A stretch of DNA of 64,000 nt from Pedobacter puniceum (GTDB lineage: Bacteria; Bacteroidota; Bacteroidia; Sphingobacteriales; Sphingobacteriaceae), in the NCBI RefSeq assembly GCF_009674685.1, contig NZ_WKJI01000003.1:372001-436000 (forward strand), read 5' to 3'. Of this stretch, positions 1-64,000 are shown in pieces (the first letter of the stretch is position 1; each line of letters opens with the position of its first letter). The position numbers and the translations under genes were made by a program. The notes under the pieces were generated by a model. That model was not told the DNA's origin. It searched no databases and saw nothing but the letters and a program-made list of their open reading frames with translations.

Positions 1-116
1 ATAAAGAACTATTAGCCGGACTACCTATTTATGAATGGCCAATAGAGGTTGTTTTTAAAGATGATGAATTGATTTTTAAAGAAAAAATTTTAAGTTATGT
101 TAAAGCAGTTAAATGA
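1..116 (+). CDS. lpxK: Tetraacyldisaccharide 4'-kinase, C-terminal end (partial)
   Basis: An open frame enters from the left edge (first full codon at base 3) and stops at 114-116, giving 37 residues. The tail contains YEWPIEVVF followed by an acidic stretch and a final helix, which resembles the end of Bacteroidota LpxK, the inner-membrane kinase that phosphorylates the lipid A precursor at the 4' position. The stop lies 20 bases inside the next gene, so the two are translationally coupled. LpxK followed by purine nucleoside phosphorylase is, from memory, a common order in Sphingobacteriaceae. Only the tail is visible, so the assignment rests on little sequence. Confidence 0.6.
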   Translation, partial: KELLAGLPIYEWPIEVVFKDDELIFKEKILSYVKAVK

Positions 117-912
117 TTCTGTAGAATTTATAAAGAAAAGAATAGGTGATTTTGTGCCAGAAATAGGTATTATTCTAGGTACAGGTTTGGGTGGTTTGGT
201 AAATGATATTGAAATAGAGCATCAATTATCTTATTCGCATATTCCTAATTTTCCTATTTCTACTTTAGAGTTTCACTCTGGCAAATTAATATTTGGGACA
301 TTATCAGGCAAGAAAGTGGTAGCCATGCAGGGGCGCTTGCATTATTATGAAGGCTACAATATGAAACAAATTACTTTTCCGGTAAGGGTTTTAAAACTCT
401 TAGGTATTAAAACCTTGTTTGTTTCTAATGCTAGTGGTGCTTTAAATCCGGCTTATAAGAAAGGCGATTTAATGATTATTGAAGACCATATTAATTTACA
501 GCCAGAAAATCCGCTAACGGGAACAAATTATGATGAATTGGGCCCAAGGTTTCCGGATATGAGCGAGCCTTACAAAAAGCATTTGATAGAAAAAGCCTTA
601 ACTATTGCCCAAAAAGAGCAGATTACTTGCCATAAGGGTGTTTACGCTTCGGTTACTGGACCAAATTTAGAAACAAGAGCAGAATACAAATACTTAAGAA
701 TTATTGGGGCCGATGCTGTTGGAATGAGTACCGTACCCGAAGTTATTGTTGCCAACCACATGGGGTTACCTGTATTTGCTATTTCTGTTTTAACAGATGA
801 AGGTTTTCCTGAAACATTACAACCTGTATCTGTAGCAGAAATTATTAAAACAGCAACAGAGGCAGAACCACATATGACCAATATCTTAAAACAGTTAATT
901 TTATTGGTATAA
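97..912 (+). CDS. punA: Purine nucleoside phosphorylase (PNP, trimeric type)
   Basis: A 271-residue protein that cleaves inosine and guanosine with phosphate to free base and ribose-1-phosphate in the cytoplasm (purine salvage). The phosphate-binding loop GTGLGG is at residues 28-33, the HYYEG motif at 82-86, SNASGALN starts at 110, and the purine-site motif GMSTVPE is at 209-215. The length is normal for the trimeric PNP family (about 270-290). It starts inside the end of lpxK and its stop shares one base with the ATG of the following porin gene, so the three probably form one transcript. The family is certain. Substrate preference for guanosine/inosine is family knowledge. Confidence 0.93.
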   Translation: MLKQLNDSVEFIKKRIGDFVPEIGIILGTGLGGLVNDIEIEHQLSYSHIPNFPISTLEFHSGKLIFGTLSGKKVVAMQGRLHYYEGYNMKQITFPVRVLKLLGIKTLFVSNASGALNPAYKKGDLMIIEDHINLQPENPLTGTNYDELGPRFPDMSEPYKKHLIEKALTIAQKEQITCHKGVYASVTGPNLETRAEYKYLRIIGADAVGMSTVPEVIVANHMGLPVFAISVLTDEGFPETLQPVSVAEIIKTATEAEPHMTNILKQLILLV

Positions 913-2960
913 TGTTTAAAAAGCTGTTCTTTTTAATTTTATTGGCTATTGGATATTATCCTTTGATGGCACAGGTGCGTCAAACACCGCGTACTATTGG
1001 AACGGGTAATACCAGATTTAATGATCCTTCATCTGCGTATCCAAATCAAAATCAACCAAATGGGCAACAGCAAGCAGCGCAACCCAAGCAAGAAATTAGT
1101 GTCGATTCTTTAAGGAAGCAATTGGAGACCAAAAAGGATTCTATTATTTATACAGCTAAGTTTATAAAAGTTACTAAGGAGGAGTTTTTAAGAGATAGCA
1201 CTAGGTTATTTCCACTAGATACCAGTACAACTAATTTTCATAGGTTCAACCCTTTGTATGACCCCAAAAGCCCAACCATGAATACCGGAGCAATGGGTTT
1301 GGCCTATAGGCCTATGTTGTTTGAGCCTCTTAAGACTATTGGTTTTGATTTAGGCTATCATTTTTTTGATAGGTACTTAACAAAACCTGAAGATATCATT
1401 TATTACCAAGCAAGGTCTCAGTTTACAGAAATGTTTATGTTATCTACCACTTTGGGAGTAAATGCTGAGCAGGCTTTTCATGTTATCCATAGTCAGAATA
1501 TAAAACCCAATTGGAATATTGGAGCAAAATACGCAACTAACCGTACAGAAGGCTATTATTTTGGGCAAACAGCTAATAATTTAAACGCTTCTTTATGGAC
1601 ATGGTACGAATCTAAGAATAAGCGTTATACGCTTTTAGCAAATGCTATTTTTAACACGATAAAGAGCGGCGAGAATGGTTCTATTAGAAATGATTCTATT
1701 TTTACAGTACCTACCGTAGTACAACCTGAGTTTGAGGCTACACGCTTAAACGGAGCGCTACACAACTGGAGATACAATACCATAAACATCAAACAGTTTT
1801 ACAATATTGGGAAACAAAGGTTTGCTTCAGCAGATAGTACATCGGCTTTGCCAACACAAAGAGTAAGCTATAATTTTACTTATAACAGGCAGAAATATTT
1901 TTTTAAAAATGAAGGTGTAGATACCACAGGCATTTTGAATAACTACTATATTTTTAGAGATTCTACTTCTGATTCTACCTTGGTAAATCATCTTAAAAAT
2001 GAATTTGCCTACAGTTTTTATTTGAGAGGTAAAAGTCTTTCTTTTTTAAAGAATGAGTTAAAATTGGATATTGGTTTGGTGCAAGATTTTTATGACTATA
2101 AGCAGGTTAATTATCAATCTCAATTTCAGAACTTAAGCTTAAAAGGAACTCTAAATTATAGCTTTAGCGATAAAGCTAGCTTAAAAGTAGATTTACAGCA
2201 GATTTTCCAAGGCAGAAATATTGGTGATTTCTTATATCAAGCGCAATCAGAAATAAAACTGAGCAATTCTGTTGGTAGATTAGTCTTGGGGGCTTATTCT
2301 CAAAACCAAAGTCCGGCGATTATTTACGAACGTTGGTTTTCTAACCACCACCGTTGGAATTTGAATTTCGATAATCAAAAAACACAAAATTTATCTTTTG
2401 CTTATTTAAACTCGAAGTTTCATTTTCAGGCTAAAGCAGAGTATTTCTTAGTGTCTAATCATCTTTACTTTTCATCAGAAAATAATATCATAGAGCCTAA
2501 GCAGTTAAGTAGTAATATCAACCTATTAAAATTAAGTGTTGGTAAAGATTTTAAGTTTGGTAAGTTTACTTTCGAAAATTATCTGGTTTACCAGAAAACA
2601 GATTTTGAGCAAATTTTAAGAACACCAGAAGTTTATACTTTCCATAGCCTGTACATGCATCAAGATTTTTTTAAAGTTTTGAAAACCGAGTTTGGTTTTG
2701 ATGTACGTTATTTTAGCGAATATACTGCACCTTCTTATGCACCAGCTATTGGGCAGTTTTATAATGGCGAGGCAGTAAGGTTTAATACTTGGCCTGTTGC
2801 TGATGCTTGGATAAGAACCAATTGGAAAAGAGCAAATTTGTTTTTAAGGTATAACTATGTAAATAAAGGACTTTTCTCTAAGGGCTATTATACCGTTAAC
2901 AGATACCCTATGCCTTATTCTATAGCGCAATTTGGTGTTAAATGGAATTTCTACGATTAA
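912..2960 (+). CDS. Putative porin (Bacteroidota Porin_10-type beta-barrel)
   Basis: A 682-residue outer-membrane protein. It opens with a signal peptide (residues 1-20, ending LMAQ), followed by a Q/N/P-rich linker (about 30-60) and then alternating aromatic and polar strands throughout, ending in a C-terminal aromatic strand (QFGVKWNFYD) typical of barrels inserted by BAM. It matches the family annotated as putative porin beside PNP in Bacteroidota. The pore specificity is unknown. The ATG overlaps the PNP stop by one base. Its stop overlaps the stop of the convergent gene at 2957-4213 by 4 bases. Confidence 0.8.
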   Translation: MFKKLFFLILLAIGYYPLMAQVRQTPRTIGTGNTRFNDPSSAYPNQNQPNGQQQAAQPKQEISVDSLRKQLETKKDSIIYTAKFIKVTKEEFLRDSTRLFPLDTSTTNFHRFNPLYDPKSPTMNTGAMGLAYRPMLFEPLKTIGFDLGYHFFDRYLTKPEDIIYYQARSQFTEMFMLSTTLGVNAEQAFHVIHSQNIKPNWNIGAKYATNRTEGYYFGQTANNLNASLWTWYESKNKRYTLLANAIFNTIKSGENGSIRNDSIFTVPTVVQPEFEATRLNGALHNWRYNTINIKQFYNIGKQRFASADSTSALPTQRVSYNFTYNRQKYFFKNEGVDTTGILNNYYIFRDSTSDSTLVNHLKNEFAYSFYLRGKSLSFLKNELKLDIGLVQDFYDYKQVNYQSQFQNLSLKGTLNYSFSDKASLKVDLQQIFQGRNIGDFLYQAQSEIKLSNSVGRLVLGAYSQNQSPAIIYERWFSNHHRWNLNFDNQKTQNLSFAYLNSKFHFQAKAEYFLVSNHLYFSSENNIIEPKQLSSNINLLKLSVGKDFKFGKFTFENYLVYQKTDFEQILRTPEVYTFHSLYMHQDFFKVLKTEFGFDVRYFSEYTAPSYAPAIGQFYNGEAVRFNTWPVADAWIRTNWKRANLFLRYNYVNKGLFSKGYYTVNRYPMPYSIAQFGVKWNFYD

Positions 2961-4213
2961 GTTTTTTGTTTCTTCTTTTTAGCTGCGGGGAAAAGGATAT
3001 TGTTTAGAATAAGCCTGTAGCCAGGCGAGTTAGGATAAAGATTTAAATCTGTTGGTGGGTCGCCCACAATATGCTGATAATCTTCTGGGTCATGACCGCC
3101 ATAGAAAGTCCATTGGCCTTTTCCAAACTGACCGTGAATGTATCGGGCTTCGTTTGCGGCTTTTAATTCGCCCATCACCAATACATCAGGTTTTATGGTT
3201 TTATTATTGAATGATGTAGTTTGGCCCATAAAACCTTTGATAACTTTTTCGTGGTTTTGAGTAAGCATGGCTGGTACAACATCCCACTTTGCAGAAAAAT
3301 CAAATAAAGTAAAGAAGTCTCTAGTTCTTTCTACATTTCTAAAGCTGGTAGCATCAATATTTGAAAACTCATAATTAGATGGATTTAAATCCAATAGGAA
3401 ATTATGAAAAGCGAAAGTGTTATTAAAATTTAGTTTTTGTTGAGCTTGTGGGTCGGATGGGTCGCCATCAAACATGCTTTCGCAGATATCTGTTCCGGCG
3501 GCAGCTAAAGCTATATCATAGCTATCAGTACCAGAACACATGGCAAAGAGGAAACCTCCGCCGCTACAAAAATCTCTTATTTTAGTAGCCACAGCTAGTT
3601 TCATTTGAGATACCTTTTTAAAGCCCATTTTTTTTGCTGTAGTTTCTTGTTGTTGCACATCATCTCTGTACCAAGAAGCCATGCGGTAATTGGCCCAAAA
3701 TCTGCCGTATTGTCCTGTAAAATCTTCATGGTGTAGGTGAAGCCAATCATACTCAGGAAGTTTTCCGTTTAAGACCTCTTCATCATAAATAATATCATAA
3801 GGAATTTCTGCATAAGTTAAAACCATGGTTACGGCATCGTCCCAAGGAAGCTTACTTTTTGGTGTATAAACAGCTATTTTTGGAGTTTTCTCTAGTTTTA
3901 CAATATCCATATTTACTTCCGGATTGGATATCTCGGTAAAAATAGCTGTTACTTTAGCATCAGCAATAACCTCATAACTTATTCCTCTTATTTTAAGTTC
4001 TTTTTCAACGCTTGTATTATAGGTTGTTAAGAAGCTCCCACCTCTATAATTTAATAGCCAGTTTACTTCCTGCTGATTTTTTAAAACCCAATAAGTGAGT
4101 CCGTAGGCTTTTAAATGGTTCTTTTGGTCTTCATCCATAGGGATAAGGATAGAAGCTGCAAAGCTTTTAAAAGTAGAAAAGAAGAGTAATAAAAGAAAGA
4201 TGGTTTTTTTCAT
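2957..4213 (-). CDS. Periplasmic protein of the family labelled 'asparagine synthetase B' in Bacteroidota
   Basis: About 418 residues from the ATG at 4213; an ATG six codons upstream (4231) is possible, but the signal peptide (MKKTIFLLLLFFSTFKSFAA) begins at 4213. The sequence carries ILIPMDEDQ after the signal, a long conserved body with LHLHHEDFTGQYG and GGGFLFAMCSGTDSYD, and a lysine-rich C terminus (KKKKQKT). Database entries of this family are often named asparagine synthetase B. I see neither the N-terminal Cys amidotransferase site nor the PP-loop ATP motif of true AsnB, and an exported protein would have no ATP. The GGGFLFA/MCSGTD region is suggestive of a class I glutamine-amidotransferase-like fold. 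The real function is unknown. Confidence 0.75.
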   Translation of the reverse strand: MKKTIFLLLLFFSTFKSFAASILIPMDEDQKNHLKAYGLTYWVLKNQQEVNWLLNYRGGSFLTTYNTSVEKELKIRGISYEVIADAKVTAIFTEISNPEVNMDIVKLEKTPKIAVYTPKSKLPWDDAVTMVLTYAEIPYDIIYDEEVLNGKLPEYDWLHLHHEDFTGQYGRFWANYRMASWYRDDVQQQETTAKKMGFKKVSQMKLAVATKIRDFCSGGGFLFAMCSGTDSYDIALAAAGTDICESMFDGDPSDPQAQQKLNFNNTFAFHNFLLDLNPSNYEFSNIDATSFRNVERTRDFFTLFDFSAKWDVVPAMLTQNHEKVIKGFMGQTTSFNNKTIKPDVLVMGELKAANEARYIHGQFGKGQWTFYGGHDPEDYQHIVGDPPTDLNLYPNSPGYRLILNNILFPAAKKKKQKT

Positions 4214-4269
4214 TTCTCTAAAATTAAGCATATAGAATGAAAACGATTAGTGGAGGCTAAAAATTTTAT

Positions 4270-4277
4270 TAATTTTG
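4270..4277 (+). promoter_or_regulatory. Promoter -7 element for the cyclophilin gene
   Basis: TAATTTTG fits the Bacteroidota TAnnTTTG consensus exactly and lies 20 bases upstream of the ATG at 4297. A clear -33 TTTG is not visible. Confidence 0.5.
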
Positions 4278-4296
4278 CATTCTTAAAACCAAGAAT

Positions 4297-4758
4297 ATGA
4301 GTAAAGCAATCATTAAAACCGAAAAAGGAGATATGACTGTGGCCTTCTACGAAGAAGACGCACCAAATACAGTAGCCAACTTTAAAAAATTAGCAAAAGA
4401 GGGATTTTATAATGGTGTAACTTTTCACCGTGTTATTCCTGATTTTGTAGTACAAGGTGGCTGTCCTTTTTCTAAAGACGCTGCAACATCATACAGAGCA
4501 GGAAGTGGCGGGCCAGGTTACCAAATAGACTGCGAGTTAACGGGTGGCAACCAATATCATGACCGTGGGGTATTATCTATGGCACATGCAGGAAGAAACA
4601 CTGGAGGTTCTCAGTTTTTTATTTGCCACAGTCGTAACAATACCGCACATTTAGACCGTAACCATACTTGTTTTGGTAAAGTGATAGAGAATGTAGATGT
4701 TGTTGATGATATTAGACAAGGTGATAAAATTTTAAGCATAGAAATAGTAGAAGATTAA
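4297..4758 (+). CDS. Peptidyl-prolyl cis-trans isomerase, cyclophilin type
   Basis: A 153-residue single-domain cyclophilin without a signal peptide, so cytoplasmic. Characteristic motifs are VTFHRVIPDFVVQGG (catalytic Arg in FHR), the GGPGYQIDCE loop, LSMAHAGRNTGGSQFFI (active-site Gln/Phe) and HLDRNHTCFGKV. It catalyses proline isomerisation during folding. The length is normal for bacterial PpiB-like forms. It is followed after 19 bases by the DUF5606 gene, probably in the same transcript, which ends at the hairpin near 5320-5355. Confidence 0.92.
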   Translation: MSKAIIKTEKGDMTVAFYEEDAPNTVANFKKLAKEGFYNGVTFHRVIPDFVVQGGCPFSKDAATSYRAGSGGPGYQIDCELTGGNQYHDRGVLSMAHAGRNTGGSQFFICHSRNNTAHLDRNHTCFGKVIENVDVVDDIRQGDKILSIEIVED

Positions 4759-4777
4759 TAATAGCTTCATTAAGAAT

Positions 4778-5302
4778 ATGAATTTAACAGGCTTAGTAGC
4801 TGTTTCGGGGAAACCGGGATTATACAAATTAATAGGGCAAAACAAATCGGGTTTTATTTTAGAAAGCTTAGATGCTCAAAAATCTAAATTAGTTGTAAAC
4901 ATGTCTACAGCTAAGTTGGCATCTTTAGAAGATATTACCATTTATGGTGAAGATGAGGATTTAAGATTAAAAGATGTTTTTGAGGCGATGAAAGCTTTTA
5001 AAGGAGCTGTTCCAGAAGCTAAAGCTGATGGTAAAGACCTAAGAAAATTCTTTTTTGAAGTAGCCCCTAATCATGATGAAACAAGAGTTTACGCTTCTGA
5101 TATTAAAAAAATAGTATCATGGTTTCATATTTTAAAAGATCTTCCAATTTTTTCTGAAGAAGAACAAGCCGTTGCAGAAGTGCAAGAGGTTGAAGTTGTA
5201 GAAGAAGAAAAACCTAAAGCTACAAAAGCTAAAGAAGCTAAGCCTAAGGCAGAAAAAGCAGCTAAAGCACCTGCCAAAAAAGCTACCAAGAAAGAAGCAT
5301 AA
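4778..5302 (+). CDS. DUF5606 family protein with lysine-rich tail
   Basis: A 174-residue cytoplasmic protein. The N-terminal ~130 residues (starting MNLTGLVAVSGKPGLYK) match the DUF5606 family, restricted to Bacteroidota, which has no known function. The last ~45 residues are a low-complexity K/A/E/P tail (repeated KAKEAKPKAEKAAK-like units) resembling histone H1-like tails, so a nucleic-acid or acidic-surface interaction is possible but only inferred. It is co-transcribed with the upstream cyclophilin (19-base gap) and ends just before a terminator. Confidence 0.8.
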   Translation: MNLTGLVAVSGKPGLYKLIGQNKSGFILESLDAQKSKLVVNMSTAKLASLEDITIYGEDEDLRLKDVFEAMKAFKGAVPEAKADGKDLRKFFFEVAPNHDETRVYASDIKKIVSWFHILKDLPIFSEEEQAVAEVQEVEVVEEEKPKATKAKEAKPKAEKAAKAPAKKATKKEA

Positions 5303-5317
5303 TTGTTAATTTCTGTA

Positions 5318-5357
5318 TTAAAAAGCCTTTAAGATTTTTCTTAGAGGCTTTTTAATT
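5318..5357 (+). terminator. Rho-independent terminator after the cyclophilin-DUF5606 operon
   Basis: An AAAAAGCCT arm pairs with AGGCTTTTT around a short loop, with a T-rich 3' side and an A-rich 5' side, so it could also serve the convergent IclR gene. Confidence 0.65.
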
Positions 5358-5418
5358 TTAACATTTAATGCTTTCTTATGAAATGTTGGAAAGTATAAAA
5401 TGAATTTGCAACATATAT

Positions 5419-6147
5419 TTATTCAATAGATATATTTCGAGCCGCTTCTAAAGCGGTTTTAATCATCAATTCTTTAACTTCATGATTAAACCTAAAAGCC
5501 GGCATATAAATACTAAAGCCAGCAACTACTTTCCCGTTTTGGTAAATAGGCGTTCCAATACCAATAACTTGGACACTATCTTCAATTAAAACATAACCCT
5601 GTTTTTTAATGATAGCTATTTGCTCTAGCAACTGCGCTCTGGAAGAAGCTTCTGGCCAAATAGATTTATCGGGTAAACCGAAACGCTTAATGTATTGCGC
5701 TAGTTCTTTATCAGGAAGCATGGCCACTAATAACCGGCCAGTAGAGGCATCATAAGCATTTTTTTCATCTGCGGTGGTAGCTTGTACCAGTTGGTTGGCA
5801 ATAAGATGTTTTAAAATAATACGTTTGTTTTCTTTCAATACAGCTATCAAGCAATTTTCTTGAAGCGTTTGTTGAGCAAGTAATAATTCTGGCTCGGCTC
5901 TGTCTAATAGTTGTTTGTAGCCAAAAGAACCACTAGCAATTTCTGTAAAATTGTCTCCAAGTAAATAACCTTTTTCTTTATCGGCTTTTTTTAGAAAGCC
6001 CCGATCTACTAAAGTCTTAATAATGTTGGCGCAAGTTGCGGTATTTAGGTTTAAATCATCAGCAATATGGCCCATTAATTTGGGTTCTTTAGGGTTGTTG
6101 GCTACGTATTCTATAATGTCTATGGCTCTGTTAATAACTTGTATCAT
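5419..6147 (-). CDS. IclR-family transcriptional regulator, probable regulator of the fucose operon
   Basis: A 242-residue IclR-type regulator. An N-terminal winged helix-turn-helix (about 1-65, including LNLNTATCANIIKTLVDRGFL) is followed by the effector-binding domain (about 75-242). It is divergent from the fucP operon across 96 bases, the usual position for a regulator of the neighbouring catabolic genes. IclR proteins often bind a pathway intermediate; here L-fuconate, a keto-deoxy acid or a downstream product would be plausible, which is inference. Start ATG at 6147; no competing start. Confidence 0.85.
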   Translation of the reverse strand: MIQVINRAIDIIEYVANNPKEPKLMGHIADDLNLNTATCANIIKTLVDRGFLKKADKEKGYLLGDNFTEIASGSFGYKQLLDRAEPELLLAQQTLQENCLIAVLKENKRIILKHLIANQLVQATTADEKNAYDASTGRLLVAMLPDKELAQYIKRFGLPDKSIWPEASSRAQLLEQIAIIKKQGYVLIEDSVQVIGIGTPIYQNGKVVAGFSIYMPAFRFNHEVKELMIKTALEAARNISIE

Positions 6148-6186
6148 ATATCAAAACTATTCATTTATTCCATAATATAAAATTTT

Positions 6187-6217
6187 TGTTTTATAAAAAT
6201 AAGTTTATTTAATTTGA
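6187..6217 (+). promoter_or_regulatory. Probable promoter of the fucose catabolic operon
   Basis: TTG at 6187-6189 and TTAATTTG at 6210-6217 are separated by 20 bases, close to the Bacteroidota -33/-7 arrangement (TAnnTTTG with one mismatch). The ATG of fucP follows 26 bases later. The IclR operator must lie in the same 96-base gap, but I could not define it. Confidence 0.4.
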
Positions 6218-6243
6218 ACATCTTTATTATTAAACCAAATTAA

Positions 6244-7497
6244 ATGACAACATCAAAAAAAGGCTCTACTAATTTTGCCTTCATCATGATAACGATTTTG
6301 TTTTTCATGTGGGGCTTTGTTCATAATCTAGATCCTATATTAATACCACATTTAAAAAGAGCATTCAGTTTAACCACGCTACAGGCTTCATTGGTAGACT
6401 CGGCCGTGTTTATAGCTTATTTTGTTGTGGCTTTACCAGCCGGATTTTTGCTTAAGAAAAAAGGTTATAAAGCCGGAATCATCTTAGGCTTAATGCTGTT
6501 TGCCTTAGGTTCTTATTTGTTTATCCCATCGGCAAACCTGCAATCATATACATTTTTTCTGGTAGCGCTTTTTATTATTGCCTGTGGCTTAACCATTTTA
6601 GAAACAGCAGCAAATCCTTATGCTTCTTTGTTAGGTCCGCCAGAGAAAGCTACACAGCGTTTAAATTTAGCGCAATCTTTTAATGGCTTAGCGGCTACTT
6701 TAGCACCTATTGTTGGGGCAAGAATTATTTTAACAGAAGGTTTACCAGAAGAGAAATTAGCGTTAATGACGCCAGACGCAAGGCAATTGGCACTAGCTGC
6801 AGAGGCGGCAACAGTAAAAATGCCCTATTTTATCTTAGGCTCTGTAATTTTAATTCTTGCAGTTATTTTCTTCTTCATGAAGCTGCCAGAAATTAAAGAA
6901 GAAGATAAAGCTACTCAAGGTTCATCTTTGGCGGTGTTTAGACATAAGCATTTAAATTGGGCTATAGCAGCGCAATTTTTCTATGTTGGAGCGCAGGTAT
7001 GTATCTTCAGTTTCTTTATTCTGTATGCTACCCATGCAACTGGGATTTCTGAGATAAAAGCAGCAGAATATGCTGGTTTTGGGGTGGGGATGGCCTTTAT
7101 GGTAGGTCGTTTTGTAGGAACTTTCTTTATGAAATTTGTTAAACCACCGGTTTTATTAGCTATTTATGCTGTTTTATGTATGACTTTGAGTATTTCAGCC
7201 ATGTATATTACAGGTTTAGCATCTATCTATATCGTTATAGGTATTGCATTTTTTATGTCTATCATGTTTCCAACTATTTTCTCTTTAGGGATAAAAGAAT
7301 TAGGTGAAGATACTAAGTTAGGAAGTAGTTTCATCATCATGTCTATTGTAGGAGGAGCTATTTTACCTCTAATTTTTGGTCATGTAAGTGATTTATATGG
7401 AAATATCCAGCTGGGTTATATTGTACCTGCATTTTGCTTTTTTGTGATTTTAATCTTTGCTGTTCATGGTCATAAAGTTTCAACCGTAAAAAAATGA
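6244..7497 (+). CDS. fucP: L-fucose:proton symporter (FucP-type MFS permease)
   Basis: A 417-residue inner-membrane MFS transporter with about 12 hydrophobic segments. FucP-family signatures include the N-terminal FFMWGFVHNLDPILIPHLK and LETAANPYASLLGP (E120 to P125 region) followed by RLNLAQSFNG. It imports L-fucose or a related hexose with H+. The context (mutarotase, dehydratase, SDRs and FAH hydrolase in one operon) supports L-fucose, although the family also contains glucose/galactose members. Its stop overlaps the next gene's ATG (ATGA), indicating translational coupling. Confidence 0.87.
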   Translation: MTTSKKGSTNFAFIMITILFFMWGFVHNLDPILIPHLKRAFSLTTLQASLVDSAVFIAYFVVALPAGFLLKKKGYKAGIILGLMLFALGSYLFIPSANLQSYTFFLVALFIIACGLTILETAANPYASLLGPPEKATQRLNLAQSFNGLAATLAPIVGARIILTEGLPEEKLALMTPDARQLALAAEAATVKMPYFILGSVILILAVIFFFMKLPEIKEEDKATQGSSLAVFRHKHLNWAIAAQFFYVGAQVCIFSFFILYATHATGISEIKAAEYAGFGVGMAFMVGRFVGTFFMKFVKPPVLLAIYAVLCMTLSISAMYITGLASIYIVIGIAFFMSIMFPTIFSLGIKELGEDTKLGSSFIIMSIVGGAILPLIFGHVSDLYGNIQLGYIVPAFCFFVILIFAVHGHKVSTVKK

Positions 7498-7826
7498 AAA
7501 GATATTGTTTAGCTCTCGATTTAAAAGACGACCCTAAGTTAATTGCCCAGTATGAGGCATGGCATAAAAAAGTTCCGCCTGCGGTTACTTTTAGCATTAT
7601 TTCATCTGGTATTAGGGATATGGAAATTTATAGAACCGGAAACAGGTTATTGATGATTATGGAGGTGGATGACAATTTCTCTTTTGAGAAAAAATCAAAA
7701 GCAGATGCAAAAAATGCTAAAGTACAAGAATGGGAAACCCTCATGTGGGATTTTCAACAGCCTTTACCTTTTGCAAAAGAGGGAGAAAAATGGGTTTTAA
7801 TGGATAAGATTTTTGATTTAAAATAA
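7494..7826 (+). CDS. L-rhamnose mutarotase-family protein, probably an L-fucose mutarotase
   Basis: A 110-residue ferredoxin-like protein of the RhaM/YiiL (DUF718) family. The conserved histidine is H24 in YEAWHKK, and the family body SSGIRDMEIYRTGNRLLMIMEV is clear, with the WETLMWDFQQPLP tail. It interconverts alpha and beta sugar anomers in the cytoplasm. It overlaps the permease stop by 4 bases and is 1 base from the dehydratase gene. Members of this family sit in L-fucose oxidative operons, so fucose is the more likely substrate here than rhamnose. The exact substrate is inferred. Confidence 0.85.
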   Translation: MKRYCLALDLKDDPKLIAQYEAWHKKVPPAVTFSIISSGIRDMEIYRTGNRLLMIMEVDDNFSFEKKSKADAKNAKVQEWETLMWDFQQPLPFAKEGEKWVLMDKIFDLK

Positions 7827-7827
7827 T

Positions 7828-9468
7828 ATGAGTAAGGAGTATTTACAGCTTCATTCACATGATAATGTGCTAGTAGCGCTGCAAGATTTAGAGAAAGGTT
7901 TAAATGTTGATTTTAATGGTAAAATAATTACGCTTAAAGAGGATATTCCGGCTAAGCATAAATTTTACTTAGATGCAATGCAGCCTGGTGATGAGGTGAT
8001 GATGTATGGTGTTTTGGTTGGTAAAATTCAAACCCCAGTGAGCGAAGGAGACTTAATGACTGTAAACAACCTTAAACATGCTGCGGAAGATTATGCTTAC
8101 AGAGAGGTTGATTACCAATGGGAAAAACCAGATGTAAGCAAGTATATTGATAAAACTTTTTTAGGCTATCATCGTGAGGATGGGCGTGTGGGTACCGCAA
8201 ATTACTGGTTATTTATACCCACTGTTTTTTGTGAAAACAGAAATTTGGATGTTATTAAAGAAGCTTTACACCATAGTTTAGGTTATGCCGTAACCGATAA
8301 GTACAAACTTTATGCAAAAGCATTAAGGCAAGCTTTAGAAGAAGGTAAAGATATCCAAAACCTATCTTTAGAATTAAATGCAGTACAACCTACAGAACGT
8401 TTATTTAAAAATGTTGATGGGATAAAATTCTTAAATCACCAAGGTGGTTGTGGTGGTACCCGGCAAGATGCGGAGTTACTAAGTAAGCTTTTAGCTTCCT
8501 ATGCCAACCATCCCAACGTTGCTGGCGTAACTGTTCTAAGTTTAGGCTGCCAACATCTACAAACGCAAAACTTTTTAGATGATTTAAAGCGGTACAATCC
8601 AAATTTCAATAAGCCTTTATTAGTTTTTGAGCAACAACAAAGTAAAAGCGAGGAGCAACTTATTAAAGATGCCATACAGCAAACTTTCTCGCAATTGGTA
8701 GAAATCAATAAAATTGGAAGAAAGCCAGCACCTCTATCAGCTTTAACTGTAGGTGTTAAATGTGGAGGTAGTGATGGTTTTAGCGGAATTTCTGCTAATC
8801 CGGCGGTAGGTTATACTGCTGATTTATTGGTAGCCTTGGGTGCTAAGGTTCTATTGGCAGAGTTTCCAGAACTATGTGGTGCAGAGCAGAATATGATAGA
8901 CCGCTGTGAAGGGAAAGAGATTGCAGAAAAGTTTATCCATTTGATGCAAACTTATGATGCACAAGCACATGCAGTAGGCTCGGGTTTTCACATGAATCCA
9001 TCGCCGGGGAATATAAAAGACGGTTTAATTACCGATGCTATTAAAAGTACCGGAGCCGCCAAAAAAGGAGGCACTGCGCCTGTAGTAGATGTTCTAGATT
9101 ATACAGAGCCAGCAGTTAAACCAGGTTTAAATTTAGTTTGTACACCAGGTAATGATGTTGAGGCTACTACAGGAAAAGCAGCTAGCGGGGCAACCTTAAT
9201 TTTATTTACTACAGGTTTGGGTACACCAACGGGTAACCCAGTTTGTCCGGTTATTAAAGTTGCTACAAACTCGGGTTTAGCTTTAAGAATGTCTGATATT
9301 ATTGATATAGATACAGGCGCTATTATCAGAGGAGAGAAAAGCATCGCAGAAATGGGAGAAGAGATTTTAGACTATTGTATCAAAGCTGCTAGTGGCGAAA
9401 TAATACCAAAGGCAGTACTCTTAAATCAAGATGATTTTATCCCTTGGAAAAGAGGAGTGAGTTTATAA
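7828..9468 (+). CDS. UxaA-family (altronate) dehydratase, probable L-fuconate dehydratase
   Basis: A 546-residue UxaA-type sugar-acid dehydratase with an N-terminal SAF domain (about 1-80) and a C-terminal dehydratase body carrying conserved motifs such as HQGGCGG, KCGGSDGFSGISANPA, AEFPELCGAE and GLGTPTGNPVCPVIKVATNS. UxaA enzymes are iron-dependent and turn altronate into 2-keto-3-deoxygluconate. In this operon, between a fucose permease and the enzymes that handle 2-keto-3-deoxyfuconate, the natural reading is L-fuconate dehydration to 2-keto-3-deoxy-L-fuconate, replacing the enolase-superfamily FucD of Xanthomonas. Family certain; substrate inferred. Confidence 0.82.
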   Translation: MSKEYLQLHSHDNVLVALQDLEKGLNVDFNGKIITLKEDIPAKHKFYLDAMQPGDEVMMYGVLVGKIQTPVSEGDLMTVNNLKHAAEDYAYREVDYQWEKPDVSKYIDKTFLGYHREDGRVGTANYWLFIPTVFCENRNLDVIKEALHHSLGYAVTDKYKLYAKALRQALEEGKDIQNLSLELNAVQPTERLFKNVDGIKFLNHQGGCGGTRQDAELLSKLLASYANHPNVAGVTVLSLGCQHLQTQNFLDDLKRYNPNFNKPLLVFEQQQSKSEEQLIKDAIQQTFSQLVEINKIGRKPAPLSALTVGVKCGGSDGFSGISANPAVGYTADLLVALGAKVLLAEFPELCGAEQNMIDRCEGKEIAEKFIHLMQTYDAQAHAVGSGFHMNPSPGNIKDGLITDAIKSTGAAKKGGTAPVVDVLDYTEPAVKPGLNLVCTPGNDVEATTGKAASGATLILFTTGLGTPTGNPVCPVIKVATNSGLALRMSDIIDIDTGAIIRGEKSIAEMGEEILDYCIKAASGEIIPKAVLLNQDDFIPWKRGVSL

Positions 9469-9503
9469 GTTCATATTATTGTAATCATTAAAATAAAGAA
9501 AAA

Positions 9504-10268
9504 GTGTTTTCATTAGAAGGTAAATCAGCCGTTATAACAGGAGCAGGAAGCGGTATTGGGCAAGCTATAGCGCTAACTTTTGCAAGGCAAGGGGCCAAAG
9601 TTTATGTTTTGGATGTTAATCAGGAGCAGGCTAATGCAACTGTTTTTAAGATTCAGGAAGATGGTGGGGAAGCATTTGCATTTGTATGCGATGTTACCAA
9701 TCAGCAAATTGTAAAATCTGTTTTTGAAAAAATAGGCGACATTAATATTCTGGTTAATTGTGCCGGAATTGCCCATGTTGGCAATGTGGTAAACACTAGC
9801 GAGGCAGATTTTGATCGCGTTTACCAAGTAAACGTAAAAGGAACTTATAACTGTTTACATGAGGCTTTACCTTATTTCATCAAAACACAGCAAGGTGTAA
9901 TTTTAAATGTAGCGTCTATAGCGGCTTATGTGGGTTTAAATGATAGATTTGCTTATAGCATGAGTAAAGGAGCTGTTTTTGCTATGACTTTAAGCGTTGC
10001 TAAAGACTTTATTCATCAAAATATCAGATGTAATTCTATATCGCCGGCAAGGGTACACACACCTTTTGTTGATGGTTTTATAGCAAAAAATTATCCTGGT
10101 AAAGAACAAGAGATGTTCGAGAAATTATCAAAATCACAGCCTATTGGCAGAATGGGTAGTGTTGATGAAATTGCTACATTAGCATTATACTTATGTAGTG
10201 ATGAAGCTGGTTTTATTACCGGTAATGATTATCCTATAGATGGTGGATTTATAAAATTGAATAATTAA
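9504..10268 (+). CDS. SDR oxidoreductase, probable 2-keto-3-deoxy-L-fuconate dehydrogenase
   Basis: A 254-residue short-chain dehydrogenase starting at GTG (9504) preceded by an A/G-rich stretch. The Rossmann glycine motif TGAGSGIGQ lies near residues 12-20, an acidic residue after the second strand (DVNQ) suggests NAD(H), the NCAGIAH motif is present, and the catalytic set is S138, Y151 and K155 (YSMSK). In the non-phosphorylating fucose pathway such an SDR oxidises 2-keto-3-deoxy-L-fuconate to 2,4-diketo-3-deoxy-L-fuconate, and the adjacent FAH-family hydrolase cleaves that product. The assignment depends on context. Confidence 0.8.
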   Translation: MFSLEGKSAVITGAGSGIGQAIALTFARQGAKVYVLDVNQEQANATVFKIQEDGGEAFAFVCDVTNQQIVKSVFEKIGDINILVNCAGIAHVGNVVNTSEADFDRVYQVNVKGTYNCLHEALPYFIKTQQGVILNVASIAAYVGLNDRFAYSMSKGAVFAMTLSVAKDFIHQNIRCNSISPARVHTPFVDGFIAKNYPGKEQEMFEKLSKSQPIGRMGSVDEIATLALYLCSDEAGFITGNDYPIDGGFIKLNN

Positions 10269-10314
10269 ATAAACTAAATCTTCATTAAAGAAGAACTTAA
10301 TAAATACAATTGAA

Positions 10315-11169
10315 ATGAAATTAATAAGATACGGACAAGCAGGAAAAGAAAAAACAGGTGTTATTATTAATGATAAAAGATATGATACATCTGCATTTGG
10401 TGAAGATTATAACGAGGCATTTTTTGAAAACGATGGTCTAAACAGACTAGCAGCCTTTTTAAAAGAAAATGAAGGTAAGCTACAAGAGGTTTCTGCATCA
10501 GAAAGATTAGGTTCTCCTGTAGCCAGACCATCAAAAATAGTTTGTATTGGTTTAAACTATGCTAAACACGCTAAAGAAACAAATGCACCTATTCCGGCAG
10601 AGCCTATTTTATTTTTTAAATCTACTACGGCTTTAGTTGGTCCAAATGATGATATCATCATCCCTAAAAACTCGGTTAAAACAGATTGGGAAGTAGAATT
10701 AGCGTTCGTAATTGGTAAAAAAGCAAGCTATGTTGAAGAAGCAGACGCTATGGATTATATCGCAGGTTATTGTTTACATAATGATGTTAGTGAGCGTGAG
10801 TTTCAATTAGAGCGTGGTGGTACTTGGGATAAAGGTAAAGGTTGTGATACTTTTGCCCCTATTGGTCCTTGGTTAGCTACAAAAGATGAAATTGCTGATG
10901 TAAACAACTTAAGACTTTGGCTAAAAGTAAACGACAAAATATTCCAAGATGGTAATACTGATGATTTAATTTTTAACCTTCCTAAATTGGTAAGTTATTT
11001 AAGTCATTTCATGACCTTATTGCCAGGTGATATCATCTCAACAGGAACGCCACATGGTGTTGGCTTGGGCTTTAATCCGCCAGTATATTTAAAACCAGGA
11101 GATGTTGTAGAGTTGGGTATAGATGGCTTAGGAACTTCTAAGCAGCATGTAAAGGCATATCAAGGCTAA
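10315..11169 (+). CDS. FAH-family hydrolase, probable 2,4-diketo-3-deoxy-L-fuconate hydrolase
   Basis: A 284-residue fumarylacetoacetate hydrolase-family enzyme. The characteristic IGLNYAKHAKET segment precedes the metal-binding residues E126, E128 (in DWEVELAFVIGK) and D157 (in LHNDVSERE). GTPHGVGLGF near the C terminus is also typical. Members in L-fucose and L-rhamnose diketo pathways hydrolyse 2,4-diketo-3-deoxy sugar acids to pyruvate and L-lactate. Its place between two SDR genes in a fucose operon supports that role. It ends 5 bases before the next ATG. Confidence 0.84.
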   Translation: MKLIRYGQAGKEKTGVIINDKRYDTSAFGEDYNEAFFENDGLNRLAAFLKENEGKLQEVSASERLGSPVARPSKIVCIGLNYAKHAKETNAPIPAEPILFFKSTTALVGPNDDIIIPKNSVKTDWEVELAFVIGKKASYVEEADAMDYIAGYCLHNDVSEREFQLERGGTWDKGKGCDTFAPIGPWLATKDEIADVNNLRLWLKVNDKIFQDGNTDDLIFNLPKLVSYLSHFMTLLPGDIISTGTPHGVGLGFNPPVYLKPGDVVELGIDGLGTSKQHVKAYQG

Positions 11170-11174
11170 GCATT

Positions 11175-11963
11175 ATGGATTTAGGATTAAAGGATAAAGT
11201 TATTGTTGTATCTGGAGGAGCCAAAGGTATAGGAGAAGGCGTTTGTAGAGTTTTGGCTCAGGAAGGCGCCATTCCAGTTATTTTAGGCAGAAACCAAGCT
11301 GATAATCAATTATTAGCAGATGACATTGCTAAAGCAGGAGGACAAGCATTTTGTGTGCAAGCAGAATTATCAAATCCAGTAGCTTGTGAAGATGCTATTA
11401 AAGCAGTTGTAAAAGCTTTTGGTAGGATAGATGGCTTAGTGAATAATGCAGGCTTAAATGATGGTATAGGTTTAGAAAATGGTTCTTACGAGGGCTTTAT
11501 CAAAAGTTTACACCATAGCTTAGTACACTATTATTTGTTGGCTCATTATGCATTACCTTACTTAAAAGAATCTAAGGGTAGTATAGTAAATATTGGGTCT
11601 AAAACAGCAGAAACCGGACAAGGTAATACCTCTGGCTATGCTGCAGCAAATGGCGGAAGAAACGCTTTAACCCGTGAATGGGCAGTAGAATTGCTAAAGT
11701 ATGGTATTAGAGTAAATGCTGTTATTGTTGCCGAGTGTTGGACTCCACAATACGCTAAATGGATAGAAACTTTAGCTAATGCAAAGGAAAAATTAGCAGA
11801 GATTACGGCTAATATCCCATTAGAAAACAGAATGACAACTACGCAAGAAATTGCCAATACGGTAGCGTTCTTAATGTCAGAAAAATCAAGTCATACCACC
11901 GGGCAGCTTATTCATGTTGATGGCGGCTACGTACATCTGGATAGGGCTTTGGCTAATGCATAA
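11175..11963 (+). CDS. SDR-family protein, probable L-fucose dehydrogenase, with Asn in place of catalytic Lys
   Basis: A 262-residue SDR. It has the Rossmann glycine motif SGGAKGIGEG (about 13-22), NNAGLNDG, active-site S142 and Y155, and a C-terminal HVDGGYVHLDRAL. The Y-x-x-x-K motif reads YAAAN (Y155, N159), so the canonical lysine is absent. In oxidative fucose operons the first enzyme is an SDR or aldo-keto reductase that oxidises L-fucose to its lactone, and this is the only remaining dehydrogenase here. Either the subfamily tolerates Asn, with another residue taking over, or the protein has a different role. It is the last gene of the operon, followed by a strong terminator. Confidence 0.75.
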   Translation: MDLGLKDKVIVVSGGAKGIGEGVCRVLAQEGAIPVILGRNQADNQLLADDIAKAGGQAFCVQAELSNPVACEDAIKAVVKAFGRIDGLVNNAGLNDGIGLENGSYEGFIKSLHHSLVHYYLLAHYALPYLKESKGSIVNIGSKTAETGQGNTSGYAAANGGRNALTREWAVELLKYGIRVNAVIVAECWTPQYAKWIETLANAKEKLAEITANIPLENRMTTTQEIANTVAFLMSEKSSHTTGQLIHVDGGYVHLDRALANA

Positions 11964-11967
11964 AAGA

Positions 11968-12002
11968 ACGGGGGCTAAATATGCTTAGCCCCCGTTTTTT
12001 TT
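11968..12002 (+). terminator. Strong bidirectional terminator between the fucose operon and the PUL
   Basis: ACGGGGGCTAA pairs with TTAGCCCCCGT around a 5-base loop and is followed by eight Ts. The A-rich 5' side is weaker for the convergent DUF4861 gene. Confidence 0.9.
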
Positions 12003-12013
12003 ATTCAATTAAA

Positions 12014-13288
12014 TTAATCTAAAATATTTATTCTAACATCTGCATTTAAGCCTTGTAAAAAGCTATTAAGATAGCTCTCAAAGCCATTTTTAGTTTTAAA
12101 CTGAGGGTTTGAATATTCCCAACATCCTAAAGCAAAATAAGAAATAGGTTCTTTAGTGTTTTTTAAAGAGAGTTCTGCAAAATAAGAGTTTGAAAGTTTT
12201 TCGGTATCGGGTATTTTGCCAGATTTTATATAATGCTGAGCTGGTACAATAATCGCAAGACCTAGTAAATACTCTTTATTGTAGCTTTGTTTATCGTAAG
12301 TGTAAAAGGCAATCCATTTTTTGGTTCTTATTTCATCAAAAGTAACATCGGTAGCTACTTTAGGTAAACCAATCATCAAATTTTCATCAGATTTATGTTT
12401 TGATGATACATTTACCTGATTTTCATAAGCATAGCTGGCTGCCCATATAGCGGGCTTTTCTACTATTTTAAAACTTTTATTGTTTATACTAGCTTGATGA
12501 TGTGTAATCTGTAATTGGCTGTAAATAGCACCTTCTGTTAAAATTTTAAATTTAGTTTTTTTGATAGGATAAAGGGTGTCTGTAGCAATACTACCTATTC
12601 TTTTAAAGCCATTTTTAGTACTAAAGGCAATGCCTCCAATGCCAACAGAATTACCCACAGGCAGTATATCACGGCCCCATTTTTCCATAACATGGTAATT
12701 ATCTACCACTTCTTTTTTAGTAGTTAAACCAACATTTTCTGGCGAAATTTCTTGTTGTAATTTTCCAAACAAATCTTTTGCATGTCTACCATCTAAATAA
12801 TGGCGGTAACCTACTTTGTCGTTCTCCCAGGTAGGGCCATCTGTTTGGTAAGGCTGAAAACCACTTACTTTGGGTAAGTTTTTTGCTCTAAAAACGCTTG
12901 ATGAAACAGGTTTAACTGGCTCTTTGGCTGTTTTTCTTTCTCCCATTCTGATGCTTGTTTTAATAACATCAATAGGTTTTTGTTTTTGCCAGCTAAGAGA
13001 ATAAGTCTTGGATGCTTGTGCTTTTAAATCTACCTGAAACAATAATTTATTCCATTTACCATTTTGATTGGCATTAGTTTGAGAAACTATTGTATTTCCA
13101 TCATTATCGGTTAGAATAGGATAATTTTTTTTTGATTTTAATTTCTTAAGATCCTTTTTTAAGATGGTAATAGGATGATTTGAGAGAGGGTAGTTTTCTT
13201 TGTTAACGATTTCTATTTTTTGAGCAAAAATTTCCTGGTTAAATAATAACCAGGAAATAAAACAAAGAAAAATTGAATGCTTACGCAT
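12014..13288 (-). CDS. DUF4861 family secreted protein
   Basis: A 424-residue protein with a signal peptide (about 1-22, ending EIFAQ). The body matches DUF4861: residues about 135-215 include FQPYQTDGPTWENDKVGYRHYLDGR and MEKWGRDILPVGNSVGIGGIA, and the C-terminal part is beta-rich. DUF4861 proteins occur in Bacteroidota loci for uronic-acid-containing glycans (with GH105 and lyases). I know of no established activity. It follows the gene at 13303-14286 on the same strand with a 14-base gap, so it is probably driven by the operator-promoter at 14317-14382 and belongs to the PUL regulon. Confidence 0.75.
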   Translation of the reverse strand: MRKHSIFLCFISWLLFNQEIFAQKIEIVNKENYPLSNHPITILKKDLKKLKSKKNYPILTDNDGNTIVSQTNANQNGKWNKLLFQVDLKAQASKTYSLSWQKQKPIDVIKTSIRMGERKTAKEPVKPVSSSVFRAKNLPKVSGFQPYQTDGPTWENDKVGYRHYLDGRHAKDLFGKLQQEISPENVGLTTKKEVVDNYHVMEKWGRDILPVGNSVGIGGIAFSTKNGFKRIGSIATDTLYPIKKTKFKILTEGAIYSQLQITHHQASINNKSFKIVEKPAIWAASYAYENQVNVSSKHKSDENLMIGLPKVATDVTFDEIRTKKWIAFYTYDKQSYNKEYLLGLAIIVPAQHYIKSGKIPDTEKLSNSYFAELSLKNTKEPISYFALGCWEYSNPQFKTKNGFESYLNSFLQGLNADVRINILD

Positions 13289-13302
13289 GAGATAGAAAGA
13301 TT

Positions 13303-14286
13303 TTATTTTGATTTAAAAGTTCCGGTAGGAGCAATTTTAAATTTTGTAGCCGGTAAAGTTGATTTTAATTTTAAAGAAGTTGCATCAATTACACCGCCAT
13401 CTAAAATATTAAGTGCTAATTTTCCGCTTTGTTCTGTTGCTTCAGGATTATCTACACTAAAACCAGTACCTAGTTTTAAAAGGCCAGAAACATTTAAAGT
13501 AGTAGTAGAATTAGCGTTTGCTGTTAAAGGAACTAAAAATGAGGTTTTAGTACAAGCACTTAAATCTAAAGTACCAGCAATGTTATAAGTGTAGTTACCA
13601 CCTTGGTTTGGTGTTTTGTTACTACCCAAGTGAAAGGCACCATTAGGATTTACAAATTTAACTACTTTATCTTTATTGATGGTAAAGGTTACATTCTCTT
13701 CAGGTAAAGAGTTAGCATAATTGATATAAGCAGATAAAGCTATATTGTTATGCATAAAGTTAATATTTTGGTCTATTTCTACATTTAAAGGATTAGTATT
13801 GCCAGGTAAAGGTCTCATTCTTAGAATCTGAGTAGTTCCACTACCAGTAAGCTTAAAATTAGCGCATTGTAAAGGCATTTCTAAAGTAATGGTAAAAGTA
13901 GAATCAGAAACAGAACCTAGGATACCATCATTTTTGATAATGCCAGTATTTGCAGCAGCACCTGCTTGTCCGGCAGCACCAACTCTAATAAAAAAAGAAT
14001 TAGGGAATACTGCATTTGAATTTACTTGAGCACCTTTTTCAATAGTTAAGTTACTGATATTAGTACCTGCATCAAGGGTTACCACATGGCCACTTCTCAC
14101 CGTAACATTACTAGAAGCTCCGGGTTTAGCTGCAGCAGCAGACCAATTACCACCAGTAAATCTTTCCCAAGTGCTGGCGCTACCCCATAAACCTGATGCA
14201 GCAGAGCGATAATCTCCGTTGTTTTGAGCTATAGCCGATAAACATGTAATCCCTATAAAGGAAATTATAGATAATAGTTTTTTCAT
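13303..14286 (-). CDS. Secreted beta-rich protein of unknown function, short paralogue of 44743-46908
   Basis: A 327-residue protein with a signal peptide ending AIAQ. The mature part has repeated short beta segments rich in N/T/S/G, as in beta-helix or repeat proteins. It clearly resembles the N-terminal half of the T9SS protein at 44743-46908: both open with an S-x-x-G-x-W-(G/S)-(S/T)-A-S-T-W segment, contain NYTYNIAGTLDLS versus SYTYNINGTLDLS, and share LNILDGGV(I/V)DAT. This copy stops right after the shared region and has no T9SS tail. No enzymatic motif is recognised. It lies under a regulon operator and upstream of DUF4861 in the same direction. Confidence 0.7.
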   Translation of the reverse strand: MKKLLSIISFIGITCLSAIAQNNGDYRSAASGLWGSASTWERFTGGNWSAAAAKPGASSNVTVRSGHVVTLDAGTNISNLTIEKGAQVNSNAVFPNSFFIRVGAAGQAGAAANTGIIKNDGILGSVSDSTFTITLEMPLQCANFKLTGSGTTQILRMRPLPGNTNPLNVEIDQNINFMHNNIALSAYINYANSLPEENVTFTINKDKVVKFVNPNGAFHLGSNKTPNQGGNYTYNIAGTLDLSACTKTSFLVPLTANANSTTTLNVSGLLKLGTGFSVDNPEATEQSGKLALNILDGGVIDATSLKLKSTLPATKFKIAPTGTFKSK

Positions 14287-14316
14287 GATGTTTTGAATTA
14301 TGGGTTTATAATAAAG

Positions 14317-14382
14317 TAAAAATAGCTAATGCTTTTTTCTAATACTGTGCCCTCGGTTGCATGTACTTATTTGTTTGATGCA
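14317..14382 (-). promoter_or_regulatory. Predicted HTCS operator and promoter (for 14286 and downstream DUF4861)
   Basis: On the minus strand, a distal half-site TGCATCAA (14382-14375) and a proximal half-site TGCAACCG (14361-14354) lie 21 bp apart. The -7 box TATTTTTA (14324-14317) starts 37 bp after the start of the proximal half-site. The ATG is 30 bases further. Same geometry as the other PUL promoters. Confidence 0.65.
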
Positions 14383-14430
14383 ATTTGAGATACCACATAC
14401 AGCTAATAAAAGGCTTAAGACATCTAATTA

Positions 14431-14498
14431 TGAAACATTAAGACTAACATCTGCAACATCCTGACATGATGAAGAGCGTATCTACATGGATATTTGAT
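14431..14498 (+). promoter_or_regulatory. Predicted HTCS operator and promoter (for 14559)
   Basis: Distal half-site TGAAACAT (14431-14438) and proximal TGCAACAT (14452-14459), 21 bp apart. A weaker -7 candidate TATTTGAT (14491-14498) starts 39 bp from the proximal site. With the minus-strand copy it forms a divergent regulatory region (14317-14498). Confidence 0.6.
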
Positions 14499-14558
14499 TT
14501 ATCAATTAGATCCTAAATGTATGGGCATTTTTTGAATGTCTAAATACTATTAAACATA

Positions 14559-16310
14559 ATGAAAAGAATAATTTTTACGCTAAGCCTGCTCTTTACTTGC
14601 GGTACATTATGGGCGCAAGTAATAGATAAATTTATACTAGATATGGTTCATCATAATCCGGGTGAGCCTTTAACACAGTCTGCTTTCAATCATCCAGAAT
14701 TTTTAAAAAAGGAAGGTTATAATGGGCAAGTGATTAACGATTTTACTTTTGCACATGCAGCACTAACTTTTGATAAGTTAAATCCTGATATTTTTCCGCA
14801 AGGCAGTAAAGAAAGAGCATGGGTGAATGATGCCGCTGTAAAAGTTAAAAATTACATCAAAAATGCTCATCAAGCAGGGATTAAAATTTATTACTTCACA
14901 GATATTATCGTTTTACCAAAGAAGTTAATAGCGCTTTATAAAGATGAGATATGCGATAAAAACGGCAAAGTATCTTTTGAAAGAGAAAAAACTATAGAGA
15001 TACACAAAATAATGCTGGATGAGCTTTTTGATACTTTTCCAGATTTAGATGGTTTGGTAATTAGAACCGGAGAAACTTACCTTAACAATGTACCGTATCA
15101 CAGCGGAAATGGACCTATCACCAACGGCGAAGCCAGCCATATTAAGCTACTGCAGCTTTTAAGAGAAGAAGTCTGTGAGAAGCGTAATAAGAAAATATTT
15201 TATAGAACGTGGTCTTTTGGAGGCATGCATGAAGAGCCTAAGTATTATTTAGGAGTTACGGATGCTATAAAACCACATCCAAACCTTGTTTTTTCTATCA
15301 AACACACCAAAGGAGATTACCACCGTACTTTTAGTTTTAACCCAACTTTAGGTATAGGAAATCACCCTCAGATAGTGGAAGTGCAAGCACAAAGAGAGTA
15401 TGAAGGAAAAGGTGCTTATCCAAATTATGTGGCAGAAGGTGTTATCAATGGTTTTGAAGAATATCAAAATATACAAGGTTTAAAATCTTTAGAGCAGCTA
15501 AAGAGAAATAAAAATTTTAAAGGAATATGGACATGGTCTAGAGGTGGTGGTTGGGTTGGTCCTTATATTAAAAATGAGTTTTGGTGTAGGTTAAATGCTT
15601 TTGTTTTAGGTAGGTGGGGTTTAAATCCAACACTTTCAGAAGCGCAAGTATTTAATCAGTTTATGGATGAAGAGGGAATAACTGATGCACCATCGAGGAC
15701 GAATTTTAGAAAACTTAGCTTATTATCAGCGAAAGCGGTATTAAGAGGGCATGCATCCGCCGCTTATCCTTTTGAGCAAGATTGGGTTTGGTGGATGCGA
15801 GATGAATTTTTAAGCGGTATCGATAATCCAAATATAGATAGCCATTTATTTCCATCAGAAGGTTATTTGTACAAAGCATTTTCATCATGGTATAACAAAG
15901 GGCTGTTAATGCAAGTGATTAAAGAAAAACACGATGCAGTAAAACTTTGGGCCGAGATTTACCAGCTCAGTAAAAATATAAATATGGCCAATAAGGAAGA
16001 TCAGGCTTATATCCAAACATCATCTTTATATGGGTTTTTGTTACATCAAATTATTGCCAATGGTTGGGAAGTGATGGCTTTAGGCTTTACTGGGGATAAA
16101 ACCGGTAAATATGATAAAGAGAAGCTAAAAGCTGCTATAAAAAAATATGATGTTGCTTGGCAAAAATATCTGGACTTAAAGAAAACGCATCCAGATTGTG
16201 CCACTTTATATAAACCTTACGCTTTTATCTATCAAAAACCCAGTTACCATGCAGATTTAGGCATGAATGCATCGGTAAATAAATACAGATTACTCTTTAA
16301 AAAACTATAG
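14559..16310 (+). CDS. Secreted putative glycoside hydrolase, GH67 (alpha-glucuronidase)-like
   Basis: A 583-residue protein with a signal peptide ending LWAQ. The first ~340 residues look like a TIM barrel: GIKIYYFTDI, LDGLVIRTGETY (a candidate catalytic Glu), KKIFYRTWSFGG, LVFSIKHTKGDY and FKGIWTWSRGGGWVG. The helical C-terminal part includes NAFVLGRWGLNPTLSEAQVF, recalling the GH67 pattern of FGRLAWDPDLS. GH67 removes glucuronic acid from glycans, but the family assignment is uncertain and it may be a distinct family. It has its own regulon operator and precedes a small membrane ORF and the HTCS gene. Confidence 0.6.
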   Translation: MKRIIFTLSLLFTCGTLWAQVIDKFILDMVHHNPGEPLTQSAFNHPEFLKKEGYNGQVINDFTFAHAALTFDKLNPDIFPQGSKERAWVNDAAVKVKNYIKNAHQAGIKIYYFTDIIVLPKKLIALYKDEICDKNGKVSFEREKTIEIHKIMLDELFDTFPDLDGLVIRTGETYLNNVPYHSGNGPITNGEASHIKLLQLLREEVCEKRNKKIFYRTWSFGGMHEEPKYYLGVTDAIKPHPNLVFSIKHTKGDYHRTFSFNPTLGIGNHPQIVEVQAQREYEGKGAYPNYVAEGVINGFEEYQNIQGLKSLEQLKRNKNFKGIWTWSRGGGWVGPYIKNEFWCRLNAFVLGRWGLNPTLSEAQVFNQFMDEEGITDAPSRTNFRKLSLLSAKAVLRGHASAAYPFEQDWVWWMRDEFLSGIDNPNIDSHLFPSEGYLYKAFSSWYNKGLLMQVIKEKHDAVKLWAEIYQLSKNINMANKEDQAYIQTSSLYGFLLHQIIANGWEVMALGFTGDKTGKYDKEKLKAAIKKYDVAWQKYLDLKKTHPDCATLYKPYAFIYQKPSYHADLGMNASVNKYRLLFKKL

Positions 16311-16313
16311 CAC

Positions 16314-16409
16314 ATGAATGAAAAACCTTTAAAGAATTGGATTATTGTTTCTGTTTCTTATATATTTCTAACGGTATTGTTTATTTATGTTATTTATTTA
16401 TTTTTATAA
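16314..16409 (+). CDS. Possible 31-residue single-pass membrane protein
   Basis: An ATG three bases after the stop of the upstream hydrolase opens a 31-codon frame: a short polar head (MNEKPLKNW) followed by about 22 continuous hydrophobic residues (IIVSVSYIFLTVLFIYVIYLFL). The composition is that of a small integral membrane protein. No strong ribosome-binding site is visible, though Bacteroidota often lack one, and AT-rich DNA produces such frames by chance. It lies between a PUL enzyme and the HTCS sensor. Confidence 0.35.
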   Translation: MNEKPLKNWIIVSVSYIFLTVLFIYVIYLFL

Positions 16410-16443
16410 CAAAACCTAAATAATTCTTTAAAAAATTGCATTT

Positions 16444-19400
16444 ATGATGCTTGCTAGCAAATGTTTTAGTGGGATATCAATAAGGAAAATATGCGTAACC
16501 ATATTCTTCTTTGGTTTCTTTTTGATAGGTCTATTTAAAACAGCTAGAAGCCAATATCGCGTTACAGAGGCTTCCAATTTAATATCATCTAACCTGCTGT
16601 TTGAAAGGTTTTATAGCAGAGATGGTTTGCCTGATGATAGGATAAGAACCATTTTTCAAGATTCTAGAGGCTTTATTTGGTTAGGAACCATGAATGGCTT
16701 AGCCCGATTTGACGGTTACAATTTTAAAAAGTATTCAAAATCTAAAGATAGCACCAGCATTTGTGGTAATTGGGCTTACGCTATTTGTGAGGATAACAAT
16801 AAAGATATTTGGGTAGGAACTAAACAAGGGCTTAGTCGTTACGATATCAGAACCAACGTTTTTGAGAATTTTTTATACAGTAAAACTAAAAATTCGGTTA
16901 TCTATAACCTTATCAATACTCTTCAATTTGATAATAGTGGGAAACTATGGATAGGTACACCTAAAGGTTTAAGCGTTTATGATGTTACACAAAGGAAGTT
17001 TAAAAACTACAAGAGCTATCCTTTTAACCTCAATATCAGAAAAATTATAAAGTCTTTTGATGATTATTTATGGATAGCCACCCAAGACGGTGTAGTACAT
17101 TACAATACCGCAAACGGAAAATCTAAATTCTTTAAAATAAAAGTTAAACCTAATGCTTATGGCGATAGGTTTTGGAGTTTGTTAGAGGTTGATAAAAACC
17201 TCTATATTACCACTGGCAGAGAAGGTTTATTAAAATTGCCATATAACAGGGTAACAAAGTCTTACGGAACATTTGAGTTTAGCAATAACTTTACAGGAGG
17301 TAGTTTAGCAAATACAGAAATCTTCTCTATTTGTAAATCAAAAACCGGCGATGTTTGGTTAGGAACATCAGATTTGGGATTAGTGAAAATTCAAAACATC
17401 AATAATACTAATCGTAAAATAACTTTTCATCAACATAACTCTTTAAACGACCAAAGTATTAGTAATAACCAAGTTTTTGAGGTTTTTATTGATAAAACAG
17501 AAGTGCTTTGGTGTGGTACAGAAAGGGGTTTAAATAAGTTGAGCTTAAACCTTTTACCTTTTCAATATTATACCTTTACCAATAAAAGTTTAAAAGATAA
17601 TGTAAGAAGCCTGTATACCGAGGATGGTAAATCTATCTGGTTAGGAACCTCTAAAATGGGACTTTTTAATTATAATTTACTTTCTGGTGCAACCAAATAT
17701 TTTAGATTTTCTAATTCTTTCCAAAACGCTAACCGTTCTTTATTGGTTGATGATAACCAAGTTTGGAATGGTAGTTTAGAAGGTGCTTTACAGCTTAATA
17801 AACAAGGCGGTAGTTCTACAAAAGCAATAGATGGGCATGCTGTTTTTGCCATTTTAAAAGATACTAAAGGGAATAAGTGGTTTGGTACTAATAATGGATT
17901 GTATAAAATTACTATTTCTGGAAGCATAATTAATTACTTACCTAGTGCAACTGAAAAAGGAAGCATTAGTTCTGAATTTGTTAGGGCTATTTATGAAGAT
18001 CATAAGGGTAATATTTGGATAGGTTATGAAAATGGTTCTATAGATTATTATAACCCTAAAAAAGATGCTTTTGTAGCTTTACCAGCAGCCCAAAATGGCG
18101 AGAAAATAATTGGAAATACCATTTTTAGCATTATTGAGTATCCTAAAAATACCATTTGGGCAGGTTCAGAATCAGGTTTAAACCGCCTAGTTTTTAATAA
18201 AGATGGCTCTTATCATATAAAATCATATTCAGAGGATGATGGCTTGCCAGATAAATCTGTAAACGGTATCCTAGCAGATAACAAAGGCAATTTATGGATA
18301 AGTACGATTAAAGGATTAATTAAGTTTAATATTCAGAAAGAGCATTTTCAGACTTATTTAAATAACATAAGTTTTAGTTTTAGTAGCTGTTTTAAGTATA
18401 GCGATAATTGTTTCTTATTTGGCGGTTCTGATGGTTTTGTAGTATTCAATCCTAACCTTATCTCATCAAATAAAACAGCACCCCAGGTGGTTTTTTCTGA
18501 TTTTAAGCTCTTTAATAAATCAGTTAATATTAACGAGGAAATTAATGGCGATGTGATTTTAAAAGAATCTATATCAAACACTAAAGAAATTACTTTAGAC
18601 TATTACAATAACCAATTTACTATAGAGTTTGCGGCCTTGCATTATACAAATCCTCAAAACAATAATTATGCTTATAAACTAGAGGGCTTTAATAACAACT
18701 GGACTTTTGTAAATGCAGCAAACAGAAGCGCTACCTATACCAATTTAGATGCTGGTGAATATATTTTTACTGTAAAGGCATCTAACTATTCTGGTGTTTG
18801 GAATGGTACACCTCAAACTTTAAAAATTACCATTTTACCACCACCTTGGAAAACCGTTTGGGCCATTATTATCTACATTATTTTACTTAATGTTTTACTG
18901 TACATTTTTGTTCGTTATTTATTAATACAGTCTAAGCAAAGACAACAAATACATTTTGAGCAAAAAGAAAAAGAGCAACTTAAAAAGCTAAACGATATGA
19001 AAGTGAAGTTTTTTACAGATGTTTCACACGAGTTTAGAACACCACTTTCTTTAATTGTTGGCCCCATAGAAGATATTGTAACTCAAAACAATTTAACAGA
19101 TGAGTTAAAGCATAAGGCAAATCTTATTTATAGAAATAGCAAAAAATTAATGTATTTGATAGATGAGTTGATGACTTTCCAAAAGCTAGAACAAGGAATG
19201 TTGAAACTAAAACTTGTTAATGCAGATATCATTGCTTTTACTCAAGAAATCTATGATAACTTTAGTCATCTTGCACATAAAAGAAATATTGATTTTAGAT
19301 TTATATCATCAGAAAATGAATGTACACTAGACTTTGATCCCGAGAAAATAGAAATCATTCTTAATAACCTGCTTTTTAATGCATTTAAGTTTTCAAAGCA

Positions 19401-20583
19401 AAACGGTCATATATCTATCATTATCAAAACCTTAAAAGCTAAGGAAATCCAAAATTTAGAGAAAACAACTTTTACTGATGATTGGCTAAGCATTGTTGTT
19501 GAAGATGATGGAAAAGGGATTTCTTCAGAAGAATTTAATCATTTGTTTGAGCGCTTCTTCTCAGAAAATACAGTTAAAGGTACTGGTGTAGGTTTATCAT
19601 TAACTAAAAGTTTGGTAGAGCTACATCAAGGTATGATAACCGCAAGCAGTCAACCAAATGTGAGCACTCGTTTTGAAGTTTACTTGCCTGTAAGAAATCA
19701 AGCATCTACAGAAAACAACCATATTTTGGTTTCTGATTATGATATCAAAGCTTTGGTAGAAGAATCTATCATTCAGGATAGCGCAGATAAAGCAGATAGT
19801 ATAAAAGAATATACCCTATTAATTGTTGATGATAACCCAGAAGTTTTAGACTATTTGTTTTTAACTTTTCAGGATAGATACGAAGTGGTTAAGGCCGAAA
19901 ACGGTTCTCAAGCTTTGGCTTTAGCGCAAGAGCTACTGCCAGACATGATTATTAGCGATGTGATGATGCCTGAAATGGATGGCGTTGAGTTTTGTAAGGC
20001 TATTAAATCAAATATTAATACTTGCCACATTCCTTTAATCTTACTAACTGCAAAATCTGCGGTAGAAGACCGTATTACAGGTTATGAAACTGGCGCTGAT
20101 GATTATATCCCTAAACCTTTCCACCCCAATATTTTAAAAACAAGGGTAGATAATCTTATAGAGGCACAACGCAGAATTGTTGAGAAGTTCCAGACAGATG
20201 GTGGTGTTGTAGTACCTAAAAATGTTGTTAAAAACCCACTAGACGAGAAGTTTTTGAATAAAGTTATTGAGAGTATCAAGGCGAACATGAGTAATGAGGA
20301 TTTAAGTGTAGAAGAATTGGGTAGTATGGTAGCCATGAGCAGAAGTAACCTCTTTAGAAAATTGAAAGCTATTACTGGGCAAACGCCTATAGAATTTATT
20401 TACTACATCAGACTAAAATATGCGATGGAGCTTTTGCTAGAGCGTAAGCTCAGCATCTCTGAAATTGCATACGAAGTAGGCTTTAAAAATCCATCATCTT
20501 TTACAAAATCTTTTAAAAAGCAGTTTGGTAAATCGCCAAGAGAATTCTTAAACAACGTGATAGAAAATAGGCAAAAATCTTAG
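16444..20583 (+). CDS. Hybrid two-component system sensor/regulator (HTCS) of the PUL
   Basis: A 1379-residue one-protein signalling system. Order: signal/anchor segment (about 15-37); Reg_prop beta-propeller repeats in the periplasm (about 55-700, recurrent D-x-x-G-x-x-W-(I/L)-G-T motifs); Y_Y_Y domain (about 715-795); transmembrane helix (about 803-828); HisKA with phospho-acceptor H862 (DVSHEFRTP); HATPase (NNLLFNAFKF, DDGKGI, GTGVGLSL); receiver with D1172 (ISDVMMPEMDG); and an AraC-type HTH_18 at the C terminus (about 1280-1375). It senses a glycan fragment in the periplasm and binds DNA directly. AraC domains typically bind direct repeats about 21 bp apart, as found at the PUL promoters. 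Confidence 0.95.
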   Translation: MMLASKCFSGISIRKICVTIFFFGFFLIGLFKTARSQYRVTEASNLISSNLLFERFYSRDGLPDDRIRTIFQDSRGFIWLGTMNGLARFDGYNFKKYSKSKDSTSICGNWAYAICEDNNKDIWVGTKQGLSRYDIRTNVFENFLYSKTKNSVIYNLINTLQFDNSGKLWIGTPKGLSVYDVTQRKFKNYKSYPFNLNIRKIIKSFDDYLWIATQDGVVHYNTANGKSKFFKIKVKPNAYGDRFWSLLEVDKNLYITTGREGLLKLPYNRVTKSYGTFEFSNNFTGGSLANTEIFSICKSKTGDVWLGTSDLGLVKIQNINNTNRKITFHQHNSLNDQSISNNQVFEVFIDKTEVLWCGTERGLNKLSLNLLPFQYYTFTNKSLKDNVRSLYTEDGKSIWLGTSKMGLFNYNLLSGATKYFRFSNSFQNANRSLLVDDNQVWNGSLEGALQLNKQGGSSTKAIDGHAVFAILKDTKGNKWFGTNNGLYKITISGSIINYLPSATEKGSISSEFVRAIYEDHKGNIWIGYENGSIDYYNPKKDAFVALPAAQNGEKIIGNTIFSIIEYPKNTIWAGSESGLNRLVFNKDGSYHIKSYSEDDGLPDKSVNGILADNKGNLWISTIKGLIKFNIQKEHFQTYLNNISFSFSSCFKYSDNCFLFGGSDGFVVFNPNLISSNKTAPQVVFSDFKLFNKSVNINEEINGDVILKESISNTKEITLDYYNNQFTIEFAALHYTNPQNNNYAYKLEGFNNNWTFVNAANRSATYTNLDAGEYIFTVKASNYSGVWNGTPQTLKITILPPPWKTVWAIIIYIILLNVLLYIFVRYLLIQSKQRQQIHFEQKEKEQLKKLNDMKVKFFTDVSHEFRTPLSLIVGPIEDIVTQNNLTDELKHKANLIYRNSKKLMYLIDELMTFQKLEQGMLKLKLVNADIIAFTQEIYDNFSHLAHKRNIDFRFISSENECTLDFDPEKIEIILNNLLFNAFKFSKQNGHISIIIKTLKAKEIQNLEKTTFTDDWLSIVVEDDGKGISSEEFNHLFERFFSENTVKGTGVGLSLTKSLVELHQGMITASSQPNVSTRFEVYLPVRNQASTENNHILVSDYDIKALVEESIIQDSADKADSIKEYTLLIVDDNPEVLDYLFLTFQDRYEVVKAENGSQALALAQELLPDMIISDVMMPEMDGVEFCKAIKSNINTCHIPLILLTAKSAVEDRITGYETGADDYIPKPFHPNILKTRVDNLIEAQRRIVEKFQTDGGVVVPKNVVKNPLDEKFLNKVIESIKANMSNEDLSVEELGSMVAMSRSNLFRKLKAITGQTPIEFIYYIRLKYAMELLLERKLSISEIAYEVGFKNPSSFTKSFKKQFGKSPREFLNNVIENRQKS

Positions 20584-20597
20584 TTTTAGCTTGTTTC

Positions 20598-20665
20598 TGC
20601 ATAATCTCAACCAATATTTGCAACATTTCATGTCTATTGGGTAGTAAAAAACGCCGTTACTTTAC
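20598..20665 (+). promoter_or_regulatory. Predicted HTCS operator and promoter (for 20761 and 23093)
   Basis: Distal half-site TGCATAAT (20598-20605), proximal TGCAACAT (20619-20626), 21 bp apart, and -7 box TACTTTAC (20658-20665) 39 bp from the proximal start. The ATG follows 95 bases later. Confidence 0.65.
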
Positions 20666-20760
20666 GTAACAGCTTGATAGCTTAAAACCAATTAAGAGAT
20701 AAACCAATCTTCATTTGCTTTTATAAGCGCTAAGTAAACAGGCTGTATACTAAATTAACA

Positions 20761-23073
20761 ATGATACGTACTAAGCTAAAATTTACCTTTGCCTTATGGC
20801 TTATATGTTTACAGCCAGCAATAACGGCAATTGCTCAGCATGTTAATTCTTTTGAAGGTTTTTTGGTTAAGAATAAAATCAGCTTACAGGCCAGAATAAA
20901 TCAGTACAATCCGCAACGTTATAATTTATTAATTCATCAGCAGCAGTTTTCTGTAAAAGAGGGAGTTAGTGTACAGCAAGTAAAAAGCTCAAAATGGGAA
21001 ATTAAAGCGTCTTTTAAAGCTGTTGAAGATGATAAAAGCGCACAAGAATATATTTTAACTTTTAAATGTATTGAAGGCGCTTTAACCGATGCTAGCTTAT
21101 CAGCAACCATTGCTATTAACCATTGGGATGCTAAAAATTATGTGTTATTACCGGCAGCAGCCTACAATGGAAACAAATATACTTCAAGAAAACTACGCTA
21201 TTCTCCTAAGTTATATGATGTAAAAGATATTGGCCCCAATATCCCTATCATTATTAATGATGTACCTACATTAAATGAAGCCGACGGTGTTTCTCGTATA
21301 CAAGAAAGAAGCGGTAGCTTAAGTACGCCAGCAGTAGGTTATGTAGCGCATCAGCAACATAAAGGTTTATGGATGCTTACTCATCAAGGTAATCAATTAG
21401 GAGATTATGGTATTGATGTAGAAGAGAGCAGAGATAGAACAAAAGCTTATATCACCATCACATCGCCCGTAGTGCGTGAGCAATTTTTATATAAAATTTG
21501 CGATAGCAGAGTGCCAAGTTGGGATGAACCAAAAAACTTTAAAAAAGGAGATGAAATAAGTATTAGCTTCAAGTTGTATGATTTTGAGGCGCAACAGCCT
21601 CAGGATTTATTTGATAAGTTAACGAGTATTAGAAAATCATACATCCAAGATACACAACAGAAAGATGTTTTACCTTTTTCTGCTTGTTTCACCACGCTTG
21701 AAGAAAAGTTTAATAGGTACAATTTTGTTCCAGAGCATGGCTATTATTCGGTTGGTTTAAGAGAAAACTATCTTCAAGACTGGCAAATAGGCTGGACAGG
21801 TGGTATGATATCAACCTACCCGCTTTTGGTTAAAGGAAATGCCCAAACAAAGGCAAACGTTATTAGAAATTTCGATTGGTTATTTGCTAACGGTATTAGT
21901 CCATCTGGTTTTTATTGGGATGCTGGCGAAAAAGGTACTATTTGGTATGGTGGCGATATCAGAAATCCGCAGTCTAAAAACTGGCATTTAATACGTAAAA
22001 GTGGCGATGCAGTTTGGTACATCTTAAAACAGTTTTCTCAGATGGAGAAAATGGGAATCACTGTTAAAGAAGAATGGAAAGCTAAAAATCGTTTGGTATG
22101 TAATGCTTTTGTGAATTTATGGAATCAAAATCGGCAGTTAGGGCAGTTTATAGATTCGCAAACAGGTAAAATAAGTGTTGGAGGTTCTAGTAGCGGAGCT
22201 ATCGTTCCTGCTGCTTTAGCATTAGCATCCGTATATTATCAAGAACCAAAATATTTAAAGGTTGCACAAGAAATTGGCGATTATTTAAACGAGAATTTCA
22301 CAAAAAAAGGAATTAGCTGTGGCGGCCCGGGTGATGCTTTACAAAGCTTTGATTCTGAATCTTCTTATGCTTTAGTAGAATCTTACACAGCATTATATGA
22401 GTATAGTAAAGACAAAAAGTGGTTACAAATTGCTCAGAATGCTGCCAACCAGTTTGCTAGTTGGGTAGTTTCTTACAATTATCAGTTTCCTGATACTTCG
22501 GCTTATCATAAACTCAATATCAAAACTACAGGTAGTGTTTATGCAAATATTCAGAATAAGCATACAGCCCCAAATATTTGTACTTACTCTGGTTTAGCTT
22601 TATTAAAGCTTTATCAGTACACACAAAAGCCATTTTATCTTGATTTGTTGAAAGACATAGCGCATGGTAACACGCAATATTTAGCACATCCGCAAAATCC
22701 TATACCACAAACTCCAAATGGTTTCATGAGCGAGCGGGTAAACATGACAGATTGGGAAGGTAAAGGCTCTATTGGCTATGTATTGCCCCTAACCACTTGG
22801 GCAGAAACATCATTAATGCTTACCGCGATAGAAATTCCTGGTGTTTATATAGAACCTCAAAAAGAAGTTTTTACAGCTTTTGATAACATTCAGGTAAAGA
22901 AGCTTAAAAGTAATCAAAAGCAATTGGTATTAAGGTTTAGCAATACCACCAAATTAGAAGCTGATGTAAACATTGTATCTGCCATAGCCGCAAAACAAGG
23001 TTCAAAAGAGCAGCAACAGCTTATAAGTTTAGCTCCTGGAGCTTGCAAAGATTTGATTTTTAAAAAGAAATAA
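20761..23073 (+). CDS. Secreted protein with N-terminal beta domain and alpha/alpha-barrel, putative glycan-active enzyme
   Basis: A 770-residue protein with a signal peptide (about 1-25, ending AIAQ). Residues about 30-280 are beta-rich. From about 300 the protein is helical with repeated helix pairs (VGLRENYLQDWQIGWTGGM, FYWDAGEKGTIWYGGD, ALALASVYYQEPKYLKVAQEIGDYL, SYALVESYTALYEYSKDKKWLQIAQNAA), typical of an (alpha/alpha)6 toroid as in lyases and GH88/105/127-like hydrolases. Residues near CGGPGDALQSFDSES may line the active site. I cannot assign a CAZy family. It is co-transcribed with the GH105 gene 19 bases downstream and sits behind a regulon operator. Confidence 0.6.
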   Translation: MIRTKLKFTFALWLICLQPAITAIAQHVNSFEGFLVKNKISLQARINQYNPQRYNLLIHQQQFSVKEGVSVQQVKSSKWEIKASFKAVEDDKSAQEYILTFKCIEGALTDASLSATIAINHWDAKNYVLLPAAAYNGNKYTSRKLRYSPKLYDVKDIGPNIPIIINDVPTLNEADGVSRIQERSGSLSTPAVGYVAHQQHKGLWMLTHQGNQLGDYGIDVEESRDRTKAYITITSPVVREQFLYKICDSRVPSWDEPKNFKKGDEISISFKLYDFEAQQPQDLFDKLTSIRKSYIQDTQQKDVLPFSACFTTLEEKFNRYNFVPEHGYYSVGLRENYLQDWQIGWTGGMISTYPLLVKGNAQTKANVIRNFDWLFANGISPSGFYWDAGEKGTIWYGGDIRNPQSKNWHLIRKSGDAVWYILKQFSQMEKMGITVKEEWKAKNRLVCNAFVNLWNQNRQLGQFIDSQTGKISVGGSSSGAIVPAALALASVYYQEPKYLKVAQEIGDYLNENFTKKGISCGGPGDALQSFDSESSYALVESYTALYEYSKDKKWLQIAQNAANQFASWVVSYNYQFPDTSAYHKLNIKTTGSVYANIQNKHTAPNICTYSGLALLKLYQYTQKPFYLDLLKDIAHGNTQYLAHPQNPIPQTPNGFMSERVNMTDWEGKGSIGYVLPLTTWAETSLMLTAIEIPGVYIEPQKEVFTAFDNIQVKKLKSNQKQLVLRFSNTTKLEADVNIVSAIAAKQGSKEQQQLISLAPGACKDLIFKKK

Positions 23074-23092
23074 AAGATAAATACAAGAAGAT

Positions 23093-24907
23093 ATGAATAT
23101 TTTAAGGTGTATTACAGCAATAGTTTTTATAAGTTTTAGTGTACAAGCCCAGTCAAGTAAGTCTGTGCAAAGCCCAATACAGTATGCTAAAATTATTGGT
23201 GATAAACTTATTAGAGAAACTCCGTTTAAATATAATTTGTCTGTTTTTAAGAATAGCCATGTTTTTAATGGCTTACAAACCGTAAATTTTGAAAGAACTT
23301 TTGCATCGCAGCAGCCAGCAGTAGCTTATGCCTTTACTACGCTAGATGCCCCTCAAGATATGCAGTTGGCCTTAGAATTTGAGCATAATGATGGCTTAAA
23401 GATTTGGTTAAATGATGAAATTGTTTATCAGTTTGCCGGAGATAAAAAGGTGAAATTAATTTACGATGAACGTAATATAGAGCTATCACAAAGCTGTTTA
23501 TTAAAACTTAAAAAAGGTAAAAATAAGCTTCTGCTGAAATCTGAAACTAAAGGAGGCGAGTGGGTATTTCTGATGCAACCTCCAAGTACTAAAGGCGCTA
23601 TAAGTAAAGCCAACGTTTATCCTGGTATTGGTTTAAAAGATGTTCCTTACATCAGCGCAAGTGTTACTGCCATTTCAAATTGGTTGGTTGTTGGTCCGTT
23701 TGAGAATCCTACGGTAGCTGGTAAAAGAACAGGGCTATCAATAGCTTATGCCCCAGAGAAGGAAATTGAGTTTGGTAAAATGTATGCAGGTTTAAACCAA
23801 AATATTACTTGGACAATCCCTAAAATAGAAATTTTAGGAACTTTAATAAACCCTCTAGAGTGGGGTACCAATTACCAATGGAACTATCATAATGGAGGCG
23901 TGGCTTGGGCTATGCAATTATTGGCTGAGCTTACAGGTGAAAAGAAATATGATGATTATGCTACCAATTATGGTGATTTTCATCTTAACGGACTTCCTTT
24001 TGTTGAGTATCAGTTGAAACGATTACATGCTGATAGCTCTGCCAATAGCCAAATTATTGATACCAAATTGCTTGATTTTGCACTTGCTCCATCCTTACCT
24101 TTAATTTACAAGCTAAGGAAACAAGACAACTTTCCTTATCAGCAGAAATATAAAGACTTTGTAGATAAAATGCTGAATTATGCAAGGTACGAGCAATTAA
24201 GATATCCTGGGCAGCAAATGTATACCAGAACCACACCAGAAAAATATACCACTTGGGTGGATGATATGTTTATGGGAATCCCTTTCTTGATGCAAGCCTC
24301 GCAATATGCTAAAGATCCGGAGGCCAGAAAGTTCTTTATGGATGATGCCGCACAGCAGGTTTTAGAATATAAAAAGCAAGTATGGAACCCAGATGCTAAT
24401 TTATATATGCATGCAAAATACTCTTCTAAAGATGTGAAATTGCCACATTGGTCTAGAGCAAATGGTTGGGCAATATGGGCTATGAGCGATGTTTTAACTT
24501 ATCTTCCTAAAGATCATAAGCATTATAATGCCATATTAAATCAGTTTAAAACACATGCTACATCTTTAGCTAGATTTCAAAATAAAAGAGGCTTTTGGCC
24601 AAATGTTTTAGATTATCCAAGCTCAAAAGATGAAGTATCCGGAACGGCTATTTTCACTATGGCTATGGCCAGAGGTGTTAGAAACGGTTGGTTAGATAAA
24701 AAGACTTTTACACCTATTGTTTTAAACGGTTGGAAAGCTATCCAATCTCAGATAGAAGCTGATGGTACCGTACATAATATTTGTATGGGAACCATGTGTT
24801 CTGAAGATGTAAATTACTATTTAAACAGGCCATTTTTTGATGATGATACGCATGGGTTATTTGCTGTATTATTTGCTGCTATTGAAGTAGAGAAAATACT
24901 GAAGTAA
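23093..24907 (+). CDS. GH105 unsaturated uronyl hydrolase
   Basis: A 604-residue secreted enzyme (signal peptide ending VQAQ). An N-terminal beta domain (about 25-230) precedes the (alpha/alpha)6 GH88/105 domain (about 235-604). Family landmarks: NYQWNYHNGGVAWAM, TWVDDMFMGIPFL with D390/D391, WSRANGWAIWAM from W453, GTAIFTMAMARGVRNGWL, and DDDTHGLFAVL near the end. GH105 removes the 4,5-unsaturated uronic acid left at the non-reducing end by polysaccharide lyases, so its presence fits the heparinase-type lyases at 35614 and 41961. Family GH105 is firm; rhamnogalacturonyl versus glucuronyl preference is not. Confidence 0.87.
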   Translation: MNILRCITAIVFISFSVQAQSSKSVQSPIQYAKIIGDKLIRETPFKYNLSVFKNSHVFNGLQTVNFERTFASQQPAVAYAFTTLDAPQDMQLALEFEHNDGLKIWLNDEIVYQFAGDKKVKLIYDERNIELSQSCLLKLKKGKNKLLLKSETKGGEWVFLMQPPSTKGAISKANVYPGIGLKDVPYISASVTAISNWLVVGPFENPTVAGKRTGLSIAYAPEKEIEFGKMYAGLNQNITWTIPKIEILGTLINPLEWGTNYQWNYHNGGVAWAMQLLAELTGEKKYDDYATNYGDFHLNGLPFVEYQLKRLHADSSANSQIIDTKLLDFALAPSLPLIYKLRKQDNFPYQQKYKDFVDKMLNYARYEQLRYPGQQMYTRTTPEKYTTWVDDMFMGIPFLMQASQYAKDPEARKFFMDDAAQQVLEYKKQVWNPDANLYMHAKYSSKDVKLPHWSRANGWAIWAMSDVLTYLPKDHKHYNAILNQFKTHATSLARFQNKRGFWPNVLDYPSSKDEVSGTAIFTMAMARGVRNGWLDKKTFTPIVLNGWKAIQSQIEADGTVHNICMGTMCSEDVNYYLNRPFFDDDTHGLFAVLFAAIEVEKILK

Positions 24908-24929
24908 AACCTTATTTTAAGGCTGAAAT

Positions 24930-24995
24930 TGAATAATTGGGGCATGAATTTGCAACATGGGGAGCTTTTTTAAAGCATAAATGATTCTATTTTAG
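24930..24995 (+). promoter_or_regulatory. Predicted HTCS operator and promoter (for susC-like 25081)
   Basis: Proximal half-site TGCAACAT (24951-24958) is exact; the distal half-site TGAATAAT (24930-24937) is weaker (5 of 8). The -7 box TATTTTAG (24988-24995) starts 37 bp from the proximal site. The leader is 85 bases. Confidence 0.65.
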
Positions 24996-25080
24996 ACTTT
25001 GATTTGGTAGCTATACAACTTGCTACCACACCATATAAAACCAAATAAACTAAATTATAAACTAAACCAAATTATTAACG

Positions 25081-28000
25081 ATGATTAAGTTCAATTTAAG
25101 GCTTAATACTTTTTTTAGTAGCGCCAAACAAAAGAAGATAACTGCCTTTATGCTTCTTTTATTGTGTTCTTTTCACTTGGTTATTGCGCAAAGCAAAACA
25201 TACAGGGTTAATGCTACAGTAAAAGATAAAAAAGGAGAAACTTTACCAGGCGTTAGCGTAACTGTAAAAGGAGCAAATACTTCTGCCATTACGGATGCTA
25301 ATGGTAAGTTTACGCTAAATGTACCAAACTCACAATCTATCCTCATATTTAATTATCTAGGTTTTAAAACAACAGAGAACTTAGCCATCAATATAAATGG
25401 TAAAGATGTTGTTTTAGAAGAAAGCGTTTCAGCACTTGATGAAGTTGTAGTTATAGGTTATGGAGCTGTTTCAAGGAGAGATTTAACCGGTGCGGTAGGT
25501 AAAGTAGATGTAGTTGATTTGCAAAGAGCGCCAGTACCATCTTTTGATGCTGCATTGGCTGGTAGGGTAGCCGGTGTAAATGTTGTTTCTACTGATGGAC
25601 AACCAGGTGGTGCAACTAGAATTACAGTAAGAGGAAGCTCGGTTACACAAGACTCTTCTCCTTTATTTGTGATAGATGGTTTTCCGGTAGAGAATATGGA
25701 TATCAGTTCTATCAACCCACAAGATATAGAGTCTTTTGAAGTCTTAAAAGATGCATCTTCAATAGCTATTTACGGTGCTAGAGGAGCCAATGGTGTTATC
25801 ATGGTTACTACTAAAAGAGGAACAGTTGGTCCGCCTAAAATTAGTTATTCTTATAACTATGGTTTACAAAAGGATATCAACCGTGTAGAGATGATGGATC
25901 CTTATGAATTTGTGAAACTACAATTAGAAATAGACAGACTAAGAAGCACTCCAAGTGCTAGACAATTTACAAATGATATTATTTATTTAGGTTATAATCC
26001 AGCTGATGGAACTCGCCTAAGAACATTAGAATCTTACAGGAATGAAAAAGGTTTTGATTGGCAAGATTTAGTATTGCAAACAGGTTCTCAACAAAACCAT
26101 TCATTAAGCTTAATTGGCGGTACAGATAATACAAAATATGCGGTATCAGGTTCAAGATTTGATCAGAAAGGTATCATCGTTAATACCGGTTATATACGTA
26201 ATGAAGGTAAGATAGCAATTGATCAAACCATCACCAAAAAGTTAAAAGCAGGTGTTTCTGCTCGTTATTCTAATACAAAAACCTATGGTACTGTACCAAT
26301 CGGAGCAGTTACAGGAGGTGTTGTACAAGGGATGTGGCAGTATAGACCAGTTTCGGGGGTTAATAATCAAGACTTAACTAACTCTTTAATTGATAGTGCT
26401 GCTTTAGCAGACTTTAATAATGGTGTTACTACATCTCTTGGTGATAATTTAGTTAACCCATTATTACAAGCACAGAATGAGCTTAGAAACGATATTAGAA
26501 ATACAGGTTATTTAAACTTGTATGGTGAGTATTCTTTTTCTAAAGCCTTAAAATTTAAAGTTACAGGCGGTTATAACGCAACTATTGTAAGACAAGAATT
26601 TTTCTATAATTCAAAAACACAACAAGGAAACCTATTTAAAAATCCCAATGGAGCGATTCCAAATGTTAATGGTATTAATGGTAGAATTGCCAATCAGCTT
26701 AATCAAAATTATTTAACAGAAGGTTTACTAACTTTTAAAAAGGTTTATGATAAAAAGCACTCTTTTGATGCTTTAGGAGGTTTTACCTATCAATACGCTA
26801 AAAGTATGGGCAACGGTTTTAGAGTTACCAATATACCAGAGGCACAAGAATATTTAGGTCTTTTAAGTATGAACACCGGTAGAGCAGAAACCCCTGTTAT
26901 TGGTGGTACGCATTGGCAATTATTTTCATTTATAGGTAGGTTAAATTATACTTATAAAGATAAATACTTATTTACCTCAACCGGAAGATACGACGGTTCT
27001 TCAAAATTTACGCCTGGTCAACAATGGGGTTTCTTCCCTTCTGGGGCATTTGCGTGGAGATTTACTTCAGAGCCATTTATGAAAAAGTATAGTTTCTTAG
27101 ATGATGGTAAATTAAAAATAAGCTATGGTTCTGTGGGTAATAATCGTGTCGGAGACTTTAGTTATTTGCCACAATTTGGAAACTTAAATAATCCGCAAGG
27201 ATACCCATTAAATAACCAGTATTTTGGTGGTGTTACTCCATTTTTCTATGGAAATAACAATTTAACTTGGGAAACAACTAATCAGTTAGATTTAGGCTTA
27301 AGCTTATCATTCTTTAAAAGTAGATTATCCATTGAAGCAGATTATTATAATAAGTTAACTAAAGATTTCTTGTTAGGAGCAACCTTACCAGCTTTAGCAG
27401 GTTATGCAAATGGTACCAACTCTCAATATCAAAATGCAGGAGAAATAAGAAATCGTGGTTTAGAGTTTACCATAAATGCTGTTAATATCAACAAAAAAGA
27501 TTTTGGATGGAGAACTAGTTTCAACATCAGCTTTAACAGAAGTATGGTATTATCATTTAACAATCAGATAGAGAATATCACTACACAAGTGGTTGTACCA
27601 GGTGTATCTACCGCAAACAGACCTATCGGTTGGATAGCAAGAGTAGGAGGTTCAATTTCTGATTTCTATGGTTATAAATTTAGTGGAGTTTATCAATATG
27701 AAGATTTTGATAGGTTGTCTGATGGTTCTTATGTGGTAAAAAACACCATTCCATCGTACTCTGCCAATGTACAGCCGGGCGATGCTAAGTATCAAGACTT
27801 AAATAAGGATGGTATCATCTCTGATGCGGATAGAACTGTTTTGGGTAGTCCGCTTCCGGTTCACCAAGGTGGTTTATCAAATAATTTTAGATACAAAAAC
27901 TTCGATTTAAATATTTTCTTCCAATGGTCTTATGGTAATGATGTTTTAAATGCCAATAGGATGGTTTTTGAGCATGGTAACTATACACCATTTAGTAATC

Positions 28001-28428
28001 AGTTTGCATCATTTGCAAACAGATGGACACCAGAAAATCCGTCAAATGAAATCCCTAGAGCACAAATATTAAGAGGTGATGCAGGTAGTGCCAACCCTGT
28101 TATTTCTTCAAGATTTATAGAAGATGGTTCTTTTATCAGGTTAAAAACCATAGCTCTTAATTACACTTTTGCCAAAGACGCCCTTAAAAAATGGGGATTA
28201 AGTAATGTGAAGTTAAATGTAAGTGCACAAAACATCTTAACTCTTACCAGATATTCTGGTACAGACCCAGAAGTTTCAACTTTCAGAGTGACTAATGAAG
28301 CTGGCGTAGGGACAGGTTATACATTTATACAGCCAAGTAGTGGGTATACTGCTTTAGCAGGAGGACTAGATTTTACCCCTTATCCAAGAGCTTTTATCGC
28401 TACTATGGGTTTAGTTGCTAACTTTTAA
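25081..28428 (+). CDS. SusC/RagA-family TonB-dependent outer-membrane transporter
   Basis: A 1115-residue transporter: signal peptide (ending LVIAQ), carboxypeptidase D regulatory-like domain (about 38-120, VNATVKDKKGETLPGVSVTVKG), TonB-box region (LDEVVVIGYG), plug domain (about 135-250, including SIAIYGARGANGVIMVTTKRG), and a 22-strand barrel to the C terminus. There is no N-terminal STN domain. It takes oligosaccharides bound by the SusD partner encoded 11 bases downstream across the outer membrane, powered by TonB. It is preceded by one of the regulon operators. Confidence 0.97.
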   Translation: MIKFNLRLNTFFSSAKQKKITAFMLLLLCSFHLVIAQSKTYRVNATVKDKKGETLPGVSVTVKGANTSAITDANGKFTLNVPNSQSILIFNYLGFKTTENLAININGKDVVLEESVSALDEVVVIGYGAVSRRDLTGAVGKVDVVDLQRAPVPSFDAALAGRVAGVNVVSTDGQPGGATRITVRGSSVTQDSSPLFVIDGFPVENMDISSINPQDIESFEVLKDASSIAIYGARGANGVIMVTTKRGTVGPPKISYSYNYGLQKDINRVEMMDPYEFVKLQLEIDRLRSTPSARQFTNDIIYLGYNPADGTRLRTLESYRNEKGFDWQDLVLQTGSQQNHSLSLIGGTDNTKYAVSGSRFDQKGIIVNTGYIRNEGKIAIDQTITKKLKAGVSARYSNTKTYGTVPIGAVTGGVVQGMWQYRPVSGVNNQDLTNSLIDSAALADFNNGVTTSLGDNLVNPLLQAQNELRNDIRNTGYLNLYGEYSFSKALKFKVTGGYNATIVRQEFFYNSKTQQGNLFKNPNGAIPNVNGINGRIANQLNQNYLTEGLLTFKKVYDKKHSFDALGGFTYQYAKSMGNGFRVTNIPEAQEYLGLLSMNTGRAETPVIGGTHWQLFSFIGRLNYTYKDKYLFTSTGRYDGSSKFTPGQQWGFFPSGAFAWRFTSEPFMKKYSFLDDGKLKISYGSVGNNRVGDFSYLPQFGNLNNPQGYPLNNQYFGGVTPFFYGNNNLTWETTNQLDLGLSLSFFKSRLSIEADYYNKLTKDFLLGATLPALAGYANGTNSQYQNAGEIRNRGLEFTINAVNINKKDFGWRTSFNISFNRSMVLSFNNQIENITTQVVVPGVSTANRPIGWIARVGGSISDFYGYKFSGVYQYEDFDRLSDGSYVVKNTIPSYSANVQPGDAKYQDLNKDGIISDADRTVLGSPLPVHQGGLSNNFRYKNFDLNIFFQWSYGNDVLNANRMVFEHGNYTPFSNQFASFANRWTPENPSNEIPRAQILRGDAGSANPVISSRFIEDGSFIRLKTIALNYTFAKDALKKWGLSNVKLNVSAQNILTLTRYSGTDPEVSTFRVTNEAGVGTGYTFIQPSSGYTALAGGLDFTPYPRAFIATMGLVANF

Positions 28429-28439
28429 TTAGACGTGTC

Positions 28440-30341
28440 ATGAAAATTTTAAAATATACAGTTACAATTGCTATACTATCTTTCTTTGTGGTTTCTTGTC
28501 AGAAAGATGTTAGTCTAGAGCCTATTTCTTTCCAACCAACAAACGTTACCACACCTGCACAAGCAGAGAGCCAGTTGGTAGGCGTTTATAATGTGCTTAG
28601 CGCTCAACAAATGTATGGCGAAGGTTTATGGGGCTACTTAACTGCGGGTGCCGATGAAAGTTTCCGTTCGGGTTCTTTACCTGCAACTATTTTAACCCAA
28701 CATTATAATATAGAAGCATCAGAAGCTAACCTTTATACCTATTGGAGAAATCTTTATATGGGTATTGAAAGAGCAAATGTTTTGCTTGATGGTTTAGATA
28801 AACTTCAGATGAATGCAACCCGCCGCAATGCAATAAAAGGTCAAGCTAAATTTTTAAGAGCTTATTACTTTTATTTATTGGTAAATCATTTTGGTGATGT
28901 GCCTCTAAAAACAACTTTAACAACAGAATTGGGTACAAACTTTAACCTACCACGTGATAGCGCCAAAAATGTTTATGAGTTTGTAATTAAAGAAATGGAA
29001 GAGGCTCATGAACTTGCAGAAAGCATGACTACCGTACGTACCACTACCATTGTTACTAAAAGTGCTATCGAGGCTATGTTAGCAAGAGTTTGTTTATCTA
29101 TGGCTGGTAACCCGGTTAACGATGAAACTAAGTATGCAAAAGCACTTTTTTGGGCTAAGAAAACTATAGATGCCAATATTCACTCTTTATATTCAAGTCC
29201 GCATCCTTTGTATGCAGAAACACCGGCTTATGCAAGAGTTTTTATCAATAACATGCAAAATAATGTAAATGATGCAAGTATTGGCGAAGGTATTTGGGAT
29301 GCTGCTTTTTTATCAAAATCTAATGCTACAGGTCCTTATGCAGGTTTAGGTTTCCCAGTTACACAAACTTTAGGAGCTTTAATGGGGGTTTTCTCTAATG
29401 ATGCTAGTGCAAGAGCGCCTATAGGTTTCTCTAATGCTACTTACAGAGCTTTACCTAAGCTATATAATTTATATGCTCCCGGAGATTTAAGAAGAGATTG
29501 GTCTGTAGCGCCTTATCTTTACAGAGGAACTAGCACAACTAGATTATTTTCTCTTCAAGTTAATATTACAGGTGGCGGAGGTACAGGAGCTAGAGCAACA
29601 GCTTTTACTTCTAATACCGGAGCTATAACCTCTATAGTTATTGATAATCCAGGGACAGGGTATACAACTGCACCAACCATAACATTTACATCTAATAATA
29701 CAGGTCCTACAGCTTCTGCACCTATATCTGGTACCAACGTTGCTTTAGCAACCGCTGTGGTTTCTGGTGGTAGGTTAACTGCTATTAATGTTACTAGAGC
29801 AGGTAGCGGTTACCCAACTGTTTATGATAGAGCCGCAGCAAAATGGAGAAGAGAATACGAGGTTAACCTTCCAGATATCAGATTACAAAATAACACGGCT
29901 TGTAATTTCCCTATTATCAGGTTTGCAGATGTTTTATTGATGGCAGCCGAGGCAGATTTAAAAGTTAACGGTACACCAAGCGCCGAAGCTGTTGAATATT
30001 ACAACCGAGTAAGAAGAAGAGCTTTTGGTTTAAATCCTTTATCGGCACAGCCAACAGTAGATGTAAATACTTTCACTATGGAGGATATTTATGATGAACG
30101 TTCGAGAGAATTATGCTTTGAAGGTGTTAGAAGAGCAGATTTAATTAGATGGGGTATCATGACTAGAGAGATGACAGAGGTTGTACAAGATAACGCTTTA
30201 AGGTCGCCATCTGGTTATGCAGTAGCGTCTTCTTTAGCTGCAAATAATTTCTTAACAAACCCAGCTAAGTATGTTTTATTCCCAATTCCAGCGAGAGAGA
30301 GGGAGCTTAATATTGCATTAACTCAGAATTTAGGTTGGTAA
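28440..30341 (+). CDS. SusD/RagB-family surface glycan-binding lipoprotein with an unusual repeat insertion
   Basis: A 633-residue lipoprotein (lipobox FFVVSCQK, Cys about residue 20) with the SusD tetratricopeptide scaffold (YWRNLYMGIERANVLLDGLD, KGQAKFLRAYYFYLLVNHFGDVPL) and the C-terminal RagB motif (DERSRELCFEGVRRADLIRWG, LFPIPARE). It caps the SusC transporter. Between about residues 378 and 460 there is a Gly/Thr/Ala-rich insertion, starting GGGGTGARATAF, holding two units of the type (I/L)T(S/A)I-V-...-G-(T/S)-G-Y-(T/P)-T, unlike ordinary SusD sequence. It is longer than most SusD proteins (500-600). Confidence 0.93.
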   Translation: MKILKYTVTIAILSFFVVSCQKDVSLEPISFQPTNVTTPAQAESQLVGVYNVLSAQQMYGEGLWGYLTAGADESFRSGSLPATILTQHYNIEASEANLYTYWRNLYMGIERANVLLDGLDKLQMNATRRNAIKGQAKFLRAYYFYLLVNHFGDVPLKTTLTTELGTNFNLPRDSAKNVYEFVIKEMEEAHELAESMTTVRTTTIVTKSAIEAMLARVCLSMAGNPVNDETKYAKALFWAKKTIDANIHSLYSSPHPLYAETPAYARVFINNMQNNVNDASIGEGIWDAAFLSKSNATGPYAGLGFPVTQTLGALMGVFSNDASARAPIGFSNATYRALPKLYNLYAPGDLRRDWSVAPYLYRGTSTTRLFSLQVNITGGGGTGARATAFTSNTGAITSIVIDNPGTGYTTAPTITFTSNNTGPTASAPISGTNVALATAVVSGGRLTAINVTRAGSGYPTVYDRAAAKWRREYEVNLPDIRLQNNTACNFPIIRFADVLLMAAEADLKVNGTPSAEAVEYYNRVRRRAFGLNPLSAQPTVDVNTFTMEDIYDERSRELCFEGVRRADLIRWGIMTREMTEVVQDNALRSPSGYAVASSLAANNFLTNPAKYVLFPIPARERELNIALTQNLGW

Positions 30342-30357
30342 ATAATTTATAAGAATC

Positions 30358-31389
30358 ATGAAAAAATATAACTCAATTATATATGCTTTATGTATCATGT
30401 TTGGTCTTACAGCATGCGAGCAAATAGAGCTACAAGAAGTAGACTTTAAAGTTTCAACGGCAAAAGCATCATACGCTGTTGGCGAAGAAGTTGTTTTCAA
30501 TATTGAAGGGGGTAACTCAGACCAAATTATCTTCTATTCAGGAGAAACTGGAGCCAATTATCAAAACATAAACCGTTTAAAAGAAGCTGGGATAAACAAG
30601 TTACAGTTTGAAACTTCTATGCAACAAGGTTTATTAACCGATAATGATTCGTTAAGATTATTAATCTCAACAAATTTAGCTGGTTATGATTCTGCAAGTG
30701 TGGTAAGAGCCACATGGGTTGATATCACCGATAGAAATACCTCTTGGCCTACATCATTGGCAACAACGTTTACAACTTCTAGCGTAATTGATATTACTGA
30801 TTTCAATACTGCTGATAAAGTTAACATCGCTTTTAGAGCATTAGGAAAGAAAAAGCTTACCCAACCTCAACGCCGCTGGCAAATAAGAAATCTTTCTTTA
30901 AGTAACGAGCTTGTAGATGGTACCAGAACATTCTTATTTTCTGCTCCTTTTGTTAATGCAAGCACTCCCTCTGCATCAGATTTTAGATACACAGGATGGG
31001 TACATGTGAGCCTAAAAAATAGCCTTACACAAGGTTCTAATGTTTGGGATGTTGGTGAGGCAGGAGTAAACGGAAGAGATAGTTTAAGAAATAGGAATGG
31101 TATTGCCATAAAAACGAATTATCCATTACAATTTAACCCGGGTGGTACTTTAAATAACGATGATAATGATGATTGGGTAATTACAACTGCAGTTGATTTA
31201 AAAACAACAAGACCAGCAGCAGGTACGATTATCAAAAATGTAATCAGTAAAATTTTAACTAGCCATAGGTACAGATTTACTAAAGCAGGAAATTACCAAG
31301 TTACTTTTGTTGCCTTAAATGATGTTAATGGTGAAACAAGAAGGGTAGTTAAAACTATTGATTTAGAAATTACAGCACCAGCACCTTAG
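30358..31389 (+). CDS. DUF5017 lipoprotein, SusE-position glycan-binding protein
   Basis: A 343-residue lipoprotein (lipobox MFGLTACEQ, Cys at about 20). The N-terminal Ig-like strand region VDFKVSTAKASYAVGEEVVFNIEGG followed by FYSGETGANYQN matches DUF5017, which occurs directly after SusC/SusD pairs in Bacteroidota PULs. It is likely an outer-surface, SusE/F-like auxiliary binding protein that holds the polysaccharide; this is from position and family, not from visible binding residues. It is 16 bases behind susD and in the same operon. A long hairpin (31442-31483) follows. Confidence 0.82.
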   Translation: MKKYNSIIYALCIMFGLTACEQIELQEVDFKVSTAKASYAVGEEVVFNIEGGNSDQIIFYSGETGANYQNINRLKEAGINKLQFETSMQQGLLTDNDSLRLLISTNLAGYDSASVVRATWVDITDRNTSWPTSLATTFTTSSVIDITDFNTADKVNIAFRALGKKKLTQPQRRWQIRNLSLSNELVDGTRTFLFSAPFVNASTPSASDFRYTGWVHVSLKNSLTQGSNVWDVGEAGVNGRDSLRNRNGIAIKTNYPLQFNPGGTLNNDDNDDWVITTAVDLKTTRPAAGTIIKNVISKILTSHRYRFTKAGNYQVTFVALNDVNGETRRVVKTIDLEITAPAP

Positions 31390-31441
31390 TAAACAAAGTA
31401 AACACGCATAACACTAACTAAAATCATACCCATGATTTTTA

Positions 31442-31483
31442 TTTTGTTGGCCCAAACAACCGCTATGTTTGGGTTCAACAAAA
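31442..31483 (+). other. Long hairpin after the susCD-DUF5017 genes
   Basis: TTTTGTTG-G-CCCAAACA pairs with TGTTTGGG-TT-CAACAAAA around a 7-base loop. It is not followed by a long T run, so it may be a leaky terminator or a 3'-end stabiliser that lowers expression of the next gene relative to susCD. Confidence 0.55.
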
Positions 31484-31551
31484 TCTTAACATACGTTTAA
31501 ATAACAACAATTCTCCATATTAAAACTGTAAAATTTAATCTAAAAAAAAAG

Positions 31552-33795
31552 ATGAAACTAATTTTAAGCATCACGCTGTTATTAGGAATTCAGGCTGCTT
31601 CTGCTCAACAATTTTATGTGAGTCCAACAGGTAATGACAATCATAAAGGAACATTAGAGCAGCCCTTTGCTACTTTGGCAAAAGCCCAACAAGCAGTAAG
31701 AAATTTCAAGCAGAATAATCCAAAAACAAAAATTACCGTTTTTCTACGTGGTGGTAGATATCAATTAAATTCATCCTTCAAATTGGGGCAAGATGATAGC
31801 GGAACACCAAACGCTCCTATCGTTTATCAAGCATATGGTAATGAAAAACCAGTACTTAATGCAGCTGTAAAAATAGACGAGAAAAGCTGGAAACCACTTT
31901 CAAAAGAAGCAAGAGAAAGGGTACATCCAAAAGTAGATGCAAATAAGCTAGTTGCTTTAGATTTAGTTGCTTTAAAAACCAAAAATGTACAGCAGTTTGC
32001 TCCTAAAAACTCATTTACTACAGAGTGGTATTCTATAGACCTTTTCGCAAATAACAAAAGACAACCTATTTCTAAATGGCCAAATATTGGTGAAAATATA
32101 AGAGGGGTAAATGATCCAGGATGGACAACTACCAACGGTTCTAAAGATGAGCGCTCTTTCTATTTTGCTGAAGGTGGTAAACCAGAAGATAAAGATGGTT
32201 TTAATGAATTAGATGCTGACGGTACAAACCGCTCTCAACGTTGGGCAAATTCCTTAAAAAAAGGTCATGAAATATGGTTGAAAGGTGTATGGCGCACTCC
32301 TTGGGATCCGGTTACGATGAAAGTAGAGGAGATTAATCTGAATGATAAATCAATCAAATTATTTAACGCTCCGCAACTAGGTATGGGCTCAAAATATTCT
32401 CCTGAAGTAAGTAAAAATCCACTTTACAGAGTAGGAAGCGGTAAAGAAGGGTATTATATCCTTAATTATTTAGATGAGATAGACCAACCGGGCGAGTGGG
32501 CTGTAGACTTCAAAGACAAAATGTTATACTATTATCCTATCAAACCTTTAAAACAATTAGAGGTAATGATTGCCGATAATAAAGAGCCTATGATAAGTTT
32601 ACAAAATGCAGCTTATGTACAATTTATAGGCTTAACTCTAGAGGGAGGTTTGGGGAATGGCTTTGATTTAAGAAGCACTTCAAACATCCAAATTATGGGT
32701 TGCGATATTAAAAATGTGGGTAACAATGGTATCTTAATAGAAGGAGGAAGCAGGCATAAAGTATTGTCTAATAATATTTTTGAAGTAGCTGCATGCGCTA
32801 TAGATATTAGAAATGTGGGTTCAAGAAGTAGGTTGATATCTTCTTTTGATACGATAAAGAATAACTACATCCATGATATAGGCGTACTTAATTTCAGAGA
32901 AGCTATTTTCCTTAAAAACGCTGTAGGAGTTGTTTTGGCAAACAACTTAATACATGATGTTCCAAAAGGCGCTTTCAGATCTGATGAGATTAATGATTGT
33001 ATCATAGAATATAACGAAGTTCATAATATTGCTTTAAAAGAAGGTGATACCGGAGTTTATTACAACTACGGAGGTTGGAGTACTTATGGAAATATCTTCA
33101 GATACAACTTCTCACATCATACCAATAGAGCAAACGGTTTTTACTCTGATGACGGCGATAGTGGCGATTTTTATTACAAAAACATCGTTCATAATGCTGC
33201 TGATGCGGTTAAGTTTGGTGGTGGACATCATAATGTTGCAGAGAACAATTTAATTGTAGAATGTAAAGCACAAGTTATTGATGACCGTGGCATTGCCCGT
33301 AATTATTATTTAGGTACTAAATACGAAACTAACTTAACACAATTTAATGTTTTTGCAGAGCCTTGGCTATCTTACGGGAAAAAGATGATGAAAGACTACA
33401 ACCTTAAGGATTCTTTATGGGCTGATATTTTAAAAACTACTTGGCAACCAGAACACCCAAATGGATGCAGGGTTAAAAATAACGTAGCAGTAAAAAGTGG
33501 TCCGTTTCAGAAGCCTAAAAATGGTAAAGTAGAAATTGCCGATAATTTAGAAATACCAACCATACAAGCGGCGGGTTTTTACAATTATCCAGAAATGGAT
33601 TTAAGAACAAATAATCCAGCAATACTTGCAAAATTCCCTGATTTGAATGAGGCTTTCCCTAAAATGGGCTTACAGGTAGATAGTTACCGTAAAGTGGTGC
33701 CAACAAGAAAGCAAACTGCTGGTCTTAGCAATCGTACCAATGCCGAGGTTGTAGATACCGAGGATAAAATGATTGATAACTATAAGAAAAAATAA
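31552..33795 (+). CDS. Secreted right-handed parallel beta-helix enzyme, possibly GH141-like
   Basis: A 747-residue protein with a signal peptide (ending ASAQ). The start FYVSPTGNDNHKGTLEQPFATLAKAQQAV is the DUF1565-type cap of many beta-helix carbohydrate enzymes. A beta insert with LFANNKRQPISKWPN follows, and from about 340 to 620 there are helix turns (FIGLTLEGGLGNGFDLRSTSNIQIMGCDIKNVGNNGILIEGG and later rungs). This layout resembles GH141 (RG-II alpha-L-fucosidase and xylanase members) and related GH120 or lyase families. A fucosidase role would suit the neighbouring fucose operon, but is only a hypothesis. There is no regulon operator directly upstream, so it is probably transcribed from the susC promoter. 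Confidence 0.65.
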   Translation: MKLILSITLLLGIQAASAQQFYVSPTGNDNHKGTLEQPFATLAKAQQAVRNFKQNNPKTKITVFLRGGRYQLNSSFKLGQDDSGTPNAPIVYQAYGNEKPVLNAAVKIDEKSWKPLSKEARERVHPKVDANKLVALDLVALKTKNVQQFAPKNSFTTEWYSIDLFANNKRQPISKWPNIGENIRGVNDPGWTTTNGSKDERSFYFAEGGKPEDKDGFNELDADGTNRSQRWANSLKKGHEIWLKGVWRTPWDPVTMKVEEINLNDKSIKLFNAPQLGMGSKYSPEVSKNPLYRVGSGKEGYYILNYLDEIDQPGEWAVDFKDKMLYYYPIKPLKQLEVMIADNKEPMISLQNAAYVQFIGLTLEGGLGNGFDLRSTSNIQIMGCDIKNVGNNGILIEGGSRHKVLSNNIFEVAACAIDIRNVGSRSRLISSFDTIKNNYIHDIGVLNFREAIFLKNAVGVVLANNLIHDVPKGAFRSDEINDCIIEYNEVHNIALKEGDTGVYYNYGGWSTYGNIFRYNFSHHTNRANGFYSDDGDSGDFYYKNIVHNAADAVKFGGGHHNVAENNLIVECKAQVIDDRGIARNYYLGTKYETNLTQFNVFAEPWLSYGKKMMKDYNLKDSLWADILKTTWQPEHPNGCRVKNNVAVKSGPFQKPKNGKVEIADNLEIPTIQAAGFYNYPEMDLRTNNPAILAKFPDLNEAFPKMGLQVDSYRKVVPTRKQTAGLSNRTNAEVVDTEDKMIDNYKKK

Positions 33796-33801
33796 GCAAT
33801 T

Positions 33802-33845
33802 AACCTGTTACCATCTTCATACATGTAGTTGGTAACAGGTTTTTA
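33802..33845 (+). terminator. Terminator after the beta-helix enzyme gene
   Basis: AACCTGTTACC pairs with GGTAACAGGTT (arms of 11 bp), followed by a T run. It closes the susC-to-31552 transcript. Confidence 0.85.
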
Positions 33846-33852
33846 ATCAAAT

Positions 33853-33918
33853 TGCAACCTAAAGTATATATCCTGCAACCTCTAGCAGCTTTTACAGCTT
33901 AAACTTCTCTTACTTTAG
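33853..33918 (+). promoter_or_regulatory. Predicted HTCS operator and promoter (for the 34032-44495 operon)
   Basis: Two identical half-sites TGCAACCT (33853-33860 and 33874-33881) are 21 bp apart, with a -7 box TACTTTAG (33911-33918) 37 bp from the proximal site. The downstream bases CCTTAACCAA resemble those after the 47182 box. Confidence 0.7.
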
Positions 33919-34031
33919 CCTTAACCAATTCGGTTTATCAATTTAAGATAGTTGATAACCTAAATTAATATGCGGAGATGAAATCATGATATAGACTTTC
34001 GTCTTCAATAAGCTCATTAAAAAAATAAAAA

Positions 34032-35570
34032 ATGAAAATGTTCTTCAAAAAAGCTGCATTAAGCTTATTCAGTTTAGTGCTATCTGTAAGTACTATGCAG
34101 GCCAAGGTAACACCAAATAGTTTATTTGGTAATAACGGAGTTTTACAACAAGGTGTAGAAGTGCCAGTATGGGGTACTGCCAATGATGGCGAAGAGGTTA
34201 CCGTAGAGTTTGCAGGCCAAAAACATGTTGTAAAAGCCACAAACGGTAAATGGTTAATTAAGTTAAAACCTTTAAAGGCATCGGCTACGCCACAAGATAT
34301 GCTTATTAAAGGCGAAAATACCGTGACTATAAAAAATATTTTGGTAGGAGAGGTTTGGTTATTGAGCGGACAAAGCAATATGGCTTTCCCTTTAAGAGCC
34401 ATCAAACCTATAGGTAATAGCCAAGCTTTGGCTGATGTTTTAAAAGAAGCAGATTACCCTCTTATCAGACAGTTTTCTATTCCTTTAAGAAAATCTGTAA
34501 CAACACCAGAAATTATAAAAGATGTAAATGGTAAGTGGAATGTTTGTACACCTACAAATGCCGGAAACTTCTCTGCTGTAGGCTTTTTCTTTGCTAGAGA
34601 TTTGTTTAAAAGATTAAACGTACCTATTGGTTTAATTAACTCATCGTACGGTGGTACAGCTATAGAAAATTGGGTTAGCAAAGAAACTTTAGATGCTTTC
34701 CCCGAGTTGCAATCTATCATTACCAATTACAACAAAGCACTCAAAGATTTTCCTGCAAAATTGGCCGAATACCAAGCCAACGAGCAAAAGCTAATGGCCG
34801 AGTTTAAAGCTGATTCTGCTTATGCAGCACAGCAAAATAAACCTTTGCCTCGTAAACCTGCTGCACCTATGAGTCCGGCAGAACGTGGTGGGCCAACAGG
34901 TTTATATAATACCATGATTCATCCTCTCATACCTTATGCCATGAAAGGTAGTGTTTGGTACCAAGGTGAAGCCAACGGAAGTAGAGGTAAACAATATCGC
35001 ACACTTTTACCAGCATTAATAAATAGCTGGAGAGCAGAATGGGGTTTAGGTGATTTCCCTTTCATTATTGTGCAAATTCCAGGATGGAAAGCTCATCAGC
35101 CCGAGCTTAGAGAAGCACAACTTTTAACCTGGAAAAAGATTAAAAATACAGCCATGACGGTTATTACCGATGTTGATGATACCCTTGATGTACATCCGGG
35201 TAATAAGCAACCTGTAGGAGAACGTGTAGCTTTACAAGCCAGAGCCATAGCTTACCAAGATAAAATTGTATATGCTGGCCCTGTATATGAATCTATGAAA
35301 ATAGAAGGCAACCAAGCCATCTTAAGCTTTAGCCATGTAGGTAAAGGTTTGGTAGTAAAAGGTACAGAACTTAAAGATTTTATTATCGCTGGGGCAGATA
35401 AGAAGTTTTATCCTGCAAAAGCTATTATCAAAGGAGATAAAATTATCGTTTCTGCCGATGCCGTTAAAAGCCCTGTAGCAGTAAGAATGGGATGGCGAAT
35501 TTGTCCAGAAATTAACCTCTACAACAAAGAAGGTTTGTGTGCTACTGCGTTTAGAACAGATGTAGATTAA
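34032..35570 (+). CDS. SGNH-type acetylesterase, sialate O-acetylesterase family (copy 1)
   Basis: A 512-residue exported protein (signal peptide to about residue 24) of the sialate 9-O-acetylesterase-like (SASA) family. Catalytic S115 in SGQSNM, a conserved WYQGEANG block, and the D386/H388 pair in DTLDVHPGNKQPVG form the SGNH triad. The family removes O-acetyl groups; most PUL members act on plant or bacterial glycans rather than on sialic acid, and nothing here points to sialic acid. It is the first gene of a five-gene operon and is paired with a heparinase II/III-like gene 43 bases downstream. Copy 2 is at 40388. Confidence 0.88.
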   Translation: MKMFFKKAALSLFSLVLSVSTMQAKVTPNSLFGNNGVLQQGVEVPVWGTANDGEEVTVEFAGQKHVVKATNGKWLIKLKPLKASATPQDMLIKGENTVTIKNILVGEVWLLSGQSNMAFPLRAIKPIGNSQALADVLKEADYPLIRQFSIPLRKSVTTPEIIKDVNGKWNVCTPTNAGNFSAVGFFFARDLFKRLNVPIGLINSSYGGTAIENWVSKETLDAFPELQSIITNYNKALKDFPAKLAEYQANEQKLMAEFKADSAYAAQQNKPLPRKPAAPMSPAERGGPTGLYNTMIHPLIPYAMKGSVWYQGEANGSRGKQYRTLLPALINSWRAEWGLGDFPFIIVQIPGWKAHQPELREAQLLTWKKIKNTAMTVITDVDDTLDVHPGNKQPVGERVALQARAIAYQDKIVYAGPVYESMKIEGNQAILSFSHVGKGLVVKGTELKDFIIAGADKKFYPAKAIIKGDKIIVSADAVKSPVAVRMGWRICPEINLYNKEGLCATAFRTDVD

Positions 35571-35613
35571 GAAATAGCCCTAAGCCAACATAAATGTTTG
35601 TCAAAATATTTTT

Positions 35614-38193
35614 ATGAAGATTCATTATTACCTGTTAGCCATTGCTTTTGCTCATAGTTTTACTCAGTTAAAAGCACAAAACCCTCAAGCAAATACATTA
35701 TTAAAAAGCTATCAAAACGATACGCTTTTAAAAAGCGATAAGCGAATGCAAGAACAGCCTCAGCGTCGTTTTACTGCAGATGAGGTTTTAAATAAAAGCA
35801 TTAAGTATAACAATCCTTATGCTACTGTTATTAATAATCAATTTTCAGGTTTTGCAGCAAATAAAATCGGTAAACTGGCAAAAGAAGGTACTTATCCAAG
35901 GCTTTTTACCAGTACAGATGAATTTCCTCAAATTAAAAAGCGATTAAATAGTACTCAAATTGGTACTCAACTTATGGCAGTAGCTATTAAAGAGCTTTCT
36001 AATTTAAGAAACGGTAAAGATATTTATGCTAAAGCTTATCAAAGCTTTCTGATAACGGATACTTTAAAATTAAGAGCAGATTTTCGTTTTGCTGATTTTG
36101 CCAACTTGCTAGCCGTACAGGGCTTATTAGCCCAGATTAATCAGGATAATATTCTTTTACAAGAAACCGGCAAAGTAGCAGGTCATTTTATCCAAGCATG
36201 GATACAATACATCAATACCATTCCGCATGTACAAGGGAAAGAAATGATGGTAAAAGAACAGGTTTATAATGGTGCTAAAATGGCCAAACTGTTTGATTTT
36301 ACCAGTAACGGGATGACTCAGCAGCAGAAAAATACCTATTTCAATTTTATGTTGAAAGAAACTACAGGTAAATATGGCGATGGGATGCAATTACCTCCGC
36401 ATTGGAGGCGCTGGAACCATATTGCCTCTGCTTTAGAATATCCCTTAGCAGTTTTATCTATAGAAAATCAAAAAGGTTTTGATAAACGCGTTTATGATAG
36501 AGGTTTAGAAGTTCTGCAAGATTATCTTACCTATACTTTTAGTCCTGAAGGGATGAGTAATGAAGGTATTACTTACACTTTTAATCCCTTTGCCGATGAT
36601 TTATTATTGATGGTTGCAGCCGCTAAAAGAGGAAAAACTGATTTTTGGGCACATCCGCATTTAAGAAAACTTCCAGATTGGTTGATGCACTCTATATCTC
36701 CCAATCCTGATGCTTTATGGTCTTCGCATGGAGATGTAGGAAGTGCATCTACTTTACCGTGGCTCATGATGATGATAATGAAATTTTATTATCCGCAAGA
36801 TGCTAAAATAGATTATTTATATGCGAATTGTTTACCTCAGGATATTTCTAAATTACCAGACGTAAGTGCTTTTGTATTTGCTATAGACCCAGATAAAACT
36901 AAAGCTCAGTACAATGGTGTGCCTTTGGTTGAGATGCCTTTAACTTTTTTCTCGCCACACAGAGGGACTTTAATGAGTAGGAATAAATGGGCTAAAGATG
37001 GCATTTTATTTCAGTTTGATGGCAGACAAGATACGTACTTCCAATCTCATGACCATTCTGATAGGGGTAACTTTACCTTAGCAGCTCATGGTCGTTGGTG
37101 GGTGGTAGATGGATGGCGCAGTACAGAAAGCAAATACCATAGTGTTGTTACCATTGATGGAAGAGGGCAAGGTTATTTTGCAACGCCAGCCTCATGGCTA
37201 AACTTTGTAGACCATAGCAAAGCAACATTTGGCGCTATCAATCAGAAATATTGTTACGATTGGTTTTGGTTAAAATCTCCGGTAGCTGATATGTTATTGA
37301 ATAAAACAGTTGAGCCACAATGGCAAAACGGTGTTTATGCCGAAGCCGCTAAAGGTTTAAGAAATTATTATCCGGATGCTAAACCGCAAAGAGACCCCCT
37401 TAGAAAGGTTGCCGAATATTTTAATGGTAATTTAGAAACTAATCCTCTCATATGGAATGAAGATACTTGGCCAATGCGCTTAACTAATTTTCAGGTAGAA
37501 TATGCTTTTAGAACAGCAGGATTGGTTAAGGGTAAGCATAATTATGTTTTAATTGTAGATGATATTAAGAAAGATCATCAGGAACGTTTATACGAGTGGT
37601 TGATGCCCATGCCGCTAGATGTAGAAGTGGTTTCTATCAAACAACTGGTTGATGTGAAGCAAGAATCAGGTGCTTTAAATATTGGTTTCAATACTTTAAA
37701 AAACAGGGGTTTACAAGGCGATTATGATATTCTTTTGGGTGATAAAAGAATGAAACGCAATATGCAGGATGTAGATACGGATGTTTCAGAAACCTATAAA
37801 GCAGGAAGATTTACACCTAAAAAAGGCGATCCGCAATTATTAGTAAGAGTTTTAAACCATAGGGCGGCACCTCGTCCTAATTTAGAACCCAATCCAAGAT
37901 TAGAAGTAATAGAAAAACTAAAAACAGAAGATATGCATCAGTTCTACTTAAGAACTATGGATATTGGGAAAAGATTAGTTATTCCATCACGCTCTCATCA
38001 GCCAGATTTTAAGGTGTTGTTATTCCCACATTTAAGTGGCGATGATTTACCAAAAACCCAATGGAATAGCACTAGAACAGTACTTACCGTAACTTTTAAA
38101 GATCAAACAGATACTTTTTATTTCGATAAAACAAGCAGTGGAAAAACCAAAGTAAAGCTGGTTAGAGACGGCGAAGTGATATTTGATATCTAA
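35614..38193 (+). CDS. Heparinase II/III-family polysaccharide lyase (copy 1)
   Basis: An 859-residue exported protein (signal peptide ending LKAQ). A helical toroid (about 90-410, with HWRRWNHIASALEYPL as a likely catalytic Asn/His segment) is followed by the beta-sandwich heparinase II/III domain (about 440-700), with H479 and H481 in SHDHSDRGNFTLAAHGRWW and the family segment TIDGRGQGYFATPASWL. Such lyases cleave uronic-acid-containing chains by beta-elimination and leave unsaturated ends, the substrate of the GH105 at 23093. The exact polymer is unknown. It is closely related in layout to the protein at 41961. Confidence 0.83.
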   Translation: MKIHYYLLAIAFAHSFTQLKAQNPQANTLLKSYQNDTLLKSDKRMQEQPQRRFTADEVLNKSIKYNNPYATVINNQFSGFAANKIGKLAKEGTYPRLFTSTDEFPQIKKRLNSTQIGTQLMAVAIKELSNLRNGKDIYAKAYQSFLITDTLKLRADFRFADFANLLAVQGLLAQINQDNILLQETGKVAGHFIQAWIQYINTIPHVQGKEMMVKEQVYNGAKMAKLFDFTSNGMTQQQKNTYFNFMLKETTGKYGDGMQLPPHWRRWNHIASALEYPLAVLSIENQKGFDKRVYDRGLEVLQDYLTYTFSPEGMSNEGITYTFNPFADDLLLMVAAAKRGKTDFWAHPHLRKLPDWLMHSISPNPDALWSSHGDVGSASTLPWLMMMIMKFYYPQDAKIDYLYANCLPQDISKLPDVSAFVFAIDPDKTKAQYNGVPLVEMPLTFFSPHRGTLMSRNKWAKDGILFQFDGRQDTYFQSHDHSDRGNFTLAAHGRWWVVDGWRSTESKYHSVVTIDGRGQGYFATPASWLNFVDHSKATFGAINQKYCYDWFWLKSPVADMLLNKTVEPQWQNGVYAEAAKGLRNYYPDAKPQRDPLRKVAEYFNGNLETNPLIWNEDTWPMRLTNFQVEYAFRTAGLVKGKHNYVLIVDDIKKDHQERLYEWLMPMPLDVEVVSIKQLVDVKQESGALNIGFNTLKNRGLQGDYDILLGDKRMKRNMQDVDTDVSETYKAGRFTPKKGDPQLLVRVLNHRAAPRPNLEPNPRLEVIEKLKTEDMHQFYLRTMDIGKRLVIPSRSHQPDFKVLLFPHLSGDDLPKTQWNSTRTVLTVTFKDQTDTFYFDKTSSGKTKVKLVRDGEVIFDI

Positions 38194-38210
38194 CATATAA
38201 ACCCATATTC

Positions 38211-40382
38211 ATGAAAAAGTATTTTCTTTTATTTCTGCTTATTAGTATTGGTGCTCAAGTATTTGCTCAGAAAAGTACCTCTAAAATACAATACATAAAG
38301 TCGTTTGATAACGTAAATCACCCACAAATAGCTTACTGGTTTTTTAATAAAGATATGCTGGTAGAGCAAGCATGGAAAAGAAAAATAGATAGCCTTGCAG
38401 CCAATAGCAATTATACTATGGTGTTTTTGTCTTCTCGTCATGGTGTTGATTTTTTCGACCCTGCTAAGATGAAGCCAATTTTCTCAAATTTTGTAAAATA
38501 TGCACATGAAAAAGGCTTAAAAGTAGGTTTACAACTTTGGGGAACTAATAAAAATACATCAGAAGAAAGTAGCGAGCGGGTAATTATTGAAAACGAGGTG
38601 CTACTAGACCAAGACGGAAAAGCAAGTTTAACCAATACTGCTAAACACGTACGCAGCCAAAGTGGAAAGCCTTTTAAAGCTGCATTGTTGAAAGCTTATA
38701 TGTTCAAGAAAACGGCTTCTGGTTTTTATCAGCCTGGTACTTTGCTAGATATTACCAATTTATGTAAGGTAACATCAGCCACAGAAAATGCGATTAGCTT
38801 ACAAATACAAAATGATAAAAAGTATAGCGGTTACTCGGTTTATGTCATCACACAGCATTATTACAGGGTATCGTCTAACCACTCTCAAGAGGCTATCAAT
38901 AAGTTTGTAGAAGTGATGCAAGCCTATAAAGACATTCCCTTTGATGGTATTGGGTTAGATGAGTATACCAATCTTAAATTATTTGCTACTTGGGAGCTAC
39001 AAAAGGCTAATGCTAAATTAAGAGAGCGATTATACAGTGTAGATATGGCAAAAAAATATAAAGAGCTTTATCGTAATGATATAGAACGTACTTTTTTTGA
39101 TATGCGTTATGCACCATTAAATCAACCAGAAATAAGAATAAAAGCCATCAATACCTACATGGATGTAATGCGTAAAGGCTCTTTAAATGTAGAAACCGCT
39201 GTGTATGATTATGCCAAAAAGATTTTTGGTCCAGAAACCTTTGTAGGCTTACACAACAGTCATCATAACCATTTAGATGGTGATGAAGTATGGCAAACTG
39301 GTTTAAATTGGTGGAATGTGAAGCGAGATTACGGTCATACCGATGAGGAAACCAGCCTGCCTATACAAATGGGAGTATTTTATGGCTACAAAAAAAATAT
39401 GTTGTACAATATGTACTATCATAAAAAAATAGAGAAAATAGAAGAAAAAGCGTATACCGATATTCAATATAACATTCGTACACATTACCATGCCGTTAAT
39501 GATGTACAAAATTGGGGTGTAAGTGTTGAGCAACCTTTGGCACTTCAAAAAATAAACCCGGTAGAACATAGTGCCCGATTAATGAACCACTTTAATGCTC
39601 CTTTACCAGAAGTTAAGTTATTGGTAGTTTTTGGAAGAGAATCGCTGTTAAATTGGTATCCAGATACAACTAAAAGAGGTATTTGTGATATCAACGATAA
39701 GTTAAAAATAGAAGAAAAAGCAAAGAAAATTTGGGAAGCCGGGTTTAAAAATGCTTTAGTACCTACTGATGTTATTAATGATGCTCGTTTAACCATCAAC
39801 AGCAATGGTAAAGCTGTTTATAACGGTTATACTTTTGATGCTGTGGTTTTCTTATATCCAGAGTATGCACAAGAAAAAACCATAAAGTTTTTAGAGCAAT
39901 ACGTAAGTAAAGGCGGTAAATTAATGGTTGAAGGCAACTTAACAAAAGATTTTTTTGGTAAAGATGCTTCTGCCCGATGGAATAAAATTATAGCTCATAA
40001 AACAGTTATTAAAGGTTTAGATATTAATAAAATAGAAGCTTTGGGTATTCTTAAAGATAAGAATGAAAGTGCCTGTAAAATGTTAGACGGTAGCTGGCTA
40101 TTTTCTGATTATGAGAATTTTACACTTAATCGTTTAAGTAGCTTTAAGCAAAATATAGAGGGTAGTTTATTTGAAGGCTCTTTTAAAGGATATGCAGCTA
40201 TTAAAACATCCAAAAGTCAAATAGAAAAATTTGTGGCAACCGCTTTTCAGGAGCTAAAAGTAAATGGACAAGTAGTTTTAGCTTTAGATAAACCTGCTGA
40301 TATTGTTTTAACTTACCAAAACAATCAATACAACATGCAAATTGCTGGCGAGGATGTAAAAGTATTGGTTAATAAACTCTAA
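38211..40382 (+). CDS. Secreted TIM-barrel protein with GH42-type middle domain, unassigned glycoside hydrolase
   Basis: A 723-residue exported protein (signal peptide ending VFAQ). Residues about 30-440 look like a clan A TIM barrel (YTMVFLSSRHGVDFF, EKGLKVGLQLWGTN, IPFDGIGLDEYTNLK with a candidate acid/base Glu, FVGLHNSHHNHLDGDEVW). Residues about 460-600 resemble the flavodoxin-like trimerisation domain of GH42 (KLLVVFGRES, FKNALVPTDVI, FDAVVFLYPEYAQEKTIKFLEQYVSKGGKLMVEG). The C terminus is a small beta domain. I cannot place it in a numbered family. It lies between two esterase-lyase pairs and 17 bases after copy 1 of the lyase. Confidence 0.6.
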   Translation: MKKYFLLFLLISIGAQVFAQKSTSKIQYIKSFDNVNHPQIAYWFFNKDMLVEQAWKRKIDSLAANSNYTMVFLSSRHGVDFFDPAKMKPIFSNFVKYAHEKGLKVGLQLWGTNKNTSEESSERVIIENEVLLDQDGKASLTNTAKHVRSQSGKPFKAALLKAYMFKKTASGFYQPGTLLDITNLCKVTSATENAISLQIQNDKKYSGYSVYVITQHYYRVSSNHSQEAINKFVEVMQAYKDIPFDGIGLDEYTNLKLFATWELQKANAKLRERLYSVDMAKKYKELYRNDIERTFFDMRYAPLNQPEIRIKAINTYMDVMRKGSLNVETAVYDYAKKIFGPETFVGLHNSHHNHLDGDEVWQTGLNWWNVKRDYGHTDEETSLPIQMGVFYGYKKNMLYNMYYHKKIEKIEEKAYTDIQYNIRTHYHAVNDVQNWGVSVEQPLALQKINPVEHSARLMNHFNAPLPEVKLLVVFGRESLLNWYPDTTKRGICDINDKLKIEEKAKKIWEAGFKNALVPTDVINDARLTINSNGKAVYNGYTFDAVVFLYPEYAQEKTIKFLEQYVSKGGKLMVEGNLTKDFFGKDASARWNKIIAHKTVIKGLDINKIEALGILKDKNESACKMLDGSWLFSDYENFTLNRLSSFKQNIEGSLFEGSFKGYAAIKTSKSQIEKFVATAFQELKVNGQVVLALDKPADIVLTYQNNQYNMQIAGEDVKVLVNKL

Positions 40383-40387
40383 AGCTT

Positions 40388-41917
40388 ATGAGATTTTTAA
40401 AAGCATTATCCTTTTGCATCATTGTAGGCTATACCCATGTAAATGCCACTGTAAAATTAAATACTTTATTTACCGATAACATGGTGCTACAAAGAAATAC
40501 AGAGCTACGTATTTGGGGTTGGGCCAGTAAGGGTGAAAAAGTTATACTAAAGTTTAACGGCCAACAGCAAGAAACCATCGCTAAAGATGGCAAATGGATG
40601 TTACGTTTAAACCCTATGAAAGAAAATTTAGAGCCTCAAGATTTGATAGTAATGGGTACTAATACCATCACCATAAAGAATGTTCTTATTGGCGATGTTT
40701 GGATTTGCGCTGGCCAAAGCAATATGGAGTGGGGCTTGTCAAAATCTACCAACGGTTTAAAAGCTATAGAAGAAAGTAATAACCCTTTGCTCAGGATTTT
40801 TAATGTTCCGCATAACCCGCAAATGCAGCCTGTAGAGCAGGTAAATGCAAAATGGGTAATCAGCCAGCCATCAACAACCAAAAATATCTCTGCAGTAGGT
40901 TATTGGTTTTTAAGTAATTTACAAAAGGATCTTAAAATACCTATTGGTTTTATAAATGTTTCTTACGGAGGTACTCCTATAGAATCTTGGTTAAGTAAAG
41001 AAGCGCTAAAAAGTATGCCTTTTCAGGATAAATATATGGACGCTGATGTTATGAAAGCCGAGTATGATGAGAAGTTAGAAAAAATTAAACCTTTGATTCA
41101 GAAATATGAACTCTTGAAAGATTCTGCTCGTTTAGCAAACCTTCCTACACCACCACGTCCGGCAGAAATTCCTACCGAGTATAAAGGTACAACCACCATT
41201 TATAACGGAGAAATATTCCCGCTTTTACCATTAGCTGTTAAAGGAATTGCATGGTATCAAGGAGAAAATAATGCTTATACAAACAGAGCTCATACTTATG
41301 AAGCCTTACTTACTAAAATGATTACCTTATGGCGAGCAGATTTTCAGCAGCCGCAACTACCTTTTATCATCATTCAATTACCCGGACATAAAAAAGAACA
41401 AGAGCAACCAACCGAGCATAGTGGCATTGCTATGTTGCGTGAAGCACAATTAAAAGTCTCTCAAAAAGTACCTTATACGTGTTTAGTAACTACCTCAGAT
41501 TGTGGAGATCTTGATGTTCATTACACTTTAAAAGAACCTGTTGGTTATAGGGTTTACCAAGCGGCTTTAAATTTAGCTTATGCTAAGAAAACCGTTTTTA
41601 CAGGCCCCTTATATCAATCATATAAAGTTTTAAGAAATAGTATCTTGATAGATTTTACGCATAAAGGTGGCGGCTTAACTATTAACGCTAAAGCTGATGA
41701 AAAACTGTATGGTTTTGCCATTGCTGGAGAGGATAAGAAATTTTATTGGGCCAATGCAGTCATCAAAAATAATAAAGTAGAGGTAAGCAGCCCGCAAGTA
41801 GCTAAACCTGTTGCAGTAAGATACGGTTGGGCCGATTTTTCTAAGAAATGGAACCTATTTAATAAAGAAGGTTATCCGGCTTCAACTTTTAGAACAGATT
41901 ACTGGGAACTTAAATAA
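40388..41917 (+). CDS. SGNH-type acetylesterase, sialate O-acetylesterase family (copy 2)
   Basis: A 509-residue exported protein (signal peptide to about 20). Catalytic S111 in AGQSNMEW, the WYQGENNAY block, and D376/H378 in DLDVHYTLKEPVG. It is a paralogue of 34032-35570 with the same domain order; both have an additional insert rich in A/P/R and K (around 245-265) before the second block. Two different acetylesterases suggest two acetylation sites on the target. It starts 5 bases after the upstream TIM-barrel gene's stop and precedes lyase copy 2. Confidence 0.88.
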   Translation: MRFLKALSFCIIVGYTHVNATVKLNTLFTDNMVLQRNTELRIWGWASKGEKVILKFNGQQQETIAKDGKWMLRLNPMKENLEPQDLIVMGTNTITIKNVLIGDVWICAGQSNMEWGLSKSTNGLKAIEESNNPLLRIFNVPHNPQMQPVEQVNAKWVISQPSTTKNISAVGYWFLSNLQKDLKIPIGFINVSYGGTPIESWLSKEALKSMPFQDKYMDADVMKAEYDEKLEKIKPLIQKYELLKDSARLANLPTPPRPAEIPTEYKGTTTIYNGEIFPLLPLAVKGIAWYQGENNAYTNRAHTYEALLTKMITLWRADFQQPQLPFIIIQLPGHKKEQEQPTEHSGIAMLREAQLKVSQKVPYTCLVTTSDCGDLDVHYTLKEPVGYRVYQAALNLAYAKKTVFTGPLYQSYKVLRNSILIDFTHKGGGLTINAKADEKLYGFAIAGEDKKFYWANAVIKNNKVEVSSPQVAKPVAVRYGWADFSKKWNLFNKEGYPASTFRTDYWELK

Positions 41918-41960
41918 ATAAAGCCAAACTTTATATCCTTGTAATTGACCTTAATCTTTA

Positions 41961-44495
41961 ATGAATTTTAAGATGATATCCTCTTTCAATATAAAAAGAC
42001 TTTTATCGGTACTTATTGCTTTAAACGCTGGTTTTTGTGTCGCTCAAACAAATTCAAATTCAAAAACCACTCAAGAACATCCGGTTTATAACCGTATGGA
42101 TTTTGCTAAATCTAAACTCTCAAAAGTTCCTAAGGCAGGTATTCACCCTAGGGTTTTGTTTAGCCCTTCTGATATTCCTGATATCCAAAACAGATTAAAG
42201 AATACAGAAGTTGGCAAAGCTGTAAATGCTTATATGCTTGCTGAGTTATCTCAAACAACCAGAAATCCTAAAGTGCCTATTGGGCAGGCCGTTATAGCTT
42301 TAAGCAAGCAAGATTTTGAAAGTTTTAAACGCTTAGAAGCATCTTTTTTAATTGATAATCCTGCTTTTACCGATAAGGTTTTTAGAAATAGCATTATTGC
42401 TATGCTACGTGTTGATGCATTGGAATGTTTACTTTCTAATAACCAAGAACGTGGCAAAATTGTAGCAGCTGCTATTGCCAGTTGGGCTAAAAATTTAGAG
42501 CCTGAAGTAGAAATATGGCGAAAAAGCTTGTACCCAAACGATGCAAGTAGATGGGGAAGCTGGCATGCTTTAGGTAGTTATGCTTTATTTGCCACACACC
42601 ATTTAGGAGATGCTTATGATGTAGCTTTTAATTTTATGAGTACCGAGCAGAGAACCCAAACCAGAAGAGTAATAGCTAAAATTACCAATGGAGCTTACAC
42701 TTTTGCCAATAGATTACCTGCTCATTTACGTAGCTGGAATTGGGTTAATTATAGCAATTGTTTACCAACACTTGCCTTGGCTATAGAGGGAGAAGAAGGG
42801 TACGATGCTAAAGTTTATCAAGCAGGTGTAGAAATCATGAGAGATTATATCAACGCAAATTATTCTCTTAAAGGAAGCAGTACAGAGTCTTTAGGTTATA
42901 CCAGCGGAGGCTGGAAAGATGGGGTGCCAGCAGTATTGGCAATGGCAAGAAGGGGAGATAATTTAATGTTGATGCCTAAATATCAGGCCATAAAAAATTG
43001 GCAATTGCATGTGATGCTTCCGCAAGAGGGCGAATGGCTTAATCATGGAGATTTAGGTAATTATCCTCCCGGTTTTCATGAAATACAACTCATGAAATAC
43101 TTTTATCCATCAAACGCTATTATAGATTATAACTATCAACAAGTAACCAAAAAAATGCTTGCTAAGCCTGCTGAAATAAAAGAAATGTTATTTGAAGCTG
43201 TTATTTTGGCTTGCGATGTTTCTAAAACTACTAATGGTAAATGGATAGATTATCAACAAGGCAAAGCGCTTCAACAAACTTTAGATTTTTTTGATGAAGA
43301 AAGAGGGAATTTAGTGAGCAGAAATAGCTGGGATAAAAATGCAGTACAATTAAATTTCGAGTGTAGGCCTGATACCTATTATGCTGGTCATGAACATGCT
43401 GACAGAGGCAATTTTAATATTGCTGCCTTAGGACGATTGTGGACTCCAGAAGGTATGCGTTCGCCAGAAGGTAAATACCATAATATCATTACTATTGATG
43501 GTCGAGGACAAGGTTATTTCCCTACACCAGGTAAATGGTTGGGTTACTACCAATCTGCTGATGCTGTTTTTGGTTCTTGCGACACTAAATATGCTTATGA
43601 TTGGTTTTGGCCAAAATCTATCGTGAGTGTAGATACCAATAGTACAAAATTTAAATCTCCACGTTTTGCTTTATATAGAGCAGAAGCGGTAGACTATCAG
43701 CAAAAGTATGTGATGGAAAGAGACCCGCATCCAAACGTAAAGAATAAATTTTCTGGGGTAGACTTTGGCGATTCTGGTATGTGGGATGAAGACCCTTGGC
43801 CTGTTCGTATTGCTTATAATCCGGTTCAATATGCTTACAGAACCGCGGGCTTGGTAAGAGGTAAACATCCTTATGTGGTGGTTTTTGATGATATTAAAAA
43901 AGATAATCAAGAGCATTTGTACGAGTGGAATATGATGTTAGCGGCAGATTTAGAAATCGTGAGTATCAAAGAAGAAGATGCTGCACAAAATTTCTTGGGC
44001 CCACGTGTTCTAGAAAGAACAAATAATTTTTATACCGATATTATTTTAGGTAGCGAACTCATTCCTAACAAAGAAGGTGTCTATCAGCCTGCAAAAGGCG
44101 AACCTTTATTGTTGGTTAGGGTATTACAAAAAAACAATCCTGCTGATATTAGAAATTACGATACCCGCCCCAATCCACGTTTAGAAGTAATAGAGAAGAA
44201 AGACACATTTTCTAGTCCGGGTGTTCATTTAGGCCCAGGCGGAAGAACTTTTGGTACAGCAAAACGCTTGGTTATTCCTAGTAGAGCTGCTTCGCCAGAT
44301 TTTAAAGTGATGATTTATCCATTTAGATACGGTATAGATCCATTACCACAAACAAATTTTAGCGATACTGCCCAGCTGAAAATAAAAATAGGCGAGGAGC
44401 AAGATATCTATCAACTTAAAAAGGATAGTACAACAGGAAAAACAAGCTTTGTTTTACAAAAATCAGGTTCAAATTCATCTTTAAAGGTTGATTAA
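41961..44495 (+). CDS. Heparinase II/III-family polysaccharide lyase (copy 2)
   Basis: An 844-residue exported protein (signal peptide ending CVAQ; a slightly later start, MISSFN, is also possible). It has the same build as copy 1: a toroid with HLRSWNWVNYSNCLPTLAL and a sandwich domain with H477/H479 in GHEHADRGNFNIAALGR and TIDGRGQGYFPTPGKWLGYY. Differences around the catalytic Asn/His segment (RSWNWVNY versus RRWNHIAS) suggest a different cleavage site or substrate. It is the last gene of the operon, ending before the hairpin at 44592-44623. Confidence 0.83.
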   Translation: MNFKMISSFNIKRLLSVLIALNAGFCVAQTNSNSKTTQEHPVYNRMDFAKSKLSKVPKAGIHPRVLFSPSDIPDIQNRLKNTEVGKAVNAYMLAELSQTTRNPKVPIGQAVIALSKQDFESFKRLEASFLIDNPAFTDKVFRNSIIAMLRVDALECLLSNNQERGKIVAAAIASWAKNLEPEVEIWRKSLYPNDASRWGSWHALGSYALFATHHLGDAYDVAFNFMSTEQRTQTRRVIAKITNGAYTFANRLPAHLRSWNWVNYSNCLPTLALAIEGEEGYDAKVYQAGVEIMRDYINANYSLKGSSTESLGYTSGGWKDGVPAVLAMARRGDNLMLMPKYQAIKNWQLHVMLPQEGEWLNHGDLGNYPPGFHEIQLMKYFYPSNAIIDYNYQQVTKKMLAKPAEIKEMLFEAVILACDVSKTTNGKWIDYQQGKALQQTLDFFDEERGNLVSRNSWDKNAVQLNFECRPDTYYAGHEHADRGNFNIAALGRLWTPEGMRSPEGKYHNIITIDGRGQGYFPTPGKWLGYYQSADAVFGSCDTKYAYDWFWPKSIVSVDTNSTKFKSPRFALYRAEAVDYQQKYVMERDPHPNVKNKFSGVDFGDSGMWDEDPWPVRIAYNPVQYAYRTAGLVRGKHPYVVVFDDIKKDNQEHLYEWNMMLAADLEIVSIKEEDAAQNFLGPRVLERTNNFYTDIILGSELIPNKEGVYQPAKGEPLLLVRVLQKNNPADIRNYDTRPNPRLEVIEKKDTFSSPGVHLGPGGRTFGTAKRLVIPSRAASPDFKVMIYPFRYGIDPLPQTNFSDTAQLKIKIGEEQDIYQLKKDSTTGKTSFVLQKSGSNSSLKVD

Positions 44496-44591
44496 AAGAA
44501 ATTGAAAATAGATATAAGCGGATATGAGTACTGCTTTATAAGAAGTAGAAATTATACCAGATTTATTAGTGTAATTTTCTATTGTTGGATG

Positions 44592-44623
44592 AAAGAGGCT
44601 GTTTAAACGCAGTCTCTTTTTTT
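44592..44623 (+). terminator. Terminator after the esterase-lyase operon
   Basis: AAAGAGGCTG pairs with CAGTCTCTTT (one G-T pair) around an 8-base loop, followed by Ts. Confidence 0.8.
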
Positions 44624-44688
44624 ATGTTGTGATATAGCATAAAGTCGTTTGTCATCTAGAGCGGAGTAGAAGGATAAACCTATAAAAG

Positions 44689-44723
44689 CAAAAAATCCCG
44701 GAGACGAGAACCGTTCCGGGATT
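44689..44723 (-). terminator. Terminator of the T9SS protein gene (minus strand)
   Basis: On the minus strand AATCCCGG pairs with CCGGGATT and runs into a T tract (44694-44689), just past the stop of the gene at 44743. Confidence 0.85.
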
Positions 44724-44742
44724 ACTGCTAAACCAATTCACA

Positions 44743-46908
44743 CTACTTTTTGATGAATTTTTGAGAGAGGGATTCTTTACCCTTATAAACAACTAGGGTA
44801 TAAATGCCGGTATTTAATTCGCTAATATTAATATTGCTAATTAATTCGTTTGCTGATACAGATTTGTTATAAACCATTTTGCCATCTAAAGCATAAATAG
44901 CAACAGAAGCAGCTGTGTTTCCTTCTGGAATGCTTACGGTTAAGTTATCTTCTGCTGGGTTAGGATAAACAGTTAATAAGCTGCTATTTTTCTCAACCGC
45001 GATTACATTACTAAACTGAAACTTACCATCTTGGTCTACTTGTCTTAGTTTATAATATAAAACACCACTTTTTTGAGTGTTTACCTCAAAGTTGTAATTG
45101 TGTATACCTGCAGTATTTTTAGCAACTACAGTACCTACGATACTAAAGTTTTTGCCATCTGTACTTTCTTGTATTTCAAAGTTTTTGGTGTTTACTTCGC
45201 TAGTGGTAATCCATTTTAATTCTACTTGTTTGTTAAACTCGTTAAGTTTACCAGTAAAAGAAAGTAGGTTTAAAGGTAATACGCTAATATCTTGAGAAAT
45301 GGTATAATTTCCAGTCAGGTCTATAACGCCTACAGGTGAAGTTGTTGGAGCTAAGGTTACTAAATATGGGTCTGCAGCAACTGGCGTAGTAGCATTCTGG
45401 TTTTGGCTAACTGAAGCTGTTCCAGTACCAGTTACAGTAGATGTAGTAACATTAGCATCAGTAGCCCAAGTGCCAGAAGTAAATTTTTGTAAAGCTAAAG
45501 TTTGCGTTCTGTTAAAACTACTACCTTCGTCGTTAGCAGTCCATCCTAACCTTAATAAACCAATTACTGATGTAGGGTTAGCAGCTTCTATCGTAAATCT
45601 GTTCTTTAATGTATGCGCATTTGTAATAGGCGAGGTAAAAGTTGTGAAACCAGTGAAATTATCAACTACTCCTACAGTAAAGTCACCTGTTGTGCCTGTA
45701 TTTCTAATAATCACAGGACTATAACCTGTTGGAGTACCAATAGGGAAAACCCAATCACTTGTACCACTTGTTAAGCTTCTTTTTAGTTTTCCGGTTCTGT
45801 TTGGACCAGAAATATTGAAATAAGCACCTGTTAAAGCTAGTGCATTAGCTCCAAACCCAACATTGGTGATTTTTGTAGCATCTACAACTCCACCATCTAA
45901 TATATTTAAAGAAACTCTACTAAAGTTAGTGCCAGTGTCATTATTTCTAGTTGAAAATCCACCGCTACCCATAATATAGGTTCCTGATACATTTAAAGTA
46001 ACAGTATTTATAGTATTCGTTGCTAGATTTATATTGTCACTTTGTGGAAATGGTATAAAACCTTGTGTAGCTGTGCCTCTTGAAAGGTCTAACGTACCAT
46101 TTATATTGTATGTGTAAGAACCACCAGCAAGAAGTGTATTACCACTTGTATTGAATGAAGACCCTGAGCCATTATTTGCTATCCTAATGGTAGAATTAAT
46201 GTTCATGATATAATTTTCATTAATAGATTGACCATTAGAAGCATTTACAGGTTGTAAACGATTTAAAGTTAATGTTCTAGCTCCATTTGAAGTTAGACCT
46301 ACCAAAACAATAGGTTTATTTAAGTTAAGGGTCATAGTTTTGGTGTTAGCAGTACCAGCCCCAACCGCAGAAATAGCAGCAACTTTAGTACTTCCTGTAC
46401 CAGAAAAAGTAAATGTAGAAACTGCTGGAAACCCTGTGCCATAAGTGTTATTTATTTGTACATCTAATAAATCTGCATTAGTTAATGCAACATCAACACT
46501 TGTACCTGAACCAATAGTTCCATTATTAATTAAAAAAGATTCTGTAACGCCATTTGGTAATGATCTGCCGATAGTTAAAACATTGTATGTAGTATTCCCA
46601 TTTCTTAAAGTCCCACCTGCGTTAACATAAAGATTTTCACAAGAAGCAGCTGCGGTTATGTCAACTGTAGTACCACTACTTATGAAAACATTACTCCCAA
46701 AACCAGGAGTAGAAGTAGCAGGATTTGCTCCGCCTTCAATTCTCCATGTACTAGCAGTACTCCAAGAACCATTAGTAATAGAAACAAAATCCCCTGTTGC
46801 GGGCGTAGGTATAGTCTGCCCTAAAGCAGTAAAACTAATGCTCATCATGAGCAGCATAGCCATGAAGTTTAACTTCATGAATTTTAATTTACGAGTAGAA
46901 ATTTTCAT
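44743..46908 (-). CDS. T9SS cargo protein, beta-rich repeats, long paralogue of 13303-14286
   Basis: A 721-residue secreted protein. The start at 46908 (or MKLNFM, 10 codons later) leads a signal peptide ending TALGQ. Residues about 35-380 are N/T/S/G-rich beta repeats homologous to the 13303-14286 protein (GGSYTYNINGTLDLS, SLNILDGGVVDATK). Residues about 380-530 form further beta domains, then a fibronectin-like segment (LNLLSFTGKLNEFNKQVELKWIT, residues about 545-640). The last ~77 residues form a type A T9SS sorting domain (LLTVYPNPAEDNL, GIYTLVVYKGKESLSQKFIKK). It is exported through T9SS to the cell surface or medium. Function unknown; regulon operator upstream at 47002-47046. Confidence 0.78.
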   Translation of the reverse strand: MKISTRKLKFMKLNFMAMLLMMSISFTALGQTIPTPATGDFVSITNGSWSTASTWRIEGGANPATSTPGFGSNVFISSGTTVDITAAASCENLYVNAGGTLRNGNTTYNVLTIGRSLPNGVTESFLINNGTIGSGTSVDVALTNADLLDVQINNTYGTGFPAVSTFTFSGTGSTKVAAISAVGAGTANTKTMTLNLNKPIVLVGLTSNGARTLTLNRLQPVNASNGQSINENYIMNINSTIRIANNGSGSSFNTSGNTLLAGGSYTYNINGTLDLSRGTATQGFIPFPQSDNINLATNTINTVTLNVSGTYIMGSGGFSTRNNDTGTNFSRVSLNILDGGVVDATKITNVGFGANALALTGAYFNISGPNRTGKLKRSLTSGTSDWVFPIGTPTGYSPVIIRNTGTTGDFTVGVVDNFTGFTTFTSPITNAHTLKNRFTIEAANPTSVIGLLRLGWTANDEGSSFNRTQTLALQKFTSGTWATDANVTTSTVTGTGTASVSQNQNATTPVAADPYLVTLAPTTSPVGVIDLTGNYTISQDISVLPLNLLSFTGKLNEFNKQVELKWITTSEVNTKNFEIQESTDGKNFSIVGTVVAKNTAGIHNYNFEVNTQKSGVLYYKLRQVDQDGKFQFSNVIAVEKNSSLLTVYPNPAEDNLTVSIPEGNTAASVAIYALDGKMVYNKSVSANELISNINISELNTGIYTLVVYKGKESLSQKFIKK

Positions 46909-47001
46909 AATTGGTTATTTAAAATGATTAAAAATCTGGTTAATACTTTTGCTGAATAAAATTTTCTGAAAAAGACTTTTGCTTTGTTTAATTGGTTATT
47001 G

Positions 47002-47046
47002 TAAAGGTAGGATGAGAATTATTTTTCGTATTTGCCAGATGTTGCA
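47002..47046 (-). promoter_or_regulatory. Predicted HTCS operator and promoter (for 46908)
   Basis: Minus strand: proximal half-site TGCAACAT (47046-47039), -7 box TACCTTTA (47009-47002) exactly 37 bp on. The expected distal half-site (47067-47060) is not recognisable (3 of 8). The leader is 93 bases. Confidence 0.55.
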
Positions 47047-47123
47047 TCTACTTGTTTCAACTCGTCAAAACAAGCTGTTTAAATCTTTTTGATTTATTTC
47101 TGCCTTTTTTAATCTAACATAAT

Positions 47124-47189
47124 TGCAACTTTTGAATAATCAATTGCAACATGTAAGCATTTGGTCTATAGCAGCTTCAATTACCTTAG
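47124..47189 (+). promoter_or_regulatory. Predicted HTCS operator and promoter (for 47208)
   Basis: Distal half-site TGCAACTT (47124-47131) and proximal TGCAACAT (47145-47152), 21 bp apart; -7 box TACCTTAG (47182-47189), 37 bp from the proximal start. The ATG is only 18 bases after the box. Divergent from the 47002-47046 promoter. Confidence 0.7.
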
Positions 47190-47207
47190 CTTAACCAAAT
47201 AAACCAC

Positions 47208-50200
47208 ATGATACTTCATTTTAAAAACTTCAGAAAATTTACCAAATGCGCTCTTCTAGCTGTTGTATTGGCAAATGCTTTAAACGTTAAAGCGCAAACA
47301 AACTTGTTAACTAATGCAGGTTTTGAAATTTCACCAACGGGTACTCCTACCTTTTTAAATACATCAAATGCTGGTAGTGCAACAGGTCGTCCAAATGAAT
47401 GGCAGCTCATCATCTCTGGTAGTAATTGTTCTGGTAGTCCATGTGCCTTAGGTACTGCAGCCATAGTAAATAATACTGCTAATTCTGGGGCTAAATCTTT
47501 ATTTCTACAAATAGATAAACAAACCAATAGAAATGATATCAGATTGTTGCAATCCTTCGGAAATACAACTCCTGTGCCTGCAGGAAATTATGTGGTTAGT
47601 TTCTACATGAAATCAGATCAGGTATATCCGGTAACGGTAAATATTTTTAAATCTACAGAGAGTATTACTTCTAACGGAGATGGCTCTGGTACAGTAGCTA
47701 CACCTTTACAAGTGTTCACCCCTACTAGCGCATGGCGTAGGTATAAAATGTATGTAGATATTTCAACTTGGACAGCTATAGAGCGTACCAATATGCGTAT
47801 ATCTATTCGTCCTAATACATCAACAGCACTTCCTACAGGTCCATATCCTAAGAATATTTGGTTTGATGATATTTCTATTGTGCCGCTTACTGCAACAGCC
47901 GAATTAAAAGACATAGCCGTTGATGTTGCCGAAGAGAGAAGACAGCTTGCACAAAATGCAGGCTATGATGCCGAAGCCAATACTTTAGCTTTAGAAATTG
48001 AAGCTTTAAGAGAAGCAACGCCAGGTACTCCTTTAGTCCCTCAAAAGGCTGTGGGCTTTAATCCGCCACCCTTGCATACTACAGAAGCTACAAATCCATT
48101 TATTGCTAGCTTAAACGCTTGGGCTTCATCTTTTTTAGCAAGTAGCTTTCCTGCTTTTGCAAAAGCAACTCCTGGTAATTTTGTTTTTCCACAACAGTAC
48201 AATTCTCGTCTTTTAGGAGAAAATATCGAGAAGATGTATTGGCTTCTTGTTTCTCCACAAAGTAATTATCGGAATCATCCTGAGCTTTTTAGACGTTTTT
48301 TAATGAGCTTATACGCTACTTCTGATGATTACTTAATCAATGGTTCTGATAGTAATGGCGTACCAGGTACAACAGCAAATGCTTTAAACGATTGGTTTGC
48401 AGCCCCACTAGTTACTTATGGTTGGTATATGTCTGAGTTTTCATTCTCTGATTACATCCCTAATAGTTTGAAACAAAAAATGCGTGGTGCAGCTGATGAA
48501 ATGGGCCGACAATTCTTCAATAGGTCTAATGTCATCTTCAGCCAAACAGAATTATTAAAAGGTATATACACCAATCGTGATATATCCTATGCAGAAGTAT
48601 TAATTCATGCTGGTTTATATAGAAACAATAATAGTTGGATAGATAGAGCTAAAGTATTGGTAGATTCTTTATATCAATATGGTTTATATCCTGATGGGGC
48701 TTATAGTTATATCAAAAAACAAAATGAGGTAGCTAATTATCATGGAGGTACAACAGCCTCTTTGGCTAAGATTTGGGCTATGATAGAGTATCAGCCTGCT
48801 TGGGATATCATTTCCAAATCAGCTAATTATGAAATTTTAGACATAGAACCTTTAGAAGTGCCAGAATATTATACAGCAGGAGCTTGGAAAACCATGTGGA
48901 ATGGTGCAACGCATCTGTTTTCTAGGTCTGCTTCACTAGCTCCAATTTTATATATCACAGAAAATCCATATCTGAAAACTGTTTATGATAAATATCATCA
49001 GGTTTATGGTTTTGATAGCGATCCACTTTCTGTCACTTTTCATAAGGCTAATCTGTCATCTTCACCAGTACCTGATAATTTTTTTGTTTACAACAGGAAT
49101 ATCCAAGGCCCCAAAGCAAGGTATGGTCGTTTCTCTTATGCAGCATCTGGCAGAAATGTCTCAGGAAATGAAGATTTTCCGGGTGCGCAAACCATTGTTG
49201 GTGCTATGACCACTCAGCCGGGAAGATTTACTGGGCAAGATGAAATGGATGCCGCTTTAATGGCTGTACATGCTAAAGTTCATGTTAGAAACTTTGCCAC
49301 AAGTACAGCAACAACAGAATGGACAGATTGGGGCTACATGAGTACCAAAATGAACGCCAAAAGTAACGTAGCTAAAACTGCTGCTACTATTTCTACACCT
49401 TCTATTTTGCAGTATCAAACATCTGGTCCAAGAGCTTTTGATACCAATTGGGCATCTTACCAACAATGGATGATGTTACCCGACAGGATGGTTGGCTTAG
49501 TAGAAGTTTATCCTAAAGATAATGTAGCTACTCAAGCAGGCAGTATTGATGGTCGTATTAGGTTTACTTATGGTAGGTTTGGCTTATTAAACCCCAAAGT
49601 TTTTACCATAGATGAGCCTGGTAAAAGATATACTTATGGCGGCTTAAAAGCAATTATACATCAACATGATTTTACTTCAGTAGATACTGCCACAGCAGGT
49701 ACTTTACGAGATTTTGTTAGGCTCGCCTCAGAAATAAGATTAAGATTTAACTTATCTTCAGGAACAACTCCATTCTTATATCCGGCAAATACCAGAAAGT
49801 TTTTTATCACAGAGATCAGAAGAGCTAACGCAACCGGGGAAGCTTCGGTGAGCCGCCTTACAGTGAATGGTGTTAAAGGTCTGGTTGTGAGGTTAAACGG
49901 AGCAGTTTATGCATCATTTAGAAATGATAATAATACGAATGTAACGCTAAATCTAGACACTTTAATGCCTGCAGGTAACCAGCATGAGATTCATTTTACT
50001 CGTGGAGATAACTTTGTTCCTGCACCACAAACGCTTACAAATCGTTCATACAGTATCGCAGCAAACGAGCAAATTTTATTCATATCATCTAACGATAGTT
50101 CTATTTTAGGTAGTCCATGGTTAAATTTTAACCAAACTTTGTCTAATAGTGGTATTTATACTTTGCCCGTAAGTTTGCTTTCTTTTAATGGGCTTAATCA

Positions 50201-50711
50201 AAATAATGAAGTTAAATTGACTTGGTCTACAGCTACAGAAACAAATAATCAGAAATTTCATATTTACAGGTCTAATGATGGTAAGAACTTCCATTTATTG
50301 AAAACCGTAAGCGGAATAGGTAATTCTTCATCAATCCAAAATTATAATTTAACAGATGCTAAGCCTTTAAGCGGCACAAATTATTATAAACTGGTTCAGG
50401 TAGATTTTGATGGGAAATCTACCGAACTAAAAATCATTGCCGTAAATACAGCTATCTCCAATCAGCAAGAACTAGATATTATTGTTTTACCTACAGAATT
50501 TAAGCTTTCAGCGTTTACGGCTAAAGAAGAAAAAGCTAAGCTTTATGTTTATGATATAGCTGGTAGATGCGTACAAACATCAATATTAAGTTTTGCAAAA
50601 GGAGAAAACCATGTTTTCTTAAGTAAAGTACCTTTAGTAAAAGGCGTTTATATTGTGAAGCTAGAGGTGGGCACTAAGCAGGTACATAAGAAATTTATTC
50701 ATGCTGAATAA
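47208..50711 (+). CDS. T9SS-secreted multidomain protein, putative polysaccharide lyase (toroid plus beta-sandwich)
   Basis: An 1167-residue protein: signal peptide ending VKAQ; jelly-roll CBM-like domain (about 30-225, starting TNLLTNAGFEIS); a helical region (about 230-590) with YLINGSDSNGVPGTTANALNDW and the Tyr/His segment NEVANYHGGTTASLAKIW; a large beta-sandwich region (about 600-960); a fibronectin-like segment (LPVSLLSFNGLNQNNEVKLTW); and a T9SS tail over the last ~85 residues (LYVYDIAGR, GVYIVKLEVGTKQVHKKF). The toroid/sandwich order recalls PL8-type or other large lyases with Asn/His/Tyr chemistry, but I cannot name the family. It is behind its own strong regulon operator and is probably the secreted endo-acting enzyme that begins degradation. 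Confidence 0.6.
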   Translation: MILHFKNFRKFTKCALLAVVLANALNVKAQTNLLTNAGFEISPTGTPTFLNTSNAGSATGRPNEWQLIISGSNCSGSPCALGTAAIVNNTANSGAKSLFLQIDKQTNRNDIRLLQSFGNTTPVPAGNYVVSFYMKSDQVYPVTVNIFKSTESITSNGDGSGTVATPLQVFTPTSAWRRYKMYVDISTWTAIERTNMRISIRPNTSTALPTGPYPKNIWFDDISIVPLTATAELKDIAVDVAEERRQLAQNAGYDAEANTLALEIEALREATPGTPLVPQKAVGFNPPPLHTTEATNPFIASLNAWASSFLASSFPAFAKATPGNFVFPQQYNSRLLGENIEKMYWLLVSPQSNYRNHPELFRRFLMSLYATSDDYLINGSDSNGVPGTTANALNDWFAAPLVTYGWYMSEFSFSDYIPNSLKQKMRGAADEMGRQFFNRSNVIFSQTELLKGIYTNRDISYAEVLIHAGLYRNNNSWIDRAKVLVDSLYQYGLYPDGAYSYIKKQNEVANYHGGTTASLAKIWAMIEYQPAWDIISKSANYEILDIEPLEVPEYYTAGAWKTMWNGATHLFSRSASLAPILYITENPYLKTVYDKYHQVYGFDSDPLSVTFHKANLSSSPVPDNFFVYNRNIQGPKARYGRFSYAASGRNVSGNEDFPGAQTIVGAMTTQPGRFTGQDEMDAALMAVHAKVHVRNFATSTATTEWTDWGYMSTKMNAKSNVAKTAATISTPSILQYQTSGPRAFDTNWASYQQWMMLPDRMVGLVEVYPKDNVATQAGSIDGRIRFTYGRFGLLNPKVFTIDEPGKRYTYGGLKAIIHQHDFTSVDTATAGTLRDFVRLASEIRLRFNLSSGTTPFLYPANTRKFFITEIRRANATGEASVSRLTVNGVKGLVVRLNGAVYASFRNDNNTNVTLNLDTLMPAGNQHEIHFTRGDNFVPAPQTLTNRSYSIAANEQILFISSNDSSILGSPWLNFNQTLSNSGIYTLPVSLLSFNGLNQNNEVKLTWSTATETNNQKFHIYRSNDGKNFHLLKTVSGIGNSSSIQNYNLTDAKPLSGTNYYKLVQVDFDGKSTELKIIAVNTAISNQQELDIIVLPTEFKLSAFTAKEEKAKLYVYDIAGRCVQTSILSFAKGENHVFLSKVPLVKGVYIVKLEVGTKQVHKKFIHAE

Positions 50712-50725
50712 TCTTTTTAAAACCT

Positions 50726-50733
50726 TAATTTTG
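50726..50733 (+). promoter_or_regulatory. Promoter -7 element for the methyltransferase gene
   Basis: TAATTTTG matches TAnnTTTG exactly and sits 21 bases before the TTG start at 50755, supporting a short leader and that start. Confidence 0.5.
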
Positions 50734-50754
50734 CCAGCTTAAATAGCATAAGTT

Positions 50755-52152
50755 TTGGGCGAGCAAAAGATATTTGAGCAATTAGAAGTTTTTGATATTG
50801 CAGAAGAAGGCAAAGGTGTGGCAAGACATCAAGATTTGGTAGTTTTTATAGAAAAAGCTATCCCTGGTGATGTGGTAGATGCAGCGGTATATAAAAAGAA
50901 GAAAAAATTTGCAGAGGCAAAGGTGCATACCTTACGCCAACCATCGGCAGATAGAGTAGAACCTTTTTGTATACATTTTGGTACTTGCGGAGGCTGTAAA
51001 TGGCAGCATATGGATTATAGGGCACAGCTAAAATACAAGCAAAAATCTGTTACTGATGCTTTGCAAAGGCTTGCAGGTTTAGATGTTGCACATACCGAGC
51101 CCATTTTGGCATCAGCAGAAACTACATATTACCGTAATAAATTAGAATATACATTTTCTAATAAAAGATGGTTAACCCAAGAGGATGTTGCCTCTGGCGA
51201 AGCTATGGAAATGAATGCCTTAGGTTTTCATGTACCTCTTCGTTTTGATAAGATTTTAGATGTTCAGCATTGCTGGCTTCAGGCTTCTCCTTCTAATGAA
51301 ATTAGAAACAGCATCCGCGATTTTGCTTTAGCTAATCAAATTTCTTTTTACGATTTAAGAGCTCATGAAGGTGCGTTAAGAAATTTAATCATCAGAACTT
51401 CTTCTACAGGAGAACTGATGATTGTGGTGGTTTTTGCTTATCCGGAAGAAGGGCAAGTAGAGCTTTTGATGGATTTTGTGAAAGCTAGTTTTCCTCAGGT
51501 AAATTCGCTTATGTACATCATCAACCAAAAGAAAAACGACACCATTTTTGATCAAGATATTTTATTATACCACGGGCAGCCTTTTATTTATGAAGAAATG
51601 GAGGGCTTGAAGTTTAGAATCGGACCTAAATCATTCTACCAAACTAATTCCTTACAAGCTTATGAGTTGTATAAAATCACTCGTGATTTTGCAGGTTTAA
51701 CAGGTAAAGAATTGGTTTACGATTTATACACTGGTACAGGTACTATAGCCAACTTTGTAGCAAAAAATGCTAAAGAGGTTGTTGGTGTAGAATATGTGCC
51801 AACGGCCATAGAAGATGCAAAGGTAAACTCACAAATCAATAGTATAAATAATACTAAGTTTTATGCTGGCGATATGAAGGACGTTTTAAATGCCGATTTT
51901 ATAGCCCAACATGGCAAACCCGATGTAGTGATTACAGACCCTCCAAGGGCGGGTATGCACCCTGATGTTGTAGAACGTTTAATGGAGATGGAGGCAGGTA
52001 AAATTGTTTATGTAAGCTGCAATGCGGCTACACAGGCTAGAGATTTGGTGCGTTTGAAAGAGAAATATGAAGTGAGCAGAATTAAACCTGTTGATATGTT
52101 CCCCCAAACACAACATGTAGAAAATGTGGTTTTATTAGAATTGAAGAAATGA
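50755..52152 (+). CDS. rlmD: 23S rRNA (uracil-5-)-methyltransferase, RlmD/RumA type
   Basis: 465 residues from a TTG start. An N-terminal TRAM-like domain (about 1-60) is followed by a [4Fe-4S] cluster set (C72, C78, C81 and C173), the SAM-binding motif DLYTGTGTIANF from D323, the DPPRAGMH motif from D395 and the catalytic nucleophile C422 (VSCNAAT). It methylates C5 of a uridine in 23S rRNA (U1939 in E. coli for RlmD); the paralogue RlmCD-type target cannot be excluded. Its stop overlaps the next gene's ATG by 4 bases. Confidence 0.9.
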   Translation: MGEQKIFEQLEVFDIAEEGKGVARHQDLVVFIEKAIPGDVVDAAVYKKKKKFAEAKVHTLRQPSADRVEPFCIHFGTCGGCKWQHMDYRAQLKYKQKSVTDALQRLAGLDVAHTEPILASAETTYYRNKLEYTFSNKRWLTQEDVASGEAMEMNALGFHVPLRFDKILDVQHCWLQASPSNEIRNSIRDFALANQISFYDLRAHEGALRNLIIRTSSTGELMIVVVFAYPEEGQVELLMDFVKASFPQVNSLMYIINQKKNDTIFDQDILLYHGQPFIYEEMEGLKFRIGPKSFYQTNSLQAYELYKITRDFAGLTGKELVYDLYTGTGTIANFVAKNAKEVVGVEYVPTAIEDAKVNSQINSINNTKFYAGDMKDVLNADFIAQHGKPDVVITDPPRAGMHPDVVERLMEMEAGKIVYVSCNAATQARDLVRLKEKYEVSRIKPVDMFPQTQHVENVVLLELKK

Positions 52153-52541
52153 ATCAAGAAGATTTATTAGGTAACCTTGCCGGAGGAGAAGCTCAAAAAC
52201 CTCAAGAAAGTCCTTTGGTATCTTTAAAAAAAGATTTATCAAATTATAAAGATGCCATTAAAGAGGTGGCCATAGAAATTATGGTAGAAGGTTTATCGGC
52301 TCATCCTATATTTATTGCTCACCAACATGAAGTTAATATTGGTGAAATTATTTTAGATAGGGCAGAATTAGCTACAGATTGGACTATACAGGCATCCACC
52401 TTAGAGGAATTTATAGAAAGAGGCATTATTCAGGAAAATAAGAAAGATGCTTTTTTAAGTAGCTATAAAAATGCAGATGACTATGCCTGTGTCTTTGTTG
52501 TGGTGCCAGAAGGAGCAAATTTTGTTTATTATCCTTATTAA
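52149..52541 (+). CDS. Conserved hypothetical protein, co-translated with RlmD
   Basis: A 130-residue cytoplasmic protein without signal or membrane segments. An acidic, partly disordered start (about 1-30) is followed by a compact alpha/beta part with EVAIEIMVEGLSAHPIFIAHQHEVNIGE and FVVVPEGANFVYYPY. I recognise it only as resembling uncharacterised Bacteroidota proteins. It overlaps the rlmD stop by 4 bases and ends just before a terminator, so it is made together with RlmD, but no functional link is shown. Confidence 0.75.
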   Translation: MNQEDLLGNLAGGEAQKPQESPLVSLKKDLSNYKDAIKEVAIEIMVEGLSAHPIFIAHQHEVNIGEIILDRAELATDWTIQASTLEEFIERGIIQENKKDAFLSSYKNADDYACVFVVVPEGANFVYYPY

Positions 52542-52546
52542 AAGAA

Positions 52547-52574
52547 AAAGGCCTGCAAAAATACAGGCCTTTAA
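52547..52574 (+). terminator. Terminator after the rlmD operon
   Basis: AAAGGCCTG pairs with CAGGCCTTT around an 8-base A-rich loop; only a short T stretch follows. Confidence 0.7.
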
Positions 52575-52721
52575 CATTAACACACACTAACTAATTTATT
52601 TAGACAAATTTGTAAACCATTTAAAACTTAGACGCTACTGTAGCATCATTAGTTACATTAATTTTTAAAAAAGATTACAGGTTTAAACAGAATTAATTAA
52701 TTTGAGCCAAAAATAGCAGCT

Positions 52722-53231
52722 ATGCCAACCAAAAGAGTACTTATTCTTAACCATACGCAAATACAGCAAAAAATAAACCGTATCGCCTACCAAATTCTGG
52801 AAGATAATATAGATGAGCAAGAAGTTATTCTTGCCGGGGTGGTTTCTAGAGGTTATAGGCTTGCTTTAAGGCTAGAAAAAGTACTAAAACAGATAGCGCA
52901 TTTTAAAATTACTTTAGCAGAGATTGAGCTAAATAAAGACAGCTCTAAACTAGAGTCATCCATTAATATTCCTATAGAGGCATGCCAAAATAAAGTTATT
53001 ATCTTGGTTGATGATGTCTTAAACAGCGGCAGAACCATTGCTTATGGTTTAGGCGTTTTCTTAAACATTCCCTTAAAAAAATTGAGATCTGTGGTTTTAA
53101 TAGATAGAAGTCATAAGCTATTTCCGGTAGCTACAGATTTTGTTGGTCTACAACTTTCTACCGTATTAAAAGAACATGTAGAAGTAGTTTTAGACGAGAA
53201 TAATGAACCTGATGGGGTATATCTAACCTAA
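52722..53231 (+). CDS. PyrR-like phosphoribosyltransferase
   Basis: A 169-residue type I PRTase. The PRPP-binding motif VILVDDVLNSGRT has D97/D98; the pyrophosphate loop is AGVVSRGYRLA (about 40-50). The fold and the C-terminal EHVEVVLDENNEPDGVYL tail resemble PyrR, the uracil PRTase/pyrimidine regulator, but no pyrimidine gene is adjacent, and the PyrR RNA-binding surface cannot be judged. It starts 18 bases after a near-consensus -7 element (TTAATTTG, 52697-52704). Its stop overlaps the convergent DUF421 gene by 4 bases. Confidence 0.8.
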   Translation: MPTKRVLILNHTQIQQKINRIAYQILEDNIDEQEVILAGVVSRGYRLALRLEKVLKQIAHFKITLAEIELNKDSSKLESSINIPIEACQNKVIILVDDVLNSGRTIAYGLGVFLNIPLKKLRSVVLIDRSHKLFPVATDFVGLQLSTVLKEHVEVVLDENNEPDGVYLT

Positions 53232-53920
53232 ACAACCCTAAAGTTATTCCTAGCTTCTATCCATTTGTTTTTGCCGCATTTGCTGCAAATTACTTCTGAT
53301 GCTATTTCTAATTCATGAACCTTACCACAAGAAACACAAGCAAATAAGCCTTTCCTTATAATCTTTTTTACTGGGTTTCTCACTTCCTGTGGCAATATAG
53401 GTAAGCCGTATTTTACGTCTTCATTTTTATAGAAAAATACACTTATATCACCTGAAACTTCTAAAATAGCTAGTTTTACTTGGCCTAAGTGGTCTATATG
53501 CTCCATTCTTAGCTCCGCGTAAAATTCATCAACAGCAATATCTTCTTTCTTCATTCTTTCAATCACAAACTCACCATCAACAATTAAATAGGCCGGTTTG
53601 CCTTCTATCCAATGCTCAAATTTTTTAAATTTTAACGCCCAAGTAACAGTTCTGTAAAAAGCTAAAACACAAATAAAAACAGTAATAGCTGGCAACAAAC
53701 CTACATCTTCATAAAACATAGGGTCGCCCGCTGCAGAGCCAAGTGTGATGATAATCACCAATTCAAAAATGGATAATTGCTTAATTCCTCTTTTGCCTGT
53801 TAGTTTTAAAGAGAATAATACAACTACAAACATTACTAAGCATCTGAATATCACCTCTAATAAGAAAATAAAGGGCAAATCATTCATTAAAACTCTTCCC
53901 CATTCAAAAATTTCATTCAT
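53228..53920 (-). CDS. DUF421 (YetF-like) membrane protein with C-terminal zinc ribbon
   Basis: A 230-residue protein with three hydrophobic segments in the first ~100 residues (FIFLLEVIFRCLVMFVVVLFS; IFELVIIITLGSAAGDPMF; LLPAITVFICVLAFYRTV), the YetF/DUF421 cytoplasmic domain (GKPAYLIVDGEFVIERMKKE onward), and a C-terminal CxxC...CxxC ribbon (C195, C198, C212, C215). DUF421 proteins are widespread inner-membrane proteins of unclear function. The four-cysteine tail probably binds zinc and is not part of the basic domain. Confidence 0.85.
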   Translation of the reverse strand: MNEIFEWGRVLMNDLPFIFLLEVIFRCLVMFVVVLFSLKLTGKRGIKQLSIFELVIIITLGSAAGDPMFYEDVGLLPAITVFICVLAFYRTVTWALKFKKFEHWIEGKPAYLIVDGEFVIERMKKEDIAVDEFYAELRMEHIDHLGQVKLAILEVSGDISVFFYKNEDVKYGLPILPQEVRNPVKKIIRKGLFACVSCGKVHELEIASEVICSKCGKNKWIEARNNFRVV

Positions 53921-54038
53921 AGTTATAATTCAGAAAAATATTTATCTTTATAAAAATGTGGAAAACTCAAAATAATGAATATCAGATATTTAAATTGTGA
54001 TGTTTAAAAATGATATAGGTTTATCCACATTTTGAGCT

Positions 54039-54046
54039 TACATTTG
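54039..54046 (+). promoter_or_regulatory. Promoter -7 element for the oxygenase gene
   Basis: TACATTTG matches TAnnTTTG exactly, 22 bases before the ATG at 54069. Confidence 0.5.
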
Positions 54047-54068
54047 TTTCACTACTAACAACACTAAC

Positions 54069-55034
54069 ATGGCTACATCAATAAATATACCGCGTTTAGA
54101 TTTAAACGATTATGTGAATGGTACAGCAGCACAGAGAAAGCAGTTTTCTGATGATATTGGCAAAGCTTTTAATGATACAGGTTTTGTTACCATTACCAAT
54201 CATGGTTTAAGCAAAGAACTCATTGATAATCTTTACGTACAAGTAAAAGAGTTTTTTAGTTTGCCCGAAGAAGCTAAGTTAAAATACGAGAAAGTTGAGC
54301 TTGCTGGGCAACGTGGTTATACTTCTAAAGGTCGCGAAAAGGCTAAAGACTCTAAAACACCAGATTTAAAAGAATTTTGGCAAACCGGTCAGTATGTTGA
54401 GGATGGAGATGTTATCAAAGAAGAATATCCAGATAATGTTCTTGTAGAAGAAGTGCCGGCCTTCAATATCGTTACTAAAGAGATTTATAAAAAACTAGAA
54501 CATGCAGGTAAGCAGCTTTTGAAAGCTATAGCTGTTTATTTAGGTTTACCCGAGGATTATTTTGAGGATAAAGTACATAATGGAAACTCTATATTAAGAG
54601 CTATACATTATTTCCCTATAGAAAATCCGGATGCTTTACCTGCGGATGCAGTAAGAGCCGGAGCGCATGAAGATATTAACCTCATTACTTTATTAATTGG
54701 TGCTAGCGCAGATGGTTTAGAGGTTTTAACCAGAAACGGAGATTGGTTTGCTGTTAAAGCCCATGGCGAGGATATTGTGGTTAATGTTGGCGATATGTTA
54801 CAGCGTTTAACCAATAACAAGTTAAAATCGACCACTCATCGTGTGGTAAATCCGCCAAGAGAGTTGATGAAAAGCTCTAGATACTCGGTGCCATTTTTCT
54901 TACATCCAAAATCGGGTATGGATTTAACTTGTTTAACTTCTTGTATTGATGAAGAAAACCCTAAAGCTTATACCGATATGACGGCTGGCGAGTATCTAGA
55001 CGAACGTTTAAGAGAAATAGGTCTTAAAAAATAA
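54069..55034 (+). CDS. Isopenicillin N synthase-family 2-oxoglutarate/Fe(II) oxygenase
   Basis: A 321-residue cytoplasmic dioxygenase. The N-terminal DIOX_N region (about 5-130, IPRLDLNDY, GFVTITNHG) is followed by the double-stranded beta-helix with the iron triad H200, D202 and H257 and the 2-oxoglutarate-binding R271-x-S273 (RYSVPFF). The substrate is unknown; relatives act on amino-acid-derived or small organic substrates. It is a single-gene transcript with its own promoter and a terminator at 55060-55085. Confidence 0.88.
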   Translation: MATSINIPRLDLNDYVNGTAAQRKQFSDDIGKAFNDTGFVTITNHGLSKELIDNLYVQVKEFFSLPEEAKLKYEKVELAGQRGYTSKGREKAKDSKTPDLKEFWQTGQYVEDGDVIKEEYPDNVLVEEVPAFNIVTKEIYKKLEHAGKQLLKAIAVYLGLPEDYFEDKVHNGNSILRAIHYFPIENPDALPADAVRAGAHEDINLITLLIGASADGLEVLTRNGDWFAVKAHGEDIVVNVGDMLQRLTNNKLKSTTHRVVNPPRELMKSSRYSVPFFLHPKSGMDLTCLTSCIDEENPKAYTDMTAGEYLDERLREIGLKK

Positions 55035-55059
55035 AAATCAGTAATTCAGAATAGGAAGG

Positions 55060-55085
55060 AAGCGCCCCAAAAAGGCGCTTTTTTA
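55060..55085 (+). terminator. Terminator after the oxygenase gene
   Basis: AAGCGCC pairs with GGCGCTT around a 7-base loop, followed by a T run. Confidence 0.85.
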
Positions 55086-55158
55086 TTTTTATAGGCAGGT
55101 TGTGAATAAGTTTCCTTATTGTTTAAAACTTCATTGCCTTTACTAGCTTTATTAGTCA

Positions 55159-55166
55159 TACTTTTG
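55159..55166 (+). promoter_or_regulatory. Promoter -7 element upstream of the cobalamin riboswitch
   Basis: TACTTTTG matches TAnnTTTG exactly. A TTG at 55134-55136 could be the -33 element (22-base spacing). Transcription would start just before the riboswitch. Confidence 0.5.
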
Positions 55167-55189
55167 AGATAGTTCTTTAACATCACTTA

Positions 55190-55400
55190 TTCAGGTTACC
55201 AAATTTGTTTTGGTATTAAAAGGGAACCATGTTAAAATCATGGGCTGACGTTGCAACTGTATTTCTGTTTTTTCAACTAAAATTTGAAATCAAAAATTTG
55301 CTAAATATCAGGTCACTGTTTTGTTTTTTAACAAAATGGGAAGGCATTTAGTAGACAGATAAGCCAGGAGACCTGCCGAATAGGATTTGTCAAGACTTTC
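55190..55400 (+). promoter_or_regulatory. Cobalamin (B12) riboswitch upstream of nrdB
   Basis: The order of conserved blocks is that of the B12 aptamer: AGGGAACCATG (near 55220), CATGGGCTGACGTTGCAACTGT (55239-55260), AATGGGAAGGCAT (near 55334-55346), and the B12 box AGCCAGGAGACCTGCC (55361-55376). It lies 100-300 bases before nrdB with no other gene between. When adenosylcobalamin is plentiful such elements reduce expression, so B12-independent class Ia reductase would be made only when B12 is scarce; this logic is known from other bacteria and implies a class II enzyme elsewhere. Confidence 0.9.
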
Positions 55401-55502
55401 ACGTAAAAGGTTTTGATAAAAGCTCTTCTAAACCCTCAATACCTATCAGGGTCTATGTTGTCTTTTGTCAATTCCTGTTTGTAAAATTTAAAAATTAAAA
55501 CC

Positions 55503-56471
55503 ATGCAACAGGAAGAAGTATTACTTAAAGAAAACAAGGATCGTTTTGTGATTCTACCTATCAATTATCCCGCAATTTGGGAAATGTACAAACGCCACGA
55601 AGCTAGTTTTTGGACCGCAGAAGAAATAGATTTATCTGCTGACCAAAAAGATTGGGAAAACCTAAACGATGGCGAAAGACACTTTATTAGCCATATTTTA
55701 GCCTTTTTTGCCGCTAGCGATGGTATCGTGAATGAAAACTTAGCTGTTAATTTCATGAGCGAAGTACAGGTGCCAGAAGCTAGGTGCTTTTATGGTTTCC
55801 AAATCATGATGGAGAATATCCACTCAGAAACCTATGCTTTATTAATTGATACTTATATCAAAGATGTAAAAGAAAGAAACCATCTTTTACATGCCATAGA
55901 TACGGTTCCATGTGTGCAGAAGAAAGCACAATGGGCACTAAGATGGATAGAAAAAGGCACTTTTGCACAACGTTTGGTAGCTTTTGCTGCCGTAGAAGGT
56001 ATTTTCTTTAGCGGTAGTTTCTGTTCTATTTTCTGGTTAAAGAAAAGAGGCTTAATGCCTGGCTTAACTTTTAGTAACGAGTTAATTTCAAGAGACGAAG
56101 GTTTACATTGCGAATTTGCTTGCTTGCTTTACGGCATGCTACAAAATAAGCTTAGCAAAGAAGAGGTTTATGAAATTATTTCTGAGGCAGTAGAAATAGA
56201 AAAAGAATTTATTTCTGAGGCTTTACCGGTTAATTTAATTGGGATGAATGCCCGTTTAATGATGCAATACATCGAGTTTGTGGCTGATAGATGGTTGGTA
56301 GAATTGGGTTACGATAAAAAATATCATGCTACCAATCCTTTTGATTTTATGGAAATGATATCCCTCCAAGGTAAAACCAATTTCTTTGAAAAACGTGTAG
56401 GCGATTACCAAAAAAGTGGTGTATTAAGCAGTAAAGAAGACCAAGCGTTTTCACTGGAAGAAGATTTTTAA
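55503..56471 (+). CDS. nrdB: Class Ia ribonucleotide reductase, small (radical) subunit
   Basis: A 322-residue ferritin-like R2 subunit that holds the di-iron tyrosyl radical. Metal-ligand motifs include [18 protein letters not shown], the [14 protein letters not shown] helix with the probable radical tyrosine Y111, [13 protein letters not shown], and [11 protein letters not shown]. It delivers the radical to NrdA for reduction of ribonucleoside diphosphates to deoxy forms. It is preceded by the B12 riboswitch and separated from nrdA by 140 bases of repeat-like DNA. Confidence 0.96.
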
Positions 56472-56481
56472 ATAGATGGTT

Positions 56482-56611
56482 AGTCCCGATGAATCATCGG
56501 GCTAGTTGGTTAGTTTGTTAGACTCTGAAATCGTCATCCCAACAAACTAATCACTAATAACCTAACCACCTAACAAACTAATCACCTAACAATCTAACAA
56601 ACTAAAAAAGA
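56482..56611 (+). repeat. Hairpin plus short direct/inverted repeats between nrdB and nrdA
   Basis: AGTCCCGATGA/TCATCGGGCT (56482-56503) is a nearly perfect hairpin. After it GTTAGTTTGTTAG is followed by inverted copies containing AACAAACTAATCAC (two near-identical units from about 56541 and 56574) and a third partial AACAAACTA. The region is non-coding and simple-sequence-like. Confidence 0.6.
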
Positions 56612-58975
56612 ATGTTCGTAATAAAAAGAGACGGAAGAACAGAATCCGTAAAATTTGATAAAATAACCTCAAGAATAGAGAAACTCAGCTACAGCTTAAA
56701 TGCAGATTTTGTAGACCCTGTAGAGGTTGCTAAAAAGGTAATCGATGGCTTGTATGACGGAGTAACAACATCAGAACTAGATAATTTAGCGGCAGAAACA
56801 GCAGCTTCTTTAACTACGCGTCATCCAGATTATGCCATTCTAGCTTCGCGTATAGCGGTATCTAATTTACATAAGAATACCATCAAGTCTTTTTCAGAAA
56901 CCATGCGATTATTGCATGAATATAAAGACCCTAAAACTTCTAAACCAGCTTCTTTAATTGCTGATGATGTTTGGGAGGTGATAAAAGAAAATGCCGAGAT
57001 TTTAGACAGTACCATCATTTACGATAGAGATTTTAGCTTTGATTATTTCGGTTTTAAAACTTTAGAGCGTTCTTATTTGCTAAAACTTAACGGACGTATT
57101 GTAGAGCGTCCGCAGCATTTATTTATGCGTGTTGCCGTTGGTATTCATAAACATGATTTAGCTAGCGCTATCAAAACTTATGAATTGATGAGCGAGCGTT
57201 GGTTTATTCATGCTACGCCAACTTTATTTAATGCTGGTACACCAAAGCCACAAATGTCTAGCTGTTTCTTGGTAGCCATGAAGGATGATAGCATTGAAGG
57301 CATCTATAGCACCTTGATGCAAACCGCTAAGATTTCGCAAAGTGCAGGAGGTATTGGTTTAAGCATCCATAATGTTAGAGCAACCGGTTCTTACATTAGC
57401 GGTACCAACGGAACAAGTAATGGTATTGTTCCGATGCTGAAAGTGTTTAACGATACAGCCCGGTATGTAGACCAAGGTGGTGGTAAAAGAAAAGGTGCTT
57501 TTGCTATTTATTTAGAGCCTTGGCATGCAGATATTTTTGATTTCCTTGATTTAAAGAAAAATCACGGTAAGGAAGAAAACAGAGCTCGTGATTTATTTTA
57601 TGCGCTTTGGATGTCTGATTTATTCATGAAAAGGGTAGAAGCTAATGGCGATTGGAGTTTGTTTTGCCCACATGAAGCACCAGGTTTGGCAGATTGTTTT
57701 GGGGCCGAGTTTGAAGCGCTTTATCAGCAATATGAGCAAGAAGGAAGAGCCAGAAAGACCATTAAAGCACAAGAATTATGGTTCGCTATTCTTGATTCGC
57801 AAATAGAAACAGGTACGCCATATTTATTGTATAAAGATGCAGCCAATCAAAAATCAAATCAGCAAAATTTAGGCACTATAAAAAGTTCTAATTTATGTAC
57901 CGAGATTATAGAATACACTTCTCCAGATGAAGTTGCGGTATGTAATTTAGCTTCGCTTTCTTTACCTCGTTATGTTATAGATGGCACTTTTAACCACGAA
58001 AAGCTTTATGAAGTAAGCTATCAGGCAACTTTAAACCTAAACAGGATTATAGATAACAACTATTATCCGGTAGAAGAGGCAAAAAATTCTAATATGCGCC
58101 ACAGACCAATTGGTTTGGGCGTACAAGGTCTTGCCGATGCTTTTATTCTGTTAAAAATGCCTTTTGAAAGTGAAGAAGCAAAACAACTAAATAAAGATAT
58201 TTTTGAAACCATCTATTTTGCTGCTATGACAGCTTCTGTTGATTTAGCAGAGAAAGAAGGACCTTATGAAACATTTAAAGGTTCGCCACTTTCTAAAGGG
58301 CAGTTCCAGTTTGATTTATGGGGAGTACAGCCAGAAAGCAAACGTTGGGATTGGGATGCATTAAGAAAAAGAGTTGTTAAAACAGGCGTAAGAAACTCGC
58401 TATTAATGGCACCAATGCCAACAGCATCAACATCACAAATACTTGGAAATAACGAATGTTTTGAGCCTTACACCTCTAATATTTATACCAGAAGGGTATT
58501 AAGCGGAGAGTTTGTAGTGGTGAATAAGCATTTATTAAAAGATTTAGTAGAACTTAATCTTTGGAATAGTAAAATGAAGGATGCTATTATTTTGGCAAAC
58601 GGCTCGGTACAAGATATAGAGGCTATACCGCAACATATCAAAGATTTGTATAAAACGGTTTGGGAAATTAAGATGAGAAATGTGATTGATATGGCTGCAG
58701 ATAGAGGAGCATTTATTTGCCAATCTCAGTCTTTGAACTTGTTTATCAGTTCTCCAACCGCTGCGAAATTAACCTCTATGCATTTTTATAGCTGGAAAAA
58801 AGGCTTAAAAACAGGTATGTATTACCTAAGAACACAAGCAGCTACACAAGCAGTTAAGTTCTCGGTAGAAAGTCAGGCCGGCAAAGAGATGGAGCCTTTG
58901 GTACAAACACCAGAAGTAGTTGTAGAAGGCGCAAGTTGCAGTATGGAAGATGGATGCTTGTCTTGTGGATCTTAA
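56612..58975 (+). CDS. nrdA: Class Ia ribonucleotide reductase, large (catalytic) subunit
   Basis: A 787-residue catalytic subunit. An N-terminal ATP-cone (about 1-90; [20 protein letters not shown]) is the allosteric activity site. The barrel carries SSCFLVAM, the active-site triad N427-C429-E431 (NLCTEI), the tyrosine pair region before the end, and a C-terminal redox [12 protein letters not shown] tail that exchanges electrons with thioredoxin. It works with NrdB just upstream and shares the riboswitch-controlled transcript. Confidence 0.96.
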
Positions 58976-58999
58976 TTGAACTTTAATATTTTAACGGAG

Positions 59000-59036
59000 C
59001 AGCCCGAGGTTTAAAACCTTGGGCTGTTTTGTTTTT
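59000..59036 (+). terminator. Terminator after nrdA
   Basis: CAGCCCGAGGTTT pairs with AAACCTTGGGCTG (one mismatch pair), followed by a T-rich run. Confidence 0.85.
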
Positions 59037-59153
59037 GAATTTTTGCAATTTTTATTTAATCACAGAATAAGATTAATCTCAGACTTCTGACTATATGATT
59101 TTCTTTTAATTATGGAGCTTGTAAAATTTAGTAAAAGATTTGCGAAACCGAAA

Positions 59154-59175
59154 AGTTGCACATATATTTGCAACT
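59154..59175 (+). promoter_or_regulatory. Inverted repeat, candidate operator of the downstream ArsR-type regulator
   Basis: AGTTGCA (59154-59160) and TGCAACT (59169-59175) are perfect inverted copies separated by 8 bases. They lie 30 bases upstream of the ATG at 59206, which starts the operon encoding the ArsR-family protein. ArsR dimers bind such palindromes, often in their own promoter. Inferred. Confidence 0.45.
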
Positions 59176-59205
59176 GATTAGTTTCATAATTAAAGTTTCA
59201 CAACT

Positions 59206-59772
59206 ATGAGAAAATTAAAATTACAAGTACAAACATCCATTGATGGATTTATCTCAGGGCCTAATGGAGAAATGGATTGGATAACATTCAATTGGACTGA
59301 TGATATTAAAGAATATGTAGATGAAATCACAAAACCGGTTGATATGATTTTGCTCGGAAAAAATTTAGCAATGGGTTTCATACCACATTGGGCTTCAGTA
59401 GCAAAAGATGAGCATCATCCAGAACAAGAAGCAGGGATTAAATATTCAGAAACGCCTAAAATTGTTTTTAGCAGTTCGTTATTAAAATCTGAATGGGATT
59501 ATACCGAGGTAGAAAATGGAGATTTTGTTAAAAGAATAAATCTGCTCAAACAACAACCCGGTCATGACATTATCGTGTATGGTGGTGCTAGATTTGTTTC
59601 TTCGTTAATTAAAGAAAAATTAATTGATGAACTACATTTATTCGTAAATCCGGCTATACTTGGTAAGGGTTTACCAATTTTTCAGGATGTGGAAACATCT
59701 CAGAAATTGGATTTAGCGTTTTCTAAACCGTTTGATTGTGGTGTGGTATTAATGGTTTATAAAACTATATAA
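59206..59772 (+). CDS. Dihydrofolate reductase-family protein (RibD C-terminal domain)
   Basis: A 188-residue cytoplasmic protein starting [25 protein letters not shown], typical of the RibD C-terminal/DHFR-like NADPH-binding family. [38 protein letters not shown] carries the NADPH-binding GGA loop and the conserved end. True DHFR or riboflavin activity is unproven; many such single-domain proteins are uncharacterised reductases. It is 1 base from the ArsR gene and belongs to an operon with the SRPBCC-VOC protein. Confidence 0.85.
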
Positions 59773-59773
59773 G

Positions 59774-60094
59774 ATGCGTAGAGATATTTTTCAGGCTATT
59801 GCAGACCCTACCAGACGGGCAATTATCACTCTAATTGCTTTACAGGCAATGACACCCAATGCCATTGCCGAACACTTTGACTCTACCAGACAAGCTGTTT
59901 CCAAACATCTTAAGATTTTAACAGAATGTGAGCTTGTAAGACAAGAACATCAAGGTAGAGAAATTTACTACTCACTTGAAATTGATAAAATGAAAGAAAT
60001 TGACAAATGGTTAGAACAATTCAGAAGAATTTGGGAAAATAAATTTAAACAACTTGACCGTTTATTATCAACAATTAAAAATGAAAGAAAATGA
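59774..60094 (+). CDS. ArsR-family winged-helix repressor
   Basis: A 106-residue HTH protein. The recognition region [47 protein letters not shown] is diagnostic for ArsR/SmtB-type winged helices. There is no metal-binding cysteine pair, so it belongs to the large non-metal subgroup usually found with AHSA1/SRPBCC genes. It probably controls its own operon through the palindrome at 59154-59175. It overlaps the next gene by 4 bases. Confidence 0.9.
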
Positions 60095-61053
60095 ACAGCT
60101 TATTGAAATTTGACTTTATTGTAAATAAAGAAACTAATACCGTTAACATACAACGTGAATTTGATGCCAATTTATCATTGGTTTGGGAGGCTTGGACTAA
60201 TCCAGAAATTCTTGACCAATGGTGGGCACCTAAACCTTATCGTACTGAAACCAAATCAATGGACTTTAGGGAGGGAGGTATGTGGTTATATGCTATGGTG
60301 AGTCCGGAAAATGAAAAGCATTGGTGTAAAAATGATTATTACAAAATAATAGAACATGAAATGTTTGCAGGTTTAGATGCTTTTTGTGATGAAAATGGCT
60401 ATGTAAATACAGAAATGCCAAGAACAAACTGGACAAATGTATTTACAGAGGCTGACGATAAAACGATGGTAAACATTACTGCCACTTACGAAAAACTATC
60501 AGATTTAGAAAAAATTATTGAAATGGGCTTTGAACAAGGCTTCACGATGGCTCTTGAAAACCTTGACCAATATCTTAAAGCCAGGTTTCAATTAAGAAAA
60601 GAAAATAAGCCAAGTAACAAAGCCAGAATTACAACTTATCTGAATTTTGCAGGGCAAACGGAAGAAGCCTTCAACTTTTATAAATCAGTTTTTAAAACAG
60701 ATTTTATCAATGGTATCAAGCGCTTTGGAGACATCCCAGCAGAGGCCGGACAGCCAACCGTTGCAGAAGAAATTAAAAAAATGGTTTTACATGTGGAGTT
60801 ACCTATTTTAGGAGGACATATCCTTATGGCAACAGATGCCCCGCAAGAAATGGGTTTTACATTAACATCCGGAAATAATATGCACATCTGTATAGAACCC
60901 GAAACAAGAGCCGAAGCTAAAAGGTTGTTTGATGAGCTTTCTGAAGGCGGAAATATTTCTATGCCACTTGCTGATATGTTTTTTGGGGCTTATTTTGCGG
61001 AGTTTAAAGATAAATTTGGAATTAGCTGGATGATTAATTATCAAAATCGTTGA
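60091..61053 (+). CDS. Fusion of SRPBCC/AHSA1 domain and PhnB-like VOC domain
   Basis: A 320-residue protein with two parts. Residues about 15-165 are an AHSA1-type START-like fold ([40 protein letters not shown]). Residues about 178-318 are a PhnB/glyoxalase-like VOC domain ([78 protein letters not shown]). Both are usually separate small proteins of unknown substrate. The fusion is continuous in frame. It is the last gene of the ArsR-controlled operon (ATGA overlap). Confidence 0.88.
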
Positions 61054-61097
61054 GATGTTTTCCAAAAAGGATAATTACTCCTAATTAAAACACTATA

Positions 61098-61661
61098 ATG
61101 AATGCAGACCTCATTAAATATCTTAAAATGAATATAGCTCTTAATGATGAGCTTATTCAGAAATTAACATCAAAATTTGAAAGACGTGAGCTTAAGCCCA
61201 ATAGGTTTTTAATAAAAAAAGGTCAGATTGCTGATAGCTATTATTTCATAGAAAGCGGCTTTTTAAGAAGTTATTATACTGATAACCATAAAGAGCATAC
61301 CGTTTGGATTGAAGCACCTGGAGAGTTAACTGTGGAAATTAAAAGTTTAAGACTACAAATACCAACAGATTATAACATTATAGCTATTGAGCCGGTAGTT
61401 TACTACGCAATAAAAGCAAATGATTTAGAAATTTTAATTCATGAATACAAACCGGTGCAAGATTTTATGCACCGGCTTTGGGAAACCAGATTTATCATAG
61501 CCATGGATGCTCTAAGAGCTTTTCAAACGCTTGATGCTAAAGAACGCTATAGATATCTTTTGAAAAATTTCCCGAATTTTGAAAAACTTCCACAACATCA
61601 ATTGGCCAATATTTTAGGTATTACACAATACTCTTTAAGTAGAATAAGAAGACAAAAGTGA
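61098..61661 (+). CDS. Crp/Fnr-family transcriptional regulator
   Basis: A 187-residue regulator. A cyclic-nucleotide-binding-like beta-roll (about 15-115, PNRFLIKKGQIADSYYFIESGFLRSYY) and a short C-terminal HTH (LPQHQLANILGITQYSLSRIRRQK) match the Bacteroidota Crp/Fnr-like group. The cAMP-binding RS/T motif is not visible, so the ligand is unknown. It is 44 bases after the SRPBCC-VOC gene with the same orientation. Confidence 0.88.
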   Translation: MNADLIKYLKMNIALNDELIQKLTSKFERRELKPNRFLIKKGQIADSYYFIESGFLRSYYTDNHKEHTVWIEAPGELTVEIKSLRLQIPTDYNIIAIEPVVYYAIKANDLEILIHEYKPVQDFMHRLWETRFIIAMDALRAFQTLDAKERYRYLLKNFPNFEKLPQHQLANILGITQYSLSRIRRQK

Positions 61662-61740
61662 TTTTTTGCCATTTGGCAATTTTTAGCATTACATCTTTTA
61701 AGAAATTTGTGTATCGTATTTAACATCACAAATATCTAGA

Positions 61741-61890
61741 ATGTATCAATTACAAAAAATTATAAAAACAACAGTTTTAATAGTGGTATTTATAACAACT
61801 ATGTTATTTTACCCATCTTGCCAGAAAGATAAGCTCAAAAGCACTGAAGCTATCCTGATTTTTAATAAATTATTACAGTATAAGACTTAA
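61741..61890 (+). CDS. Short lipoprotein-like ORF, probably a gene remnant
   Basis: A 49-codon frame: a hydrophobic signal segment (about 8-23) ends in a lipobox-like FYPSC followed by QKDK, then about 20 residues and a stop. The length is far below that of usual lipoproteins, and the downstream ~180 bases have stops in every forward frame, so it looks like the N-terminal end of a decayed lipoprotein gene. A tiny functional lipoprotein is possible. Confidence 0.4.
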   Translation: MYQLQKIIKTTVLIVVFITTMLFYPSCQKDKLKSTEAILIFNKLLQYKT

Positions 61891-62069
61891 CAGAACCGTA
61901 AATGGATTGATAATGATTGGCATGTCTATTTAATTTCTTAAGGTTGTTTGTCCATAGAGAACCAACTTACATAAAGCAATTAAACACTATTGTAGCAGAT
62001 AGAGATGCAAAAGAGTATTTATATTCAGTAAGATGTAACATAAGATTATGGATGCAGTTTAAAAAGAAG

Positions 62070-62518
62070 ATGAAAAAAGTAATTGTTAAAAACTAAGTGC
62101 AACTGATTATATTCAATTCATAAGCTTAATTAGGCTTTTTGAAGATGTATTTGAAATGGAGAATTTTGATATACCACCTCAGTCTCATTTAGAAAATCTT
62201 TTGGCAACATCAGATTTTCATGTTTTTGTAGCTATGATAGATAATGAGGTTATAGGTGGCTTAACAATTTATACTTTAAAGCAGTACTATGCCACAAAGC
62301 CATTGGCATATATATATGATTTAGCTGTTAAAAGCAATTTGCAAAGACAAGGTATAGGTAAACAGTTAATAAGCTTTATAAAAGTGTATTTTAAAAATGA
62401 AGGTTATGAAGAAATATTTGTACAGGCCGATAGAGTAGATGATTATGCTTTAGATTTTTATCGTAAAACGTCACCAACCAATGAGGAGGACGTACTACAT
62501 TTTTATTATAAATTATAG
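62070..62518 (+). pseudogene. GNAT acetyltransferase of the AAC(3)-I type, frameshifted near the start
   Basis: The frame from the ATG at 62156 encodes 120 residues with the GNAT fold (PLAYIYDLAVKSNLQRQGIGKQLI, acetyl-CoA loop RQGIGK; VQADRVDDYALDFYR; the end DVLHFYYKL), as in aminoglycoside 3-N-acetyltransferase AAC(3)-I. The same frame is open upstream of that ATG (SATDYIQFISLIRLFEDVFE), matching the missing N terminus. Another frame supplies ATG (62070) MKKVIVKN and stops at 62094. One extra A in the five-A run at 62088-62092 would join them into a normal 149-residue protein beginning MKKVIVKKLSATDY. So either a one-base deletion or a sequencing error. Confidence 0.8.
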
Positions 62519-62614
62519 TTAATCAATATTTAATATTTGAGCATTTGAAATTATTAAAGTAATACTGGATAAGCTAGTAGTACAGGCTATAATACAAAGT
62601 GTTTTTTATTTTAC

Positions 62615-62827
62615 ATGAACATAGAAGTATTTAAAACAGACGTTACAACTATAGTAACAGCAAATATTATTGTTAGTGAAATTATTAAGATTTTACCTCA
62701 TGCTGTGGTAAATTTTGATTTAGAAGATTGTGATCATATACTTAGAGTAGAAGCTAATGATATTTGTAAAGACGCTATAGTTAAGCTACTCCATCAATTA
62801 GATGTGGAGTTTGAAATTTTAGAGTAA
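62615..62827 (+). CDS. Small conserved hypothetical protein
   Basis: A 70-residue acidic protein (MNIEVFKTDVTT...VVNFDLEDCDHILRVEANDI...LLHQLDVEFEILE). The beta-alpha-beta-beta-alpha-beta pattern suggests a ferredoxin-like fold similar to heavy-metal-associated domains but without the CxxC motif. It resembles small Bacteroidota proteins I cannot name. It lies alone in a decaying region, so whether it is expressed is unclear. Confidence 0.55.
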   Translation: MNIEVFKTDVTTIVTANIIVSEIIKILPHAVVNFDLEDCDHILRVEANDICKDAIVKLLHQLDVEFEILE

Positions 62828-63028
62828 GAGAATTTTGTATAAATATATAGTTAGATAAGTCAAAATATTTTTTTGATTCTAATTAAAAATACTACTTACA
62901 TAAACAACATAATTTAGACAAAGTAAAGCGCAAAATCATTTTATTATTTAATATCCAGAAAGATTTATTGATTTAGTGGATTTAAGTTATAAAAATAATG
63001 TTGATGATGTAGCCGTTAAATTTATTCT

Positions 63029-63136
63029 CTAATCCTTAATCTTCATCTCCTCCATAATAGTCTGATAAAGTTCTGTTGGTCTTTGGGTACCAATTACATA
63101 AATCATCCATCGCAGTCTGTTAAGCGGATGGCATCT
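63029..63136 (-). pseudogene. C-terminal gene fragment, origin unknown
   Basis: On the minus strand an open frame of 35 codons ends at TAG (63031-63029): ...LRWMIYVIGTQRPTELYQ, then TIMEEMKIKD. The amphipathic, protein-like sequence suggests the end of a former gene, but no start is available and the family is not recognised. Confidence 0.35.
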
Positions 63137-63220
63137 TTATTGCCAGTATAAAATTTAATAAAACCGTTTCTGTATAAATTATATGCAGAGTTATTAAACA
63201 TTCTAAGACTAAACTATAAG

Positions 63221-63478
63221 AATCCCTTAGGAGTGAAATAAAAATCAAATATCTATCATATTCTCAATACATATTTACCAAATACATTTAATTTTAAACC
63301 TTCTTTTATGTTTCTTGATTTTTTAACCGCAGAGTTCGCAGAGGTCACAAAGCTGGGTTGCTCTGTTAACGATTGATTTAGATTTTTTAGCTCCTGATGC
63401 TAAGAAACAAGTCCGTAGGACTGACATCATTATAGAATTTTCAAGGTAAATAATTCAAGAATCCCATAGGGATGACAT
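63221..63478. repeat. Three degenerate copies of a short palindrome-centred repeat
   Basis: AATCCCTTAGGAGTGAAATA (63221-63240), GTCCGTAGGACTGACAT (63411-63427) and AATCCCATAGGGATGACATA (63460-63479) align on a TCC(n)TAGG core followed by (A/G)nTGA(A/C)AT. Such units are scattered between genes in many Bacteroidota genomes. Confidence 0.5.
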
Positions 63479-63553
63479 AAAATTAAATCTTTAACAAATA
63501 TTACAAATATGAAATAGTTACCAATTTTTGGTAATTTTAATAAAAAATTCAAT

Positions 63554-63802
63554 ATGAAAAATACATCAATATCTCTAGGGGATTATTTTGACCAATTTGT
63601 GAATAGCCAAGTTACAGCCGGTAGATATAAAAATGTTAGTTAAGTGATTAGAGCAGGACTTCGTCTTTTAGAAGACGAAGAAAGTAAGACTGCTGCTTTA
63701 AAAAATGCCATTCAACAAGGATTAAATAGCCCAAGTATAGAAAACTTCGATTTTGATGAACACTTAGCCAAACTTAAATCACAAAGAAATAAGAATGGTT
63801 AA
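63554..63802 (+). pseudogene. parD: ParD-family antitoxin with an in-frame stop codon
   Basis: From the ATG at 63554 the frame reads MKNTSISLGDYFDQFVNSQV...YKNVS, then TAA (63641-63643, codon 30), then VIRAGLRLLEDEESKTAALKNAI to TAA at 63800-63802. The two halves together make a complete 82-codon ParD-type ribbon-helix-helix antitoxin, in which the stop sits where the conserved Glu of S-E-V-I-R-A-G-L-R-L-L-E is expected (GAA to TAA, one base). Its end overlaps the toxin start by 8 bases, the normal layout. Confidence 0.82.
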
Positions 63803-64000
63803 GGTAATATTTAGACAAGAAGCCATAAATGATTTAAGCGATATCTGGGAATATACTTTGCGAAAATGTTCAGAAAGGCAAGCAGATTATTGTTATGAAA
63901 CTTTGAGGCTTTCTGGCAGTGAGATTAGTAAAAATCCTAATATAGGAAGGGTTTATAATGAAATAAGTAAGAATTTATTTGGGTTAAAATCTGAAAGACA
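63795..64000 (+). CDS. parE: ParE-family toxin (partial, runs off the window)
   Basis: The first 68 residues of a RelE/ParE-type toxin: MVKVIFRQEAINDLSDIWEYTLRKCSERQADYCYETL...EISKNPNIGRVYNEISKNLFGLKSER. It matches ParE, which poisons DNA gyrase, and the visible part is undamaged. The ATG lies inside the last codons of parD. The C-terminal beta strands are beyond the window, so integrity cannot be judged. Confidence 0.8.
   Translation, partial: MVKVIFRQEAINDLSDIWEYTLRKCSERQADYCYETLRLSGSEISKNPNIGRVYNEISKNLFGLKSER

Follow-up and report, generated by a model that had tools for sequence, protein, structure and literature searches.

The PUL and Its Encoded Sensor-Regulator

The PUL described here encodes an HTCS, and it raises the question of which DNA words that protein may read to control transcription units on both strands. 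The window is the whole 64,000-nt stretch of DNA that was analyzed, from a genome of 3.9 Mb in a Bacteroidota family to which Mucilaginibacter and Desertivirga also belong, and the PUL spans about positions 12000–50711 of it. The following members are referred to below.

16444–20583, + strand: HTCS, 1379 aa, the proposed regulator, with Pfam matches over the curated cut-offs
23093: GH88-type hydrolase
25081: SusC
28440: SusD
30358: DUF5017 protein
31552: β-helix enzyme

Two SASA esterases, one DUF4861 protein, and two T9SS-tailed proteins are further members. The HTCS combines in a single protein a Reg_prop propeller, Y_Y_Y, HisKA, HATPase_c, Response_reg, and an AraC-type HTH_18 domain (Pfam), and both SusC and SusD, also recognized by Pfam, are encoded with it; these are the features by which an HTCS is identified. 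The HTH_18 match confirms the AraC-type domain that the first-pass annotation had assigned to the protein. A CHIP motif was found in the receiver. The presumed recognition helices, which we placed from knowledge of the AraC family and not from structure, read SRSNLFRK and FKNPSSFTKSFKKQ.

Searches of Pfam, NCBIfam, PHROG, and PDB sequences gave no match for the 583-aa protein encoded at 14559–16310, which has a signal-peptide-like start. Its relatives in seven other family genomes are 61–67% identical, and in the three same-family orthologous loci its gene lies directly upstream of the HTCS. Four large PUL proteins (20761–23073, 35614–38193, 38211–40382, and 41961–44495) had no Pfam or PDB sequence match, the last having only a weak heparinase-type match in NCBIfam, and all four are candidates for undescribed enzyme families. 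The β-helix enzyme (31552–33795) matched a GH141 insertion domain below the cutoff and has relatives (37–59%) in Chitinophagaceae, Dyadobacter, Paenibacillus, Saccharibacillus, and others. PDB sequence searches with seven PUL proteins found nothing except two sorting-tail matches for 44743–46908.

Seven Probable Operator-Promoters Share One Geometry

The first-pass annotation proposed that seven intergenic sites make up the regulon of this HTCS, and all seven proximal sites are present where it placed them (14361, 14452, 20619, 24951, 33874, 47046, and 47145; for the minus-strand sites 14361 and 47046, this is the highest forward coordinate of the site). The operator-promoters to which they belong are laid out as follows.

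14317–14383, − strand: operator-promoter 1; distal half-site 14375–14383, proximal half-site 14354–14362, −7 box 14317–14324; upstream of 13303–14286 and 12014–13288; its left-out score outranks all background
14430–14496, + strand: operator-promoter 2; distal 14430–14438, proximal 14451–14459, box GATATTTG at 14489–14496; upstream of 14559–16310, and the same gene in Mucilaginibacter aquatilis (G177) has a counterpart site
20597–20665, + strand: operator-promoter 3; distal 20597–20605, proximal 20618–20626, box at 39 bp, 20658–20665; upstream of 20761–24907; the weakest site, with a counterpart before a related gene in genome G505
24929–24995, + strand: operator-promoter 4; distal 24929–24937, proximal 24950–24958, box 24988–24995; upstream of SusC 25081
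33852–33918, + strand: operator-promoter 5; distal 33852–33860, proximal 33873–33881, box 33911–33918; upstream of 34032–44495
47002–47068, − strand: operator-promoter 6; poor distal 47060–47068 (3/8), proximal 47039–47047, box 47002–47009; upstream of 44743–46908; kept in genome G013 and missed by the pair model
47123–47189, + strand: operator-promoter 7; distal 47123–47131, proximal 47144–47152, box 47182–47189; upstream of 47208–50711; kept in G013

The half-site consensus is TTGCAACAT. Two half-sites form a direct-repeat pair with starts 21 bp apart, and the proximal one begins 37 bp upstream of the Bacteroidetes −7 box. In the order given above, the distal octamer matches TGCAACAT at 6, 7, 6, 5, 7, 3, and 7 of 8 positions. 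These matches agree with the earlier claim of a second half-site exactly 21 bp upstream in six cases, and a 21-bp pair model recovers every site but 47046. The spacing first reported for the box, 37 bp in five sites and 39 bp in two, stood for the five; site 14452 has a better box, GATATTTG, at 37 bp, so that this distance holds in six of the seven. The box of site 20619 lies at 38–39 bp. TGCAACAT occurs at one more intergenic place, 5407 (+), where both the distal half-site and the box are absent. Within the window, no site precedes the HTCS gene (133-bp gap) or the β-helix gene 31552 (162-bp gap); unlike 31552, the β-helix genes of three relatives do have a site.

The Sites Stand Apart within the Genome

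With leave-one-out scoring, five of the seven sites outrank all 447,810 background positions of the same genome (both strands of the window flanks and of five further HTCS loci), while site 14452 is reached by 2 and site 20619 by 8 of these positions. A 72-position, sequence-only profile built from the seven sites (R1) was run over the whole genome, with 150 of 4018 first-look candidates scored. Up to an E value of 10 there were 35 matches; the seven sites scored 31.0–43.2 bits and the next match 20.8 bits, a lead that arises partly by construction because the seven are the training set. Twelve of the 13 next matches examined overlap open frames 100 or more codons long; 15 weaker rows fall outside this count. 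A strict genome search for TGCAAC words 14–16 bases apart returned two places, both inside the PUL, which is evidence for operator-promoters 5 and 7. Equal frequency at unrelated promoters, which the first-pass annotation had named as grounds for giving up the pattern, was seen neither in the genome-wide profile search nor in the control loci described below. A chance origin of the sites was rejected on the leave-one-out ranks, the genome-wide search, and the control loci.

The sites could also represent a promoter element common to PULs, or to the genus, and not tied to one HTCS, and the −7 box part is indeed general across the phylum. Genome matches outside the PUL are weak, however, and lie over open frames in the 12 of 13 cases just mentioned, and ten control loci, five other HTCS loci of this genome among them, held 0 pairs. 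A general element was rejected on these grounds and strikes us as scarcely credible.

Applied to 21 other genomes, R1 matched 14 times at E ≤ 0.05, in 11 of the genomes. Only two matches were strong, both in G013, and of the 12 weak ones nine lay over an open frame and three (L112, L113, and L115) did not. At E 0.05 there was no match in the two site-bearing Desertivirga genomes introduced below (G023 and G047) and one weak match elsewhere in G177; that R1 misses the sites of all three indicates that a model of 72 positions is too stringent to recover distant sites.

G013 is a close relative in which the interior of the PUL is missing (G013:C1:2150001-2209800; L117–L119). The flanking proteins are 91–100% identical and the DUF4861 protein 88%. 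The T9SS gene of 1167 aa is followed in close company by a short relative of the 721-aa T9SS gene (48% over 289 aa) and a truncated DUF4861 gene, the three being neighbors, and two operator-promoters are kept without the HTCS.

The 21-bp Pair Accompanies Orthologous HTCSs

Orthologs of the HTCS are rare. Of 301 genomes of the family, 4 have one, as do 2 of 395 genomes of the phylum (E up to 1e-235, own genome included, two candidates scored per genome), and the best match in 17 other genus members is 36% identical. A first contig scan with P0001 found no relative. The orthologs, with their identity to the window HTCS, are as follows.

G177, Mucilaginibacter aquatilis: 52%
G023, Desertivirga xinjiangensis, and G047, D. 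arenae: 49%
L131, a Bacteroidia MAG: 48% over 577 residues, N-terminal part only
L130, Dyadobacter koreensis: 45%
G505: 41%

The window HTCS and those of G023, G047, and G177 have SRS[NH]LFRK and FKNPSSFT.SFKKQ in common, and the Dyadobacter and G505 proteins have nearly the same words at both presumed recognition helices. Both helices are largely kept in the five orthologs with a readable DNA-binding domain; five other HTCSs of the window genome differ at many positions of both.

Intergenic DNA was scanned with a half-site model built from the window alone, the box being unused, for pairs of at least 15 bits at spacings of 10 to 44 bp. The seven related loci were G177, G047, G023, L130, L131, and G505, each with an orthologous HTCS, and L126, which has no HTCS in the DNA examined and was added after its pair had been seen. 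The ten control loci contain other HTCSs (the five own loci among them) or the 583-aa gene only. At 21 bp, the related loci (33.4 kb intergenic) held 14 pairs (13 without L126, and 12 distinct places, since G047 8354 and L130 22076 overlap stronger pairs) versus none in the controls (51.2 kb), where the best pair reached 14.0 bits. Each of the other spacings gave at most 4 pairs in the related loci, and 60 shuffles, permuting single bases inside each intergenic stretch, gave a mean of 0.15 pairs and a maximum of 1. None of the six loci with a 41–52% identical HTCS is without an intergenic 21-bp pair that reaches 15 bits. Two sites stand outside the 14, G047 21736 because it lies at the mechanical start of a β-helix frame and G023 26187 because it lacks a distal half.

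The sites in the related loci precede SusC-type, β-helix, and 583-aa-protein genes. Counterparts of operator-promoter 4 occur before SusC-type genes in G177, G047, G023, L130, L131, and G505, and the best example outside the window, in Dyadobacter, is TTGCAACAT with CTGCAACAT, 21 bp apart, before a SusC gene. With the window matrix that includes the box, sites were found before the 583-aa-protein, β-helix, and SusC genes in G177, before SusC and β-helix genes in G047, and before a β-helix and, more weakly, a SusC-type gene in G023; no background position scores as high as six of these seven, and G023 26187 is reached by 10. The Dyadobacter HTCS gene is itself preceded by a weaker pair (16.7 bits with a pooled model, below threshold with the window-only model). 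Set against the absence of a site before the HTCS gene in the window, this pair suggests that self-activation may vary.

Fourteen further loci (L127–L129, L132, L133, L135–L137, L139, and L141–L145) were scanned with the same model. Pairs of at least 15 bits were found in L127 (17.4), in L129 (16.0, the L126 site again), and in L135 and L141 (15.6, the same place in Paenibacillus DNA). The remaining ten had none, L128, L132, and L133 included, which have a β-helix relative and no HTCS in the DNA examined. Three more entries, L134, L138, and L140, duplicate the G047, G177, and G023 loci, respectively. As the Paenibacillus pair and the L127 pair illustrate, a threshold of 15 bits falls short of perfect specificity; in neither is the best box at 37 bp.

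What can be read from the DNA itself is the words, how they are spaced and placed, and that they co-occur with the HTCS. Because the tag recurs before related clusters with the same sensor-regulator, it is very probably the landing site of that regulator, of a type predicted earlier for gut Bacteroides, and its assignment to HTCS 16444 in the first-pass annotation is supported in that the motif follows the HTCS (6/6 loci versus 0/10 controls). Binding by another regulator of the neighborhood was considered as well, since an IclR-type protein (5419–6147) and a cyclic-nucleotide-binding protein (61098–61661) are both encoded in the window. Yet no 21-bp pair precedes the catabolic cluster (6244–11963) that adjoins the IclR gene, the pair accompanies orthologous HTCSs into other genera, and direct repeats of 21 bp agree with HTCS precedent, so that we hold either of these proteins to be a highly improbable owner of the sites. 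With strong confidence, we propose that the seven sites are a tandem operator of HTCS 16444–20583, from which it would activate at a position immediately 5′ of where a −33 element is lacking.

The −7 Box Lies at 37 bp in Most Sites

The consensus of the −7 box is TAnnTTTG. It was scanned for at offsets 20 to 55, with no positional prior, in 23 sites: the seven of the window, seven found by the matrix with the box in the score, and nine picked by hand from the pair list of the pooled model, from which L130 22076 and weaker rows were excluded. With ties shared, the best box was at 37 bp in 15.5 of the 23 sites and at 38 bp in 3.4. This total includes the seven sites of G177, G047, and G023, whose first selection used a score with the box in it and which therefore do not count as independent support for 37 bp. 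The mean box score at 37 bp was 4.48 of 6 versus 1.78 (SD 0.52) over offsets 10–59. In the strictest set, eight pairs found with the window-only model (L130, L131, L126, and G505), the best box was at 37 bp alone in four, at 37 bp in a tie in two, at 38 bp in one, and at 35 bp in one.

Across the 23 sites, no column from +12 to +36 rises above 0.35 bits, which indicates that there is no conserved −33 element. As a sequence feature, the combination of a fixed distance with a core that lacks a good −33/−35 element is that of a class II activator-dependent promoter. It is conceivable that the sites belong to the HTCS but serve repression, or are used through one half-site, with no fixed contact to RNA polymerase; in favor of this, 47046 and G023 26187 have no distal half and several distal halves are weak. 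The recurring 37 bp and the absent −33 element nevertheless fit activation, and characterized HTCSs are described as activators of their PULs. Repression or single-half use therefore appears very unlikely, and activation from a tandem operator is the reading that we retain.

In the upstream regions of 21 other SusC genes, taken with the regulator of each promoter unassigned, the combination of 21 bp and 37 bp did not stand out (z 1.0). A phylum-wide rule, in which a 21-bp pair stands at a rigid 37 bp from a lone −7 box and the HTCS replaces the −33 contact, is a tentative extension that we regard as doubtful. If it were true, any 21-bp repeat placed 37 bp from the box could be used to read the operators of hundreds of uncharacterized HTCSs from one genome. 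Of the whole finding, we would least have expected the coupling at a fixed 37 bp to recur across families.

Relation to Known Systems

In E. coli, AraC occupies direct-repeat half-sites 21 bp apart at araI1–araI2, just upstream of the core promoter, in class II activation. The present operator resembles this arrangement in having a direct repeat 21 bp apart next to the core promoter. AraC differs from the HTCS in being a soluble one-component regulator, and both its site sequence and its core promoter are different.

For 16 of the 36 HTCSs of Bacteroides thetaiotaomicron, direct repeats were predicted whose mean distance is 21 bp, with spacings such as 12+9, 16+5, and 14+6 bp (Ravcheev et al., 2013; PMC3878776). 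The motifs, from 11 Bacteroides genomes, lie before PUL operons of the co-encoded HTCS, and the pectin-directed HTCS_Rgu-1 and Rgu-2 are among the regulators. A direct repeat of 21 bp is thus an established design among the HTCSs of Bacteroides. The present sites have the same two-site direct repeat of about 21 bp (in the related loci and in six of the seven window sites) and conservation of the same type, the comparison being one of design and not of letters. Whereas those motifs are from Bacteroides, the present sites occur in Mucilaginibacter, Desertivirga, Dyadobacter, and relatives, and the excerpted text contains no fixed distance to a −7 box.

Response-regulator fragments of the HTCSs BT4124 and BT4663 shifted susCD promoters in EMSA, and the CHIP motif was linked to inhibition of DNA binding before phosphorylation, through contact between receiver and DBD (PMC11253607, as excerpted). 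The receiver of HTCS 16444 has the CHIP motif in common with these proteins, which are other regulators with other sites; binding was measured there, whereas it is inferred for HTCS 16444.

Among the open-licence papers listed for TTGCAACAT and TGCAACAT, there was none on a PUL regulator. The matches listed in the literature searches as a whole showed neither this operator sequence nor its conservation beyond the family, nor a coupling fixed at 37 bp. The earlier statement that the specific motif is undescribed was not contradicted by these matches, published logos lying outside the comparison.

Other Features of the Window

Positions 5419–11963 encode an IclR-type regulator, an MFS transporter, a rhaM mutarotase, an altronate/galactarate-dehydratase-type protein, two short-chain dehydrogenases, and one FAA hydrolase, which together resemble a non-phosphorylating pathway of the L-fucose or L-rhamnose type adjoining the PUL.

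The word AACCAA recurs on the sense strand of 5′ leaders, at 20761, 25081, 34032, 44743 (−), 47208, and other genes, and is present in leaders of related loci too. Upstream of 82 genes of the window genome it occurs 29 times in sense and 6 times in antisense orientation, in 19 of the 82. An inverted repeat, TGGTAGC...GCTACCA, follows closely on the −7 box within the leader of SusC (25005–25028) and is possibly an RNA hairpin. TGCAAC words on opposite strands, at 55252–55255 and 59160–59169, lie in gaps beside ribonucleotide reductase genes, and no relation of these words to the HTCS pair was seen.

A Model for Activation and Its Implications

We envisage that the periplasmic propeller would bind its oligosaccharide, that the kinase would then phosphorylate the fused receiver, and that phosphorylation would free the AraC-type domain. 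Both half-sites, separated by two helix turns, could then be occupied by two such domains on the same face of the DNA. A constant distance of 37 bp would bring the proximal subunit within reach of RNA polymerase, directly upstream of where the −33 element is missing, and the PUL units on both strands would be switched on in the manner of a class II activator. Phosphorylation-dependent binding and the polymerase contact are drawn in this model by analogy with other HTCSs and the AraC family.

One HTCS outside Bacteroides thereby gains a concrete, testable candidate operator and regulon. A pair of presumed recognition helices is tied to a DNA word across several genera, and the promoter geometry is made measurable. 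Should that geometry prove general, it would aid the decoding of PUL regulation and the construction of glycan-inducible promoters in environmental Bacteroidota.
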